A stretch of DNA of 64,000 nucleotides, taken from the NCBI RefSeq assembly GCF_024124825.1, contig NZ_JAMXSS010000002.1:3534001-3598000 (forward strand), read 5' to 3'. This document shows positions 1-64,000 of this stretch, piece after piece; position 1 is the first letter of the stretch; each line of letters begins with the position of its first letter. Made by a program: the position numbers and the translations under genes. The stretch is from Arthrobacter sp. H16F315. Lineage in GTDB: Bacteria > Actinomycetota > Actinomycetes > Actinomycetales > Micrococcaceae. A model generated the notes under the pieces. The model made no database searches. It saw only the letters and a program-made list of their open reading frames with translations, and was not told the origin of the DNA.

Positions 1-1239
1 GACCGGCGAGGCCGAAGGAGCCGGCGGAGCGCAACTGCGAGACGATCGGCACACCTTCGATGTCCCGGAACTGTGCCAGGCACTCCTGGATTTCGGCCAT
101 GTACTCGGCTTCGGTATCGGTGCTGTTGGGCTCTTCGAACTGGATCCTTGAGGGCGCGGTGCCCAGGCCGAATCGCAGGCCCAGGAAACCGGTGTGCTCG
201 GGCCGGTGGGTCCAGAGCAGCGGGCCGAGCTTGTAGATCGAGTCCACGGTGTCACTGACCGAGGGTGTTTCCTGCAGCCGAACGGAGCGTTCCACGTTCT
301 GCAGCCGGGTGGTCTCGGCCCGGAACGCCGCCATCGACTCGCGGAACTGCTTGAGCTGTTCCTTCCGTTCCCGTTTGGCCTGCAGCTTCTGGTCGACGTA
401 ATGGCCCACGATGAACAACGGCATCATCAGCATAAACACCACCGAGAGCACATTTTGGGTGACGGCAAACAGGATTCCACCCATCATCAGCGGCGCCAGC
501 AGCATGATGTACGGGAAGGCGTGGTGCTCCTGGCGCTTGGGTCCGGCCGGGAGCATCCGTTTTTGCAGTTCGAAGCGCGGCACCACCCGCGGGGAGCGGT
601 TGAAGTCGATCAACGGGGAGCTTGGCGCGGAGCTGTGCCCGGTGCCAAGGGAGACCACGGAGACGGTTGTGTCGCCAAGGGCCACCGTGTCCGAGGAGTT
701 AAGCGTTGCGCGGGTGACCGGCAGCCCGTCCATCAACAGCCCGTTGGCCGAATTTGTGTCCACAATCTCGACTGTCTCGCCGACCGTGATGCGGGCGTGC
801 CGCTTGGAAGTCAGGGGTCCGTGAGCCGGACGTCGGCGTCGCGGCCGCGGCCGAGGTAGCTGGTGCCCGAGGGCAGCGAGAATTCGCGTCCGACGTCGGG
901 TCCGGCGAGCACACGCAGCGTTGCCGCCGCCGGACCCCGGCTCGCCCCGGGCGTCCCGAACTGCTCGCTGAGCCGGGCCAGCGAGACGATGGAGCCCGGC
1001 CGCAGCCCGGATTCGAGCAGGTTGTCCCCGCGGTCCAGGACGCTGCCCTTCATGCCGCCGGCGGCGAAGGCTTCCTCGATGCTCAAGGACAGGTTCGGCG
1101 GCGGCGCAGTGCCCCGCCGGGAGGGGTCGGCCGCCCAAAGCTGGGTGGCGATGTCAGCCACGGTGGCTAGCCCGTCCACGGTGACGGCAAGGTCTTTCGC
1201 CTCGGCCGGTTCACGGCGCAGCGTCAGTCGGATTCTCAC
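1..1239 (-). CDS. FHA-FtsK/SpoIIIE (EccC-like) ATPase, N-terminal part, frameshifted
   Basis: This is the N-terminal 400 or so residues of a membrane-bound FtsK/SpoIIIE-type secretion ATPase; the gene runs off the left edge, so the ATPase domains are not visible. A GTG start at 1239 overlaps the previous stop (GTGA). Residues 1-80 look like a beta-grasp domain. An FHA domain follows (YLGRGRDADVRL, then TSKRHARI and TNSANG). Next come two close transmembrane helices (around 530-380, PYIMLLAPLMMGGILFAV and VVFMLMMPLFIVGHY) and a charged helical linker, the layout of EccC-type motors. The frame breaks at the four-base C run (plus-strand G run 814-817): one added C restores a continuous FHA core. 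Inferred role: motor of a type VII-like secretion system under phosphothreonine control. Family is fairly sure; substrate unknown. Confidence 0.75.
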
Positions 1240-1988
1240 GCTTCGTCAACTCCGTTCAGGTCATGAGCGGGCTGGCCCAGGCCGGGCCCGCCCAGCAGGT
1301 GCAGGTCCGCCGCCGTCACCAGGTGCGAGGTGATGGCATGTTCAACGAGCCGTGCGCGGCGGTTGCTCGCAAGTTTTCCGCCGCCTCCACGAAGGCCGGC
1401 GACCCCCGCTTTGTCGAGCTTGTCGCACACATTGTCCAGCTTTCTGTTGAACCGGGTCAGGGCCCAGCCCAGCGACCTGGCGGCCTCTGCCGAGGACGGG
1501 ATGGCGCTGAAGCCGGTCCCGTCGCGGCGCAGCATGGGTTCGGCGAGGGCCACGATCAGGGCCTTCTGCGAGTCGGTAAAAAGCACCGGGCCGATAGTGG
1601 TGTCTCCGCCGCTGTCCGCGTCGCGGGATTCCTGCCGAAACGCAGGCGTCCGCAGGTGGACGGCAAACTCGTAGGTGGTGGGGCCGGCGGTGAAGATGAC
1701 GTTGGTCAGGCTAAAGACCAGCGGAATCCGTGCGCCCGGCGAGAGCCAGGCCTGCATCCCGCCGGAGGCGTCAGCGATGGTGGCCGAGAGCCTGCTGCCG
1801 ACATTGTTCAGCCACCAGATGCCGTCGTAGCGGGCGATCTGCAGGAACTGCCGGTGCAGGTACGGATTGTCATCCACCTCAAGGTCGCCTTCGCGGCCGA
1901 TGCTGAAGATGTCATCGTCCGCGGGCTCATGCCACTCGCCGCAGAAATCTATCGCCAGATCCCCCATATGCCATGCCTTTCTGGACAT
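1236..1988 (-). CDS. FHA-like domain protein with C-terminal helix-turn-helix-like region
   Basis: A 250-residue cytosolic protein. Residues 25-110 resemble an FHA fold (IFSIGREGDLEVDD, then a loop and a beta-rich segment), but the usual S-x-x-H and N-G signatures are degenerate (HRQFLQI, NNVGSRL), so phosphopeptide binding is uncertain. Residues 140-235 are helical and Arg/Lys-rich (EAARSLGWALTRFNRKLDNV), resembling a winged-helix or sigma-region-4 helix-turn-helix. It lies between the kinase and the FtsK gene; its stop overlaps the FtsK start, so the two are translationally coupled. Likely an adaptor or regulator of this cluster. No enzymatic function is visible. Confidence 0.6.
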   Translation of the reverse strand: MSRKAWHMGDLAIDFCGEWHEPADDDIFSIGREGDLEVDDNPYLHRQFLQIARYDGIWWLNNVGSRLSATIADASGGMQAWLSPGARIPLVFSLTNVIFTAGPTTYEFAVHLRTPAFRQESRDADSGGDTTIGPVLFTDSQKALIVALAEPMLRRDGTGFSAIPSSAEAARSLGWALTRFNRKLDNVCDKLDKAGVAGLRGGGGKLASNRRARLVEHAITSHLVTAADLHLLGGPGLGQPAHDLNGVDEA

Positions 1989-1996
1989 TGTTGGTG

Positions 1997-3631
1997 CTAT
2001 TTGCTGACGCAGGCGATCGAATCCGGACCCAGCGGCGAAGACGCCCCGTCGGTGCGGACGATCATCACCTGAATGCAGCTGGGTTCGGCCGGGTTCGCGG
2101 CAATTTCAGCGGCCGGCCCGGCGGACGACTGGTAGTCCCCGTCACCCTTGAGAGTGTGGACCCGCCACTTGTAGCTGTCGCCGGGTTTCGGCTGCGGGTT
2201 GGTCCAGGTGAAGCTGACCTTCCCGGCCGCCCCGGCCACCCCGGCCAGCGCGGTGACGTCGGGCACTGTGCCGTTGTCCAGGGCGTCGGCGGGCGGTTTG
2301 CTGACCTGGTCGGTGGCTTTCGGAGCCGGCTCGGACCCGGTGGTTGACGCAACTATTCCGAGCACGGCGGCGGCCACCAGGACGGTGCCGCCGACAATCG
2401 AGAGCAGCAGCGTGCGTCGGCCGTGGCCGGCCGGGTGGGCCGCCGCGCCGTCGTTTGGGCCGGCCGCGGGGGCCGTGCTGGAGCGGTTGACCGTGGCCGC
2501 AAGGTCATCCTCCTCGGGGGCCGGCGCGCCTTCGGCGGCTCCGGTTCCGGGGGCTTCGAAGGCCGGCAGCGCCGGCGCGCGGTGGATGGTTGCGTTGTTG
2601 AACGTTGTTGCGTTGTCCACCGTGGAACTGGTGTCAGCGCCGCCGAACCGGGCCGGGAAGGTCGGTGTGTTGCCGGTGGCGTCCGGGTCGATCGCGGCGA
2701 CGCTGCGGACCCTGGTTTCTTCGAAGCCGTCGTCCGGATGGTTTTCTTCCGCGCGCGGTTCCTCCAGGACCTCGAACGGTGTCACGGAGAGGTTCAGCTC
2801 GGCCTGGATCCGCTGCAGGGCCAGTGCGAAGGCGTGCGCCGAGGAGTAGCGGGAGGGTGCGGCCTTGGCCATCGCCGTCGCGAGCGCCAGTTCCAGGGAT
2901 TCCGGGACATCGGCGCGGCCCAGCTTGGGCACCGGCAGGTTGGTGATCCTTGAGATCAGCTCCCGCTGGGAGTTGTCCGCCCCCGGCAGCACAAACGGGG
3001 ACCGGCCGGCCAGCAGGGTGTACAGCGTGGCGCCGAGCGCCCAGACGTCCACCAGGACCCCGTCGACATGGTGGCCGGTGAACTGCTCGGGCGGCGACCA
3101 CGGGATGGACATGCCGGCGTCCTCGTCCGAGTCTCCGGCGAGGGTTCCGGAGATCCCGAAGTCAGTCAGGGCCGGCCGGTTGTAGTCGGTGACGAGGATG
3201 TTCGCCGGCTTGATGTCGCGGTGCGCTATCCCGGCCCGGTGGGCGGTCTCGACGGCGGACGCCACCTGGATGCCAACAGCGAGTACCTCGTCCACGCTGA
3301 AGGGCTGCCGACGGTAGCGGACGTCCAGGCTGGGCCGCGAGCAGTACTCCATGGCGAGGTAGGAATGTCCGGCGTCGGTGATTTCGGCTTCGAAGATCGT
3401 CACGATGTACGGGTGCGAAGACAACTGCGCCATCAAGTTTGCTTCGGATTCGAAGCGGCGGCGGGCACCCTCGGTCTTCAGGTCCGAAAGCAGTACCTTG
3501 ACGGCCACATTGCGGCGCGGCCGCTCCTGCCCGTAGAGATAGACGTCGGAGAATCCGCCGGAGCCGAGCAGGCTGATGTAGTTGAAGCCCGGAATCACCG
3601 GCGGCGGGGCTACCGGCCGTTTGGAGCTCAC
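1997..3631 (-). CDS. Membrane Ser/Thr protein kinase (PknB-like) with extracellular FN3-like domain
   Basis: A 544-residue transmembrane Hanks-type kinase. The cytosolic kinase domain (about 15-275) has the glycine loop GSGGFSDVYLYG, catalytic Lys45, HRDIKPANIL (Asp139) and DFG (Asp157), so it should be active; the APE motif appears as SPPEQ. A Thr/Ser/Pro-rich juxtamembrane linker (275-405) is a plausible autophosphorylation region for FHA partners. One membrane helix (about 407-430, LLLSIVGGTVLVAAAVLGIV) is followed by a roughly 90-residue exterior domain resembling fibronectin type III (VSFTWTNPQPKPGDSYKWRV) instead of PASTA repeats. The GTG start overlaps the stop of the zinc-ribbon FHA gene (GTGA). 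It probably pairs with the PP2C phosphatase at 5318 and phosphorylates cluster components. Confidence 0.88.
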   Translation of the reverse strand: MSSKRPVAPPPVIPGFNYISLLGSGGFSDVYLYGQERPRRNVAVKVLLSDLKTEGARRRFESEANLMAQLSSHPYIVTIFEAEITDAGHSYLAMEYCSRPSLDVRYRRQPFSVDEVLAVGIQVASAVETAHRAGIAHRDIKPANILVTDYNRPALTDFGISGTLAGDSDEDAGMSIPWSPPEQFTGHHVDGVLVDVWALGATLYTLLAGRSPFVLPGADNSQRELISRITNLPVPKLGRADVPESLELALATAMAKAAPSRYSSAHAFALALQRIQAELNLSVTPFEVLEEPRAEENHPDDGFEETRVRSVAAIDPDATGNTPTFPARFGGADTSSTVDNATTFNNATIHRAPALPAFEAPGTGAAEGAPAPEEDDLAATVNRSSTAPAAGPNDGAAAHPAGHGRRTLLLSIVGGTVLVAAAVLGIVASTTGSEPAPKATDQVSKPPADALDNGTVPDVTALAGVAGAAGKVSFTWTNPQPKPGDSYKWRVHTLKGDGDYQSSAGPAAEIAANPAEPSCIQVMIVRTDGASSPLGPDSIACVSK

Positions 3632-5331
3632 GGGATCTCCTCAAAACGCAGCGAGATGCCGTCGCCGACCTCGGCGATGTCACCGTCCAGCACGATGGCC
3701 ATTTCGCCCTGGGCGAGCCGGCGCGGGGGTTGTCCTTCGCGGACCAGTACCGTGCCGTTGGTCGCCTTCAGGTCACACAGCATCACGTGCCAGCCTTCTA
3801 GCCGGACCTCCACATGCGAGCGGGAGATGTCTCCGCTGGGGCTCGCTACTTGAATCAGCTTGGGCATCACGGCGCCCTGGACGCGGGACACCGAAGGCTG
3901 GCGTCCCACGATGAGGGACTGGGTCAGGTCGATCAGCTCGCCGGTGGACAGGCGCATCTGGCCGAGGCGGGGCCGCCTGACCTGGACGCCGTCACCGGGC
4001 AGCGGCTGGCCGCAGCGGCCGCACTGGGCACACGTGGACGGGTTGGCGTGGCCCTGCGGGCAGACCCGGGCAAGCACCATCGGTCCGGTAGCCGGTTCCG
4101 CCGCCGCGCGCTGGGTGCTGGGCGGCTGCGGGCCGGCACCGGCGAGGTCGCCCTTGATGATGGTCTGGCCGTCGTGGTCGGCGTCCGTTTCGGTGCGGGC
4201 GGCCTGGAGCGTCGGAACGTGCTGCTGTGCCGCCGCCGGCAGGGGGACCGCCGGCAGTGGCGCAAGCGCGGGTGCCGGCGCGGGCGCCGCCGGCGAGGAA
4301 CGGTCCACGCCGGTGTGCCAGGGGACGGAATCGATCAGTCCGGTGGACAGCGGGTGCGGGGCCGCGGGTGGATCCGGGGCAGGGGCGGGAGCGGCTGCTG
4401 GTTCCGCCACCGCCGCGGCCGGTTCAGGCATCGGCCCTGGGGGCGTTTCGGCAAGATCACCGGAGAGTTCCGAGTCGGCGTCGGGGTCCTCGCGGACGGC
4501 TGCGTCTTCGATATTCCGCATCACCGTTTGTTCCCAAAGGTGATCGTAGCTGCCTGTCGGCTCCTGTTCGGCGGGCTCCGGCGCGGCGGGCTTTTGCGCT
4601 CCGGAGGCTTCCTGATCCTGTTCCGGACCTGCGGGTTCCCCGCCTGCGGCCGCCAATTCCGGTTCGGCCGGCGCTGCGGCCGCCGGTTCCGGTTCGGGTT
4701 CCGGTTCGGCCGGCGCTGCGGCCGCCGGTTCCGGTTCCGGTTCCCCGTGCAGCGTCCGCTCCAGCTCCAGGTCCTCGACGGGATATGCCAGCACGGTCTC
4801 TGCCGACGCACCGTCGGCGCCCGCCCCGGCGGCCGTCAGTGCACCCGGCAGGGCAGCCGCACGAAGGTCCATCCGCAGGCCCTTGAGCAGAACCACCCCG
4901 TCTGCCAGCGGCAGCTCCGCGGCGGCGCGGGGCGCACCTGCGGCCTCCGCACCGGGAATTCTCAGGCTGAATCCGTCGGCAGCTTCGAACCTCCGTTCGG
5001 TCCACGTGGTCACGTCTCGGCCGCTCAGTTCCACCGGGCCGCCGGGCAGCTCCACCGTCAGGTCGATCCCGCCGCGCAGGAACAACTGGAGAGAACCGGT
5101 GCCGGCCACTATCGCAAACCACGGCAGCCGGGCAAGTGACCCGCCCGAGGCCGCGGACAAGGTATCGAGGACTTCGGGCGCTTCCGGTCCGGTGCCCAGA
5201 AGTTCCCACAGCGACTCAACGAGGGCCGGTGTGCTGTCCGGGTGCAGCAGCACCACGGTTCCCGAGCGCACCACCCCGAGCCAGCTGCCCGGTGTGTAGC
5301 GCACTGCAGCGGTGGCGTTAGTGCTTGGCAT
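3628..5331 (-). CDS. FHA domain protein with zinc ribbon and Ala/Glu/Pro linker
   Basis: A 567-residue protein. The N-terminal 170 residues have no recognised family (begins MPSTNATAAVRYTPG). A long low-complexity Pro/Glu/Ala linker occupies roughly 190-400. A four-cysteine zinc ribbon (CPQGHANPSTCAQCGRCGQ) lies around residue 440, and a C-terminal FHA domain has the phosphothreonine-reading residues SRSHVE and TNGT. The ATG at 5331 was chosen because it overlaps the PP2C stop by 14 bases and begins a typical N-terminus; the longer upstream reading runs antiphase through PP2C. Inferred to be a phosphorylation-dependent scaffold for the neighbouring kinase. Confidence 0.75.
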   Translation of the reverse strand: MPSTNATAAVRYTPGSWLGVVRSGTVVLLHPDSTPALVESLWELLGTGPEAPEVLDTLSAASGGSLARLPWFAIVAGTGSLQLFLRGGIDLTVELPGGPVELSGRDVTTWTERRFEAADGFSLRIPGAEAAGAPRAAAELPLADGVVLLKGLRMDLRAAALPGALTAAGAGADGASAETVLAYPVEDLELERTLHGEPEPEPAAAAPAEPEPEPEPAAAAPAEPELAAAGGEPAGPEQDQEASGAQKPAAPEPAEQEPTGSYDHLWEQTVMRNIEDAAVREDPDADSELSGDLAETPPGPMPEPAAAVAEPAAAPAPAPDPPAAPHPLSTGLIDSVPWHTGVDRSSPAAPAPAPALAPLPAVPLPAAAQQHVPTLQAARTETDADHDGQTIIKGDLAGAGPQPPSTQRAAAEPATGPMVLARVCPQGHANPSTCAQCGRCGQPLPGDGVQVRRPRLGQMRLSTGELIDLTQSLIVGRQPSVSRVQGAVMPKLIQVASPSGDISRSHVEVRLEGWHVMLCDLKATNGTVLVREGQPPRRLAQGEMAIVLDGDIAEVGDGISLRFEEIP

Positions 5332-6312
5332 CGTTGGGGTCCTTGCCCGGTCCACCAACAGCCGGTCCACCAACAGCGGGTCCATCAACAGCCGGTCCAT
5401 CAACAGCATGTCGCTCAACAGCATGTTCGCGCGCATCGGCCCTGGGCAGGGTGTCCTCGTCTTCCGCTGCGGACGCACTGCGCGGCGCTGTCCGGACGAC
5501 GCCGTCGTCGTTGCTGACATCGGTGGCGTCCAGCACAATGCAGGTGACGTTGTCCCTGCCGCCGCTGCGCAGGGCCGCCTGGATGAGCTCATCCACGGCT
5601 GCCTGCGGGTCCGCCCGGGAGCGCAGGATACTGCCGATGTGCTCGTCGTCGAGTTCGCCATTGAGCCCGTCGGAACAGACCAGGATGCGGTCGCCTTCCT
5701 CAATCGGCAGCAGCCAGTAGTCGGCTTCGATTTCGTCGCCGGTGCCCAAGGCCCGGGTGACAACGTGCCGGCGCGGATGCACGGCGGCCTGCGCCGGGCT
5801 GATCTGCCCGGCATCAACAAGTTCCTGGACTTCGGAATGGTCCACGCTGACCTGGCTTAGTTGGCCCTGACTGAGCCGGTAGGTCCGGGAGTCACCGATG
5901 TTCAGGACCAGCCAGTAAGGCACGCCCGTCTGCTCCACCACCACAACCCCGGAAAGTGTGGTCCCGGCGCGGGAACCGGTGGCTTCCCGGATGCTTTCGT
6001 CGGCCAGCAGCAGGTATTCCTGCACAACGCCGGCGGTGGCGTCACGCCCGCCGCTCGCCAGCTGCGGGATCCGGGCGAGGGTGCGGACGCAGATGCCGCT
6101 GGCGATTTCGCCGGCCTCGTGCCCGCCCATGCCGTCCGCGACGGCGAAGACGGGATCGGCGGCGATGTAGGAATCCTCGTTCATCTCGCGCCGCAGGCCC
6201 CGGTCCGTGCCGTAGCCGCAGCTCAGCCGGAGTCCGGAGGTACCGCTGGGGGCCCGTCGGGGGCGGTGCCTGGGGTGGCTGGGGAGGGAACGGCGGCCGG
6301 CTGGGGAATCAT
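5318..6312 (-). CDS. PP2C-family Ser/Thr protein phosphatase (PrpC/PstP-like), N-terminal frameshift
   Basis: A metal-dependent protein phosphatase that reverses the kinase at 1997-3631. PP2C signatures are complete: RREMNEDS, VADGMGGHEAGE, CSDGLNGELDDE and GGRDNVTCIVLD carry the metal-binding aspartates. No membrane helix is seen. The expected start is the ATG at 6312, overlapping the preceding TGA (ATGA) and opening a Pro/Ala-rich leader, but that frame hits TGA near 6224. The frame entering the catalytic domain (LSCGYGTDRGLRRE) has no start before its own stop. One missing base near 6225-6235 joins them into about 331 residues. The in-frame ATG at 6184 would delete the first core beta strand, so it is probably not the natural start. 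Confidence 0.85.
5349..5423. repeat. 15-bp tandem repeat, five copies, in PP2C C-terminus
   Basis: Five consecutive copies of a 15-bp unit (plus strand GGTCCACCAACAGCC and variants) lie near the 3' end of the phosphatase gene, just before the overlap with the FHA gene. On the coding strand they give a repeating pentapeptide of the type VDGPA/VGGPA. The last copy is degenerate. It is an in-frame, length-variable spacer with no catalytic role apparent. Confidence 0.85.
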
Positions 6313-7784
6313 GCCTGTCCTAGGTAGAAGGAGCGGTCACCGAAGTGCACGGTGGAACCTGGGCGGACGTGGGTGGGTACCCCCGCCGCGAGGACGGCAT
6401 GGGTACCGTCCGGGATGCTGACGGCGCTGCCGTTGGTGGAGTTGCGGTCTGTCACCCAGACGCCCCCGTTTCCGGCGTGCAGATGGAGGTGGGTCTTGGA
6501 AATGGAACGCCCGGGATCGGCGACCGGGATAAGCTGCACCGGCCCCTCGCCGGGGTGCCCGGCGGGGTTCCGGCCGACCAGCACCGTGCGGTCCAGCTCA
6601 ATCTCACGGCCGTCATCAAGCCGGATCCGGAGCATCGCCACGGTGATCGGGGCCTGCGTGTCGCGGACCTGGGTACGGTCGTGGTCCTCGTCGGGGTGCG
6701 CGGCCGGCAGGACGCTTGCGACGGCGGCCTCCGGTGCTGGGCCGGGCCGCGGTGCTGGCCCGGGCTGATGGGCTGGCCCGGGCTGCGGCCCGAGCACCGG
6801 CGGCTGCCATTGGCCGGCGGCGGGCGCCGCGGCTGCGGCCGGGGCGGACGCGGGCGCTGCGGCCGGGGCGGACGCGGGCGCTGCGGCCGGGGCGGACGCG
6901 GGCGGCGCGGCGGCCATGGCTCCGGCCAACGGCGAAGCGACCTGCCGGACCGCTGGAAGGTCAAGGGGCGCGAAGCTGTACGGGCCCTGGATCCCACCGG
7001 TCGTGATCGGGTTGCGTCCGGCCTTTACATCGAAGACCAAGGTCTTCGCGGCAGCGTCGTGCCAGCCGCGGAGCTTCCCGTTCCGATCCCACGAGCTCGA
7101 CAGGACCACCAGGACAGCCCAGGCAGCGCCGAGGAACACGAGGGGCCCCAGCACCACCAGGGCCACAGCAAACCACTGGAAAATCACCACGGCAGCCGCA
7201 GCGATCACGGCGAGCAGCATACCGGCCCCGGTGATAAGGCCACGCAGGAACACCGCTCCCCCGCCCGGCGCGAAACCGTCGGCGTCCGAGCTGCGGATGC
7301 CCATCAGGCTGTTGCCGGCCGTCACGCCGGAACGGCCTTCAAGCACGGCAAGGACCACTGTGTAGATCAGGGTGAGGCCTGCACCAATGCCGCCGAACAG
7401 CACCAGGGACGAGGTGTTGTACACGATGAAGCCGCCGCTCTGGCTCCGGGTGATACCGGCCAGCCCGATGGCCAGCAGCACAGTCAGGATGGTCACCGGC
7501 GCCAGCCAGTCCAGCACTGCCGCACCCAGCCGTTTTCCGGCAGCGGCGGGTACCAGCTCCAGCTTGTGTGGCACCGCAGGACCTCCCCCTTGTCCGCGGG
7601 CCGGGGCGGGGCCCTGCGTTACGGGGATCCTACCGGGGATCCCGTGCGCATGCGAAGGCTCCCGTAAGTTGTGGGCGTTCCGCGCGGAACGGTTGCTCAG
7701 CGGCGTCCCGCAGGCGGTACAAAAGGCAGCCCCCGGCCGGAGCGGCTGTTGGCAGCGCGGGCAGCGTTCGACGTCGTCGGTCAT
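6309..7784 (-). CDS. Zinc-ribbon, RDD-family membrane, FHA domain protein
   Basis: A 491-residue integral membrane adaptor. The N-terminus is a double-CxxC zinc ribbon (CPRCQQPLRPGAAFCTACG). Residues 75-260 hold an RDD-family membrane region with several hydrophobic helices (LGAAVLDWLAPVTILTVLLA and three to four more). A long Ala/Pro/Gly linker, partly encoded by a 24-bp tandem repeat, leads to a C-terminal FHA domain (VLVGRNPAG, SKTHLHLH, STNGS). The start at 7784 lies inside the end of the TgpA gene (4-base overlap) and its stop overlaps the PP2C start. Probably a membrane docking point that reads phosphothreonines made by the cluster kinase. Confidence 0.8.
   Translation of the reverse strand: MTDDVERCPRCQQPLRPGAAFCTACGTPLSNRSARNAHNLREPSHAHGIPGRIPVTQGPAPARGQGGGPAVPHKLELVPAAAGKRLGAAVLDWLAPVTILTVLLAIGLAGITRSQSGGFIVYNTSSLVLFGGIGAGLTLIYTVVLAVLEGRSGVTAGNSLMGIRSSDADGFAPGGGAVFLRGLITGAGMLLAVIAAAAVVIFQWFAVALVVLGPLVFLGAAWAVLVVLSSSWDRNGKLRGWHDAAAKTLVFDVKAGRNPITTGGIQGPYSFAPLDLPAVRQVASPLAGAMAAAPPASAPAAAPASAPAAAPASAPAAAAAPAAGQWQPPVLGPQPGPAHQPGPAPRPGPAPEAAVASVLPAAHPDEDHDRTQVRDTQAPITVAMLRIRLDDGREIELDRTVLVGRNPAGHPGEGPVQLIPVADPGRSISKTHLHLHAGNGGVWVTDRNSTNGSAVSIPDGTHAVLAAGVPTHVRPGSTVHFGDRSFYLGQA
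6832..6903. repeat. 24-bp tandem repeat, three exact copies
   Basis: Three perfect copies of a 24-bp unit (plus strand begins GCTGCGGCCGGGGCGGACGC) lie in the linker of the RDD-FHA gene. They encode an eight-residue Ala/Pro/Ser repeat (APASAPAA type). Such exact units usually vary in number between strains. Confidence 0.85.
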
Positions 7785-10339
7785 GGCTCGTTGTGGTTCT
7801 TCCTGGCGGTCTGGCTGGCGTCGGCTGCAGAGTCGGCGGCAGCAGCAACGGGGGCTGCCTCCACCGGGCCGGACTCCACTGTACCTGCCGGTGTTGCCGG
7901 AGCTGCCGGCCGGCCCCGTTTTGTGCCCGGGACGCGGGGTTTGAGGCCCCGCAGGGTGAGCGCCGCCCGGCCGTCAGCCAGCAGGGAGCGCGGCGAGAAC
8001 CGGGCCCGCTGCCGCCCCCAGAACCCGAGCGCTCCGGTCATCTCCTGCAGCGAGCCGTCCACGATTTCCCAGTACTGCCGCACCTGGTCCTCACTGGGCT
8101 GGCCGGCGCCGAAGATTGCGGCATCGGCCCGGTTGGCGAGCAGGGTGGTGGTCCCCCGGGCGGACGGAAACGCCTCGGCGAGCACAACGGCGGACTCCCG
8201 GCGGGTCGCGCGGCTGTCCACTTCCGCGCCGAGGTCGGCCGCGAGGCTAACCACTTCGCGCCAGCCACCGCCGACACGCTGCGCAGCCGGCCCGTCACTG
8301 AAGCGCGCCTTCCGGCGCCGCGACTTCAGCAGCGCGATCAGCAGCAACGGCAGCGCGAGGATCCCCACCGGGATCAGCGCGAACCCGATCGCCGTCAGGA
8401 GCGGTCCCCAGAACAGCCAGGGGTTGTTTTTCTTCTCATCCGCGTCCAGCGCATCCGGTGAGGAGTCCGGCGGAAGGTCCGCGGGTTCCTGCGGCGGGGG
8501 CGGCGGCTGCAGCACCTGCGGCTTGGGTTTGGACTTGTTTTCCGGGTCCGGCGGGATCGGCACATTGTCCTTCGGCGGCGTCGGGTCGAAGGACACCCAA
8601 CCCACACGGTCGAAGGCGACCTCAACCCAGGCGTGAACATCCTTGCCGGTGATCTTCACCTCGCCGGCACCGTTTTCCGGGCTTTTCGGGTCCGGGTAGA
8701 ACCCCATCACTACCCGGGACGGGATGCCGAGGTGTCGGAGCATCAGGGACATCGCGACGGCGTACTGTTCGTCGTCGCCGAGCATCTGTTTGGCGGTGAG
8801 CAGGCTCCGGATCCGGTTCGCGCTGTGACCGGAGACGCTGGGCAGCTGGCCGTCGGCGATCAGGCCGTTGCTGAAGGCACCCTTCTTCTGGAAGTGAGCC
8901 TCGACCTGGCGCACCCGGTCAATGGCCGTAGGGGCGTCGGCCGCCAGGTCGTTGGCCTGGGACCCGACGACCGGCGGTACCTCGGCGGCATCCGGCAGGG
9001 CTATCTTGGCGAAGTCGTACTGCGTCAGCTGGCCGTGTTCGAGGGTGGCGGGATCTGCTACCTGGACCCGGTAGGAGTCGCCCTTGGCAAGCCCCTTGGT
9101 CGTCACCGCGGTGTCCGTGCCGGCATTAAAGTACAGGCCGGACGCCGCGCCGGAGCCGTCGCGGACAAAGCTGATCCCGGTGGTTTTGCGGCCGCCGGGC
9201 AGGAAGTAGCCCTGGTAGTCCCCGATCGTGATGTCCAGGGCGTAATTGTTGCTGGGGACGATCCCGCCGGCGTCGGCCAGGGTGTTGATGGACTTAGCGT
9301 CGCCGACCTTGCTGAAGCTGCCGGAGCCGTTGGGATCCATGTTGTAGTTGGTGCCGTTGAAGGAGTCGAGGGCGGCGAGCCGGACCCGGGCGTCCTTGGG
9401 CAGGCCCTTGACCACAAAGAGGTTGTCGTCCTTTTTGTCCTTGACGAAGTTCCGAAAGCTCGCCAGCGGGGTGACGTAGTCCTTGGGGTCGAACGGCGGA
9501 ACGATCGTGTTGCGCAGCACCCGGCGGTCCTCGCCCGCGGTGACCAGCGGGGACGCGACGGCGGTGACACCGACGGCGACGGCGATCACGGCGGCGGCGG
9601 TGCCCAGCCGGCGAAGGGTGGCGGAGCGGGCGTTGGCCGGGTCCGTCTCCAGCCGGTTCACGGAGACCTTGCGGGTGTCGCTGCGGCGCAGCGCGTCGCG
9701 GCGAAAGGTGGCCCAGGCGATAGCGACAACGGTGAGTGAGATACCGCGTTCGACCGTGAGGAAACTGGCGTTTGTGCTGAACGCAATGCCCGTGATGAAC
9801 AGCACCAGCACCGGCAACAGTGGCCAGTACGGGCTTTTCAGCCGCCAAATCAGCAGCCCGGCGGCCAGCGCGGTGAGGAGCGAGCTCAGGAACGGCACAA
9901 TCAACGTTCCACCGGCGGTGCCGACCGGAACGCCGACGGTGAGCATATCCTTCCAGGCGAACACAATGCCCAGCAGCAGGGTGCGCAGCGAGGCGAGGGT
10001 GGGCAGGACGCCGGCGAACGAGGCCTCCGGGACCGCCAGTGCCGTGCCGAAAACGAGGTACACAGTGAGTGTCAGGGCGGCGGTAATCAGGAGCCCGAGC
10101 CGGTAGTGCACTGTGGCCGCGGCCAGGGCGAGGCCCAGCAGGATGCCGCCGAAGCCCGCGACCAGGTAGTACGGGTCGCCGCCGAAGCTGAGGCCGAAGC
10201 CCAGCACGCCGAGGCCCAGCAGCACGGTGAGGGCACCGGCGTCGAGCGCGAGATGCCATAGCGGCTGGCCGCCGGCGAATCCGGAACGTTTCGGCGCGGC
10301 GGCGTTGCTGCGTCGCCGGGCCGTTGTTGCGGTGCTCAT
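7781..10339 (-). CDS. TgpA-like membrane protein with transglutaminase-fold domain lacking the catalytic Cys
   Basis: An 852-residue membrane protein. Residues 30-250 contain about seven hydrophobic helices. A periplasm-type segment (270-480) precedes the transglutaminase core. The catalytic His (DVHAWVEV) and Asp (GWVSFDPTPP) are present. The nucleophile position, normally G-x-C-E-x-Y-A, reads GDDEQYA, so Cys is replaced by Asp (about residue 523, codon 8773-8771). A Pro-rich linker, another membrane helix (ALIPVGILALPLLLIALL) and a cytosolic domain of unknown type follow. The ATG overlaps the DUF58 stop (ATGA). In related clusters this gene accompanies MoxR, DUF58 and FN3 genes; here it is probably a structural or binding module rather than a cross-linking enzyme. 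Confidence 0.82.
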   Translation of the reverse strand: MSTATTARRRSNAAAPKRSGFAGGQPLWHLALDAGALTVLLGLGVLGFGLSFGGDPYYLVAGFGGILLGLALAAATVHYRLGLLITAALTLTVYLVFGTALAVPEASFAGVLPTLASLRTLLLGIVFAWKDMLTVGVPVGTAGGTLIVPFLSSLLTALAAGLLIWRLKSPYWPLLPVLVLFITGIAFSTNASFLTVERGISLTVVAIAWATFRRDALRRSDTRKVSVNRLETDPANARSATLRRLGTAAAVIAVAVGVTAVASPLVTAGEDRRVLRNTIVPPFDPKDYVTPLASFRNFVKDKKDDNLFVVKGLPKDARVRLAALDSFNGTNYNMDPNGSGSFSKVGDAKSINTLADAGGIVPSNNYALDITIGDYQGYFLPGGRKTTGISFVRDGSGAASGLYFNAGTDTAVTTKGLAKGDSYRVQVADPATLEHGQLTQYDFAKIALPDAAEVPPVVGSQANDLAADAPTAIDRVRQVEAHFQKKGAFSNGLIADGQLPSVSGHSANRIRSLLTAKQMLGDDEQYAVAMSLMLRHLGIPSRVVMGFYPDPKSPENGAGEVKITGKDVHAWVEVAFDRVGWVSFDPTPPKDNVPIPPDPENKSKPKPQVLQPPPPPQEPADLPPDSSPDALDADEKKNNPWLFWGPLLTAIGFALIPVGILALPLLLIALLKSRRRKARFSDGPAAQRVGGGWREVVSLAADLGAEVDSRATRRESAVVLAEAFPSARGTTTLLANRADAAIFGAGQPSEDQVRQYWEIVDGSLQEMTGALGFWGRQRARFSPRSLLADGRAALTLRGLKPRVPGTKRGRPAAPATPAGTVESGPVEAAPVAAAADSAADASQTARKNHNEP

Positions 10340-11667
10340 GCTGCCGCCTTCCGCAGCACTGTGGCCAGGTCTGAGAGGTCTCCGAGGGTCAGCACGGTCA
10401 GGTCCCCGATGTTGGCCCGGGCCGGCGCGGCTCCGGACTGGAGCCGGACCGCGAGGCTGCGGACGCCCAGCGGCACCGAGGCCGAGGCGGAGCGAAGCTG
10501 GGTGGGGGTGACGTTGCTTCCGACGATCAGGAACACAACGGAGGCATTGGGGACGGTGTCCGCCAGGCTGCGGGCCAGGTCGACGGCGGTTTTGCGCTGG
10601 GGTGCGCCGACGATCCGGGTCATGTCATCGAGCATGTTGCGGCCCGTTTCGCAGCGCAGCGGTCCTTTTTGGGTCAAAACGTCGAGGTCGCGTTGTTCGC
10701 GGATGGCCTGCCGTCCGATCGAGGCCGCCGCCGAGACGGCGAGCTCGAATTCCTCCTCGGAGGCGTATTCGTTTGTGTTGATGGACAGCGAGATGGCGAG
10801 GTGGGCTCGGCGGGTTTCCTCGAACTGCCGGACCATCAGCTTGTTGGTGCGGGCAGTGGTTTTCCAATGGATATGCCTCCGGTCATCGCCGGGCACATAG
10901 TCGCGCAGGGCATGGAAGGAGACGTCGGCGCTGGAAAGGTCGGTGGTGGGCATACCCTCGAGGTCTCGGATGAAACCGGCAGCCGAGCCGGCCAGTGCCA
11001 CGGTTTTCGGGTGCACAAACAAGTCCTCTGGTTCCGTCCACAGCACCTGGCGGCGCAGCAGGTGCAGCGGATCGGCGCGGACCGACCGGACCGGACCCAC
11101 AACAATCACGGCGCGGCGCGCGGTGGGGATGGTGAACAGGTCCTCGTGGGTCTGCTGCGGCTTCATCCGGGGCAAGTGGAATACTGCGGTGGCGGCACCG
11201 ACCGGAAGTTCCAGGTCCGCCGGCAGCAGGGGCCGGGCGGAGGTGTTGGAGACCGAGATGCTGCCGACGGCGCTGTCGCCGACAGCCACCCTGCTCCGGG
11301 CCAGATCCAGCACGACGCCGTAGGACGAGCGGCCCAGGACGAAGCCGACAGCGAGCACAAACAGGACAAACGCGGCGATCGCGGCCGCCTTGGCTTCCTG
11401 CCAGCCGAAGGCCTGCCCGACGGTCCACAGCAGGGCCGCGGCAGCCAGGACGAACCAGCCCAGCACGCTCACCAGGGAGAGCACCGGCCACGCGTAGCGC
11501 AGCCAGAGCGCCCGCAGGCTGCGGCGGGCCGGGGCCAGGGCAAGGCCTGCGGTGCTCCCGGCCTCGGCCCAGAGGGAGGCCGGGTGCAGCCGGGTCGGCC
11601 TGCCGTCCCGGTGGAAGGGCCGTTGCAGGCGTTCAGCAAGCCGGGCCAGCGGAGTGCTGGAGGACAT
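10336..11667 (-). CDS. DUF58 family membrane-anchored protein
   Basis: A 443-residue protein with two adjacent N-terminal membrane helices (about residues 45-100). A beta-rich segment follows, then the DUF58 core with its signature (RDYVPGDDRRHIHWKTTAR) and a C-terminal von Willebrand A-like region. DUF58 proteins almost always work beside a MoxR ATPase, which lies 49 bases upstream here, and are thought to be chaperone-like partners that load metal or assemble complexes. The stop overlaps the TgpA start. Confidence 0.88.
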   Translation of the reverse strand: MSSSTPLARLAERLQRPFHRDGRPTRLHPASLWAEAGSTAGLALAPARRSLRALWLRYAWPVLSLVSVLGWFVLAAAALLWTVGQAFGWQEAKAAAIAAFVLFVLAVGFVLGRSSYGVVLDLARSRVAVGDSAVGSISVSNTSARPLLPADLELPVGAATAVFHLPRMKPQQTHEDLFTIPTARRAVIVVGPVRSVRADPLHLLRRQVLWTEPEDLFVHPKTVALAGSAAGFIRDLEGMPTTDLSSADVSFHALRDYVPGDDRRHIHWKTTARTNKLMVRQFEETRRAHLAISLSINTNEYASEEEFELAVSAAASIGRQAIREQRDLDVLTQKGPLRCETGRNMLDDMTRIVGAPQRKTAVDLARSLADTVPNASVVFLIVGSNVTPTQLRSASASVPLGVRSLAVRLQSGAAPARANIGDLTVLTLGDLSDLATVLRKAAA

Positions 11668-11716
11668 ATGGGTGCCTTTGTTCGTTCGGGGTGACGGGGA
11701 GCGCTACTCGGTGCCG

Positions 11717-12691
11717 CTACAGCGCGGCGGCGCGTTGCTGCGGTGCGGCAACTTCGCCCAGTACCCGGGCCAGGACGGCCTCGGGGCTGGCGCCGGAGAA
11801 TTCGGCTTCCGGGTCCATGACCAGGCGGTGGGTCCAGACGACGGCGGCCAGGTCCTTGACGTCGTCCGGGAGCACGAAGTTCCGGCCCTGGCTGGCGGCC
11901 CAGACTTTTGCGGCACGGACCATGGCGAGGGCACCGCGGACGGAAACGCCGAGGCGGGTTTCCGGGGCGTTGCGGGTTTCCTCGCAGAGCCGGGAGATGT
12001 ACTCCAGCACGGCGGTGTCCACGTGGGTGGTGGCGGCAAGGTCCGCCATGTCCGCGATCGCCTGGGTGGTGATGATGGCGGTCATTCCCTTGGACCGGTC
12101 CTTCAGGTTGGCGCCGCCGAGCAACTGCACCGTGGAGGCGTGGTCCGGGTAACCGATGGAGGTCTTGATCAGGAAGCGGTCCAGCTGGGCCTCCGGCAGC
12201 CGGTAGGTGCCGGCTTGTTCAATCGGGTTCTGGGTGGCCATCACCATAAACGGCCGTCCCGCCTCGTAGGTGGTGCCGTCCACCGTGACACGGGATTCTT
12301 CCATCACCTCAAGCAGCGCCGACTGCGTCTTGGGCGAGGCCCGGTTGATTTCATCGGCCAGCACGATGTTGTTGAAGATCGGTCCCTTGTGGAACTCGAA
12401 CTTCTGCGTCTTCTGGTCATAGATGGTCACGCCTGTGACGTCCGAGGGCAGCAGGTCGGGGGTGAACTGGATGCGGTTGTTGGAGCCCTGCACGGTGGCC
12501 GCAAGGGCGCGTGCCAGCGAGGTTTTGCCGGTCCCCGGGGCGTCTTCGAAGAGGACATGCCCCTCGGCCAGCATCGCGGTAAAAGTCAACCGGATGACGT
12601 GGGCCTTGCCCAGGACGGCCTGGCCGACGTTCGCGACGAGCTTTTCGAAGGTGCCGGAAAACCATTCGGCCTGTTCGGTGGTCATGGTCAT
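11717..12691 (-). CDS. MoxR-family AAA+ ATPase
   Basis: A 324-residue cytosolic AAA+ ATPase. Walker A is seen as APGTGKTSLARA, Walker B as VLADEINRASPKTQ, sensor 1 as MATQNPIEQAG, and the C-terminal lid contains the arginine-rich VSVRGALAMVRAAKVW. MoxR ATPases remodel or activate VWA and DUF58 partners, and the next gene is DUF58. It begins 91 bases after the FN3-A stop and belongs to the same minus-strand transcription unit. Length and motifs are standard for the family. Confidence 0.93.
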   Translation of the reverse strand: MTMTTEQAEWFSGTFEKLVANVGQAVLGKAHVIRLTFTAMLAEGHVLFEDAPGTGKTSLARALAATVQGSNNRIQFTPDLLPSDVTGVTIYDQKTQKFEFHKGPIFNNIVLADEINRASPKTQSALLEVMEESRVTVDGTTYEAGRPFMVMATQNPIEQAGTYRLPEAQLDRFLIKTSIGYPDHASTVQLLGGANLKDRSKGMTAIITTQAIADMADLAATTHVDTAVLEYISRLCEETRNAPETRLGVSVRGALAMVRAAKVWAASQGRNFVLPDDVKDLAAVVWTHRLVMDPEAEFSGASPEAVLARVLGEVAAPQQRAAAL

Positions 12692-12782
12692 GGGGTGGTC
12701 CTGTTCTGTTCTGGGTGGAATTGCGTGGTGTGCCGGCGGCGGGGAGCCCCGCGGGATGCGGCGTTGGGGACAGTGGCAGGCA

Positions 12783-15700
12783 TCAGCAGCCGGCGGGCCG
12801 GGGTCCGTACAGATCCACTGTGGTGGACTTGACGAACCAGTCTGGGTGGCTGCCCTGGGTCACACGGAACCAGGGTGTGCCGTTGCCGTAAATGTCCTTG
12901 GTGCAGTTGATGGTGAGCTTGCCCTCGGCCCGATCCACCCAACCGACACCGCACCTCGAGGGGGAACCGGGGACGAAGGAATCAGGCTTTCCCGGCTGGC
13001 CCGGGCACGTCCGGACGCTTGAAGCATCCACCTGGATCTGCGAGGCCGGCGGCGGCGGTGTGGGATCGTTCCCGGACGTGGCCGATGCCTGTCCCGCCGC
13101 GCCGTAGGCCACTGTGAAGGCCCTCACCTGCAGGGTCCTGGTCTTGTCCCAGCCGCCCCCGGCAGCATCGAACCTGTTGGCCGTGCCCACGGACGTCCAG
13201 CCGCCGCCGTCGAGGTTCACTTCATACCGGGCCAGGGGCCGGCCGTTGGTGCTGGGGTTGTTCCACGTCCAGTGAACCTGGCCATCCCCGGCACCGGACT
13301 TGCCGCCGTTGACGTTGGGGGCATTCGGCGGGGCGTAAGGATTGCCCGTACCGATCGCGTTCGCGTCCCCGGCGACATTGTTTTTGGTGGAGGCGGCGAT
13401 GATGTTGACGGTGACGTTCTGGCCGTTCGGCTGGCCGCCGATGGTGCCGCCGCCGGCGTTGATCGGGCCGGAGCCACTGGCGGTGGACCAGCGGTAGGTG
13501 ATCTCCGTGGCCTGGGAGCCGTTGCGCTGGGCCTGCGTGAGCGGCGTGAACGTCACGGCCAACTGGCCGCTGGTGCCGGTCTCCTTTACGGTCCCGCTGC
13601 TGACCGTGCCGGGCTTGCCTGCAGCCCGGATCCGGGCTGACTGCGGACTCACTCCGGAGGTCCCGGCCTTGTTGGTTGCCGAAACAGTAAAGGTGTAATC
13701 CGCTTCCGAATTCGCCACCGTGACGTTTTGCGAGGTGCCGGCGACCTGTTGGGTCGATACCGGTGCGCCGCCGTTCAGGGTAGTCAGCGTATAGGCCGAG
13801 ACCGCGTCGCCGTTGTTGTTCGGCGCCGCCCAGGAAATCTTAAGCTGGCTCTGGTTCCCCACGGAACCGGCCTGGCTGGCGCTCGGTGCCGCCGGGGTCA
13901 CAGGGACCCCTGCCGGAGTCTCGGCGGCCGAATAGGCGCTCCACTCGGAGGGCTCCTTCGCATCGTTCCGGGCCAGGACGCGGACCTTATAGGCGACACC
14001 GTTTTTGAGGCCCTTCCAGAGGTAGCTCACCGAGGTGAGGTTCTGGATCTGGGCGTTCTGGCCTGCCGGCGCCGGCGAGATTTCCAGGTCGTAGGACTTG
14101 ACCGGCGAGCCCTTGGACGCGGGGGCCGTCCAGGCAACGGCGAGCTGTGTGTCGCCGAACTTCAGGGCCGGCGCGGCCGGGGTGTCCGGCTTGACGTCGG
14201 GGCGTACCTCGGCCGATGCCGGGGACCGCTCCGAGGTGCCCAGGGCGTTAGTGGCCGTGACCTGGAAATGGTATTTGGTGTTGTTGGTCAGCCCGGTCAG
14301 CGTGCAGGAGTTCGCCGGGCAGTCCTGGCTGTAGCCGCCCTCACCAAACACCGTGTATTTCGTGATGGCCGAGCCGCGTTCCGCGGGCGCGGCCCAGTTC
14401 AGCAACGCAGTGCTGTCCCCCACGCTCGCGGCCTGCGGCGTGGTCGGCGCCAGCGGCTTGTCCTTGACCGTCAGCCGGATCCGGGCCGTGGCGTAGCGCG
14501 AGGACTCGCCGGTCTTATCCGCCACCGTGTAGGCCACGATCATGGTTCCCGAGAACCCGTCGGCAGGGGTCACCGTGACGGTGTCGCCGGTGGCGGCGGC
14601 GGTGCCCTGGCCCGTCTCGGTCACTGCCGAGACAATCTTCAGCGCGGTCTCCGGAAACGGGTTGGCATCGTTGTCGAGCACCCTGACGGTGACGGGCTTC
14701 CCGGCGGCGGCGTTGGTTTCGACGTCGTCGTTGGCGACCGGTTTGGGCCTGTTGGAGGCGGTCACGGTGAGCTGGTAGGTGGCCGTCGCCTCGAGTCCCC
14801 GGGGGTCCTTGGCCTTGACCTGGACGGCGCCCGCGGTCCCGGCATTGGTGCCGTCCTTGGCGGCGGTTCTTAGGATCTTGCCGTCGATGCTGGCATCGAA
14901 GCCGGCCGGCACGCTGCCGACGAGCTCGTATTTCATCGTGTCGACGTCGCCGTCATCCGGATCGGTGGTCAGCTTGGCCAGATCGGTCGTGGCGGAGTCA
15001 GCCTTGGGCACGTCCACCTGGCTGCCCAGCAGCACTGGCGGGTTGTTGCGGTTGGGGTCCGGCAGCACCCTGGTGCGGATGCTGAGGGTTGCTTTCAGGC
15101 CGGCGGGGTCGTCGGGGCCGGAGCCGTCGGTGACCTCGAAGCTGAGGGAACCGGGACCCGCATAGTCCTTGCCCGCACTGTACTTCAGGGCAGTGCCGTT
15201 GCCGGCCACGGGGTCGGAGCCGTCGGCGCCAATAAGTTTGATCCGGTCCGTCTGGGTCAGGCGCGGCGTGCGGCCCTCGCGGACCTTGACCCACTCCTTG
15301 AGGTCCACTGTCACGGACTGCCCGGCGATAACCTCGATGACCTCGTCTTTGGCCAGGGTGGGTACCTGCTGGCCCAGCCCCGGGACCCAGATGATGGCGG
15401 TGGACTGCTGGCCGTCCACGTCTTCGACGGTGTAGGGGATCAGCTGCGGCTGCTCCGTCAGCTCCACGATCATGTTGCCGTCGGTGCCGGGCTTCGCCGT
15501 GGGCACCTCAGAGGCGATCTTGAGGTTCTCGCCCACGCCGTCAGGGTCCTCGTCGTTCTTCAGGACGGGGACGTCGACGGCCGTTTTCCCGAGCGTCTGG
15601 GCAGAGGTCACCCGGTCATCCCGGGCAACTGGAGCCAGCAGCGGGACGTTCTTGTCGACCTTGACGGAGATGGCCGCCTGGGCCGACGCGCCGCGGTCGT

Positions 15701-18700
15701 CCGCCACCGAGTAGCGCACGTTGACGGTGCCTTCCCCGCCGGGTGCAAGCAGGATGATGCGGGAGCTCTGCTTGCTGACGGTCGCCTGCAGCTCCGGGGC
15801 GGCCTCGATGCCGTCGCCGGCGATGCGGATGGGGTCGCCGTCGGGATCGGTATCGTTGCGCATGGCGTCCACCGCGATCTGCCGCCCGGGCCGGACCTTG
15901 ACCTCGTCATCGACAGGGGTCGGCTTTTGGTTGGTGTCACCGCGCGGGGCGATGCCGACGGTCACGGTGCCGGTGTTGATGGCTCCCTGCCGGTCCACGA
16001 CTTTGTAGCGGAAACTGTCCGTTCCGGCGCCGTCCCCGGCTGCCGTGAAGTCAATGAAATTGCTGCCCGCTGTGGCTGTGCCCATGGCGGGGGTGCTGTC
16101 GATGCCGGTCAGCTGGACCGAGTCGCCGTCGGGGTCGATCCCGTCGAGTTCCACCGGGATCCGCACGGACCCGGCCGCCACGACGCGGGCGGTGAGGTTT
16201 TTCGGCTGCGGCCGGGTGTTTTGGGCGCCGTCGAGCGGCAGGATGTGGATGGTGACGGCAGCGGCGCTCTTTTGGCCCTGCGGGTCCACGGCGTTATAGA
16301 TGGCGCGGACCGTCTTGGGCTCGGCGCCGGCGACGAAGCGCAGCGTGTTTTCGGAGATAAAACTCTTGCCGTCGGCCGACGGGACGGGCTGAGGGAGCAC
16401 CGGGTCCACGCTCAGCTTTTCGCCCTGCGGGTGCGTGTCGTTGGCCAGCACCGGGATGGTGACAACGTCGTTGACCCGCACGTTCACTTCGTCCGGTTTG
16501 GGCTGGGGGGCCTCGACGACGGCGGGGGCCGGGACCGGGACCACGGCGACGCTGCCCGTGGCCGACCTGGTGCCGTTGGACATCGTGTAACGGAAGGTAA
16601 AGGGTTCCTTGGTGCCCACGACGTCCGTGATCCGCAGCATGCTGTGATCGATCACACTGACAGAGGCTGTCGTGTTCTCCGGCAGCTGGACGGACTGCAG
16701 CACCAGCACTCCCCGGACGGGTCCGAGTCATTGGCCAGCGGGTCCAGGAGCACACTGCCGCCGACCGGCAGCAGCGCGACGTCGTGGACGGCCACCGGCT
16801 TGCCGGAGTCCTTGCCGGTTTCAACGTCTACACGAATCAGGCCCTGGCTGCTCTGCGGGCCGTTGCTGGCAATGTACGTCAGGTAAACCGGTCCTGGGGT
16901 GTCGCTGCGGAAGGTGAAAGTGCCACCGTCCGTCACGGGTCCCAGCTGGGCGGTTCCGGCGCCTTCCACCTGGGCGAGGCGCAGGGCACCGCCGTTGGGG
17001 TCGACGTCGTTTTTCAGCGGCGCGATCAGAAGGTCCTGGCCGACGACGGCGGTGACGTGGTCCGCGTTGACCACCGGCTGCAGGGCGCCGGGGGCTGGAC
17101 GTTGACGATCACTTTGGCCGTGGTGGTGGCGCGCCCGTCCCAGATGGACACTGTGACGGATTTTTTGCCGGGCGCGGCGCCGGAGTCCTGGTACGTGAGC
17201 AGGCCGTCGCGGCGGACCTTGACCTGGTCCTGTTCGTTGTCCGCCTTGGCGTCCATCAGCACCAGGTCATCGCCGTCTGGATCTGTCCAGTCGGTGAGGA
17301 TGTTCTGGCTGACGGTTTTGCCCTGCTCCACCAGCATGGTGGTGGGGTCTCCGCGTTTGAACAAGGGCGGCCTGTTCTCGTCCGGGCCCACGACGCTGAG
17401 GGGTGATGCTGCCGGCGGCGGAGAGACCGCGGCCGTCTGCGGCGCTGTAGCCGAACGTTTCGGTGCCCGGTTTCGCGTCGGCCGGCACTGTGACCTGGAA
17501 AGCTGTGCCGCCGTAGATGTTCTCGAGGCCGCCGGAGGTGGGGCCTTTGTCGCCCACGGAGGCCGTGAGGATGTCGCCGTCGGGGTCGGAATCGTTATCG
17601 AGTACGGACAGGACTGTGGTGCGGCCCGGACGGACGCCGACGGCGTCCGGCTTGGTTTCCGGCGGCCGGTTGGGTTTGGTGCGGTCCGGCAGGATATTGA
17701 TGGTGTTGTTGTCCGCCGACTCCTGGTCCTGGTCATCGGACTGGTTCTTGGGCGGGATGACGTCGTCCCAGTTGTTGACCAGCTGCATGTTCTGGTTCAC
17801 CAGCCACACATTGCCCGAATTCACATCGTTCAGGACCACCAAATCCCGGTTCACCCGGAACACATACGACGGCGAAGCACTCGCCTTCGGCACATCCACG
17901 CTCTTGTCATCGGCATCATTAACACACTCACGGACATACTTATTCGCCCCCGACCACGCCGCATGAATGCACCCAGCAAGCTGCACCGGCGCCGCCGGCA
18001 CACCCTGCCCGCCAAAGGTGACAGTCTTCGCCGTCGACCCGTCCAGCGGCTGTTTCAGCAACGCCTTCGGCGTGGCAATGGCGACCGAGTCCGCCGCCGG
18101 ACCCGAAAGCTGCAACTTCGCATCCCGTGCCTGCTCCAACGCCAACTCACGCCCGCCCGGCAGGAACAACTTCCCCCGCCCCGCGTCCAGGACCACCGGC
18201 GCATCCCCCACCACGCTCAGTTGCAGGTCCCCCGCACCCTTGAGCCCGTCCCAGACGCTGACGCTCGAGTGCTCCACCGTGCCCTCAGCATCCACCGAGG
18301 TCACCGTCACCTGACCGGTCTTCGGATCCGCACTGTAAATCCGGTCATCGGAACCCACCGCAGAGACCGTCCCGGCCGAACCGGCCAGCACCGGCTCGGA
18401 CTCCTCAGCATCAAACCCATTCACCGTCGAGGGCGACAACGCCCACACCGTACCCTTCGCCGGATCCGTCACGGCAATAACCGTCGAACCAAAACTCACC
18501 GCCGCCGAACCCGGCAACTTCTTATCCCCACCCAACCGCATCTGCGCCGCCGACACCTGATTCAACGTCGAACCCGCACTATCATCAACAAACACAGTCC
18601 CGGCATCCTGCAACACATCAAAAGTCGAACTCGCCGGCGTCACCGCACCATCCAAAACCCGGGACGGATAATTCAACCGACCCACCGCATTCTTCGACTT

Positions 18701-18928
18701 CGACACCACCCACACCCCGCCATCGTTCAACTGAACCTCAGCGGTCTTAAACCCCGGATAAATGATGGCAGCAGCAACCAGGACCGCCGCAGCAGACACA
18801 ATAGCGCCACCAGCAATAAGCTTCTTGCGCCGTGCGTTGGACCCAGGATGGTCGGATCGCGGCTTCGTTGATCCGGGTTTCTTGGATCCCGGCATTTTGG
18901 ATTCCAGCGTGGCGAGCAGACGTGTCAC
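12783..18928 (-). CDS. Giant surface protein A: membrane anchor, propeller-like, cadherin/Ig-like and FN3 repeats (three frameshifts)
   Basis: About 2,050 residues once repaired. The GTG start at 18928 has a GAAGGA box 8 bases upstream. An Arg/Lys-rich cytosolic tail and one membrane helix (GAIVSAAAVLVAAAIIY) lead to a roughly 340-residue beta-rich ectodomain resembling a beta-propeller. Many cadherin/Ig-like repeats follow, each with a VLxNDxDPxGD-type calcium motif, then about three FN3 domains and a Cys-rich end (final residue Cys). The frame is broken by an extra base at the G run 17400-17403 and missing bases at the G run 17090-17094 and the C run 16711-16714. Paralog B supplies the expected reading each time. 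Probably the adhesive or sensing surface component of the cluster. Confidence 0.85.
17751..18769. repeat. Direct repeat copy 1 (1,019 bp), nearly identical to 24099-25118
   Basis: This stretch of surface gene A, from just after the membrane helix to just before the first Ig-like repeat, matches 24099-25118 with only two differences seen by eye: a silent G/C change at 18473 versus 24821, and one A fewer in the run near 18749. Sequence on either side is clearly diverged. Codon choice here (many GAT, GGT, TTG, TCG, AGT) differs from the surrounding GAC/GGC/CTG-rich genes. It looks like recent gene conversion or duplication of one module. Confidence 0.9.
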
Positions 18929-19003
18929 AGCTCAGATTCCTTCAAGATTGCGTTGTGGTTCCCCGGCAGGCCCGAGACAGGGCCGCGCACTTCCCGCCAC
19001 AGC

Positions 19004-22000
19004 CTACCCAATGATCCGGCGGCATGCGATGGGGAGGACTGCCCGTCGAGCGGTTCCCGGCCCGGGCCGGCGGCTATGGTGTTGCTCCGACCGGGAAGGT
19101 GCACAGCGGAACGCCGCTCTGCCCGGGGGTCCGATCGTCGTGTGCCGCGAATCGATCCAGCGCGTCTGGTTCGGCGAACCGCGCATGATGTAATACCACT
19201 CACCGTTCCCGCTGTACGGGGTGCCGTGCGGCTTCCAGCACATGATGTCGAAGACGTCGGTGTTTCCCATCCACGGCCGGTCGGAGTTGCTCTGGCCGTC
19301 GCAGGTCCTCTTGACCGAATCGTAGGACGTCGCGCCGGGCAGGTCGGTACAGCTGCGGAGCATGCCGCCATTGAGCCTGGTGGTCCAGCGGGTCTTCTCG
19401 GTCCCGGACCGGGCCGAGGCCGACGCGATCGGACCGCCGGTACCGACTGAGTTGACGGTCTGGACCTGGATCTGGTGCGGTTCACTGAAGCCGCCGGTGT
19501 TGATGGTCCGGCTGCCCGAGGCGGAGACCCGTTCCCAGCCTCCGTTGTCGATCTTGATCTGGGTGTAGGCGACGTCGTTGCCCGTTGTGGACGGCGAGCT
19601 CCAATTGAAGCTGAGGTTCTTCTGGTTCTCGGCGCCGTTCTGCCCGGACGCCGCGGGCGTTCCGGGTGCGCCGTACGGTGTGGCGGTGGCCCCGGTACTC
19701 GCGTCGGAGCTCGGCGCGACGGACGAGTTGGCCGTCACGGTAATGGTGCCGGCCTGGCCGTTGGTGAAGCCGCCGACCTTCTGGCCCGGCGTCACTGCCC
19801 CGGTCTTTCCGCTGGGGCTCGCGTAGTACGTGTAGCTGACCTCGCCGGGCTGGGAGCCGTTGCGCCCGGCCGCGTCGAGTTCGCGGAAGTTGATGACTAC
19901 GGCCCGGCCCGCGCCGCCGGTGTCCGCCGGCGTGGCGCTCACGCCGGAGACCGGGCTGAGCTTGCCGGTGGCGCGGCGCGGTGCCGAGGCCGCACTGACC
20001 GCGCCTTTACCCGCTTTGTTCTCGGCCTGGACCGTGAAGGTGTAGCCGGCCTCGGAGTTGTTCGCGGTGAAGTTGGCGGTCCGCACCGTTCCGGCGACCA
20101 GCTGGGTCTGGGTGGTGCCGCCGCCGCCGCTCATGGTGACGTAGTAGTTCTTGATGGCGTCGCCGTTGGTGTTCGGCTCGGTCCAGTTCACCTTCAGCTG
20201 GTTGGAGCTCCCGACGGCGGATGCCACAGCCGTCGTCGGGGCTGCCGGGGCGGCCGGCACGCCGGCGGGGTTGTCTTCGGCGGAGTAGAGGCCCCACTCG
20301 GAGGGGCCGAGTTCGTTGACGGCCTGGGCGCGGACCTTGTACCGCACGCCGTTGGTCAGCCCGGGCCAGGTGTAGCCGAGGCCGGCAACACCGTTTTTCA
20401 CGGCGATTCCGCTGGCTGGCGGCGGGGAGATCTCCAGGTTGTAGTTCTTGACGGCCGAGCCCTCGGACTTGGCCGCGGGCCAGCTGATAACCATGTTCTT
20501 GTCCCCGGCTTTGACCGTGGGGGCCTCCGGCGGCGAGGGCTTCTCGTCCGGCCTGACCTCGTTGGAGGCCGGCGAGGGCACGGACTCCCCCACCTCGTTG
20601 GTGGCGGATACGGTGAAGACGTACTTAACGTCGTTGGTCAGTCCGCTGAGTGTGCAGGTGGTGGTCGGGCACTCCTGGCTGAAGCCGTTACTGGAGCGCA
20701 CCGTGTATTTGCTGATGGTGGCACCATTGTCCGATGGCGGCGCCCACTTGAGCACAGCTGTCCGGCTGCGCACGTCGGTGGCGGCCGGCGCCGAGGGGGC
20801 ATCCGGCTTGTCCCGGACCGTGATCCGGACCCGGCCATCTGTCTGCCGGGACACGTCGTTGGTTTTGTCCATCACGGTGTAGCGCAGCACCAGCACGCCC
20901 TTGAAGCCGGCGGCCGGGGTGAGCGTGATCGAGTCCCCGGCAACGACTGGCTGTCCGGCGGCGGAGCCGGTTTCCACAGTGGCGGCGACAATCTTCAGCG
21001 GGGTGTCGCTGAAGGGGTTGAAGTCGTTTGCGAGCACGTTGATGGTCTCGGTCTTGCCGGCGTTGGCTTTCTCGATGACGTCCTCGTTTGCGACCGGCAG
21101 CGGGCGGTTGGAGGCCACAACGGTCGCCGTGATGCTTGCTTTGACCGGCTCGGAGCGGCCATCGGTGACCTTGACCGGGATGCTGCCCTTCCAGCCGGCG
21201 GCCTTGGCGGAGTCTGCGGTGACCTTCAGGGTCCCGCCATCCACAGAAGCCTTGAAGCCTTCGGGCAGGGTGCCGTCGAGTTCGAACGTGAGCTTCTCCT
21301 GGTCCCCGGAGTCAACGTCCTTGGCCAGGTTGCCCAGCTCCAGGCTCGCGGACTCGGCCTTGGGCACCTCCAGGGTGGCTCCGCTGAAGCTCGGCTGGTG
21401 GTTGGCGTTCGGATCGGGAATCACCGTGGTGATGATGCTGAGGGTGGATTTGAGGCCCTGCGGATCGTCCGGTCCGGTGCCGTCGGTGACTTCGAAGGTG
21501 ACGGAGCCGGGGCCCACATAGTCCTTGAGCGCGGCGTAGCGCAGCGCGGTGCCGTTGCCTGCCACGATGTTCTGCGGGTCAGCGCCCTGCACGCGGACGT
21601 TGTCCAGCTGGGTGATCCGGGGTGCGCGGCCCTCCCGGACCCGGACGTAGTCGTTCAGGTCCAGGTCGATTTGCTTGCCGGCCATCACTTCGACGACGTC
21701 GGTTTTGGCTAGCGTGGGGTGCTGTTCGCCCTGGCCGGGGACCCAAATGACCGCCGTCGCGCTTTGGCCGTCGACGTCGGTGACGGTGTAAGGGACCAGC
21801 TGGTCCTTCGGCGCGAGGGCCACCCGGACACTGCCGTCGCCCACCCGGGCGTTCGGGTTGCCGTCGGGCAGGCTGATCTTGAGGTCGGACCCGACGCCGT
21901 CGGGATCCGAGTCGTTCTTCAGGACGGGGACGTCGACGGCGGACTTGCCAAGTGTTTCAGCGGGGGTCACCACGTCGTCCCTCGCGATGGGCAGTTTCAG

Positions 22001-25000
22001 GGCGGCGTCCGGGCTGACCCGGACCCGGATGACGGCGCTGCCCTGGGCTTTTTTGTCGTCCTGGATCTTGTAGCTGACGCTCTCGTTGCCGGCGGCGCCG
22101 GGGGCAGTGAGGAGCACCTTGCCACCCTCGGCCGCTTCGACCGCGAGTTCGCCGCGGGCCTCAAACCCGTTGCCGACCAGGCTGATCGGGTCCCCGTCCG
22201 GGTCCGAATCGTTCTGGAGGGCCTCGACGGCGATCTTGCGGCCGGGCCGGACGTCCACCCCGTCATCGACGGCGATGGGCTTCTGGTTGTTTGCCTCCTG
22301 CGGCGCGATGCCGATGATGACGGTGCCGGTGTTTTCGGCGCCGATCCGGTCCCGGACGCGGTAGCTGAAGGTGTCTGTTCCGGCGGCATTGCCGGCCGCG
22401 GTGAATTCGAGGTAGCCGTCCTTGACCACGGCTGTTCCCATGGCGGGGGCCTTCTCCACGCCGGTCAGCTGGACGGAGTCGCCGTCGGCATCAACACCGT
22501 CGAGCGGCACGGGGATCCGGACGGTCATCCCTGCCACCACGCGGGCCGTGAGGTTCTTCGGCTCGGGGCGGGTGTTCCGCTCGTCGTCGCGGCCCCGGAC
22601 CCGGATGGTGACCTGCTGGGAGTCCGACTGCCCGGAGGCGTTGGTGACCTTGTAGATCGCGTAGACGGTCTTCGGAACTTCGCCGGCAATGAAGCGCAGG
22701 GAGTTGCCGGCGGTGAAGATGCGGCCGTCCGCGGCATCCGGCTGTTGCGCGAGCACCGGTTCCAGGGTGAGTTTTCCGCCGTTGGGGTCGGTGTCGTTCG
22801 CCAGGACCGGGATGGTCACGACGTCCCCGGCCCGCACGGTCGCTTCGTCCGGTTTCGCCTGCGGGGCCTGGAGCTTGGTCGGGGCCGGGACCACCAGCAC
22901 GGCGATCTCCCCGCTGGCGGAGGATTTGCCGTTGGAGATGGTGTACGTGACGTTGAGCTGGCCCTGTGCGCGGATGTCGGTGATCCGGACAACGGAGTGG
23001 TCCAGCACGGCAACGTTCACGGGCAGGCCGTCTGCCGCGGTCACGGATTGCACCACCAGCACACCGCCCGAGGGATCGGAGTCGTTGCCGAGGACATCCA
23101 CCAGGACGCTGCCGCCGCTGGGCAGCAGGGCGGTGTCGCGGACGGCCACGGGGGCGCCGTCTCCGCCGCCGGGGACCACATCGACGCGGACCAGCTGCTG
23201 GGCACTGGCCGGGCCGTTGGTCACGAGGTAGGTGACGTAGTGGGCGGACTGGGCGGTGGAATTGAAGGTAAAGGTCTGCTGGTCAGCCCCCATCGTGGCC
23301 GTCGAGTTGCCGTCCGGGCTGACCTGGGCGAGGCGGAGCGCGCCGCCCTGGGGGTCCGAGTCGTTTTTCAGCGGAGCAATCAGGGTGTCCACGCCGGCGA
23401 CGGCGACCACGTGGTCCGCGTTGGCGATCGGCGGGAGGGCGCCGGCCGCACGGACGTCGACGGTGATCTTCCCTTCGGTACTGGACCGGCCGTCGGAGAC
23501 CGTGACGGTGACGGTCTTGCGTCCCGGCTCAGCACCGGCGTCCTGGAAGCTCAGCAGGCCGTCCGGACGGGCCTTGACCTGGTCCCGGGGGTCGCTGCTG
23601 GTGGCGCTGACGACATAGAGGTCATCACCGTCGGGGTCGATCCAGTCGGGGAGGATGTTCTGGCTGACGATTTTGCCGGACTGTACCACCAGGGCGGTGT
23701 TCCGGTTGGTTTTCTGGCGCGGGGCGGAATTCTCCCCGGCAGGGATGACTGTGAGTGTAACGTCGGCCGCGGCGGAGAGCCCGCGGCCATCGTCTGCCGT
23801 GTATTTGAACGTTTCCGAGCCGGTCCGGTCTGCCGGCACGCTGACCTGGAATCCGGTCGATCCGTAGATCGGGGCCAGGAGCCCGGATCTGATCGGATCC
23901 GGTGCCCGGACGGTGAGGATGTCGCCGTCGGGGTCGGAATCGTTATCCAGTACCGGGAGGATGGTGGTCTTGCCGGCACGCACCCCAAAGCTGTCCGGTT
24001 TGGCCGCGGGGGCACTGTTGGGTTTGGTGCGGTCCGGGAGCACTGTCTGCTGGACTTCGTCGGCGGAGTCTTTGTCGGCGTCGTCGGAAGTCTGCTGCGG
24101 CGGGATGACGTCGTCCCAGTTGTTGACCAGCTGCATGTTCTGGTTCACCAGCCACACATTGCCCGAATTCACATCGTTCAGGACCACCAAATCCCGGTTC
24201 ACCCGGAACACATACGACGGCGAAGCACTCGCCTTCGGCACATCCACGCTCTTGTCATCGGCATCATTAACACACTCACGGACATACTTATTCGCCCCCG
24301 ACCACGCCGCATGAATGCACCCAGCAAGCTGCACCGGCGCCGCCGGCACACCCTGCCCGCCAAAGGTGACAGTCTTCGCCGTCGACCCGTCCAGCGGCTG
24401 TTTCAGCAACGCCTTCGGCGTGGCAATGGCGACCGAGTCCGCCGCCGGACCCGAAAGCTGCAACTTCGCATCCCGTGCCTGCTCCAACGCCAACTCACGC
24501 CCGCCCGGCAGGAACAACTTCCCCCGCCCCGCGTCCAGGACCACCGGCGCATCCCCCACCACGCTCAGTTGCAGGTCCCCCGCACCCTTGAGCCCGTCCC
24601 AGACGCTGACGCTCGAGTGCTCCACCGTGCCCTCAGCATCCACCGAGGTCACCGTCACCTGACCGGTCTTCGGATCCGCACTGTAAATCCGGTCATCGGA
24701 ACCCACCGCAGAGACCGTCCCGGCCGAACCGGCCAGCACCGGCTCGGACTCCTCAGCATCAAACCCATTCACCGTCGAGGGCGACAACGCCCACACCGTA
24801 CCCTTCGCCGGATCCGTCACCGCAATAACCGTCGAACCAAAACTCACCGCCGCCGAACCCGGCAACTTCTTATCCCCACCCAACCGCATCTGCGCCGCCG
24901 ACACCTGATTCAACGTCGAACCCGCACTATCATCAACAAACACAGTCCCGGCATCCTGCAACACATCAAAAGTCGAACTCGCCGGCGTCACCGCACCATC

Positions 25001-25262
25001 CAAAACCCGGGACGGATAATTCAACCGACCCACCGCATTCTTCGACTTCGACACCACCCACACCCCGCCATCGTTCAACTGAACCTCAGCGGTCTTAAAA
25101 CCCCGGATAAATGATGGCCCCCGTGATCAGCACGGCGGAGGCAACAGCGAGGCCGGTGCCGGCCATAACACGGCGCCGGCGGGCGGCGAAGGGGCCGCTC
25201 AGCGGTCGCGGCGAACCGTGCCGGCGGGTTTTTGGCCGCAGGGCGTCAAGGAAGGTCTTCAT
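19004..25262 (-). CDS. Giant surface protein B: paralog of A (frameshift near the N-terminus, possible one at the C-terminus)
   Basis: About 2,080 residues once repaired. The ATG at 25262 begins an Arg-rich tail and a membrane helix (VMAGTGLAVASAVLITGAII), the same layout as protein A. One extra base in the A run 25097-25100 breaks the frame just after the helix; paralog A has three A's there. The propeller-like module, about a dozen VLxNDxDPxGD-type cadherin/Ig-like repeats and three FN3 domains follow. The last 25 codons are atypical: adding one base near 19112-19118 would end the protein at the TAG at 19074 with a Cys-containing tail like that of A. It is the first gene of the cluster and probably makes a surface pair with A. 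Confidence 0.83.
24099..25118. repeat. Direct repeat copy 2 (1,020 bp), nearly identical to 17751-18769
   Basis: Second copy of the module, at the matching position in surface gene B. It carries the extra A in the run 25097-25100 that breaks the frame. Identity begins exactly at the codons following the membrane helix and ends at the codons for DDVIPP, so the exchanged unit matches a protein domain. Confidence 0.9.
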
Positions 25263-25426
25263 GTGTGCTTATGTCCCCCAGAAAGTCCCGGCCACGGCAC
25301 AGGGCGCATTGCGCGTGTGGTTGCCAGATAGCGTCGACTATTCCATATCAACCATCGATTAGAGAAACACCTGCCGGTTCACGGCCGGACGGGACGGGAC
25401 GGCATCGGCGCAGCCCGGCGGCTGCT
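25263..25426 (-). promoter_or_regulatory. Intergenic region upstream of the surface-protein cluster, weak promoter candidate
   Basis: This is the only sizeable gap upstream of the 25-kb minus-strand train. It contains an AT-richer island (25320-25375). On the minus strand a TTGATA (25351-25346) and TATCTG (25330-25325) could be -35/-10 boxes, but the 15-base spacing is short. No operator palindrome was recognised. Confidence 0.25.
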
Positions 25427-26560
25427 TTAGTCCAGGACCAGTCCGCGGCCACTGCCGCGTTGCAACTGGACCGGGTGGATTTCGCCGAAGCCGCGGACGT
25501 CTTCGGCTGGCCGCGGCTGCAGGACGAAGCGGTCGTCCTGTTCCAGCGCGGCCGCGGTCATCGAGTCAACGAGCACAGTGCCCGGGTCCGCCAGTGCGGT
25601 GAGCCGGGCCGCCAGGTTCACCGTGGGTCCGTAGATGTCGCCGAGCCGGGACAGGATCCGGCCCCACACCATCGCCACCCGGGCCTGCGGCAGGATCTCA
25701 TCGTCGGTGAAGGCCTGGCACAGGGCGAGGGAGATCTCGGCGCCGGCTGCGGGTGTTTCGGCAATGTAGAGGACTTCGTCGCCCACCGTCTTGACGAGGC
25801 GGCCGCCGCCCACCGAAATAATCTCGGCGCACTTGTTCTCGAAACGCTGCACCAGCTGGGCAAGGGTCTTTTCGTTCATCCGGCGCGACAGGCTCGTGTA
25901 CGAGACCAGGTCCGCGAAGCCGACCGCCCTGGCCAGCGGAAGCGGGGCGTCATCCTCGTCACCTTCGCGGCCTTCCTCGCTGGAGGCCAGCCCGGCTTCG
26001 GCGCGGACAGCCAGGCGCTGGACGCCGGCGTTGAGCTGGCGGCGCCAGGAGTAAACCAGCATTTCCTCGAGCGCGTCCACGAGCGAAGGCAGTTGGCTGA
26101 CCATGTTTTTGCGGGCGACAGGGTCTGAGACGCCCTGCTGGTCAACCATGTCCTCCACCAGCGCCTCGACCTGCCAGACAACCATCCGGTCCGTCATCTG
26201 GCCGATGGCGCGGGTGACGGAAATCGCGGCTTCCTCGGTGAGTTTGCCGGCGCGGACCAAATCCACGATGGTGTTCAGCGCGGCCTGGTCACGTTCGGTA
26301 AAGGCGACGTCCTCGTCGCCGATGTTGGGAAAACCCAGGGCACGCCAGAGTTTGCGGGCGGAAAGCAGCGAGAGGCCCGCGCCGGCGGCGACTTCACGGC
26401 GGCGGAGCTTGCGTTCCCCGCCGAGCAGCCGCTGCTCCAGGGCTTTCAACGCGATGCGTTCGGCGGACATGGTCCCGGTGGGAGGGGCGATGGCGTCCGG
26501 TTCTGCTGGTTCAGCCTGGGGCTGCTCCGGGGGAACGTTCTCAGCGCTCATTTCTTCCAC
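25427..26560 (-). CDS. Class III adenylate cyclase, Rv1264-like (N-terminal regulatory domain)
   Basis: A 377-residue soluble cyclase making cAMP from ATP. The N-terminal half (about 40-200) is all-helical and resembles the pH-responsive regulatory domain of mycobacterial Rv1264. The catalytic domain (about 210-365) shows both metal aspartates (GFADLVSYTS and KTVGDEVLY), the adenine-selecting Lys and Asp (RLVKTVGDE, GDIYGPTVN) and the transition-state Asn/Arg (VNLAARL), so it should be active and ATP-specific. A GTG at 26560, or the ATG three codons later, starts it inside the PH-domain gene (overlap up to 20 bases). The shared operon with birA is positional only. Confidence 0.88.
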   Translation of the reverse strand: MEEMSAENVPPEQPQAEPAEPDAIAPPTGTMSAERIALKALEQRLLGGERKLRRREVAAGAGLSLLSARKLWRALGFPNIGDEDVAFTERDQAALNTIVDLVRAGKLTEEAAISVTRAIGQMTDRMVVWQVEALVEDMVDQQGVSDPVARKNMVSQLPSLVDALEEMLVYSWRRQLNAGVQRLAVRAEAGLASSEEGREGDEDDAPLPLARAVGFADLVSYTSLSRRMNEKTLAQLVQRFENKCAEIISVGGGRLVKTVGDEVLYIAETPAAGAEISLALCQAFTDDEILPQARVAMVWGRILSRLGDIYGPTVNLAARLTALADPGTVLVDSMTAAALEQDDRFVLQPRPAEDVRGFGEIHPVQLQRGSGRGLVLD

Positions 26561-27146
26561 CTTCTCTCGTCTCCCCCGGCCAGACCGGATCGGGGTTGTG
26601 CATCAGATCCACGGCGCCTGGAACCTCCCGCGGGAGTTCATTAATGGCGTCGAGGATGAAATTTCGGAACGTCGCGACTTCCGGGACGTCGGGAACCACC
26701 ATGCCCGCGGGGTGCCCGGCTTCCAAGGATATATTCCCGGAGCGCAATACGCGTTGGAGCAACGACTGGTGGATCACCACATTACGGACTGTGGCCAGGA
26801 AAACCTGCTGATCCCGCCGCCTGAGCATGCCGTACCGGGCAATCAGGCGTTGGCTGGTGAGGATGTACTTTGTGGTCTGCCAGGTTATGGTCCGGGGCAG
26901 GCAATAGCCCAGCAGCACCGAGGCGGCGAGAACCACACAGCTCCCGATCAGCCAGGGCGTCGCGTTTGCCGCCTCATTTGCGAGGACCGGGGCGAGCTTG
27001 GCCGGTCCGCCCTTGACTATCCAGGCGCTGGCAAAGGCCGCGAGGGCAGGAACAAGGATAAACGCCAACGCCGGCCACAGCAGGGTCCGCGGCTGCGGCC
27101 GGGTGATCACAATGACCTGTTCGCCCGGGAGCAGCTCTTTACGCAT
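26541..27146 (-). CDS. Bacterial PH-domain (bPH2/YdbS-like) membrane protein
   Basis: A 201-residue membrane protein. It has two hydrophobic helices (about residues 20-45 and 70-95), then a PH-like beta domain (TTKYILTSQRLIARYGMLRR ending GHPAGMVVPDVP) typical of the YdbS/YdbT type. The ATG at 27146 overlaps the birA stop by eight bases; upstream codons belong to birA in another frame. The stop overlaps the cyclase start, so birA, this gene and the cyclase look co-translated. Function unknown. Confidence 0.75.
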   Translation of the reverse strand: MRKELLPGEQVIVITRPQPRTLLWPALAFILVPALAAFASAWIVKGGPAKLAPVLANEAANATPWLIGSCVVLAASVLLGYCLPRTITWQTTKYILTSQRLIARYGMLRRRDQQVFLATVRNVVIHQSLLQRVLRSGNISLEAGHPAGMVVPDVPEVATFRNFILDAINELPREVPGAVDLMHNPDPVWPGETREGGRNER

Positions 27147-28067
27147 AACCGCTTGGGGCACTTCCGGGGTTGGTTCCCTCGCCTGGCGGCGACCAGGGCC
27201 GCAGGTGCACAACGTCACCGGCAGTCACCACGTGCTCGTGCCCGCCGGCGTCCACCACCAGCAGGGAGCCGTAGTCGTCCAGGCGGGTGGCGTGGCCGAT
27301 GATTTCATGGTCTCCCGGGAGCTGCGCGCGGACCTGCTTACCCAGCGTCGTCAGCACATGCTCGACCCGCTTGTGCAGTGCGGGACCCCCTGCCAGCCCC
27401 GCGGCGGGATCGCCGTCGGCGTTGCAGAAACTGCGGTAAAGGGTGGCGAACCGGGACAGGTAGCTCTTCAGCAGTTCGGTCCGATCCACTGTGGTCGGGT
27501 GCTCCAGCAGGACGGACGTGGCGGTAGGCACCGGGAGTTCGGCCTGGGTGAGGGTAACGTTCAGCCCCGTCCCCAGCACCACGGGCGGCACGGCGCCGCC
27601 GTCCCTGGGGCCCAGCTGGGCCAGGATGCCGGCAATCTTCCGGCCACGGACCAGTACGTCGTTGGGCCATTTGAGTTCCGCGGGAATTCCGGCCGTTTCC
27701 AGCAGTGCCTCACGCAGGGCAAGGGCCGCTAGCAGCGAAAGCCAGGAGTAACTCTGGGTAGGCAGCGGCCTTCCCCGGCATTGACCGGGCGAAGCACCAC
27801 CGAGACGGAGATCGAGCTTCCGGCAGGCGCCTCCCAGCGCCGGTCAAGGCGGCCGCGGGCGGCGCTCTGGTATTCGGCGGTGAGCACCGTGAGATCCGGG
27901 TACGAGCGGGGGTCTTCGGTGACACCGCGGAGCAGGTCCGCGTTGGTGGAACCGGTCGAGTCGACCACCGTCAGCTGCGGTATCCCGGCCGCGGCGAGGA
28001 ACGCCTGATCGCTGAGGGCATTGAGGTCAAAGGGCGGACGGTCCGGGGCTTCCTGCGCGGCTTCCAT
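27139..28067 (-). CDS. birA: Biotin--[acetyl-CoA carboxylase] ligase BirA, frameshifted
   Basis: Biotin protein ligase that attaches biotin to carboxylase carrier domains such as the one encoded at 41915-43767. The N-terminal part has the ligase signature (VDSTGSTNADLL, then SAARGRLDRRWEAPAGSSIS); the downstream part carries KWPNDVLVRGRKIAGIL and the C-terminal SH3-like domain. It lacks the HTH of the E. coli enzyme, as expected in actinobacteria. The frame breaks between 27762 and 27776 (beside a CCCC run on the plus strand); one added base gives a normal protein of about 309 residues. BirA is normally essential, so a sequence error is the likelier reading. Confidence 0.85.
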
Positions 28068-28140
28068 GCTTTGAATCCTACCGAGTCAGCGCCGTGGTGG
28101 CGCTTCCCGCTCCGCCGGGGGCACCGAAACCACAGTGAAC

Positions 28141-29031
28141 TCAGAGGAAGATGTCAGGAATGAGCCGGTCTTCCGGTGCGCCCAGGCTGTAGCCGGTGAA
28201 GTCGGTGACGCCGGCGGCGGCCAGGACCTGCTCGTCGGTGTAGAAGTTCCCGCTCCAGCTGCCGGATTCCGGAATCGCATTGCTGCTGGTCAGCACCGCA
28301 TGGGCGGCGTCCGCCATGATTTCGGGGCCGCGGGCACCCTGGACGATCTCTTCGCCGCCCGGCATATTGCGGATTGCGGCGGTGTTGATCAGGGTGCAGG
28401 GCCAGAGCGAGTTCACGTTGATTCCGTCGACCTTCAGCTCCTCGGCGAGGCCCAGGGTGGTCAGGCTCATGCCGTACTTCGCCATTGTGTAGGCCAGGTG
28501 CAGGCCGGCCCACTTGGGGTCCAGGTTCAGCGGCGGGGAGAGCGTCAGGATCTGGCCGGCGTCGGATTCGCGCAACGCCGGAAGGGCGAGCTTGGAGAGC
28601 AGGAAGGTGCCGCGGACGTTAATGTCGTGCATCAGGTCGTAGCGCTTCATGTCGACTTTGTCGGTCTTGGACAGATCGATGGCGGAGGCGTTGTTGATGA
28701 CTATGTCGATCCCGCCGAAGCGTTCGACGGCGGCGGCGACAGCTCCGGCAACATCCGCGTCCTTGCGCACGTCACCGACCAGCGGCAGCGCCTGCCCGCC
28801 TGCCGCCTCGATCTGTTCGGCGGCGGAGTAGACAGTTCCCTCCAGCTTGGCGTGCGGCTGGCCGGTCTTGGCCATCAGCACGATGTTGGCGCCGTCGCGC
28901 GCGGCGCGGGTAGCGATGGCCAGCCCGATGCCGCGACTTCCCCCGGAGATGAGGATGGTGCGGCCCTGGAGGGAACCGGCGGCCTGGTAGGGCCCTGCAG
29001 CGGCGCCCGAAGCATCATTGCTCGAAGTCAT
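28141..29031 (-). CDS. SDR-family oxidoreductase, HSDL2-like
   Basis: A 296-residue short-chain dehydrogenase/reductase. It has the NAD(P) Rossmann motif (ISGGSRGIGLAIA), the structural NNAS motif and the catalytic Tyr-x-x-x-Lys (AYTMAKYG). The long insert and the sequence around SPPLNLDPKW resemble HSDL2-type reductases linked to fatty-acid metabolism. The gene is divergent from the acyl-CoA carboxylase beta gene, which fits a lipid role, but the substrate cannot be told. A palindrome at 29052-29071 lies 20 bases upstream of its start. Confidence 0.85.
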   Translation of the reverse strand: MTSSNDASGAAAGPYQAAGSLQGRTILISGGSRGIGLAIATRAARDGANIVLMAKTGQPHAKLEGTVYSAAEQIEAAGGQALPLVGDVRKDADVAGAVAAAVERFGGIDIVINNASAIDLSKTDKVDMKRYDLMHDINVRGTFLLSKLALPALRESDAGQILTLSPPLNLDPKWAGLHLAYTMAKYGMSLTTLGLAEELKVDGINVNSLWPCTLINTAAIRNMPGGEEIVQGARGPEIMADAAHAVLTSSNAIPESGSWSGNFYTDEQVLAAAGVTDFTGYSLGAPEDRLIPDIFL

Positions 29032-29051
29032 AAGGACACTCTAGCCGACTT

Positions 29052-29071
29052 ATGTTACCGGCGAGTAACAT
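29052..29071. promoter_or_regulatory. Palindromic operator candidate upstream of the SDR gene
   Basis: ATGTTAC-CGGCGA-GTAACAT is a perfect 7-bp inverted repeat with a 6-base centre, 20 bases before the SDR start codon. The TTAC-N6-GTAA core is the kind of site read by TetR-family regulators of lipid genes. The regulator is unknown. Confidence 0.4.
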
Positions 29072-29154
29072 TGATGTGGCGTACGGCGATGCTCCGGTCC
29101 GGGCATTTCCCGGGCCGGCCGCCGTGGTGGTGCCGGTGAGAGTTGGGGCGATTA

Positions 29155-29171
29155 TTGTAGGTTTTCTACAG
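29155..29171. promoter_or_regulatory. Operator-like palindrome upstream of accD (shared with accA)
   Basis: TTGTAG-GTTTT-CTACAG is an inverted repeat with one mismatch at the outer base, about 153 bases upstream of the carboxylase beta start. The same half-sites and spacing occur upstream of the biotin carboxylase gene at 41807-41823. Regulator unknown. Confidence 0.45.
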
Positions 29172-29323
29172 CGGCCTGGGCCAATAGCGTCACTAGACTT
29201 GCCAACAAGGACCGGTTTTTGTGGAGACCAGCTAAAGCGCCACACGGACAGGGCCACCGCACCGCGCACCATCAACACCACCACGATTCAGCAGAACATC
29301 AGCTACAGAGCCGGAGACACTTG

Positions 29324-30906
29324 ATGAGCCACGATCTGACCACGACCGCGGGAAAGATTGCCGATTTCCGCGACCGCCAGGCACGAGCTGTTCAGCCCTC
29401 CGGCCCGGAAGCGATCGAGAAGCAGCACGCCCGCGGCAAAAACACCGGCCGCGAGCGGATCGACATGCTGCTCGACGCTGGCTCCTTCGTCGAGTTTGAT
29501 GCCCTCGCCGTGCACCGCTCCACGGCCTTCGGCATGGAGAAGAAGAAGCCGCTCGGCGATGGCCTGGTCTCCGGCTACGGCACGGTGGACGGCCGGCCCG
29601 TAGCCGTGTACAGCCAGGACTTCTCCGTCTACGGCGGCTCCCTGAGCCAGGTCAACGGCGAGAAGATCGTTAAGGTCCAGGAATTCGCGCTGCGCAACGG
29701 CTGCCCCGTTGTTGGCATCCTCGACGGCGGCGGAGCACGGATCCAGGAGGGCGTTGCCTCGCTGGCGATGTTCGCGGACATCTTCCGAAACAACGTCCAT
29801 GCCTCCGGCGTTGTCCCCCAGATTTCCCTCATCATGGGCCCCTCCGCCGGCGGCGCGGCCTACTCCCCCGCCCTGACCGACTTCGTGGTGATGGTGGATA
29901 AGACCTCCCACATGTTCATCACCGGCCCGGACGTGATCAAGACCGTCACGGGCGAAGACGTGGACATGGAAACCCTGGGCGGCGCCCGCCAGCACAACAC
30001 CAACACGGGAACGTCCACCTACCTGGCCTCCGATGAGGCCGACGCTGTCGAGTTCGTCCGCGAACTCCTGGACTTCCTGCCCTCCAACAACCTCGCCGAG
30101 GCCCCGGTGCTGGAGCATTCCCAAGAGCTGGAACTCGACGACGAAGACTTCGCCCTGGACGCGCTGATCCCGGACTCGGCCAATCAGCCGTACGACATTC
30201 GCAAGGTCATTGAGCAGATCGTGGACGACGCACACTTCCTGGAGATGCAGTCGCTGTACGCACCGAACGTCATCATCGGCTACGGCCGGGTCGAAGGCCA
30301 CACCGTGGGCATTGTGGCCAACCAGCCCATGCAGTTCGCGGGCACGCTGGACATCGCGGCCTCGGAGAAGGCTGCCCGCTTTGTCCGGCATTGCGACGCG
30401 TTCAACATTCCGATCATCACGCTCGTGGACGTGCCCGGCTTCCTGCCCGGCAAGGACCAGGAATTCCAGGGCATCATCCGCCGCGGCGCCAAGCTGCTCT
30501 ACGCCTACGCCGAAGCGACAGTGCCGAAGCTGACGGTTATCACCCGCAAGGCCTACGGCGGAGCGTACATCGTGATGGGCTCAAAAAGCTCGGCGCCGAC
30601 CTCAACCTTGCGTGGCCGACCGCGCAGATCGGCGTGATGGGTGCCCAGGGCGCCGTCAACATCCTGTACCGCCGCGAACTCGCCGCCGTCGCGGAAGCCG
30701 GCGGCGACGTCGAAGCCAAGCGTGCCGAGGTCATCCGGCAGTACGAGGAGGAGCTACTCAACCCCTACCAGGCAGCCCAGCTCGGCTATGTGGACGCAGT
30801 GATTGCCCCGTCCGAGACCAGGGTGCAGATCATCAAGGGCCTCCGTGCCCTGCGGGACAAGCGCGCCAGCCTGCCTGCGAAGAAGCACGGGAACATCCCG
30901 CTGTGA
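29324..30906 (+). CDS. accD: Acyl-CoA (acetyl/propionyl-CoA) carboxylase beta subunit, frameshifted
   Basis: Carboxyltransferase subunit that moves CO2 from carboxybiotin to acetyl- or propionyl-CoA (malonyl/methylmalonyl-CoA synthesis). About 527 residues once repaired, normal for actinobacterial AccD5/PccB. Both crotonase-like halves are seen: acyl-CoA side ([42 protein letters not shown]) and biotin side ([43 protein letters not shown]). The ATG at 29324 opens [12 protein letters not shown]. The frame breaks at the A run 30583-30587; one extra base restores [14 protein letters not shown]. The 3' end overlaps the epsilon gene (GTGA). Substrate choice cannot be settled by eye. Confidence 0.9.
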
Positions 30907-31139
30907 CGCCGGCAGTCGAGCCCGGGGATGCGCAGCCGGCGGAGCACCCACTGCTCGCCGTGGTCAAGGGCGAGCCGACACCGGAGGAACTCGCGGCCCT
31001 GACAGCAGTGGTGCTTTCCCTGGGCAGCAGCGAGCCGGCCGCCCCGGACAAGCCAAGCGCCCGGCACTGGATCCGCCGGCAGCAGCTGCAGCTGGCACCC
31101 GGGCCCGGGCCCGGCTCGTGGAAGCGCAGCCGGGGCTGA
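30903..31139 (+). CDS. Acyl-CoA carboxylase epsilon subunit
   Basis: A 78-residue protein starting at GTG 30903, overlapping the beta-subunit stop. Actinobacterial acyl-CoA carboxylases use small epsilon subunits in this position. The visible signature is the N-terminal LLAVVKGEPTPEELAAL helix followed by a Pro/Ser linker and a basic Trp-containing end (ARHWIRRQQLQL). It stabilises the alpha-beta complex and often sets substrate preference. Confidence 0.85.
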   Translation: MTPAVEPGDAQPAEHPLLAVVKGEPTPEELAALTAVVLSLGSSEPAAPDKPSARHWIRRQQLQLAPGPGPGSWKRSRG

Positions 31140-31232
31140 GCCTCCCTCCCCAGTGCGGATTCCAGCCGTCAGCCACCGGGGAAAGTGCAGCAACCCTTTC
31201 ATAACGGCCCGGGCCCGGCTAGTGTCTGTCGG

Positions 31233-32942
31233 GTGAGTATAGAAACCCCTGACACCACAACTGCCAACAACCCGGGTCCCGGGCGGCCGCACACCGCCAT
31301 CGACGCCGTCGCCGACGCTTTTACGGAGACCCTGATCCGGCTCAACCCGAGCTTCGCCACCGAGCTTGGGCTTCCGGGCCACGAGACGGAATACCAGGAT
31401 TACTCCCCCGCCGGGCACGAGGGTTTCGCCGTTGCCGCGCGCGAGGCCCTAACCGCGCTGGACGGCCTGGAACCGGCGGACGACGTCGACGCCGTCACCC
31501 TCGATGCCATGCGCGAGCGCCTGGGCCTGCAGCTGGAAATCCACGACTCCGGCTGGGGCCTGGCGGAGCTGAACAACATCGCTTCCCCGGCGCAGGAGAT
31601 CCGCGCAATCTTCGACCTGATGCCGACGGACACCGCCGCGCAGTGGGACCACATTGCCGGCCGCGCGACCAACGTTCCCGACGCGCTGGACGGCTACATA
31701 GTGTCGCTGCGCGCCGCCAAGGAGGACGGCAAGGTCGCCGCCGCCCGCCAGGTGGAGATCGTGATAGAGCAGACCACCAAGCACGCCGCGGAGGACGGTT
31801 TCTTCGCCAGGCTGGCCGCCAACGCCAAGACCGCGGAGGGCCCGCTGCCCGAGGACGTGCAGTCCAAGCTCGACGCCGGGGCTGCCGCCGCGCGCGTCGC
31901 CTACTCCCGGCTGGCCGGCTTCCTCGAGTCCGAGTTGCTGCCCGTTGCCCCGGCGAAGGACGCCGTGGGCCGTGAGCGCTACGCCCTGGCCTCCCGCGCG
32001 TTCCTGGGCGCCACTGTGGACCTCGAGGAAACCTACGCCTGGGGTGTGCAGGAGCTCGACCGGCTGATCGCCGAACAGGAGCATGTGGCCGGGCAGATCC
32101 GTCCCGGCGCCACGATCGGGGAAGCCAAGGAGATCCTCAACAACGACCCCGCCCGGCAGCTCAAGGGCACCGATGCCCTGCAGGCCTGGATGCAGGAGCT
32201 TTCCGACAAGGCCGTGGCCGACCTCGCGGGTGTGCACTTCGACATCCCGGAGGTGATGAAAACCCTGGAGTGCAAGATTGCCCCGACGGATGAAGGCGGC
32301 ATCTACTACACCGGACCCTCGGACGACTTCAGCCGTCCGGGCCGGATGTGGTGGTCCGTCCCGCCGGGTGAGGACACCTTCACCACCTGGGCCGAGACCA
32401 CCACGGTCTACCACGAGGGCGTCCCCGGCCACCACCTGCAGGTGGCGACCGCAACCTACCGCCGGGAGCTGCTGAACAAGTGGCGCCGGAACGTCTGCTG
32501 GACCTCCGGGCACGGTGAGGGCTGGGCGCTCTACGCCGAGAAGCTGATGCAGGAGTTGGGCTACCTAACGGACCCTGGTGACCACATGGGCATGCTGGAC
32601 ATGCAGCGTATGCGGGCCGCCCGCGTGGTGTTCGACATTGGTGTCCACCTGGAGCTGGAGGTGCCCGAGCGTTGGGGGTCGGGCACCTGGACTCCGGAGC
32701 AAGGGTATGGCTTCCTCCAGCAGAACCTCGCCATCAGCGAAGGCCAGCTGAGCTTCGAGTTCACCCGCTACCTCGGCTGGCCGGGCCAGGCGCCGTCGTA
32801 CAAGGTGGGCCAGCGGCTGTGGGAGCAGATCCGCGCCGAGCTCGAATCCCGGCCGGGCTTTGACCTGAAGGCCTTCCACACCAAGGCGCTCAACCTGGGC
32901 TCCGTCGGACTGGACACCCTGAAGCGGGCGCTGCTGGGATAG
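31233..32942 (+). CDS. DUF885 family protein (putative metal-dependent hydrolase/peptidase)
   Basis: A 569-residue cytosolic protein with the hallmark metal-binding motif HEGVPGHHLQ at about residue 395 and downstream EGWALYAEKLMQELG, as in DUF885 proteins related to M3/M32-like metallopeptidases. No signal peptide is present. The GTG at 31233 was chosen because it opens VSIETPDTT, 94 bases after the epsilon stop; upstream in-frame codons give an unlikely leader. The substrate is unknown. Confidence 0.82.
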   Translation: MSIETPDTTTANNPGPGRPHTAIDAVADAFTETLIRLNPSFATELGLPGHETEYQDYSPAGHEGFAVAAREALTALDGLEPADDVDAVTLDAMRERLGLQLEIHDSGWGLAELNNIASPAQEIRAIFDLMPTDTAAQWDHIAGRATNVPDALDGYIVSLRAAKEDGKVAAARQVEIVIEQTTKHAAEDGFFARLAANAKTAEGPLPEDVQSKLDAGAAAARVAYSRLAGFLESELLPVAPAKDAVGRERYALASRAFLGATVDLEETYAWGVQELDRLIAEQEHVAGQIRPGATIGEAKEILNNDPARQLKGTDALQAWMQELSDKAVADLAGVHFDIPEVMKTLECKIAPTDEGGIYYTGPSDDFSRPGRMWWSVPPGEDTFTTWAETTTVYHEGVPGHHLQVATATYRRELLNKWRRNVCWTSGHGEGWALYAEKLMQELGYLTDPGDHMGMLDMQRMRAARVVFDIGVHLELEVPERWGSGTWTPEQGYGFLQQNLAISEGQLSFEFTRYLGWPGQAPSYKVGQRLWEQIRAELESRPGFDLKAFHTKALNLGSVGLDTLKRALLG

Positions 32943-33151
32943 GCCCGCAACGACCCTCCGTCCCGGAGACCGGCCATCCTCCGGTCCCTGCTTCACGAGA
33001 CAATCGCCACATTCGGCCGGGGAATAACTTCACAAACGGGTAGTCTTCCGGCGGAATTCCCGTGATTCCGCGGCCGGACCCGAAAACCTGCCGCGTAACA
33101 TTTCTCAACGTTCGTTCGACGTGCTAAGTGCCGCGGTCCTAGCGTGTTCCA

Positions 33152-34600
33152 GTGAGCACTCAGACAAGCACCCCCGCATCCGCCGGAAAGACCGGCTTCC
33201 AGCTGCCCAAGTGGGCCGGCTCGTTCGGCTTCCAGATCATCGCCGCCCTGATCGTAGGCCTGGGTCTCGGCCTGCTGGCCAAGTACACGGGCAGCACCAA
33301 GGCGAACCCCAATGCCCTCGGCGCAACCCTGCAGACCATCGGCTCGAGCTACGTCTCGCTGCTGCAGACCGCCGTAGTGCCCCTTATCTTCACGGCAGTC
33401 GTGAGCTCCATCTCCAACCTGCGTGCGGTCTCCAACGCCGCCCGGCTGGCCTGGAACACACTGCTCTGGTTCGCCATCACCGCCTTGATCGCCGTGCTGA
33501 TCGGCATCGGCCTGGGCGTGTTCCTGCAGCCCGGCGCCAATACCGGCATCACCCAGGAGGCCAAGTACAACGGCAAGTCCGGCGACTGGTGGGCCTTCCT
33601 GATCGGCCTGTTCCCGAAGAACTTCCTGGGCCTCGGCGCCAGCACTACCGTGGCCGACGGCGTCGCCACCACTTCGGTGAGCTTCAACGTCCTGCAGATC
33701 CTGGTGATCGCGGTCGCCGTTGGCATCGCAGCCCTGAAGGTGGGCAAGGCCGCCGAGCCGTTCCTGAACCTCAACGCCGCCGCCCTGGCCGTGATCCAGA
33801 AGGTCCTCTGGTGGATCATCCGGGTCGCCCCGCTCGGCACCGTCGGCCTGATCGGCAACGCCGTGGCCATCTACGGCTGGGACACCATCGGTTCGCTGGG
33901 CAAGTTCACCTTCGCCATCTACGTGGGCCTGGCCCTGGTGCTGTTTGTGGTCTACCCGGTCCTCATCCGCAGCCACGGCCTGTCCGTCAAGCAGTACTTC
34001 TCCGGCGTCTGGCCCGCCGTGCAGCTGGCCTTCGTCTCCCGCTCCTCCGTGGGCACCCTGCCGCTGACCCAGCGCGTGACCGAACGCAGCCTGGGCGTCC
34101 CCCGCGCCTATGCCTCCTTCGCCGTGCCGCTTGGCGCCACCACCAAGATGGACGGCTGCGCCGCGATCTACCCGGCCGTCTCGGCGATCTTCGTGGCCCA
34201 GTTCTTCGGCATCCAGCTGGACTTCACCCAGTACCTGCTGATTGCCCTCGTCTCCGTACTGGGCTCCGCCGCAACCGCCGGAACCACCGGCGCCGTCGTT
34301 ATGCTGACCCTGACGCTCTCCACACTGGGACTGCCGCTGGCCGGCGTAGGACTCCTGCTGGCGATCGACCCGATCCTGGACATGGGCCGCACGGCGGTCA
34401 ACGTGGCCGGGCAGGCTTTGATCCCCACCATCGTGGCCAAGCGCCAGGGCATCCTCGACGAATCGCTCTACAACGCACCGCGCAACGGTGACCCGTTCGC
34501 GGACGACGACGAAACCGCCACCGGCGCCGTCGACCCTTCCGCCGCAGCCACTCCCGCAGCGTCCCCGGATGGCCGCGAGCTGGCCGCCGCCAGGGGATAA
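33152..34600 (+). CDS. Dicarboxylate/amino acid:cation symporter (DAACS family)
   Basis: A 482-residue inner-membrane transporter for C4-dicarboxylates or glutamate/aspartate, driven by Na+ or H+. It has about eight helices and the family hairpin motifs: the serine-rich SRSSVGTLPLT and the substrate motif GATTKMDGCAAIYP, with a later Asn/Asp-containing helix (DMGRTAVNVAGQA). The C-terminal 45 residues are a polar Ala/Asp tail. GTG start at 33152. It ends 17 bases before a strong hairpin terminator (34617-34657). Specificity is not decidable from sequence alone. Confidence 0.9.
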   Translation: MSTQTSTPASAGKTGFQLPKWAGSFGFQIIAALIVGLGLGLLAKYTGSTKANPNALGATLQTIGSSYVSLLQTAVVPLIFTAVVSSISNLRAVSNAARLAWNTLLWFAITALIAVLIGIGLGVFLQPGANTGITQEAKYNGKSGDWWAFLIGLFPKNFLGLGASTTVADGVATTSVSFNVLQILVIAVAVGIAALKVGKAAEPFLNLNAAALAVIQKVLWWIIRVAPLGTVGLIGNAVAIYGWDTIGSLGKFTFAIYVGLALVLFVVYPVLIRSHGLSVKQYFSGVWPAVQLAFVSRSSVGTLPLTQRVTERSLGVPRAYASFAVPLGATTKMDGCAAIYPAVSAIFVAQFFGIQLDFTQYLLIALVSVLGSAATAGTTGAVVMLTLTLSTLGLPLAGVGLLLAIDPILDMGRTAVNVAGQALIPTIVAKRQGILDESLYNAPRNGDPFADDDETATGAVDPSAAATPAASPDGRELAAARG

Positions 34601-34616
34601 CCCGGCCCCGGGCAGA

Positions 34617-34657
34617 ACCAAAGAAGTCCCCGGGAGGTTCCCGGGGACTTCTTTGGT
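34617..34657. terminator. Strong hairpin between convergent genes
   Basis: A perfect 19-bp inverted repeat (left arm begins ACCAAAGAAGTCCCCGGGA) with a 3-base loop, between the symporter and the convergent secreted-protein gene. AAAGAAG/CTTCTTT flanks on both arms make it work as a bidirectional rho-independent terminator. Confidence 0.85.
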
Positions 34658-34692
34658 GTTGCCGGCTCAGGGACGGCGGCGACGCAAGGATC

Positions 34693-35256
34693 CTAGTGAC
34701 CGCCCCCGCCGATCACTCCCGCTGCCACTGCCTTTGCGACAGCGTCCGCCTCGGCCTGGGTCAGGGTGCCATCGGTGACGGCCTTGTCCAGACGGGTCTT
34801 TAATACCGCAGCCCGGTCGGCCTGGGCAGCGGTGCGCAGCTCCTCCAGCGCCGTGGTGACCTTGGATTCATCGATTCCGAGGGAGGCCGCGAGCGACTTC
34901 GCCAGTGCCGCGTCCATGGTGGCCCGGTCCGGCTTGGTGCCTTCGGCCGGCGGTGTGGCCGGCTTGTTGGCTTCGCGGAACGCCTTAAGGGCCTCCGTTA
35001 CCTTGGCCTCGTCCACGCCGAGCTTGGCAGCGAGTTCGGCAGCCTGGGCGGCGCCGCGCTCGCCACCACCGTGTCCGTGTCCGCCCCGCATGCCCCCACC
35101 CCCGGTGGCGCCGGGCGTTGCCTCTGTCGAAGCACTGGAGCTGGGGCTGGGAGTCGGCGTGGTGGCGGCTGAGGCCATCCCGGTGACGCCAAGCCCGGCT
35201 CCGAGGGCCAGGGCCCCGGCCGAAATCGCGAGTGTCATTCTCTTCGTTCGTGACAT
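34693..35256 (-). CDS. Small secreted protein with Gly/His-rich linker and repeated helical units
   Basis: A 187-residue exported protein. A Sec signal peptide (MSRTKRMTLAISAGALALGA, with cleavage probably after MASAA) is followed by a Ser/Thr/Pro stretch, a Gly/His-rich segment (GGGGMRGGHGHGGGERG) that could bind metal, and two similar helical units containing LGVDEAKV and LGIDESKV. It ends in a DGTLTQAEADAVAKAV helix. No known family function. ATG at 35256. It converges on the symporter gene and shares its terminator. Confidence 0.7.
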   Translation of the reverse strand: MSRTKRMTLAISAGALALGAGLGVTGMASAATTPTPSPSSSASTEATPGATGGGGMRGGHGHGGGERGAAQAAELAAKLGVDEAKVTEALKAFREANKPATPPAEGTKPDRATMDAALAKSLAASLGIDESKVTTALEELRTAAQADRAAVLKTRLDKAVTDGTLTQAEADAVAKAVAAGVIGGGGH

Positions 35257-35469
35257 GCGCTGTCTCCTGTTCTGCAGCTTCGTGCCCGCTGCCATTGGTG
35301 ATTGTCTCTTCCAAGACGTAGTTCTAGTCTCCGCCGGGCACTTCGGCAGAAGCTGTCCGGAACCTTTCATCTTCCTGTGAAGCCAGGCGGCGGCCGCCTG
35401 CAGGAACTTTGACCGGTTTCCGCGCTGCGGTTCCGGTCCGGGGACCTCCGGAGTCGGTAGGCTCGGTGC

Positions 35470-35862
35470 ATGCTGATCGTGACCTCCAATGACATCCCCG
35501 GCCACCGGATTGACGCAGTATTCGGCGAGGTCATGGGCCTTACCGTCCGCGCCCGGGATATCGGCGGCCAGGTGATGGCCGGCTTCCGGTCCCTTGGCGG
35601 CGGGGAACTGCCCGAAATGACGCGCATGCTCTACGAGAGCAGGCAGCAGGTGATGGCGCGGATGGTCACAGAGGCGGAACAACGCGGTGCCAACGCCATA
35701 GTTGCCTTGCGCTTCGACAATTCCCAGTTGGGGACCACCTGGACCGAGGTCTGCGCCTACGGTACAGCGGTATTCATCGTGCCGATCCCGGCCGGCGAAC
35801 CAGGGGCCACCGGCCAGTCGGCCTTCCTGAGCCAAGCTGCCGCGGACAGAAATTTGCCCTGA
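35470..35862 (+). CDS. YbjQ/UPF0145 family protein
   Basis: A 130-residue cytosolic protein of the YbjQ (UPF0145) family, recognised from VTSNDIPGHRIDAVFGEVMG, the RDIGGQVMAGFRSLGGGEL region and ANAIVALRFD. The family forms pentameric rings of unknown function and is sometimes described as heavy-metal binding. The length is a little above usual because of a short C-terminal tail. Confidence 0.85.
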   Translation: MLIVTSNDIPGHRIDAVFGEVMGLTVRARDIGGQVMAGFRSLGGGELPEMTRMLYESRQQVMARMVTEAEQRGANAIVALRFDNSQLGTTWTEVCAYGTAVFIVPIPAGEPGATGQSAFLSQAAADRNLP

Positions 35863-35870
35863 GTGCAAAC

Positions 35871-35895
35871 ATGCACGTAGTGTAAATACGTGCAT
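35871..35895. promoter_or_regulatory. TetR operator overlapping the regulator's start codon
   Basis: ATGCACGTA-GTGTAAA-TACGTGCAT is a perfect 9-bp inverted repeat with a 7-base centre. It covers the GTG start (35890) of the TetR gene, so binding would block both transcription and any leaderless start. It is the natural autoregulatory operator for the TetR-MMPL pair. Confidence 0.65.
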
Positions 35896-36624
35896 CCATC
35901 CCCTTCCTCCCGAGCCGCGGTACCTCCTGCGGCCGAGACCCTGCCTGAGGCGCCGTCGCGCCGTGAGCTGAACAAGGCCGCCACCCGCCAGGCCATCATC
36001 GACTCAGCGCTGGCCTTGCTCCGCTCCAATGGTCCGGGCAACTTCACGGTCGAGGACATCGCTGATGCTGCCGGAATCTCGCGCCGCACGTTCTTTAACT
36101 ATTTCGGCAGTACCGAAGCCGCCATCGCCGCGGTCACCTTCGGCTTCCTGGACAAGGCCCTTCAGCAGTTCCGGCTGCGCCCGGCCGGGGAACCCTTCCT
36201 GGACTCCGCCCGTGCCGCGCTGGCGGAACTGGCCGATCCGATGACGGTGGCCCCGTTGGCCGAGCTGTACAGCCTCGGCCAGGCCTATCCGCAGCTGAGC
36301 CGCTCCGAGTTGGAAGCCTGGGACCACTGCACGGGCCAGATCATCACCGCAGCCCGCGAGCGTGTCAGTGGCGGCGGCGTCGAACTCGATGAGCTGTACC
36401 TCCGGGCGCTGGCCGGTTCAGTAATCTCCTGTGGCAAAGCCGCCATGGATGTCTGGTTCGCCCGGTGCGGCGGATCGCTCACACCGGAATCCCTATCCAT
36501 CCTCCGGCAGCTCCTGATCGATTCCATGAGCCTGCTCGGCTCCGGATTTGCCCGCCCAGGGACCCTTCAGGCCGGCAATCCGGCCGCCAACTCCAACTCC
36601 ACCCTTTTCGCAGATCGGCTCTGA
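35890..36624 (+). CDS. TetR-family transcriptional regulator
   Basis: A 244-residue repressor. The N-terminal HTH is typical (TRQAIIDSALALL, FTVEDIADAAGISRRTFFNYF) at about residues 38-85; the rest is the helical ligand/dimer domain. The GTG at 35890 is inside the operator palindrome and lacks a clear ribosome-binding site, suggesting a leaderless message. It ends two bases before the MMPL transporter, so it very likely controls that efflux pump. Confidence 0.85.
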   Translation: MHPSPSSRAAVPPAAETLPEAPSRRELNKAATRQAIIDSALALLRSNGPGNFTVEDIADAAGISRRTFFNYFGSTEAAIAAVTFGFLDKALQQFRLRPAGEPFLDSARAALAELADPMTVAPLAELYSLGQAYPQLSRSELEAWDHCTGQIITAARERVSGGGVELDELYLRALAGSVISCGKAAMDVWFARCGGSLTPESLSILRQLLIDSMSLLGSGFARPGTLQAGNPAANSNSTLFADRL

Positions 36625-36625
36625 C

Positions 36626-39166
36626 ATGGCACTTTTGCTCTACCGCCTCGGCAAGTTCTCCTACCGGCACCGCTGGCTTGTCATCTCCGTATGGCTCGCC
36701 GTGTTGGTGGCGGTCGGCGGCGCGGCAGCCGCTTTCCACGGCACCTTGTCCAACAACTTCCAGATCCCGGGAACCGAGACCCAGCAGATGGCGGACAAGC
36801 TCAAAAATGAGCTCCCCTCATCCTCCGGCGGCTCCGCGAGTGTGGTTTTCGAAGCGAACGATGCCCAGTTCAGCCAGGCCGGAAAGGAAGCCGTCACGGC
36901 TGCGCTGGCCAAGCTCAAGACGCTCCCCGACGTTCAGGGAACGGTTGATCCGTTCGCCACCCAGGCGCAGCTGGATAAGGCGGGCACGGATCTGGCAGCA
37001 GGCCAGGAGCAGTCCGCCGCCGGGAAGGCCCGGCTGGAGCAGTCGGCCGCAGAACTCGCGGCAGGAAAAGCCAAGCTGGACGCGGCCGAGCAGCAAATGA
37101 CGGCGGCCGGTATGGCGCCCGCCGCGATCGAGGCACAGCTCGGCCAGCAGAAGGCGGCCCTCGCCGACGGTCAGGCAAAGCTCGACGCCGGCACCAAGGA
37201 CCTCCAGGCAGGCGACGCCAAGCTGGCGCTGGGAGCACGCCAGATGGAAGCCTCGAAGGGCCTCCGTTTCGTCTCCGAGGACGGCAAGGCCGCGATCGCA
37301 CAGGTCCAGTTCAAGACCTCAATCAACGGGCTCAAGCCAGAGGTCCGCCAGGAGGTCCAGGACATCGTCAAGGAGGTTTCCGCCGCCAACGTCACTGCGC
37401 TGCCCAGCAAGGAAATCAGCGAAGACATCTCCGAGCTCTTTGGCACCGCCGAAATTCTCGGCATCGCCGTAGCCGCCCTGGTGCTGATCATTATGCTCGG
37501 GACACTGATCGCCGCCGGACTTCCGCTGCTGATGGCAATTGTCGGCGTCGCCGTCGGAGTGGGCGGCACCTTTGCCCTCAGCGGCACTATGGACATGAGC
37601 TCCATCTCGCCGATGCTGGCACTGATGCTTGGCCTTGCGGTCGGGATCGACTACTCCCTGTTCATCGTCAATCGGCACCGCGGCCAAATGCTCGCGGGCA
37701 TGGACCCCGAGGAGTCGGTGGCGCTGGCAACCGGCACCTCCGGCAACGCTGTGCTCTTCGCCGGCCTCACCGTGATCATCGCCCTCGCAGCCCTGGTGGT
37801 CCCGGGTCTTCCGTTCCTCGCCGTGATGGGCCTCTCGGCCGCGGCGACGGTGGCCGTCGCCGTGGTCGTTGCCCTGACGCTGACACCGGCCGTCCTCTCC
37901 CTGGTTGGCCGGAAACTGATCTCCAAACGGGCCTGGGCCAAGGCGGAAAAGCACAATGCCGCGCCCGGCCACGAAACCGATGACCGTGCCAAGGACGAGT
38001 ACCGCAGCAGCCACGGCTGGGGCGGTGTGGTAACCAACCACCCGTGGCTGGCCCTGCTCGCCGGAGTGGTTCTGCTCGGGGTTGTGGCGCTGCCCGCCAG
38101 CCAGCTCCGGCTCGCCCTGCCGGACGCCAGCTCCGAGCCGGTCGCCTCGCAGGCATTCAAGGCCTATGACGTCACCAAACGAAGCTTCGGTGAGGGCATG
38201 ACCGGCCCGATCATTGTGGTGGGTGACTTCCCTGCGGGACTCAGCGTAGCCGAGGCCCAGGCCAAGCAGTTCGACGTCGCGGACATCCTGCGCGGAACCG
38301 ACAATGTCAGCGCCGCCGTGCCGCTGGCCCTGAGCGAGGACCGCCGGACCGCCGTGTTCCAGGTCATTCCGAAGGAAGGCCCCGCCAGCGCCAGCACCGT
38401 CCGGGTGGTCTCCGAACTCCGCGCCGAGAAGGGCCAGATCAAGGACTCCACCGGCGTCAGCATCGGCCTCACCGGCCAGACCGCCGGCAACGTCGATGTG
38501 TCCACCAAGCTCGGTGACGCGCTGCCGCCGTACCTGATGATCGTGGTGGGCCTCTCGCTGATCCTGCTCCTGCTGGTGTTCCGCTCCATTTGGGTTCCGC
38601 TGCTGGCGACCGGCGGTTTCCTGCTCTCGCTGGCCGCCGCCTTCGGAGCCGTCGTCGCGGTCTACCAGTGGGGCTGGCTGGGGGCTGTCTTCGGCGTCGA
38701 GAACCCCGGTGCAGTGCTGAGCTTCCTGCCCATCATCCTGATCGGTGTGCTGTTCGGCCTGGCGATGGACTACCAGGTGTTCATCGCCTCCGGCATGCGC
38801 GAGTCCTATATGCACGGCGAATCGGCCAAACATGCGGTCCGCTCCGGCTTCAGCCATGCCGCTGCGGTAGTCACCGCCGCCGCGATCATTATGGTCAGTG
38901 TGTTCTCGGGCTTTATCTTCTCGCACCTGAACATGGTCCGTCCGCTCGGCTTTGCGATGGCCTTTGGTGTCCTGATTGACGCCTTTGTGGTCCGGATGAC
39001 GATCGTCCCGGCCGTGATGTACCTGCTCGGCGAAAAGGCCTGGTGGCTGCCCCGCTGGCTGGACCGGATCCTGCCGGATGTGGACGTCGAAGGTGCCAAG
39101 CTGCGCAAGCCCAATGCCGACGCCGGGGATCCCGTCGCGGAAAGCGCCGGAACCGCTGCCCGGTAG
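36626..39166 (+). CDS. MMPL/RND-family efflux transporter
   Basis: An 846-residue inner-membrane transporter with two repeats, each an N-terminal helix, a large exterior loop and a five-to-six-helix bundle. The first loop has an unusually long Ala/Gln/Lys coiled-coil insert (about 115-215). The MMPL signatures GLAVGIDYSLFIVNRHRG and LFGLAMDYQVFIASGMRES carry the proton-relay Asp-Tyr pairs of the MmpL class. Substrates may be lipids, siderophores or drugs. It is translated directly after the TetR regulator and terminates at the hairpin at 39198. Confidence 0.9.
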   Translation: MALLLYRLGKFSYRHRWLVISVWLAVLVAVGGAAAAFHGTLSNNFQIPGTETQQMADKLKNELPSSSGGSASVVFEANDAQFSQAGKEAVTAALAKLKTLPDVQGTVDPFATQAQLDKAGTDLAAGQEQSAAGKARLEQSAAELAAGKAKLDAAEQQMTAAGMAPAAIEAQLGQQKAALADGQAKLDAGTKDLQAGDAKLALGARQMEASKGLRFVSEDGKAAIAQVQFKTSINGLKPEVRQEVQDIVKEVSAANVTALPSKEISEDISELFGTAEILGIAVAALVLIIMLGTLIAAGLPLLMAIVGVAVGVGGTFALSGTMDMSSISPMLALMLGLAVGIDYSLFIVNRHRGQMLAGMDPEESVALATGTSGNAVLFAGLTVIIALAALVVPGLPFLAVMGLSAAATVAVAVVVALTLTPAVLSLVGRKLISKRAWAKAEKHNAAPGHETDDRAKDEYRSSHGWGGVVTNHPWLALLAGVVLLGVVALPASQLRLALPDASSEPVASQAFKAYDVTKRSFGEGMTGPIIVVGDFPAGLSVAEAQAKQFDVADILRGTDNVSAAVPLALSEDRRTAVFQVIPKEGPASASTVRVVSELRAEKGQIKDSTGVSIGLTGQTAGNVDVSTKLGDALPPYLMIVVGLSLILLLLVFRSIWVPLLATGGFLLSLAAAFGAVVAVYQWGWLGAVFGVENPGAVLSFLPIILIGVLFGLAMDYQVFIASGMRESYMHGESAKHAVRSGFSHAAAVVTAAAIIMVSVFSGFIFSHLNMVRPLGFAMAFGVLIDAFVVRMTIVPAVMYLLGEKAWWLPRWLDRILPDVDVEGAKLRKPNADAGDPVAESAGTAAR

Positions 39167-39197
39167 CTCCACCGGCTGCCCCCAAGCACCAAACCGG

Positions 39198-39228
39198 CCG
39201 CCCGCTGATCATTCTGATCGGCGGGCGG
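39198..39228. terminator. Hairpin after the MMPL gene
   Basis: CCGCCCGCTGATCA and its near-perfect complement TGATCGGCGGGCGG (one mismatch) with a 3-base loop lie 32 bases after the transporter stop and before the convergent HNH gene. There is no T-run, as is common in high-GC actinobacteria. Confidence 0.6.
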
Positions 39229-39268
39229 CTCTGTTGTGGGCACGTTCGAGGGTGGCCTTACCGGTTAC

Positions 39269-40840
39269 TCATTGGGCCCCCTGGCGGCTCTTCGCCCGGG
39301 CACGAAGGAGCGTCCTGGCCCGTTCGCGGCGTTCGCGGCGTTCGCGGCGGTGGTAGCGGTGGTCGCGGTTGGTGGCCACCGCTGGGTCCGGCTGCGGCGG
39401 GTCTGCACTTGTTCCCGCGCTGACTCCTGCCCCTGCACCCGCGTTTGTCCCCGCGCCTGCTTCTGCGCTTGCTTCTGCGCTTGCTTCCGCGCTTGCTTCC
39501 ACACCTTCTCGCGCACTTGCCCCCGGTAACGGAGGAGCGGTGGAGTGATAGGTGTGGCCGGTGGGGGTGGTGACTTCAAGGATGTGCCGTTGGCCCGGCA
39601 GTGGTCCAGGGCGTGGCCGTGAGCTCCAGCCGGGGGTTTCTTTGGTGTGGTTGCAGGCTTCACAGAGCCCGGCGCCGTTGCTGTGTCTGGTGGTGCCGTT
39701 GTGGTGCCAGGGGATGATGTGGTCGGCGTGCCGGATCGGGGCGTCGCAGTACGGTGTGCGGCAGGTCTGGTCCCGGATGGTGAGGAAGCGGCGCAGCCCG
39801 GGCGGGAAGAGCCGGGCCTTGGACTCTACCGCTGTCAGCTCTCCCGGGCCGGGCGCGGTGAAGAGCCGGCGGAGCCAAACGTTCATTGCCGTGTTTTCGC
39901 CGTTACCCGGGTTGGCGAGAACCTCGCGGGCCCAGCCGGCGGGGACGATGCCGTAGCCGGGGAGGCGGGCGGGTTCGCTGTCGGCCTGAAAGAGGGTGCG
40001 GTCGGTCATCACGAGTTGGATCTCGATGCCGCTGATGCCCCCTGGGGTTCCAGTGGTGCGCTCCACAAGGGCATCCGCCATGAGCTGGCCACGGGTCCGG
40101 GGGTCCCCGCCGGCGCGAAGGCTGTCGGCATTCCTGCTCAGGGCTGCGTGGACAGCCACGCCCTCGGTGACAGGGAGCAGCGCGGTCAGATAGCACATGG
40201 TGTCCGGGGCCGGGCGGAGGCTAACGTGGCGTTCGGCGGCGGCGTGGCTGGCACGGCCGGTGACGGAGCGCGGGTCGCGCCGGTAGGCGGCGGTGCGGGC
40301 CGCGGCGACGAGCGCACGGTCTCCGGCGCCGTCGAAGGTTCCGGTGTCCGGCGCCAGTTCCTCATCCACGGCGCAGCGGCCCTCGGCGCACAGGCACGCG
40401 GTTTCACGCACGAGGAGGGTGGCGCGCCATTCGTTGAGCTGACCCGCCTCCAGCGCGGCCAAGGTGTGGGGCATTTCGGTGACGAGGGCCTTCGCCAACC
40501 CTAAAAGCCGGCTGCCTTTGGCGGGTGATTCGCGGCGGGCGAGGGCGATCTGCGCCCCGACCCCGGCACCGAGCTCCGCGGCCGGCATCCCGGCGTCCGA
40601 CTGTTCACGGCGCTGGAGCAGATCGAAAGCGACGGACAGCCGGGCCTGACGGGCGGCCAGGGCGGACTTTTGATCCTCCAAAGCCCGGATTTCAGCAATT
40701 AGCCAGGCAGCGTCCGGCACAGGCAAGTCGCTCCCAAAAGCCATGGCTGCCTCTTCCGTTCCCGGCTTCTTCCCGCAGCCAAAGGCGCAGGTGCACCCCA
40801 TTGCTGCCGGAACCGCCGCGGTCGACCCATAACCGTCCAT
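39269..40840 (-). CDS. DUF222/HNH endonuclease-like protein (13E12 repeat family)
   Basis: A 523-residue protein with an N-terminal DUF222 region (about 40-330) and a C-terminal HNH nuclease domain: [20 protein letters not shown] followed by [14 protein letters not shown], including two zinc CxxC-type pairs. This is the multi-copy actinobacterial 13E12/REP13E12 family, possibly mobile or phage-linked, of unknown biological role. The last 100 residues are low complexity: repeated ASAE units, Ala/Gly, then an Arg-rich tail ([15 protein letters not shown]). The start could be 40840 or the ATG 32 codons later ([11 protein letters not shown]). Confidence 0.85.
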
Positions 40841-40843
40841 AGG

Positions 40844-40993
40844 TCAAGTGTTCCGCAGGGCTACGACATTATTGAACGCCAATAGAAGCCGGCCAACCGC
40901 TTCGAAGGCCAGCTCCGCCAACCGCCAATACAGTTCGATCTGCCGTGTACTGCTCTCGGGCAAACCAATCTCCTGAAGCACGCGGCCGCACAT
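40844..40993 (-). CDS. Possible small protein upstream of the HNH gene
   Basis: A 49-residue reading frame ending 3 bases before the HNH gene start. The frame is open back to about 41080 without a better start codon than ATG 40993 or GTG 41002. The peptide is amphipathic helical (ELYWRLAELAFEAVGRLLLA). It could be a genuine small protein, or the remnant of a longer gene whose start was lost. No family recognised; the remaining 41003-41112 holds no other visible gene. Confidence 0.3.
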   Translation of the reverse strand: MCGRVLQEIGLPESSTRQIELYWRLAELAFEAVGRLLLAFNNVVALRNT

Positions 40994-41112
40994 CGCCAGC
41001 ACGCAGCGAAGGTTCCCTTCCGGTCCTTGATTCCCTTTGATGAACCAACTTTCCCAGCGGCCTCGGACATCAGGTCACCTCGACTACCGGCACAACGAAC
41101 TAGGCTGGAGCG

Positions 41113-41790
41113 GTGACCCGCCTCATTCTTGCCTCCCAGTCCCCCGCCCGAACCAAGCTGCTCACCGACGCCGGAATCCGGCACGAGATCCTCGTCTCGG
41201 ACGTCGACGAGGATGCCGTCCAGGCCCGCTACGGCGTCACGGACCCGCACGATACCGCGCTGCTGCTCGCCCGCGCCAAGGCCGAGGCCGTCGCCTCCCT
41301 GCCCGAAGCCGACGGCGCGCTGGTGATCGGCTGCGATTCCGTGTTTGAATTCGACGGCGAGGCGCACGGCAAGCCGTACACGGCCGACGTCGCCAGGGAG
41401 CGGATGCTCCGGATGAGCGGCGGCAAAGGCGTCCTGCACACCGGGCACTGGCTCGTTGACTGCCGGGACACCGAGGGTACCGACGAGTCCCAGGCCGCCG
41501 GCTCCGGCGCCACCCTCGGGCACGTCACCTCCGCCGAAGTCCACTTTATGGAGATGACCCCCGAGGAAATCGACACCTACATCGCCACCGGGGAGCCGCT
41601 GCAGTGCGCCGGCTCCTTCACGATCGACGGCTACGGCGGGGCGTTCATCCGCAAGGTCGACGGGGACCCGCACGCCGTCGTCGGGCTGTCCATTTCCACC
41701 CTCCGCGGGCTGCTGGGACAGGCGAAAGTGGGCATCACCGAACTGTGGACCAGCGGTGCCGCCGATCCCGCCCTCCTCCGGGCCGAGTGA
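41113..41790 (+). CDS. maf: Maf family nucleotide pyrophosphatase
   Basis: A 225-residue cytosolic Maf/HAM1-fold pyrophosphatase that hydrolyses non-canonical or modified NTPs (dTTP/UTP type) and is linked to septum control. Signatures are ILASQSPARTKLLTDAGI at the N-terminus, the catalytic region ALVIGCDSVFEFDG and a FTIDGYGGAFIRKVDGD-type C-terminal motif. It is slightly longer than usual because of an internal insert around DTEGTDESQAAGSG. GTG start at 41113. Confidence 0.9.
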   Translation: MTRLILASQSPARTKLLTDAGIRHEILVSDVDEDAVQARYGVTDPHDTALLLARAKAEAVASLPEADGALVIGCDSVFEFDGEAHGKPYTADVARERMLRMSGGKGVLHTGHWLVDCRDTEGTDESQAAGSGATLGHVTSAEVHFMEMTPEEIDTYIATGEPLQCAGSFTIDGYGGAFIRKVDGDPHAVVGLSISTLRGLLGQAKVGITELWTSGAADPALLRAE

Positions 41791-41806
41791 GCTAATTCGC
41801 ACGCAC

Positions 41807-41823
41807 TTGTAGCAACCCTACAA
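41807..41823. promoter_or_regulatory. Operator-like palindrome upstream of accA (shared with accD)
   Basis: TTGTAG-CAACC-CTACAA is a perfect 6-bp inverted repeat with a 5-base centre, just upstream of the probable accA promoter. It matches the palindrome at 29155-29171 upstream of accD in both half-sites and spacing, suggesting a common regulator. Confidence 0.5.
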
Positions 41824-41833
41824 AGGCAAGGGG

Positions 41834-41861
41834 CTTTACCCGCGGAATCCGCAAGTAATAT
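41834..41861 (+). promoter_or_regulatory. Probable promoter of accA
   Basis: A TAATAT (41856-41861) makes a good -10 box, with CTTTAC (41834-41839) 16 bases upstream as a weak -35. The start codon lies 53 bases downstream. The palindrome at 41807-41823 sits upstream of the -35. Confidence 0.35.
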
Positions 41862-41914
41862 CGGCGGAACCCACAAAACCGCGCTAGGCTCCCTGAAGGA
41901 AAGAAGGAGACGCC

Positions 41915-43767
<1,853 letters not shown>

Positions 43768-43782
43768 CTTTCCCGGCCACTG

Positions 43783-43837
43783 CTGCACGGGCGGGACGCA
43801 GGCGCGCCTCTGGTGCCACTGCGTCCCGCCCGTGCAG
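43783..43837. terminator. Large hairpin after accA
   Basis: A perfect 19-bp inverted repeat (left arm CTGCACGGGCGGGACGCAG) with a 17-base loop, 16 bases after the accA stop. It probably terminates accA transcripts. It also argues against an amidotransferase start at 43832, which would lie inside the stem. Confidence 0.7.
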
Positions 43838-43846
43838 ACTTGGTCT

Positions 43847-44578
43847 GTGAAACCATTCCTGCTCCTCGCCTCCCGGGCCGAGGACGCCGCCGCCGACGAT
43901 GAATACGAAGCCTACCTGCGTTACGGCGGACTCAAACCCGAGCAGCTGCGGCGCCTTCGGATGGAAGCCGCGCCGCTGCCCCCACTTGACCTTTCCGACT
44001 ACTCCGGCGTGATCGTAGGCGGGAGCCCGTTCACCTCCAGCGACCCCGCCGGGGAGAAGAGCGACGTCCAGCGCCGGGTGGAGCATGAGCTGGCGGGCCT
44101 ACTCGACCGGATCGTGCCTGCCGATTTCCCGTTCCTCGGCGCCTGCTACGGGGTCGGGACGCTGGGCCGGCACCAGGGCGCCGTGATCGACCGGACCCAC
44201 GGCGAGGGCCTTGGCGGCGTGACCATCAAGCTGACGGCCGAAGGGCTGGTGGACCCCCTGCTGCGAGGCCTGCCGGAGAGCTTCACGGCCTTCACCGGAC
44301 ACAAGGAAGCCTGCACCCTCCTGCCCTCCCACGCGGTGCTCCTGGCCAGCTCGGCCGCCTGCCCCGTTCACATGTTCCGGATCAAGACCAATCTGTACGC
44401 CACCCAGTTCCACCCCGAGCTCGATGTTCACGGGTTGGCGACCCGGATCGATATCTACCGCCATGCCGGTTACTTCCCGCCGGAGTCGGCCGAAACGCTG
44501 CTGGCGGAGGTCAGGCGGTCCACCGTCACGGAACCGATGCAGATCCTGCGGAACTTCGTGGAGCGCTACTCCCGCTAG
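43847..44578 (+). CDS. Class I glutamine amidotransferase domain protein
   Basis: A 243-residue protein of the stand-alone GMP-synthase-like GATase1 type. The nucleophile elbow GACYGVG (Cys), the FHPELD His-x-Glu and the VIVGGSPF oxyanion region make a complete Cys-His-Glu triad, so ammonia release from glutamine, or a related hydrolase activity, is expected. No synthetase partner lies beside it. GTG 43847 was chosen because the in-frame GTG at 43832 is in the terminator stem. Confidence 0.82.
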   Translation: MKPFLLLASRAEDAAADDEYEAYLRYGGLKPEQLRRLRMEAAPLPPLDLSDYSGVIVGGSPFTSSDPAGEKSDVQRRVEHELAGLLDRIVPADFPFLGACYGVGTLGRHQGAVIDRTHGEGLGGVTIKLTAEGLVDPLLRGLPESFTAFTGHKEACTLLPSHAVLLASSAACPVHMFRIKTNLYATQFHPELDVHGLATRIDIYRHAGYFPPESAETLLAEVRRSTVTEPMQILRNFVERYSR

Positions 44579-44587
44579 CCTGCCCTT

Positions 44588-44730
44588 AACAACCCTCCCG
44601 CAGATCCTGCCGCCATCCGAACAACCCTCCCGCAGATCCTGCCGCCATCCGAACAACCCTCCCGCAGATCCTGCCGCCATCCGAACAACCCTCCCGCAGA
44701 TCCTGCCGCCGTTCGAACGACCCTCCCGCA
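44588..44730. repeat. 32-bp tandem repeat, four exact copies plus a partial
   Basis: Four exact consecutive copies of a 32-bp unit (beginning AACAACCCTCCCGCAGATCC) start at 44588, 44620, 44652 and 44684, with a degenerate fifth at 44716. There are no spacers, so it is a plain tandem array. It fills the gap after the amidotransferase stop. On the minus strand each unit contains GCGGGAGGGTTG. Confidence 0.9.
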
Positions 44731-44749
44731 TCCTCCGGAATCGACTTGC

Positions 44750-44824
44750 GGGAGCGTCGGACCCTTCCCGACCGGACGTGAGGGAGCGCCGGACCCTTCC
44801 CGACCGGACGTGAGGGAGCGTCGC
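44750..44824. repeat. Second 32-bp tandem repeat, opposite orientation
   Basis: Units beginning GGGAGCGTCGGACCCTTCCC start at 44750, 44782 and 44814 (last partial), again exactly 32 bp apart. The GGGAGxGT core matches the minus strand of the array at 44588-44730, so the two arrays look like related families facing each other. Together with the hairpin at 44830 they occupy the whole 315-base gap; no gene is seen there. Confidence 0.85.
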
Positions 44825-44829
44825 GACAA

Positions 44830-44870
44830 GGAAATGCCCGGCGTGTTCGGTGAACACGCCGGGCATTTCC
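44830..44870. terminator. Bidirectional hairpin terminator
   Basis: A perfect 19-bp inverted repeat (left arm GGAAATGCCCGGCGTGTTC) with a 3-base loop, 24 bases beyond the stop of the convergent MFS gene. The A/T-rich outer ends make it a likely terminator for transcripts from both sides. Confidence 0.8.
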
Positions 44871-44893
44871 GCTCCTAACCAGGCCTGGGAGCG

Positions 44894-46306
44894 TTAGGAG
44901 ACGTTGTTGGTGTACTCCAGGTCGCGGGTTTCCTTGCTGACGAAGAGTGCGATCAGCGTCAGCACGGACATGGCGGCAAGGTAGACACCGACCAGCACCG
45001 GGCTGCCCTTCCCGACTTCCCAGAGCCAGACGGCGATGAACGGGGCCACGGCGGCACCGAGAATGCTGGAGAAGTTGTAGCTGATGGCGGAGCCCGTGTA
45101 CCGCACGTTCGTCGGGAACAGCTCCGGCAGCAGCGCACCCATCGGCCCGAAGGTCAACCCCATCAGCGAAAAGCCGATGATCAGCAGTGCCATGGTGCCA
45201 ACGAAGCCGGCACTGAACAGCGGGACAAAAAGCAGGCCGAAAACGAAGATACCGGCGGTGACGACGATCAGCATCTTGCGGCGTCCGTACTTTTCGGCCA
45301 GCGGGCCGGATACCAGGGTGAAGATACCGAAGAATACGACGCCGGCAATCAGCATCCACAGGAAGTCGTTGCGGGTGTAGCCCAGGCCGGGGACGAACGC
45401 GGCTGCGGCGGCCTCCGTCATCGGCTTGCCGGCCTTCTCGGCTGCGGCCTTGGCGGCGTCAAGGCTGGAGGCGCGGGTGCCGTAGGTCAACGTGTAGGTG
45501 GTCATCAGGTAGAACAACACGTAGGTGGCGAGCATAATAAACGTCCCGAGAATCAGCTGGCGCCAGCTCGACTCAAAGACCCGGGCCAGCGGCAGCTTGG
45601 CAACTTCTTTGGATTCCAGGACCTTGGTGAACGCCGGGGTTTCGATCAGTTTGAGCCGGACGTAAAGGCCGATGATCACCATCACGGCGCTGAGCAGGAA
45701 CGGCACGCGCCAGCCCCACGCCTCGAAGGCGGCCGGCGTCAGGGTGTAGCTGAACACCAGGAAGATCACGTTAGCGATGATAAAGCCGATCGGGGCACCC
45801 AGCTGTGGGAACGTGCCGTAGATGGCACGCTTGTTCGCCGGGGCGTTCTCGGTCGCCAGCAGGGCCGCGCCGCTCCATTCCCCGCCGAGGGCCAGCCCCT
45901 GGGCGAAGCGCATAACAACCAGCAGCGCCGGCGCCCAGAAGGTCCAGCCGGGAACGGTCGCCGTCGGCAGGCAGCCGATCAGGAAGGTGGCAATACCCAT
46001 GGTCAGCAGCGAGGCGACCAGGGTGCCCTTGCGGCCAAACTTGTCACCGAAGTGGCCGAATACAATCGAGCCGAGCGGCCGGGCGATGAACGCGACGCCG
46101 AAGACGGCGAAGGATGCCAGCAGCTGGGTGGTCTCGTTCTGGCCGGGGAAGAAGAGCTTCGGGAAGACGAGCACAGCGGCGGTGGCGTACACGTAGAAGT
46201 CGTAGAACTCAACGGTGGTGCCAATCAGGCTGGCGACGATAACGCGGCCGCGCGAGTTCACCGGCTTGGCGGACCCCTGCTCTGCGGAAGTGGCAGTGGA
46301 TGACAT
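44894..46306 (-). CDS. MFS transporter, metabolite:H+ symporter (MHS) type
   Basis: A 470-residue, 12-helix proton symporter. The MHS signatures include GTTVEFYDFYVYATAAVLVF in helix 1, GHFGDKFGRKGTLV in loop 2-3 and RFAQGLALGGEWSGAALL in helix 4. Relatives carry shikimate, proline/betaine, citrate or aromatic acids; the substrate is not clear. A cluster of TCCA/TGGA half-sites (46383-46426) upstream suggests IclR-type control, common for aromatic-acid transporters. The start at 46306 has a weak GAAAG box. Confidence 0.88.
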   Translation of the reverse strand: MSSTATSAEQGSAKPVNSRGRVIVASLIGTTVEFYDFYVYATAAVLVFPKLFFPGQNETTQLLASFAVFGVAFIARPLGSIVFGHFGDKFGRKGTLVASLLTMGIATFLIGCLPTATVPGWTFWAPALLVVMRFAQGLALGGEWSGAALLATENAPANKRAIYGTFPQLGAPIGFIIANVIFLVFSYTLTPAAFEAWGWRVPFLLSAVMVIIGLYVRLKLIETPAFTKVLESKEVAKLPLARVFESSWRQLILGTFIMLATYVLFYLMTTYTLTYGTRASSLDAAKAAAEKAGKPMTEAAAAAFVPGLGYTRNDFLWMLIAGVVFFGIFTLVSGPLAEKYGRRKMLIVVTAGIFVFGLLFVPLFSAGFVGTMALLIIGFSLMGLTFGPMGALLPELFPTNVRYTGSAISYNFSSILGAAVAPFIAVWLWEVGKGSPVLVGVYLAAMSVLTLIALFVSKETRDLEYTNNVS

Positions 46307-46382
46307 GTAGTAGCGCTTTCATAAAGACCGGACCGGAGATGATTGAGACCGCCCGGATGGGGATAAGTAGGATTACATGATA

Positions 46383-46426
46383 GTTCCAACAGTCCATTCA
46401 ATGGACAAGCGTTCCACTATTTGGAC
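46383..46426. promoter_or_regulatory. IclR-like operator candidates upstream of the MFS gene
   Basis: GTCCATT-C-AATGGAC (46392-46406) is a perfect palindrome. A second site, GTTCCA-CTATT-TGGAC (46411-46426), and another GTTCCA at 46383 lie beside it. Repeated TCCA/TGGA half-sites about 80-120 bases upstream of the divergent MFS start fit an IclR-family regulator; no iclR gene is in the window. Confidence 0.4.
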
Positions 46427-46509
46427 AGCTGGATTCGTCTCACGTGGTGGTCATCACACTACGCCCCGCTCCACCCCTAACACCGTCACAAACGCGCCGA
46501 TAGGCGAAC

Positions 46510-46563
46510 GTCACAGCACGTTAACAAACGGCGAGGCTCCCGGAAACGCGGCTTACCTAACTT
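46510..46563 (+). promoter_or_regulatory. GlnR-type box and -10 of the narK-nasA operon
   Basis: Four 5-base sites lie exactly 11 bp apart: GTCAC (46510), TTAAC (46521), CGAGG (46532, degenerate) and GAAAC (46543). A -10 (TAACTT, 46558-46563) follows ten bases later. This follows the GlnR consensus gTnAC-N6-GaAAC repeated, with the same box-to -10 spacing as at nirB. The predicted leader is about 25 bases, then AAGGAGG (46581) and the GTG start. The rest of 46307-46509 holds only the IclR-like sites. Confidence 0.6.
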
Positions 46564-46592
46564 GGAGGGACAACATCCCCAAGGAGGTCCCC

Positions 46593-48028
46593 GTGACTGC
46601 TGAACGCACCGCAGATGCCCCAACCGGCATTTCCCCCGGCATTTCGCCCGCTGTTAAGCCGGCACCACCCTCGGCGGTTCCGCCCTCGAATTCCGTCCGG
46701 GCCGCTGGATCGCCGGCTGGGATGCCGAGAACAAGGAACAGTGGCAGTCCCAAGGGCGTCCGATTGCACGCCGCAACCTGAACTGGTCCATCTTCGCCGA
46801 GTTCCTGGGGTTCGTGGTCTGGCAGCTGTGGTCGATTGTGGTGGTCCAACTGCCGGCGGCCGGCTTCACCTTCAGCACCTCGGAAATCTTCTGGCTGATC
46901 TCCATGCCCAGCCTGGTGGGGGCAACCCTCCGGATCCCCTACACGTTTATGGTTCCCCGTTTCGGCGGCCGGAACTGGACCATCGTCTCGGCCCTGCTGC
47001 TGCTGATCCCCTCAACCGGCCTGGCCCTGTGCGTCTCGAACCCGGGGACTCCCTTCGGCACCATGCTCTTCGTGGCAGCGCTGGCCGGCTTCGGCGGGGG
47101 CAACTTCGCCAGCTCCATGGCCAACATCACCTTCTTCTATCCGGCCCGCGAAAAGGGCTGGGCGCTGGGGCTGAACGCCGCCGGCGGAAACCTCGGCGCC
47201 GCCGTCGCACAGCTCGCCGTCCCAATCGCCATCACCATCCTGGCCGCCGGCACGGTCAACCTGCCGGTCGCCGGCCTGATGTGGGTCCCGCTGATCCTCC
47301 TCGCCGCGTTCGGCGCCTGGAAATACATGGACAACCTCACCAGCGCCAAGGGCGACGTCGCGGGTTCACTCGCCGCGCTCAAGGAACCGCACCTGTGGAT
47401 CATGGCGTTGCTGTATATCGGCACTTTCGGCTCCTTCATCGGCTTCGCCGGCGTGTTTCCCAAGCTCATCAAGGACTATTTTCCGGCGTTCTCCTCCATC
47501 GGTGTCGGCACCGCGGCCCTGTCGCTGGCCTTCCTGGGCCCGCTGGTCGGCTCGTTGGCCCGCCCCTACGGCGGACGCATGGCGGACCGGATGGGCGGCG
47601 CCCGGATGACCGTCGCAGCCTTCGCCTCGATGGCCGTCATCACCCTGACCATGATCTGGACCCTGCCGTTGAAGAATTTTTGGCTCTTCCTGGTCCTGTT
47701 CCTGCTCCTGTTCACCGCCAGCGGCTTCGGAAACGGCGCCACGTACCGGATGATCCCGGTCATTTTCGCCACCTCCAGCCGGGCCGCACGGGCCGGTGCC
47801 AGCACGGTGACCACCCAGCGCCTGGCCTCCTCGGCGCTCGGCCTGATCTCTGCCATCGGAGCCTACGGCGGCTTTATCATCCCGCAGGTCCTCAATGCCT
47901 CCAACAGCGCCAGCGGATCCTATACGCCGGCATTCTTCGGCTTCGTCTGCGCCTATGTCCTGATGCTGGCCGTGTGCTGGTTCTGCTACCTCCGCAACGC
48001 CAACCGAAACGCGATGGGACACGTTTAG
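46593..48028 (+). CDS. narK: Nitrate/nitrite transporter NarK-type (MFS), frameshifted near the start
   Basis: A 12-helix MFS transporter bringing nitrate in and/or nitrite out for the nitrate reductase encoded next. About 478 residues once repaired. The nitrate signature regions are present (GFGGGNFASSMANITFFYP and GLNAAGGNLGAAVAQL). A strong AAGGAGG box six bases before GTG 46593 fixes the start, but that frame is lost between 46662 and 46670; one extra base joins it to WDAENKEQWQSQGRPIARRN and the first helix. The ATG at 46814 would delete helix 1. The nasA ATG follows after one base. Confidence 0.88.
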
Positions 48029-48029
48029 C

Positions 48030-50200
<2,171 letters not shown>

Positions 50201-50204
<4 letters not shown>

Positions 50205-51757
50205 CGGAGCGGATTGTTGTGGTGGGTTTTGGACCGGTGGCCGCGCGGCTGGTCGATGAACTGCTGCCGGCGGTGCGCAGCGCACTCGCGCACCTGACGG
50301 TGATCGGCGCGGAAACGGAGGCCGCGTACAACCGCGTCCTCGTCGCCGATCTCGGTGTCGGCCGGACCACGGCGTCGGCCCTGGCACTTTCGGATGCAGC
50401 CGCGCTGAGGGCCGACGGCGTCGACGTCCGGCTCGGTGTCCGGGTCCGCCGCGTGGACCGTGCCCGGCAACAGCTGGTCCTCAGCGACGGCACCCCTGTC
50501 GGCTACGACCGGCTGGTCCTAGCCACCGGCTCCCGCCCGGTGATCCCCAACCTCACCGGGCTCAACCCGGATCCGGCCACCCCGGTGCTGCCGCCGGGCG
50601 TTACGGTGTTGCGGGACCTGCGCGACGCGTCGGTACTGCAGGCGGCGGTGGCCGGCGGCAAACGGGTTGTGGTCCTCGGCGGCGGAGTGCTGGGCCTGGA
50701 GACGGCCCTCGCTGCGGCCGAGGAGGGCGCCGCTGTCACAGTGGTGCACAACGGCCCGCATCCGCTGGGCCGGACTATTGACCGCGGCGGCGGCGCGGTG
50801 CTCGCGGCGGCGCTGCGCAACTGCGGCGTGCGGGTGGCCGGCAATGCGCGCTCCACCGGCGTGGAGCACCACGCGCCCGACGGCGGATTCTCGGCCCTGC
50901 TGCTCGATGACGGCTCCACGGTCGACGGCGAGCTGCTGGTGCTTTCCTGCGGCGTCCGCCCGCGCGTTGAACTGGCGGACGGCTGCGGACTCCCGACAGC
51001 GGCCGGAATCCTGGTGGACCACCGTTTGCGGGCGCACCACGAACCGCACATCTTCGCCGTCGGCGACTGCGCCGAAGTCCGCTGCCCGGAGCCGGACTGC
51101 GTCCCATGCCGGAGGGCCCGCGGACCGTCCGGGCTGGTGGGTCCGGGGTGGCGGCAGGCTGAATGGCTGGCCGAGTACTTGACCCGCCTGGCCGCCGATT
51201 CTCCGGACGCTGACGCGCTGCTTCCCTTGCCGGCGGAACCGCCGGGCGTCGTTGTGCTCAAAGCCCGCGGGATGAATCTGGCGGTGGCCGGCGGTGTCTC
51301 AGCAGAGCCGTGGGATGAGGAAGTTCTTTGTGCGGGGGCCGGGAACGGCCGGCCTCGGCTGCAGGTTGCGCAGTGGGCGGATCCCGAACACGGCCGCTAC
51401 GTGAAGATGCTAACCCGGGCCGGGGTACTCGAAGGCCTGGTGGCTGTCGGCATGCCGCGCACCGCGGCCGAGCTCATCCAGCTGTTCGAGCGCGGCGCCG
51501 AGCTGCCGGCGGACCGGTCGCTGTTGCTGCGGCTGGACGGGCCGGACCAGGCGGCCGCTGGTGGTGTTGCGGATCCGGCCGGGACGGTGTGCCGGTGCGC
51601 CGGTGTCAGCGGAACGAAGATCGCTGCGGCAGTGACCGGGGGCTGCGCGACGGTAGCCGACGTAGCTACGCAGACCCGTGCCGGCACGGGCTGCGGCGGG
51701 TGCCATCACCAGATCAAGGGCATCATTGAGAAGCACTATCAGGGGGCCGCGGCGTAA
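50201..51757 (+). CDS. FAD-dependent electron-transfer subunit of nitrate reductase with C-terminal BFD-like 2Fe-2S domain
   Basis: A 518-residue flavoprotein, translationally coupled to nasA. It has an FAD Rossmann (VVVGFGPVAARLVDEL), a NAD(P)H Rossmann (VVVLGGGVLGLETALAAAEE), a second FAD motif (IFAVGDCAEV), then a Cys cluster (CPEPDCVPC) and a C-terminal BFD-like [2Fe-2S] domain (CRCAGVSG ... GTGCGGCHHQIKG). It resembles the N-terminal half of NirB without siroheme domains. It probably passes electrons from NAD(P)H to NasA, like NasB/NasC-type reductases. Confidence 0.85.
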
Positions 51758-51898
51758 CCGGCTGGCCCCGGGTTCGGTTCGCCGGCAGTCAGCGGCCCTC
51801 GTTCCGGGTCCAGACGGCATCGGGCCAGACGCGGCCCGTTATCGGCTTCCGCGTCACGGGAATCGGGCATCGGCCGGAAGCCCGGTAGCATCGGGGCC

Positions 51899-52591
51899 AT
51901 GAGCGCCGACGACGACGACATCACCGAAGAACTCCTGACCGACGCCGACAAGCTGACCGGGCTGAGCCTGGAATTGCTGGGCCTGGACCCGCATCCGGCG
52001 GACATGACGCCGGAACAGCGGCTCCAGTTTGACCCGGAAGACTTGGCTGAAATGGCAGCCCTCGGGCCGGAGGACCGCGGCCAACAAGTGCAACAGGCCC
52101 GACTTCTCGCCGGTCTCCTGTGGAACTCCTCCAGTATCCTGATCGACCAGCTCTTCCGCGACCTGGGTACACTGAGCCAGCTGCAGACCGTCATGGCGTC
52201 CGAAATCGCCGGGACCTCCGTGCTGTCCTCGCTGCCGCCACAGTTTGCGTCCAGCTACGACGCTAAGTTCACCCAGAAGTTCATCGTCGTCGCCGCCGAC
52301 GTAACAGCCTCACTGGTCCGTGGCTGGACCGCACCCGGGTGCCTTGCCGCCGAACTCGCGGTCCGCTGCCTGCTCGACCAGGCGGAGATCACCGAGGATA
52401 TCTACGAACTCGACCTCCCGGCCGACTGGCGGGCACAGGTGGAGGAAGTCCTCCTGGCCGACGCGGACAGTGCAGCGCTGTACTCCGAGGGCCTCGACGT
52501 CCGGGAGGACGACGCCGACCGGCTGGGCTTCGAGCACTGGTTCCAGCCTTTCGGCGCCGGGGACACGGTCCCGCCTTACGCCTGCTCCTGA
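51899..52591 (+). CDS. Conserved-looking hypothetical protein, acidic and helical
   Basis: A 230-residue acidic cytosolic protein with no family I recognise. It begins with a very acidic helix (MSADDDDITEELLTDADKL), has a hydrophobic helical centre (ITEDIYELDLPADW region preceded by AAELAVRCLLDQAE) and no membrane span, signal peptide or Cys-based motif. Codon use and GC3 match its neighbours, so it is probably real. It converges on the LpdA-like gene 12 bases later. No function proposed. Confidence 0.6.
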   Translation: MSADDDDITEELLTDADKLTGLSLELLGLDPHPADMTPEQRLQFDPEDLAEMAALGPEDRGQQVQQARLLAGLLWNSSSILIDQLFRDLGTLSQLQTVMASEIAGTSVLSSLPPQFASSYDAKFTQKFIVVAADVTASLVRGWTAPGCLAAELAVRCLLDQAEITEDIYELDLPADWRAQVEEVLLADADSAALYSEGLDVREDDADRLGFEHWFQPFGAGDTVPPYACS

Positions 52592-52603
52592 GCCGCCCGC
52601 AGA

Positions 52604-54019
52604 CTACATGTGGACGTGCAGGCGCCGGGCGGCTTCGGAGATCGACCCGCTCAGCGACGGGTACACGGTGAAGGTGCTGGCGACGTCGTCGACGTGCATT
52701 TTCTGGGTGACCGCGAGGGAGATCGCAAAAATCAGCTCGGAAGCGTTCGGACCCACCACAACACCGCCGATGACGGTGCCGGAACCCTTGCGGGCGAAGA
52801 TTTTGATAAAACCGTCCCGGTGGTTGCGCATCTTGGCGCGGGCGTTGCTGCGCAGCGAGAGCTTCACGATGTCGGCCTGGTATTTGCCCGATTCAATCTC
52901 GGCCTCGGACACGCCCACGTTGGCGATCTCGGGCGAGGTGAAGATGTTGGAGGCCACCTGGTGCAGCTTGAGCGGGGCCACACTGTCGCCCAGGAAGTGC
53001 GCGATAGCAATCCGGCCCTGCATCGCGGCCACGGACGCGAGCGCCAGCACACCGGTGCAGTCGCCCGCGGCGTAAATGTTCGGCGCTGTGGTGCGCGAGA
53101 CGCCGTCTACCTTGATGTGCCCGCTCCCGGTGAGCGCGACGCCCGCCTCCTCGAGGCCGATCCCTGCGGTGTTCGGGATGGAGCCGACGGCGACCAGGCA
53201 GTGGCTGCCGGTGACCTGCGAGCCGTCTCCGAGGGTGACGACAACGCCGTCCCCGGTGCGCTCGACGGACTCTGCGCGGACCTGGGAGAGGACCTTGACG
53301 CCGCGGCGTTCGAAGACGCCTTCCAGCACCTCGGCGGCGTCGGTGTCCGAGCCGGGCAGCACCCGGTCGCGGCTGGAAATAAGGGTGACTTTGGACCCGA
53401 GCCCGTTGTAGGCGGAGGCGAACTCGGCCCCGGTGACACCGGAGCCCACCACAATCAGGTCCTCGGGCAGCTCATCCATGTTGTAAATCTGCGCCCAGTT
53501 CAGGATCCGCTCGCCGTCCGGCCGGGCGGTGGGCAACTCCCTGGGGTGTGCCCCGACGGCGAGCAGGATCGCGTCCGCTTCGATGGTCTCGGTGCCGTCG
53601 ACGGTGAGAACCTCGATGGTGTGGTTGTCCAGCATTTTGCCGGATCCCAGCATGATCCGGACGCCCTGGTTTTCCAGGCCGCGCTGGATGTCGGTGGACT
53701 GCTGCCGGGCCAGCCGCAGCAAGCGGTCATTGATGTGTTTGAGGTCCGCGCGCATCGTCGGGGTGCAGTCTCCGCCGTCGACGTCGAACTTGACGCCGAG
53801 CTCACCGGCCTCGCCGACCCGGGTCATCAGGTCCGCCGTCGCAATCAGGGTCTTGGACGGAACAACGTCGGTGAGCACCGCTGAGCCGCCGAGCCCCGCA
53901 CGTTCAATGATGGTGACCTGTGCGCCCAGGGACGCCGCAACCATGGCTGCTTCGTAGCCGCCGGGCCCTCCGCCCAGGATTGCGATACGGGGTGAGCTGA
54001 AATCGGGATGCGTAGTCAC
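52604..54019 (-). CDS. lpdA: FAD-containing NAD(P)H-quinone dehydrogenase, LpdA-like (no redox disulfide)
   Basis: A 471-residue member of the pyridine nucleotide-disulfide oxidoreductase superfamily. FAD motif (RIAILGGGPGGYEAAMVAAS), NAD(P) motif (IVVGSGVTGAEFASAYNGLG), IYAAGDCTGV and a dimerisation domain are all present. The usual C-x4-C of lipoamide dehydrogenases is absent: the segment reads GLGGSAVLTDVVPSKTL. This matches the mycobacterial Rv3303c (LpdA) type, which reduces quinones rather than lipoamide. GTG 54019 gives VTTHPDFSSPRIA, the normal N-terminus. Confidence 0.85.
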   Translation of the reverse strand: MTTHPDFSSPRIAILGGGPGGYEAAMVAASLGAQVTIIERAGLGGSAVLTDVVPSKTLIATADLMTRVGEAGELGVKFDVDGGDCTPTMRADLKHINDRLLRLARQQSTDIQRGLENQGVRIMLGSGKMLDNHTIEVLTVDGTETIEADAILLAVGAHPRELPTARPDGERILNWAQIYNMDELPEDLIVVGSGVTGAEFASAYNGLGSKVTLISSRDRVLPGSDTDAAEVLEGVFERRGVKVLSQVRAESVERTGDGVVVTLGDGSQVTGSHCLVAVGSIPNTAGIGLEEAGVALTGSGHIKVDGVSRTTAPNIYAAGDCTGVLALASVAAMQGRIAIAHFLGDSVAPLKLHQVASNIFTSPEIANVGVSEAEIESGKYQADIVKLSLRSNARAKMRNHRDGFIKIFARKGSGTVIGGVVVGPNASELIFAISLAVTQKMHVDDVASTFTVYPSLSGSISEAARRLHVHM

Positions 54020-54137
54020 AATCAGCCATTGTCCACCATCCGGACCGTCACCACCAAGAATCCCGCCCCGCACAGAACAGCCCACCACACAGCGCGCGGC
54101 GCTGGGCAGTACCCGGCCGGCAGGATAACTTGTAACG

Positions 54138-54956
54138 GTGAGTACAACAGAATTCCTGAACACAGACCCCTTCGACGCCGCCCGCGCCGCCGCCGACTAC
54201 ATCGCCGAGGAGACGGGCGTCGACGCCCACGACGTCGCGCTGGTGCTCGGTTCGGGTTGGGGCGACGCCGCGGAACTGATCGGCGAAACCACGGCGACAC
54301 TCTCCGCCGACGAAGTCCCCGGCTTCTCCTCCCCCTCGGTGGTGGGCCACGTTGGCACCATCCGCTCCGTGCTGACCAAGGACGGCAAACGCGCCCTGGT
54401 CCTGGGCGCACGCACCCACTATTACGAGGGCAAGGGCGTCCGCGCCGTCGTCCACGGGGTGCGCACCGCCGCCGCGGCCGGCTGCAAGACCCTCGTCCTG
54501 ACCAACGGCTGCGGTGGCCTCAACGAGGACTGGACGCCCGGCACTCCCGTGCTGATCAGCGACCACATCAACCTCACAGCCACCTCACCGCTCGAAGGGG
54601 CCACGTTCGTGGACCTCACCGACCTGTACTCGGCACGGATCCGTGGCCTGGCCCGCGAAGTCGACCCCACGCTGGACGAAGGCATCTATGCCCAGTTCAC
54701 CGGCCCGCACTACGAAACCCCGGCCGAAGTGCAGTACGCCAAGCGGATCGGCGCGGACCTGGTGGGCATGTCCACCGCACTGGAAGCCATCGCCGGCCGG
54801 CATGCGGGCATGGAGGTGTTCGGCATTTCGCTCGTCACCAACCTCGCCGCCGGCATCAGCCCGGTGCCGCTGAGCCACGGGGAAGTCCTCGAAGCGGGCC
54901 AGACAGCGGGACCACGGATCTCCAAACTGCTCGCCGAGATCATCGCCAAGCTCTAA
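54138..54956 (+). CDS. punA: Purine-nucleoside phosphorylase (trimeric PNP type)
   Basis: A 272-residue cytosolic enzyme splitting purine nucleosides to base and (deoxy)ribose-1-phosphate in salvage. Family motifs include the phosphate loop LVLGSGWGD, ARTHYYEGKG, LTNGCGGLNEDWTPGT, QFTGPHYETPAEV, and the base-binding TNLAAGISP. Length and motifs match high-molecular-class trimeric PNPs. GTG start at 54138. It stands between the divergent lpdA and a convergent Rrf2 gene. Confidence 0.93.
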   Translation: MSTTEFLNTDPFDAARAAADYIAEETGVDAHDVALVLGSGWGDAAELIGETTATLSADEVPGFSSPSVVGHVGTIRSVLTKDGKRALVLGARTHYYEGKGVRAVVHGVRTAAAAGCKTLVLTNGCGGLNEDWTPGTPVLISDHINLTATSPLEGATFVDLTDLYSARIRGLAREVDPTLDEGIYAQFTGPHYETPAEVQYAKRIGADLVGMSTALEAIAGRHAGMEVFGISLVTNLAAGISPVPLSHGEVLEAGQTAGPRISKLLAEIIAKL

Positions 54957-54960
54957 GGGC

Positions 54961-55425
54961 TCAGCTCCCCACGGCAAGGTAGCGCAGCGCCTTCTGCCTG
55001 TCCTGCGGAAAACGCCGATCCATTGAGTCCGCGAGCCCGGCTATGGTCTGCCGCGCCAGGGCCTGCCGCCAGGCGAGTTCGGCCTGGCGCATGGTCTGGG
55101 AGATCAGGCACGTCCGGACAACGTTGCGCTCCATGTCGGCATTCGGGACGCTTGCCATGATGCCTTCGCAACGGAACACCGGATCGGCGCCTTCCAGGGC
55201 CAGCACGATATCGAGGACTGTAACGTTTTCCGGCCTGCGGGCCAGGTGGAACCCGCCGCGCGGGCCGGAAACGGAAACAAGGATACCGGCCCGGACCAGC
55301 GCCTGGAGCTGCTTGTTCAGATACGCACCCGGAAGGCTGTAATACTCCGCCAACCGGGCACTGTTAACCGCCTCGCCGGCCGGCGTCCAGGCCATGTTCA
55401 CGCAGCTGTGAACGGCCCATTCCAC
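54961..55425 (-). CDS. Rrf2-family transcriptional regulator
   Basis: A 154-residue winged-helix regulator: ARLAEYYSLPGAYLNKQLQALVRAGILVSVSGPRGGFHLAR is the Rrf2 HTH-plus-wing region. The Fe-S cysteine triad of IscR/NsrR is not present in the usual spacing (only FRCEGI and RTCLIS), so it may sense something else. It converges on punA with four bases between stops and points away from the phosphoglucomutase gene. Confidence 0.82.
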   Translation of the reverse strand: MEWAVHSCVNMAWTPAGEAVNSARLAEYYSLPGAYLNKQLQALVRAGILVSVSGPRGGFHLARRPENVTVLDIVLALEGADPVFRCEGIMASVPNADMERNVVRTCLISQTMRQAELAWRQALARQTIAGLADSMDRRFPQDRQKALRYLAVGS

Positions 55426-55571
55426 CCCCGGCCCATCTTCATGTTCCAGACGCTACGTGTCCGGAAAAATAGCTGTCAAGGCCCGGAGCACCATCCGGTT
55501 GTGATCGATCTTTCAGGGGACTCTCGCTTGTCGGGAAGGCATCCGCCACTAATGCGGCTAGTTTGGTTGCT

Positions 55572-57317
55572 ATGACGTCTTCTGATGCCGAACTCGCCCG
55601 CCTGCTGAGCGACGCCCGGGCTTGGGCCACCCAGGACCCTGATCCCGCCACCGCCGCCACCCTGACCGAACTGATCCGGCTCGCCGAGGACGGCGCCGCG
55701 TCGGCCCACCAGGAGCTCGCGGACAGTTTCAGCGGAACCTTGCAGTTCGGCACCGCCGGCCTGCGCGCGGCGCTCGGCCCCGGCCCGAACCGGATGAACC
55801 GCATGGTGGTCCGCCGCGCCGCAGCAGGCTTCTCGGCCTTCCTTACCGACAAGGTCGCACATGCCGCCCCCGGCACCCGGCCACGCGCCGTCGTCGGCTA
55901 CGACGCCCGGCACAACTCGGATATCTTCGCGGAAGAAACCGCCGCAATCCTCGTCGCCGCCGGCATTGACACCTTCCTGATGCCTTCCGCCCTGCCCACC
56001 CCGCTGCTCGCCTACGCGGTCCGGGCGCTGGAGTGCGACGGCGGTGTGATGGTGACCGCCAGCCACAACCCGCCGCAGGACAACGGTTACAAGGTGTACC
56101 TGGGCCGGCACGCCGTCGAGGAGAGCGGCCGCGGCGCGCAGATCGTGGCGCCCTACGACGCCCTGATCGCAGCCCAAATCGATGCGGTCGGCGGGCTGTC
56201 CGGCGTCGCCCTGGCCACGGCGGGATGGACCGTGCTGGATCACTCCATCGTTGCCGGCTACGAGGCCGCCGCCGCGGCACTGGCCATGCCGGCGGCCTTT
56301 CCGGCCCGCGACCTCAACATCGTCCTGACCCCGATGCACGGTGTGGGCGGCAAAACCGCCGTCGCGGTGCTGCACGCAGCCGGTTTTGCCAACGTCACGG
56401 TGGTGAGCGAACAGGCCGAGCCGGATCCGGACTTCCCCACCGTGAACTTCCCCAACCCCGAAGAGCCGGGCGCCCTGGACCTGGCCCTCGAGACCGCGGC
56501 CCGGGAGGATGCGGACATCGTGATCGCCAACGACCCCGACGCGGACCGCGCCGCGGTTGCTGCCAAGGACCCCGATACCGGATCCTGGCGGATGCTGCGC
56601 GGCGACGAGGTCGGCGCGCTGCTCGGCGCGCACATCGTGGCCCGGCTGGCAGCCGCCGGCGGCACCGAAACCACGGCAGGTGTTTTCGCTAATTCGATCG
56701 TGTCCTCGCGGCTGCTGGCGCGGATCGCGGCTGCGTCAGGCTACGCCCACGAGGAAACCCTCACCGGCTTCAAGTGGATCGCCCGCGTTCCCGGCCTGCT
56801 GTACGGCTACGAAGAGGCGCTGGGGTACTGCGTCGCCCCCGCCCTGGTCCGCGACAAAGACGGGATCTCGGCGGCCGTACTGATCGCGGAATTCGCGGCC
56901 GCGGCCAAGGCGCAGGGCAAAACCATCTTCGACACCCTCGATGAGCTTTACCTGGTGCACGGGCTCCATGCGAGCGACCAGCTCAGCATCCGGGTCGCGG
57001 ACCTGGGCCTGCTGGACGCCATGATGAACCGGCTGCGCGTCAGCCCGCCGGAATCCTTTGGCGGCTCCGCCGTCGAATCCATCACGGACCTCGCGGACGG
57101 CAGCGATCAGCTGCCGCCCACCGACGGCCTGCTGTACCTGACGAAGGACCTCAGCCGCATCATCATCCGCCCCAGCGGCACAGAGCCGAAGCTCAAGTGC
57201 TACCTGGAGGTCATCCGCAACGTCGGATCGGCCGCCGAGCTGCCCGCAGCGCGACACGAGGCACGCGCCGCGCTTGACGGCGTGCTGGCAGATGTCCGCG
57301 AGGCGCTCGGGTTGTAG
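55572..57317 (+). CDS. Phosphoglucomutase/phosphomannomutase
   Basis: A 581-residue alpha-D-phosphohexomutase interconverting glucose-1- and glucose-6-phosphate (or mannose analogues). All four active-site loops are visible: phosphoserine loop VMVTASHNPPQDNGYK, metal loop NDPDADRAA, sugar loop (the GFKWIARVPGLLYGYEEALG region) and phosphate loop RPSGTEPKLKCY. Length fits the PGM2-like class. The ATG at 55572 was preferred over the TTG three codons earlier. It converges on nirD with nine bases between stops. Confidence 0.92.
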   Translation: MTSSDAELARLLSDARAWATQDPDPATAATLTELIRLAEDGAASAHQELADSFSGTLQFGTAGLRAALGPGPNRMNRMVVRRAAAGFSAFLTDKVAHAAPGTRPRAVVGYDARHNSDIFAEETAAILVAAGIDTFLMPSALPTPLLAYAVRALECDGGVMVTASHNPPQDNGYKVYLGRHAVEESGRGAQIVAPYDALIAAQIDAVGGLSGVALATAGWTVLDHSIVAGYEAAAAALAMPAAFPARDLNIVLTPMHGVGGKTAVAVLHAAGFANVTVVSEQAEPDPDFPTVNFPNPEEPGALDLALETAAREDADIVIANDPDADRAAVAAKDPDTGSWRMLRGDEVGALLGAHIVARLAAAGGTETTAGVFANSIVSSRLLARIAAASGYAHEETLTGFKWIARVPGLLYGYEEALGYCVAPALVRDKDGISAAVLIAEFAAAAKAQGKTIFDTLDELYLVHGLHASDQLSIRVADLGLLDAMMNRLRVSPPESFGGSAVESITDLADGSDQLPPTDGLLYLTKDLSRIIIRPSGTEPKLKCYLEVIRNVGSAAELPAARHEARAALDGVLADVREALGL

Positions 57318-57326
57318 CCTCCGGGG

Positions 57327-57704
57327 CTACAGCTCGACCTCAATGCACCCGCCCACAATCCGGGTACCGAAGGTCGGGAGCCGAAGTCCCGGCGTGCCCA
57401 GGCACTCCCCCGTTGCGAGGTCATAGACCTCCTTGTGCAGCGGTGAAGCGAGCGTGTGGCGCATCCCGCGGGAGCCGGTAATCCCGCGGGCCATCACGTG
57501 CGCCCCGGTGGCTGGGTCCTCGTGGCCGACCGCAAAAACCTCGCCGGTTGCCGTGCGGAACAATGCCACCTGGTGCCCGGCAATCAGCGCCGCCTCGCCC
57601 CAGGCCGGTTCAAGGTCCGCCACAGCGCACACCCGGTGCCACCCTGTTCCATAGCCCGGATGGTCAACAACGATTCGCGCTTCGCTTTCAAGTACTGCAC
57701 TCAT
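57327..57704 (-). CDS. nirD: Nitrite reductase [NAD(P)H] small subunit NirD
   Basis: A 125-residue Rieske-like beta protein without the iron-sulphur ligands, as usual for NirD; it partners NirB in reducing nitrite to ammonium. Recognised from the ALIAGHQVALFRTATGEVFA, RHTLASPLHKEVYDLATGEC and TFGTRIVGGCIEVEL segments. ATG 57704 has a GGGAGGGG box; the upstream codons do not look like protein. It is transcribed away from nirB (start 57974) instead of following it, so the GlnR box between them may serve both. Confidence 0.85.
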   Translation of the reverse strand: MSAVLESEARIVVDHPGYGTGWHRVCAVADLEPAWGEAALIAGHQVALFRTATGEVFAVGHEDPATGAHVMARGITGSRGMRHTLASPLHKEVYDLATGECLGTPGLRLPTFGTRIVGGCIEVEL

Positions 57705-57856
57705 GCCAGCCCCTCCCTCATCCATCCCTCCCGGGCGCAGCCGTTCAAACGGCCACAGCACCACACTAGGACCCGGATGTTTCCGGTGCCTGCAGTGATT
57801 GTGTCCGGCCGGTAAAAGTGACCTCACGCCGCCGGAATCGCGTTCGTGATGCAGAA

Positions 57857-57910
57857 GTTAAGATCACGAAACAAAGCGGAAACTGAAGCGAAACTGCACC
57901 TGCCTAGTCT
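57857..57910 (+). promoter_or_regulatory. GlnR box and -10 of nirB
   Basis: Four 5-base sites in perfect 11-bp phase: GTTAA (57857), GAAAC (57868), GAAAC (57879) and GAAAC (57890). A -10 (TAGTCT, 57905-57910) follows after ten bases, so the last repeat covers the -35 position, as for an activator. This is a clear match to the actinobacterial GlnR consensus. The rest of 57705-57973 contains no other visible element. Confidence 0.75.
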
Positions 57911-57973
57911 GAATGGACACCTCGATTAAGAAGGTTGCAGAGCACCGACTGCGGCCCCTGCGAAAGGCCCACC

Positions 57974-60672
57974 GTGACCGGACAGACGTCAAGACCGCAC
58001 GGCCAGGACTCAGCGCGCACCGCAGCGCCGAGCCGCGTTGTGGTTGTCGGCGGCGGTCCCGCCGCGCACCGCTTCGCCGATGCCATGCACTCCCGCGGCC
58101 TCAACGGCTGGAACGTCACCGTGCTGACCGAGGAACCCCACCTTCCCTATGACCGCGTCGCACTGAGCAAAGCCCTGACCGACGTCGGCGCGGACCTCAA
58201 GCTTGGCAGCGCCGCCATGTGGGACCACGAGGCGCTTACGCTGCGGACCGGCGAGCGCGTGACCGGCCTCGACATCGAGGCCGGGACCGTGTGTACCGCG
58301 GCCGGGTCCGTTTACCCGTATGACCACCTTGTGGTCGCCACCGGCTCCGACGCGGCCAAGCTGCCGCTCCCGGGATCGGGGCTGGCCCATGTGTACCGCA
58401 CGCTCGAAGATGTCCGTGCCATCAACACGGCCATCGCGGACCTCACGCAGACGCTGGGCCGGAAGGTCAACGCCGTCACCATCGGCGGCGGACTGCTGGG
58501 CCTGGAAGCCGCGGCCGGCACCGGGCAGCTTGGCGCCACCCCGATTGTGGTTAATGGCTCCCCTGGCTGATGAACAGCCAGCTGGACGAGGGCGCCGGGC
58601 AGGCTCTTGGCCGCCTGATCGAAGCGAAGGGCTTTACCGTCCACACAGGCGTGTATCCCGCCGAAATACTCTCCGACGCCGGCCAGGTCACCGGTGTCCT
58701 GCTGGCCGACGGGCGCATCATCGACGCCGACCTCGTGATAGTGGCGATCGGCGTCACGCCCCGCGACGAATTATTCCGGATCGCCAACCGACCGGACAGC
58801 ACCGGCGGGCAGCATTTCGAGCTTGGCCCGCGCGGCGGCGTCGTCATCTCCGAGGGCTGCCAAACGCAGGTCCCCGGCATCTGGGCGATCGGCGAGGTCG
58901 CCAACTTCGATGGCATGTGCCTTGGTCTTGTGGCTCCCGCGAACACCATGGCGGAGATCGTCGCGGACCGGCTGCACGGCGGCACGGCGACCTTCCCGGG
59001 CTTCGATACGGCCACTAAACTTAAGCTCTCCGGCGTCGACGTCGCCAGCTTCGGGGATGCCTTCGCCCGGACCGAGCACGCGCTGGAAATCGTCTATGCC
59101 GACCCGGCCCGAGGCGTCTACCAGAAGATCGTCACCACCGACGATGCCCGGACCCTGCTGGGCGGCATCTTCGTTGGCGACGCCACGCCCTACACCTCCC
59201 TGCGTCCGATGCTGGGCCGCGAACTCGCCGCCGAGCCGGGCGCATACCTCACCGCCGCCGGCGGCAGCGACGCTCCGGAAACGGACCTGCCCGACGACGC
59301 CGTCCTGTGTTCCTGCAACAACGTGGCCGCCGGCAGTATCCGCGACGCCGTCAACGGCTGCGGTTCCTGCGACGGCAAGGAACCGGTCAGGGAGCTGGGC
59401 GAACTCAAGGGCTGCACCCGCGCCGGCACCCAATGCGGCTCCTGCGTCCCAATGCTCAAGAAGCTGCTCGAAGGCGAACTGGCGAAGGCCGGCGTCGCCG
59501 TTTCCAAGGCCCTCTGCGAGCACTTCGAGCTCTCCCGGCAGGAACTCTTCGACGCCATCCGGATTCTGGAACTTCACTCTTTCGAGCAGGTCCTGGCCAG
59601 GTACGGCACCGGTTCCGGTTGTGATATCTGCAAGCCCACCGTCGCGAACATCCTGGCCAGCCAGCACAGCGCATACCTGCTCGACGCCGGCCGCGGCGCC
59701 CTCCAGGACACCAACGACCGAGCCCTGGCCAACATGCAGAAGGATGGCACCTACTCGGTGGTCCCGCGGATCGCCGGCGGCGAGATCACCCCAAAGAAAC
59801 TCGGTGTGATCGCCGCCGTCGCCGAGAAGTACAGCCTCTACACCAAGATCACCGGCGGGCAGCGGATCGATATGTTCGGTGCCCGGCTGGAGCAGCTGCC
59901 GGAGATCTGGAAGGAACTTGTGGACGCAGGCTTCGAATCCGGCCAGGCCTACGGGAAGTCCCTGCGGACCGTAAAGTCCTGCGTCGGCTCGACCTGGTGC
60001 CGCTTCGGGGTGCAGGACGCAGTCGCCCTGGCCATCCGGCTCGAGCTGCGCTACCGAGGCCTCCGGAGCCCGCACAAGATCAAGATGGGCGTCTCCGGCT
60101 GTGCCCGGGAGTGCGCCGAGGCCCGCGGCAAGGACGTCGGCGTGATCGCCACGGACAAGGGCTGGAACCTTTATGTGGGCGGCAACGGCGGCTTCCAGCC
60201 AGCCCACGCCCAGCTCCTCGTCCAGGACTTGGACGAAGACACCCTGCTCAAGTACATCGACCGTTACCTGATGTATTACATCCGCACCGCCGACAGGCTG
60301 CAACGCACCGCACGCTGGCAAGAAGACCTCGACGGCGGCCTGAAGCACGTCGAGGAGGTGGTGGTGCACGATTCGCTCGGCATCGGCGCGGACCTCGAAG
60401 CGGCGATGGCCCATCACGTGGACACCTACCGGGACGAATGGGCCGAGACGCTGAAGGACCCGGAGCGGCTCCGCCGCTTCCGCTCGTTCGTCAACGCCCC
60501 GGACCAAAAGGACCAGTCAATCGCCTTCGTACCGGAACGCGGCCAGATGCGTCCGGCCACCGCCGGGGAAAAGGCGCTGGCCCATCAGCAGCCGGTGCTG
60601 ATCGCCGCCACCATACCGGTCCGCGCCGCCGACGCCACCGAACTGACACCCGCCACGGAAAGCACGGTCTAA
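57974..60672 (+). CDS. nirB: Nitrite reductase [NAD(P)H] large subunit NirB, frameshifted
   Basis: Siroheme/4Fe-4S/FAD enzyme reducing nitrite to ammonium; about 899 residues once repaired. FAD motif (VVVVGGGPAAHRFADAM), NAD motif (TIGGGLLGLEAAAG), BFD-like [2Fe-2S] region (CSCNN ... AGTQCGSCVP, around residue 445), nitrite/sulphite reductase ferredoxin domain and the siroheme Cys set (SCVGSTWC and SGCARECAE, around 670 and 710). The GTG at 57974 is preceded by AAAGG; an in-frame TTG at 57935 is less likely. The frame breaks at the C run 58560-58563; one added C gives VNGSPWLMNSQLDEG. cobA follows after one base. Confidence 0.92.
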
Positions 60673-60673
60673 C

Positions 60674-61717
60674 ATGCAGCTCAGCATCGATCTCAGCGGC
60701 CGCGAAGTCCTGGTCACCGGCTCGGACGCGGCAGCCCGGCAGGCGGTCCTCCGCTACCGGGCGGCCGGCGCCGTCGTCTTCCGGCTCAGCAGCCCGGCCG
60801 GTTCCCGCCACGACGGCCCGCTGCCGGAGCGCCCCTTCCTGGTCGCTGCGGTCGACGACGGCCAGCCCGGCTGGCAGGCGCTGCTGGAGCGCTGCCGGGA
60901 AACCGGCATACCGGTCGCGTCCGAGCCTGCCGCCGGAGCGGCCGGCCAGGTCACCCTGGTCGGCGGCGGCCCCGGAACCACGGAGCTGCTGACCGTTGCG
61001 GCGGTCAAGGCGCTGCGGGATGCCGACATCGTCTTCTACGACCGGCTGGCACCGTACCAGGAACTGCCCGCACTGAGCACCGCCGAGCTGGTGGATGTGG
61101 GCAAGCGCCCCGGCCACCACCCGGTCAGCCAGTCCGGCATCGAGGAACTTGTGGTGGAAGCGGCCCTGGCCGGGAAGAACGTGGTGCGGCTCAAGGGCGG
61201 CGACCCGTACGTATTCGGCCGCGGCGGCGAGGAAGTAGCCGCCTGCGTGAAAGCCGGCGTCCCGGTCCGGGTGATCTCCGGGGTGACAAGCGCCATCTCC
61301 GTCCCGGCAGCAGCCGGCATCCCGGTCACCCACCGCGAGGTCAGCCACATGTTCACAGTGCTCTCCGGCCACGCCCCACTGACCGAGAAGGAACACACGC
61401 ACTTGGCTGGCTTAGGCGGGCTGGGCGGGACCATTGTGGTGCTGATGGGCATCGGCACCCTGCGCCAACTCACGGCCGGCCTCCGTCGGGCCGGAATGCG
61501 CGCGGACATGCCGATGGCTGTCATCGAACGCGGTTACCGCCCGGGCCAGCGGACCACGATCGGAGAGCTGGGAACCATGATGACGGCAGCCGCGGACTGC
61601 AGCAGTCCGGCCGTACTGGTGATCGGCGAGGTCGTCAGGGTGGCCGGGGCCAACCGGGACTGCGCGGCCGCGGAAGCCGAGCTGGAGCGCCTCGCCGCGT
61701 CCCTGTTGGGAGCGTGA
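60674..61717 (+). CDS. cobA: Uroporphyrinogen-III C-methyltransferase with degenerate CysG-like N-terminus
   Basis: A 347-residue enzyme making precorrin-2 from uroporphyrinogen III with SAM, the first step to the siroheme of NirB. The SUMT domain (about 95-335) has VTLVGGGPGTTELLTVAAV, DVGKRPGHHPVSQ and VRLKGGDPYVFGRGGEEV. The first 80 residues resemble a shortened Rossmann domain of CysG/Met8 (VLVTGSDAAARQAVLRY) but lack an intact GxGxxG, so dehydrogenase/ferrochelatase activity is doubtful. It sits one base after nirB, and its stop overlaps the hemD start (GTGA). Confidence 0.9.
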   Translation: MQLSIDLSGREVLVTGSDAAARQAVLRYRAAGAVVFRLSSPAGSRHDGPLPERPFLVAAVDDGQPGWQALLERCRETGIPVASEPAAGAAGQVTLVGGGPGTTELLTVAAVKALRDADIVFYDRLAPYQELPALSTAELVDVGKRPGHHPVSQSGIEELVVEAALAGKNVVRLKGGDPYVFGRGGEEVAACVKAGVPVRVISGVTSAISVPAAAGIPVTHREVSHMFTVLSGHAPLTEKEHTHLAGLGGLGGTIVVLMGIGTLRQLTAGLRRAGMRADMPMAVIERGYRPGQRTTIGELGTMMTAAADCSSPAVLVIGEVVRVAGANRDCAAAEAELERLAASLLGA

Positions 61718-62910
61718 GTACCGTGGGTACGCTCAACGTTTTCGCTTCTGCCGGGCCTCAGGGTGCCGCGCCGGGACCCGGACCGGAACCGGGCACGGAG
61801 CATGCCGCGGAGCCCGTGGAGCGGCCCCTGGAGGGCTTCCGGATCGGAGTGACCTCGCACCGCCGTTCGCAGGACCTGATCGAGGCCCTGGAACGGCGCG
61901 GAGCCGAAGTGCTGCACGCGCCGGCCCTGAAGATCGCCCCCGTGCACGAGGACCTCAGCCTGATCGAGGATACCCGGGCCATTATCGCGGCCCGCCCCGA
62001 GCTATGCATTGCCACCACCGCCTACGGTATGCGGCGCTGGTGTGAGGCCGCGGACAGCTTCGGGATCGGCGAACAGCTACTGGAAACCCTCGGCGCCACC
62101 CGGATGTTTGTCCGCGGCCCCAAGGCCCGCGGTGCCGTCCGCGCGGCCGGCCTGGCCGACGTCGGGATCAGCAGCGACGAGACCACCGCGACGCTGGTGG
62201 ACATGCTCCTGGCCGAGGGGGTACGCGGCAAAACCGTGGCGGTCCAGCTGCACGGCTACACCGATTCCCGCCAGCTCGAGCGCCTCCGGATGTCCGGCGC
62301 CACGGTGTTGACTGTCACCCCGTACCGCTGGGTCAAGCCCGACGGCGCCGACCGGCTGCCACGACTCATCGAAGCCGCGTGCAGCCGCAACCTGGACGTG
62401 CTGACCTTCACCAGCGCCCCCGCCGTGGATGCCATGTGGAGCACCGCGCACGAGATGGGCGTTTACAGGGAACTCGTGGAGAGCCTGAAGACCACTGTCG
62501 CCACCGCAGTGGTCGGTCCCATTACGGCGCAGCCGCTGATCGATGCCGGGCTGCAGCCGCTGGTCCCGGACCGGTTCCGGCTGGGCGCCCTGATCCGGCT
62601 CGTGGTGGAGCACCTTGCCCTCAACCACGTCCGCCGGCTGGACACCGTCTCGGGCCGGGTGGAACTCCGCGGCCGCTCCCTGCGGATCGATGGTGGTCCG
62701 GTCGAGCTGGCTCCCGCCCAGCTGCTGCTGCTGCGGGCGCTGCTGGGCGCCGGCGGCGCTGTGCTGTCCCGCGAGTCACTCTCCGAGCTGTTGGGACTCC
62801 GCGGTTCCGTACACGCCCTGGACATGACCGTCAGCAGACTGCGCTCCGCCCTGCCCGATGGCCGGCTGGTGGAAACCGTGGTGAAGCGCGGCTACCGGAT
62901 CGGCGTGTGA
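61714..62910 (+). CDS. hemD: Uroporphyrinogen-III synthase (HemD) fused to a winged-helix DNA-binding domain
   Basis: A 398-residue fusion. The N-terminal two-thirds (about 35-300) is a uroporphyrinogen-III synthase fold (IGVTSHRRSQDLIEALERRG, FVRGPKARGAVRAAGL, VAVQLHGYTDSRQLERLR). The last 90 residues form an OmpR/PhoB-type winged helix (LAPAQLLLLRALLGAGGAVL, VHALDMTVSRLRSAL, VKRGYRIGV). Such HemD-regulator fusions are known in actinobacteria beside nitrite reductase genes. It may act mainly as a regulator. GTG 61714 overlaps the cobA stop. Confidence 0.88.
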   Translation: MSTVGTLNVFASAGPQGAAPGPGPEPGTEHAAEPVERPLEGFRIGVTSHRRSQDLIEALERRGAEVLHAPALKIAPVHEDLSLIEDTRAIIAARPELCIATTAYGMRRWCEAADSFGIGEQLLETLGATRMFVRGPKARGAVRAAGLADVGISSDETTATLVDMLLAEGVRGKTVAVQLHGYTDSRQLERLRMSGATVLTVTPYRWVKPDGADRLPRLIEAACSRNLDVLTFTSAPAVDAMWSTAHEMGVYRELVESLKTTVATAVVGPITAQPLIDAGLQPLVPDRFRLGALIRLVVEHLALNHVRRLDTVSGRVELRGRSLRIDGGPVELAPAQLLLLRALLGAGGAVLSRESLSELLGLRGSVHALDMTVSRLRSALPDGRLVETVVKRGYRIGV

Positions 62911-62950
62911 CGCACGCCATTACCGGCTGGTAAACATTGGGAAACGGAAC

Positions 62951-63004
62951 CCGAAAATCCGGCAACACCGGTGAAACACCCCGGAAAGATCGCCCGCCTA
63001 GGCT
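62951..63004 (+). promoter_or_regulatory. GlnR-type box and -10 of the last flavoprotein gene
   Basis: Sites in 11-bp phase: CCGAA (62951, poor), GCAAC (62962), GAAAC (62973) and GAAAG (62984). A -10 (TAGGCT, 62999-63004) follows ten bases later, the same geometry as upstream of nirB and narK. A separate GTAAA-N6-GAAAC pair at 62930-62945 may be an additional half-box. Weaker than the nirB site, but the spacing match supports it. Confidence 0.5.
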
Positions 63005-63059
63005 GGGGACCATCAAGGACTCCGGCCACACCACCGGCCGCCATCGAAAGGGCCTCACC

Positions 63060-63920
63060 ATGTCCGCCAGTTCCGCCGTTCCTGCTCCGTCAGCTGCCCG
63101 TCCCCGGATCGTTATTGCCGGCGCCGGCCCCGCCGCGCAGGCCCTGGTCCGCCAGCTCACACGGACCCCGTTCGCCGGCGGGATTACAGTGCTGAGCAAT
63201 CGAGATGATGCTTCCGGGCAGTTGCTGGAACTCGCGGCCCTCCCGCAGGTTTCCGTGCGGCTTGGCCAGCCGGCGAGCTACATCGACCCGGACAGCCGCT
63301 GCGTCACAACCTCGGATGGCCTGGAATTCAACTACGACCACCTGGTGATCGCGACCGGGTCCTCGCCCGCCGGCGCCCCGCTCCCAGGTGAGGGCCGGTG
63401 CCTGAACTACGCCACCATCGATGACGCGGCCCGGCTGGGCGAGGCCGTCAGGGATATCACCCGCGTCCTGGGCCGCAGGCCCCTGGGGATCCTGGTTGGC
63501 ACCGGGACCGCCGCGGGTCAGGCCGAGGCTGTGTTGCGCGCCCGTGGTATCCGCCCCATCCGCACCACGCGGCGCCCGGCCTCCGTGGTACCCAACCTTG
63601 CCGGTTCCACACCCCCCGCCGGCGGTCTTGTGTTCGAGGACGGCTCCGTGATGGCCGCGGACCTGGTGGTTCTGGCCGAGGAACCGATTGCCCGTGACGC
63701 CCTCGCGGTCAGTGCCGGGCTCACCACAGCACGGCACGGCGGCATCGTCATCGGCCGCGACTTCCGCACGTCCGTGCCTGGAATCTGGGCCATCGGGGAC
63801 GCCGCAGTGTTCGAAGGCGTGCGCTTGGGGCTGCTGGTGGCCGCTTCCTCCGCCGCTTCCGTGTGTGCCTCGCAACTGCTTCAGGACGGCCTGCCGGAGT
63901 TCCTCTCGGAGGCCGCCTGA
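63060..63920 (+). CDS. NirB-like FAD/NAD(P)-binding oxidoreductase, short form
   Basis: A 286-residue flavoprotein related to the N-terminal module of NirB and to the product at 50201. FAD motif (RIVIAGAGPAAQALVRQL), ATGSSPAGAPLPGEG, a second nucleotide-binding region (ILVGTGTAAGQAEAVL) and VPGIWAIGDAAVF are visible. It lacks Fe-S and siroheme domains and is shorter than typical reductases (about 400), with a reduced NAD domain. The ATG at 63060 follows a GAAAGG box. The GlnR-type promoter places it in nitrogen assimilation; partner unknown. The remaining 63921-64000 shows no gene. Confidence 0.78.
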   Translation: MSASSAVPAPSAARPRIVIAGAGPAAQALVRQLTRTPFAGGITVLSNRDDASGQLLELAALPQVSVRLGQPASYIDPDSRCVTTSDGLEFNYDHLVIATGSSPAGAPLPGEGRCLNYATIDDAARLGEAVRDITRVLGRRPLGILVGTGTAAGQAEAVLRARGIRPIRTTRRPASVVPNLAGSTPPAGGLVFEDGSVMAADLVVLAEEPIARDALAVSAGLTTARHGGIVIGRDFRTSVPGIWAIGDAAVFEGVRLGLLVAASSAASVCASQLLQDGLPEFLSEAA

Positions 63921-64000
63921 ACCATTGCCGGCCTGCTGGGCGGACGCCCGCGGGCGACGGTCCTGTTGTGGCAAGATGGACACCTGAGAAGCGACGAAGA

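Follow-up and report, generated by a model that had tools for sequence, protein, structure and literature searches.

The window analysed here, a stretch of 64,000 nucleotides from Arthrobacter sp. H16F315, opens with a run of eleven genes, all on the minus strand and together spanning positions 1-25262, that were identified by profile matches and inspection. In the direction of transcription the run begins with two giant Ig/FN3 proteins. The first (19004..25262) has a short cytoplasmic tail, a transmembrane anchor, an N-terminal repeat domain that by eye is propeller-like, 11 Big_9 and 3 fn3 stretches (positions 19004-25078) and a Cys-containing C-terminal domain. The second (12783..18928), with 7 Big_9 and 3 fn3 stretches (12783-16709), is its tandem paralogue, and the N-terminal domains of the two are near-identical. 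By eye the giants have an N-terminal membrane anchor, and no C-terminal transmembrane segment was noticed in them. There follow a MoxR AAA+ ATPase (11717..12691; AAA_3, PF07726, E=6.8e-63), a DUF58 protein (10336..11667; PF01882, E=3.8e-13), a TgpA-like membrane protein with a transglutaminase-like core (7781..10339), recognized by PF01841 (Transglut_core), PF11992 (TgpA_N) and orthologue searches, a protein in which domain matches reveal a zinc ribbon, an RDD membrane part and an FHA domain (6309..7784), a PP2C phosphatase (5318..6312) and an FHA protein (3628..5331) whose C-terminal FHA domain, reached through a Pro/Ala-rich linker, scores just under the cut-off (E=0.001). The Ser/Thr kinase (1997..3631; Pkinase E=1.9e-39) has a transmembrane segment, an extracellular C-terminal domain and, by eye, the Lys, HRD and DFG catalytic motifs; viral contigs scanned with it gave no relative. 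The Pfam scan yielded no match for the next gene (1236..1988), and AlphaFold with Foldseek recovered an FHA fold followed by a helical HTH-like C-terminal half. Last comes the N-terminal part of a type VII motor (1..1239), comprising a ubiquitin-like domain, an FHA domain and the start of the membrane region; confidence in the models of this N-terminus and of the FHA-HTH protein is modest, the mean pLDDT being 62 and 59 respectively.

A first-pass annotation had set the named genes on one strand, and profile matches, or for FHA-HTH the fold, bear this out. Its statement that stops and starts mostly overlap holds, with overlaps at five junctions (DUF58/TgpA, TgpA/RDD, PP2C/FHA, FHA/kinase and FHA-HTH/FtsK) and short gaps at MoxR/DUF58 and kinase/FHA-HTH. 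Several reading frames are broken. Giant 2 is split over three frames (18928-17267, 17074-16652 and 16709-12783), the first approximately 55 N-terminal codons of giant 1 are out of frame with its body, and the N-termini of the phosphatase (body 6184-5318) and of the motor (break between about 820 and 1138) lie in frames different from those of their bodies. Because the same genes are open in relatives, and because ligA, to the left of the window, is also split, these breaks are judged from the sequence to be likely assembly indels. The giant is a single frame of 1,904-2,231 aa in 72 of 80 named relatives, and the motor N-terminus is open in 76 of the 80; of the eight relatives without a one-frame giant, six start near a contig end, L158 is a 5.7 kb fragment and L166 has no FN3 match.

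The FHA-FtsK protein, earlier placed within the window, has its N-terminus there but its ATPase domains to the left of position 1, the gene running on for about 3.2 kb to G000:C2:3530795. In this genome it matches FtsK_SpoIIIE (E=1.1e-52) plus FHA, and its full architecture is a ubiquitin-like fold, the latter from predicted structure of the N-terminus, then FHA, then EssC/EccC-like ATPase domains; 17 of 20 loci are fused, a figure that is not a rate since loci were picked towards long frames. The FtsK_SpoIIIE domain, and low-scoring hits with the FtsK and TraB models, are what a DNA translocase or conjugation motor would also show. That identity is scarcely credible and was rejected, since EssC/EccC models reach 528 and 334 bits as against 51 for FtsK (L029), and since the FHA and ubiquitin-like domains and the pairing with WXG100 proteins speak against it. 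For both orthologues scanned the EssC model TIGR03928 was the best match, at 528 and 517 bits across ~1,000 residues, the score of 528 lying below the curated EssC cut-off of 778 bits. The type VII likeness first proposed is thus upheld by profile, with the two small domains in front, and the EccC/EssC-type membrane ATPase that a type VII secretion system (T7SS) calls for is present, EssC being the best NCBIfam model, though with a score short of its curated cut-off. The FHA Arg, Ser, His and Asn-Gly and the first P-loop are invariant in all 17 aligned motors, and the motor FHA domain is predicted to be phosphothreonine-competent. The motor model, A1, was made from 17 of 20 motor frames, three having been dropped for over-long start calls, and eight of the 17 come from genomes of the family. 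Elsewhere in the window genome there is a second FHA-FtsK gene, at C2:1982887 (L015), that no other query gene adjoins.

Conservation of gene order is high. Of 80 named Arthrobacter-group loci, 75 contain all ten gene types arranged as in the window, the conservation that the first-pass reading called for; the remaining five lack some genes, three of them being short contigs, and a different order occurs in none of the 80. A TgpA match (E<=1e-30) is present in 171 of 297 genomes and 53 of 94 genera of the order, and MoxR-DUF58-TgpA stand in this order in 60/60 neighbourhoods hand-picked, non-randomly, at one or two per genus from TgpA-positive genomes (three are from outside the order, and L038, L068, L086 and L087 are shorter than 20 kb). 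In the window the kinase gene comes after tgpA; in L201 it comes first. Model A2 was built from 18 of 60 TgpA pieces and model A4 from 17 of 76, and counts of gene adjacency from the TgpA searches (family and order) and from those with the WXG100 model, A6, are to be read as at least the values given. A chance neighbourhood was rejected on the strength of this conservation together with the co-occurrence of WXG100, the motor and the T7SSa motor EccCa.

That co-occurrence is clearest in the family, of which 149 genomes were sampled, 136 with genus labels and the other 13 without a TgpA match. Seventy carry the cluster as judged by its TgpA (at least 198 bits; the next match is a 185-bit fragment of a genome already counted, followed by one of 82 bits), and of these 35 have this motor, 31 have EccCa, none has both and four, all of genus g10 and with a divergent TgpA, have neither. 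All 35 occurrences of this motor among the 149 genomes fall within the 70. EccCa is in 42 of the 149, 31 with the cluster and none with this motor, so that one or other motor occurs in 11 of the 79 genomes that lack the cluster, in each case EccCa; one of these 11 (G065) has a partial match under the cut-off. Cluster set against either motor gives 66/4/11/68 (Fisher 2.8e-25), and the within-genus product over ten variable genera is 7e-11, both values being for related, and so not independent, genomes. Genome size was rejected as the cause: in the ten variable genera the mean is 3.94 Mb for 33 TgpA-positive and 3.83 Mb for 27 negative genomes. Among the 31 EccCa genomes EccC is within 20 kb of the cluster in seven, on other contigs in 16 and on the same contig but more than 20.5 kb away in eight, and because of that distance the co-occurrence in those eight is not due to linkage. 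In the sampled family, then, the cluster (giant Ig/FN3, MoxR, DUF58 and TgpA-like genes, with RDD-FHA, PP2C, FHA, kinase and FHA-HTH genes in most cases) occurs almost only with one of two alternative motors, and its near confinement to motor-bearing genomes suggests that it belongs to protein secretion. In the order, where the motor search covered this motor alone, a TgpA match is present in 83 of 91 motor genomes, and 88 of 171 TgpA-positive genomes are without this motor at E<=1e-250. Of the family genomes that bear the cluster but lack this motor, 11 were fetched, and in these the cluster was seen with its giants (L031, L032, L034-L039, L041, L048; that of L036 divergent).

The distribution bears on whether the genes are instead a stand-alone sensing and adhesion cluster of the PFNA type, as proposed for bifidobacteria, with the motor merely a frequent neighbour. 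The absence of this motor from 35 of the 70 cluster-bearing family genomes would fit, as would the position of LigA directly after FHA-HTH in L041 and one gene later in L032 and L035, and what was seen of PMC8430577 reports FN3 in adhesion and TNF-alpha binding and lists no motor. But 31 of those 35 genomes carry the other T7SS motor, none sampled has both, and FN3-MoxR-DUF58-TgpA are adjoined by different T7SS motor lineages, which makes such independence unlikely.

WXG100 partners were expected to the left of position 1, along with EccB- and EccD-like genes. In the window genome a scan of the genes to the left of the motor showed none of these adjoining it. In other genomes WXG100 genes often do. 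Of 15 small proteins encoded next to the motors or the cluster, 13 match PF06013 at E<=0.05. Among the 35 family genomes with the motor, 18 have an A6-type WXG100 gene no more than 1 kb from it, and outside the family the same holds for at least 30 of the 42 genomes of the order whose motor scores 1,894 bits or more. Eight of the 15 A3 proteins went into model A6, the rest being other helical-hairpin types or weaker; as two of the eight belong to family genomes in which the model afterwards gives a match, A6, like A1, was built partly from family members. It matches in 31 of 149 family genomes, namely every one of the 30 whose motor is linked to the cluster and G144, the latter being the one match among 119 without a linked motor; the five with an unlinked motor have no A6 match. 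In the order the motor is missing from 13 of 65 A6-positive genomes; 9 of 47 linked motors have no A6 match. A specific WXG100 family, and likewise larger WXG-fused proteins, go with the presence of the motor. The window genome also has the WXG100 partner of a T7SS, unlinked, as an A6-type gene at C2:958814, 2.6 Mb from the cluster, and a WXG-fused gene (a frame of 364 aa) at C2:1628898. The best PF06013 match of that genome, at C2:244346, was rejected as the partner because the A6 model points to C2:958814 and because by eye its 3.3 kb surroundings contain no T7SS gene.

The operon common to giants and motor had led the first-pass annotation to have the motor display or secrete the giants. 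This is very improbable: by eye the giants have an anchor of their own, FN3-type genes remain beside MoxR-DUF58-TgpA in genomes without this motor, which half of the cluster-bearing family genomes lack, and it is WXG100-type proteins that track the motor. The likelier substrates are predicted to be WXG100 and WXG-fused proteins encoded elsewhere.

The PFNA cluster of Bifidobacterium, as far as PMC8430577 and PMC6803598 were seen, comprises pkb2 (a kinase), fn3, aaa-atp (MoxR), duf58 and tgm on one strand with pkb2 first, and the former calls it unique to bifidobacteria. All five of these gene kinds are on one strand in the window, so that the resemblance noted at first sight stands, and the likeness extends to PP2C and FHA genes and to the FN3-MoxR-DUF58-TgpA order; the differences are that the kinase gene is downstream of tgpA, not first, and that RDD-FHA, FHA-HTH, a second giant and a T7SS motor are added. 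PFNA-like clusters are not confined to bifidobacteria but were found in several families of the order. In the parts of PMC12067865 seen, the mycobacterial moxR1 operon has MoxR beside DUF58 and its resemblance to PFNA is already noted, but, compared by description, a giant FN3 protein, a kinase and a T7SS motor are not named as members. In the open-access journal papers covered, nothing was found that joins PFNA or MoxR-DUF58-TgpA with T7SS.

T7SSa of the ESX-4 type (EccB, EccC, EccD, mycosin) shares an EccC-type motor, and in other genera genomes with a PFNA-like cluster have EccC motors, either next to the cluster or at another site; in the matches seen, none of these EccC proteins has an FHA domain. 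In the window genome the scan leftwards from the motor showed no EccB, EccD or mycosin gene, and EccCa gives no match at E<=1e-125. The components of T7SSb include EssC, the pseudokinase EssB, a separate EsaB, EsaA and EssA. The likeness there is in the FHA-EssC-type ATPase, a ubiquitin-like element, a kinase-fold membrane protein and, by analogy, a large envelope protein, but in the window the kinase looks active from its motifs, the single FHA domain keeps its phosphothreonine residues and the ubiquitin-like domain is fused. Those residues have been lost from the FHA of EssC according to the part of PMC11217815 seen, a survey that there names only T7SSa and T7SSd for Actinomycetota. T7SSd, of Olsenella and Bifidobacterium, is described in it as WXG100, an FHA-ATPase, a kinase, a one-TM protein (TsdH) and a large Ig-like protein (TsdI, with a Sec signal and a C-terminal TM), without any ubiquitin-like protein, and T7SSe also has a PPM phosphatase and an FHA protein. 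The FHA-ATPase with phosphothreonine residues, the membrane kinase, WXG100 and the large Ig-like envelope protein are common ground, and the cluster could be an instance of T7SSd, a possibility we consider unlikely. Here the ubiquitin-like domain is fused to the motor, RDD-FHA, FHA-HTH and the MoxR-DUF58-TgpA module are added (MoxR, DUF58 and transglutaminase being absent from the main text of PMC11217815 as seen), the Ig giants are, by eye, anchored at the N-terminus and no TsdH was noticed on inspection of the genes.

The operon probably supplies an actinobacterial variant of type VII secretion with its membrane, envelope and control components, and the PFNA-like cluster is best read as the envelope and phosphosignalling module of a T7SS with interchangeable motors and not as a giant-secreting device. 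One phospho-regulated machine, as first suggested, is plausible given the kinase motifs seen by eye, PP2C, the FHA readers and the retained motor FHA residues; secretion of giants is the part that finds no support. We propose a path from kinase to export in which the kinase would sense an envelope signal through its outer domain, phosphothreonines would be read by FHA domains on three proteins (motor, RDD membrane protein and soluble FHA protein) that would so gate assembly, PP2C would reset the phospho-state and FHA-HTH would couple it to transcription. MoxR-DUF58 may pair a remodelling chaperone with an adaptor, the TgpA-like enzyme would act outside the membrane, and the anchored giants may form a wall-spanning scaffold or conduit, for which the published TsdI and EsaA offer comparison. 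Effectors of the WXG100 and WXG-fused kinds would leave the cell through the motor, perhaps to serve in competition against other bacteria.

More tentatively, and in a reading that we hold somewhat short of probable, PFNA-type clusters including the bifidobacterial ones could be an envelope-spanning, phosphothreonine-switched T7SS control module, itself conserved but with an exchangeable motor (the Ubl-FHA-EssC fusion in the operon or an ESX-4-like EccC, never both in the sampled family), and so a new T7SS subtype in which an active kinase stands in the place that the pseudokinase EssB has in T7SSb. PFNA clusters have been discussed as host-immune sensors of bifidobacteria. That PFNA-like clusters occur in the Arthrobacter group and other families in association with a secretion motor points to a T7SS function. 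If this is true, Actinomycetota would gain a phospho-regulated T7SS subtype, and the EssB pseudokinase and the EssC FHA domains would have a natural counterpart in which the kinase is active.

The window (G000:C2:3534001-3598000) finds its closest named matches in Arthrobacter and Pseudarthrobacter, which points to an Arthrobacter-like host within the Micrococcaceae. Gene calling from codon-position GC and Pfam gives, on the minus strand and in the direction of transcription, the order giant 1, giant 2, MoxR, DUF58, TgpA-like, zinc-ribbon/RDD/FHA, PP2C, FHA, Ser/Thr kinase, FHA-HTH and the FtsK-type motor. The first-pass annotation took this run to be one phospho-regulated machine, and its gene order is indeed conserved in relatives, all ten gene types standing as in the window at 75 of the 80 named Arthrobacter-group loci. 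An adenylate/guanylate cyclase-like gene (25427-26560) immediately precedes the giants and shares their strand. Further on, ARAGORN reports a tRNA-Cys with anticodon aca (32770-32860) inside a long ORF (31185-32942), which is probably false.

Several of the reading frames are broken in the window. Giant 2 is split over three frames and the N-termini of giant 1, PP2C and the motor are out of frame with their bodies, the affected regions being 820-1138, 6184-6312, 16652-17267 and 25060-25100. Because the giant is a single frame of 1,904-2,231 aa in 72 of the 80 named relatives and the motor has an open Ubl-FHA start in 76 of them, and because ligA is also split (L013:8374-10670, in the fetched locus left of the motor), the breaks are suggestive of indel errors of assembly. 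The giants themselves (12783-25262) have near-identical N-terminal domains, and 35 of the 69 relatives in which the giant is intact and preceded by 900 bases or more have the C-terminal part of a second giant upstream (39 of 80 by a looser count); judged by sequence, they are real tandem paralogues.

The motor is of the T7SS type, as the first pass had it: a complete relative of 1,490 aa (L029) scores 528 bits with the EssC model TIGR03928, 334 with EccCa and 277 with EccCb, each below its curated cut-off, as against 51 with FtsK. Its residues 1-90 are modelled as a beta-grasp fold (block pLDDT 66-88; whole-model mean 61.9), for which the Foldseek matches, the best at E 8.6e-4, are beta-grasp folds such as ubiquitin and SUMO. 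Next comes an FHA domain (PF00498, E=7.2e-12), and its Arg, Ser, His and Asn-Gly, together with the first P-loop, are invariant in 17 aligned motors; by these residues the FHA domain is predicted to be competent. The window genome encodes a second FHA-FtsK protein of ~1,400 aa (L015, G000:C2:1982887), with no cluster or WXG100 matches beside it.

To the left of the motor, where WXG100 and EccB/EccD genes had been anticipated, none was present among the genes scanned, which are ArsD-like, low-molecular-weight phosphatase, pyridine-nucleotide reductase and DNA ligase genes. The first three (L013:10849-12754) resemble a small arsenic-resistance group. Elsewhere, of 15 small genes scanned from beside motors, 13 match PF06013 at E<=0.05; one of the set (L086) is from a locus with a short motor match only. 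At E<=1e-8 a profile model, A6, built from eight of these proteins, two of them from genomes within the family sample, has matches in 31 of the 149 family genomes. These are every one of the 30 with a cluster-linked motor plus one other, G144 (Fisher 1e-30); none of the five with an unlinked motor is among them. The distance between motor and WXG100 is at most 1 kb in 18 of the 35 family genomes and, where a motor of at least 1,894 bits is present in an order genome beyond the family, in at least 30 of 42. The two adjoin in one of eight genomes of the window's genus; the window genome itself has its WXG100 at C2:958814. At order level 65 genomes are A6-positive, 52 with the motor and 13 without. 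In occurrence, WXG100 pairs with the motor.

TgpA orthologues (>=198 bits) are present in 70 of the 149 family genomes. Any match at 1e-3 is found in 111, so TgpA paralogues are common in genomes lacking the orthologue. TgpA matches extend to 171 of 297 order genomes, in 53 of 94 genera (E<=1e-30), and to 16 of 396 genomes of the phylum (E<=1e-25). In a hand-chosen set of 60 neighbourhoods MoxR-DUF58-TgpA is present in all, with an FN3-type match upstream in 58 and, in 21, a motor on the same strand with 43% identity or more. A distant T7SS-like ATPase match (25-34%) is present in a further seven (L031, L037, L048, L063, L075, L083, L086); the three of these that were scored are all EccCa above cut-off, and in L075 EccB and EccD are above it too. 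Kinase genes are absent and the motor directly follows TgpA in L050, L055, L068, L078 and L087. The TgpA part is missing from L202 and L203, which do have motor and FHA-HTH, and in L204 and L205 divergent motors (33%) are near MoxR-DUF58(-TgpA). Unlinked motors in L191, L194 and L196 have an RDD-FHA-like gene upstream and, by eye, helical-hairpin genes nearby.

A search of family genomes with TIGR03924 (E<=1e-125) found T7SSa EccCa, the alternative motor, in 42 of 149, 41 above the model's cut-off. Of the 70 cluster-positive genomes, 35 have the Ubl-FHA motor alone and 31 EccCa alone; none has both, and four have neither. In the 79 cluster-negative genomes EccCa occurs in 11 and the Ubl-FHA motor in none. 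Cluster and motor are gained or lost jointly in nine variable genera, the tenth (g32) having EccCa without the cluster in two genomes; genome size hardly differs, and the within-genus product is 7e-11, a figure which, like the other co-occurrence figures, is a guide, given the non-independence of sister species. Of the 31 genomes, seven have EccCa within 20.5 kb of the cluster, eight farther away on the same contig and 16 on another contig; for the eight at least, a single shared island is therefore no explanation. By occurrence, there is dependence between cluster and motor.

PFNA, five core genes in fixed order, has been called unique to bifidobacteria, with immune sensing proposed, in the accessible text of two papers (PMC8430577, PMC6803598). 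A 2025 review likens the mycobacterial moxR operon to PFNA, and its accessible text yielded no mention of T7SS (PMC12067865); a literature search found nothing linking PFNA with T7SS. L201 is PFNA-like in having the kinase before FN3, its order being FHA-kinase-FHA-HTH-FN3-MoxR-DUF58-TgpA-motor-WXG100s. T7SSc-j were defined by Garrett et al. 2024, where, in the text available, T7SSd is the actinobacterial type, with WXG100, FHA-ATPase, kinase, a one-TM protein and a 1,654-residue Ig-like protein, and with no ubiquitin-like protein; the words MoxR, DUF58, transglutaminase, fibronectin and Arthrobacter are absent from that main text (PMC11217815). The window system has parts related to those of T7SSd/e, yet a Ubl is fused to its motor whereas T7SSd is stated to lack such a component, and so its sequence places it as a T7SS variant outside the T7SSd definition.

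In its working, kinase and PP2C would gate through phosphothreonine, MoxR-DUF58 could be a remodelling pair, the giants may form a wall-spanning scaffold and FHA-HTH may supply a transcriptional readout. The FHA-HTH N-terminus has an FHA fold (best Foldseek E 5.4e-4), and its FHA region weakly matches EspM, a regulator of ESX-1.

Among 20 fetched A6 loci, chosen in a way that favoured long frames, the WXG domain is fused to a longer protein in 17 (L170:3571-4665 and 16 more in L171-L188) and belongs to a small protein in three, by eye; the C-termini of the fused ones are lipase-like, DUF2515 or unknown. Six fused proteins were scanned; five match WXG100 weakly, two lipase/hydrolase models and two DUF2515, all matches except one falling below curated cut-offs. 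In a genome from beyond the class, L088:1684-2820, close to a PFNA-like cluster, has a WXG-like N-terminus (weak match) fused to an alpha/beta hydrolase. As the gene after the WXG-fused gene has a lipoprotein-like signal, by eye, in eight of the 17, the two look like possible antibacterial effector-immunity pairs, which may point to competition between bacteria.
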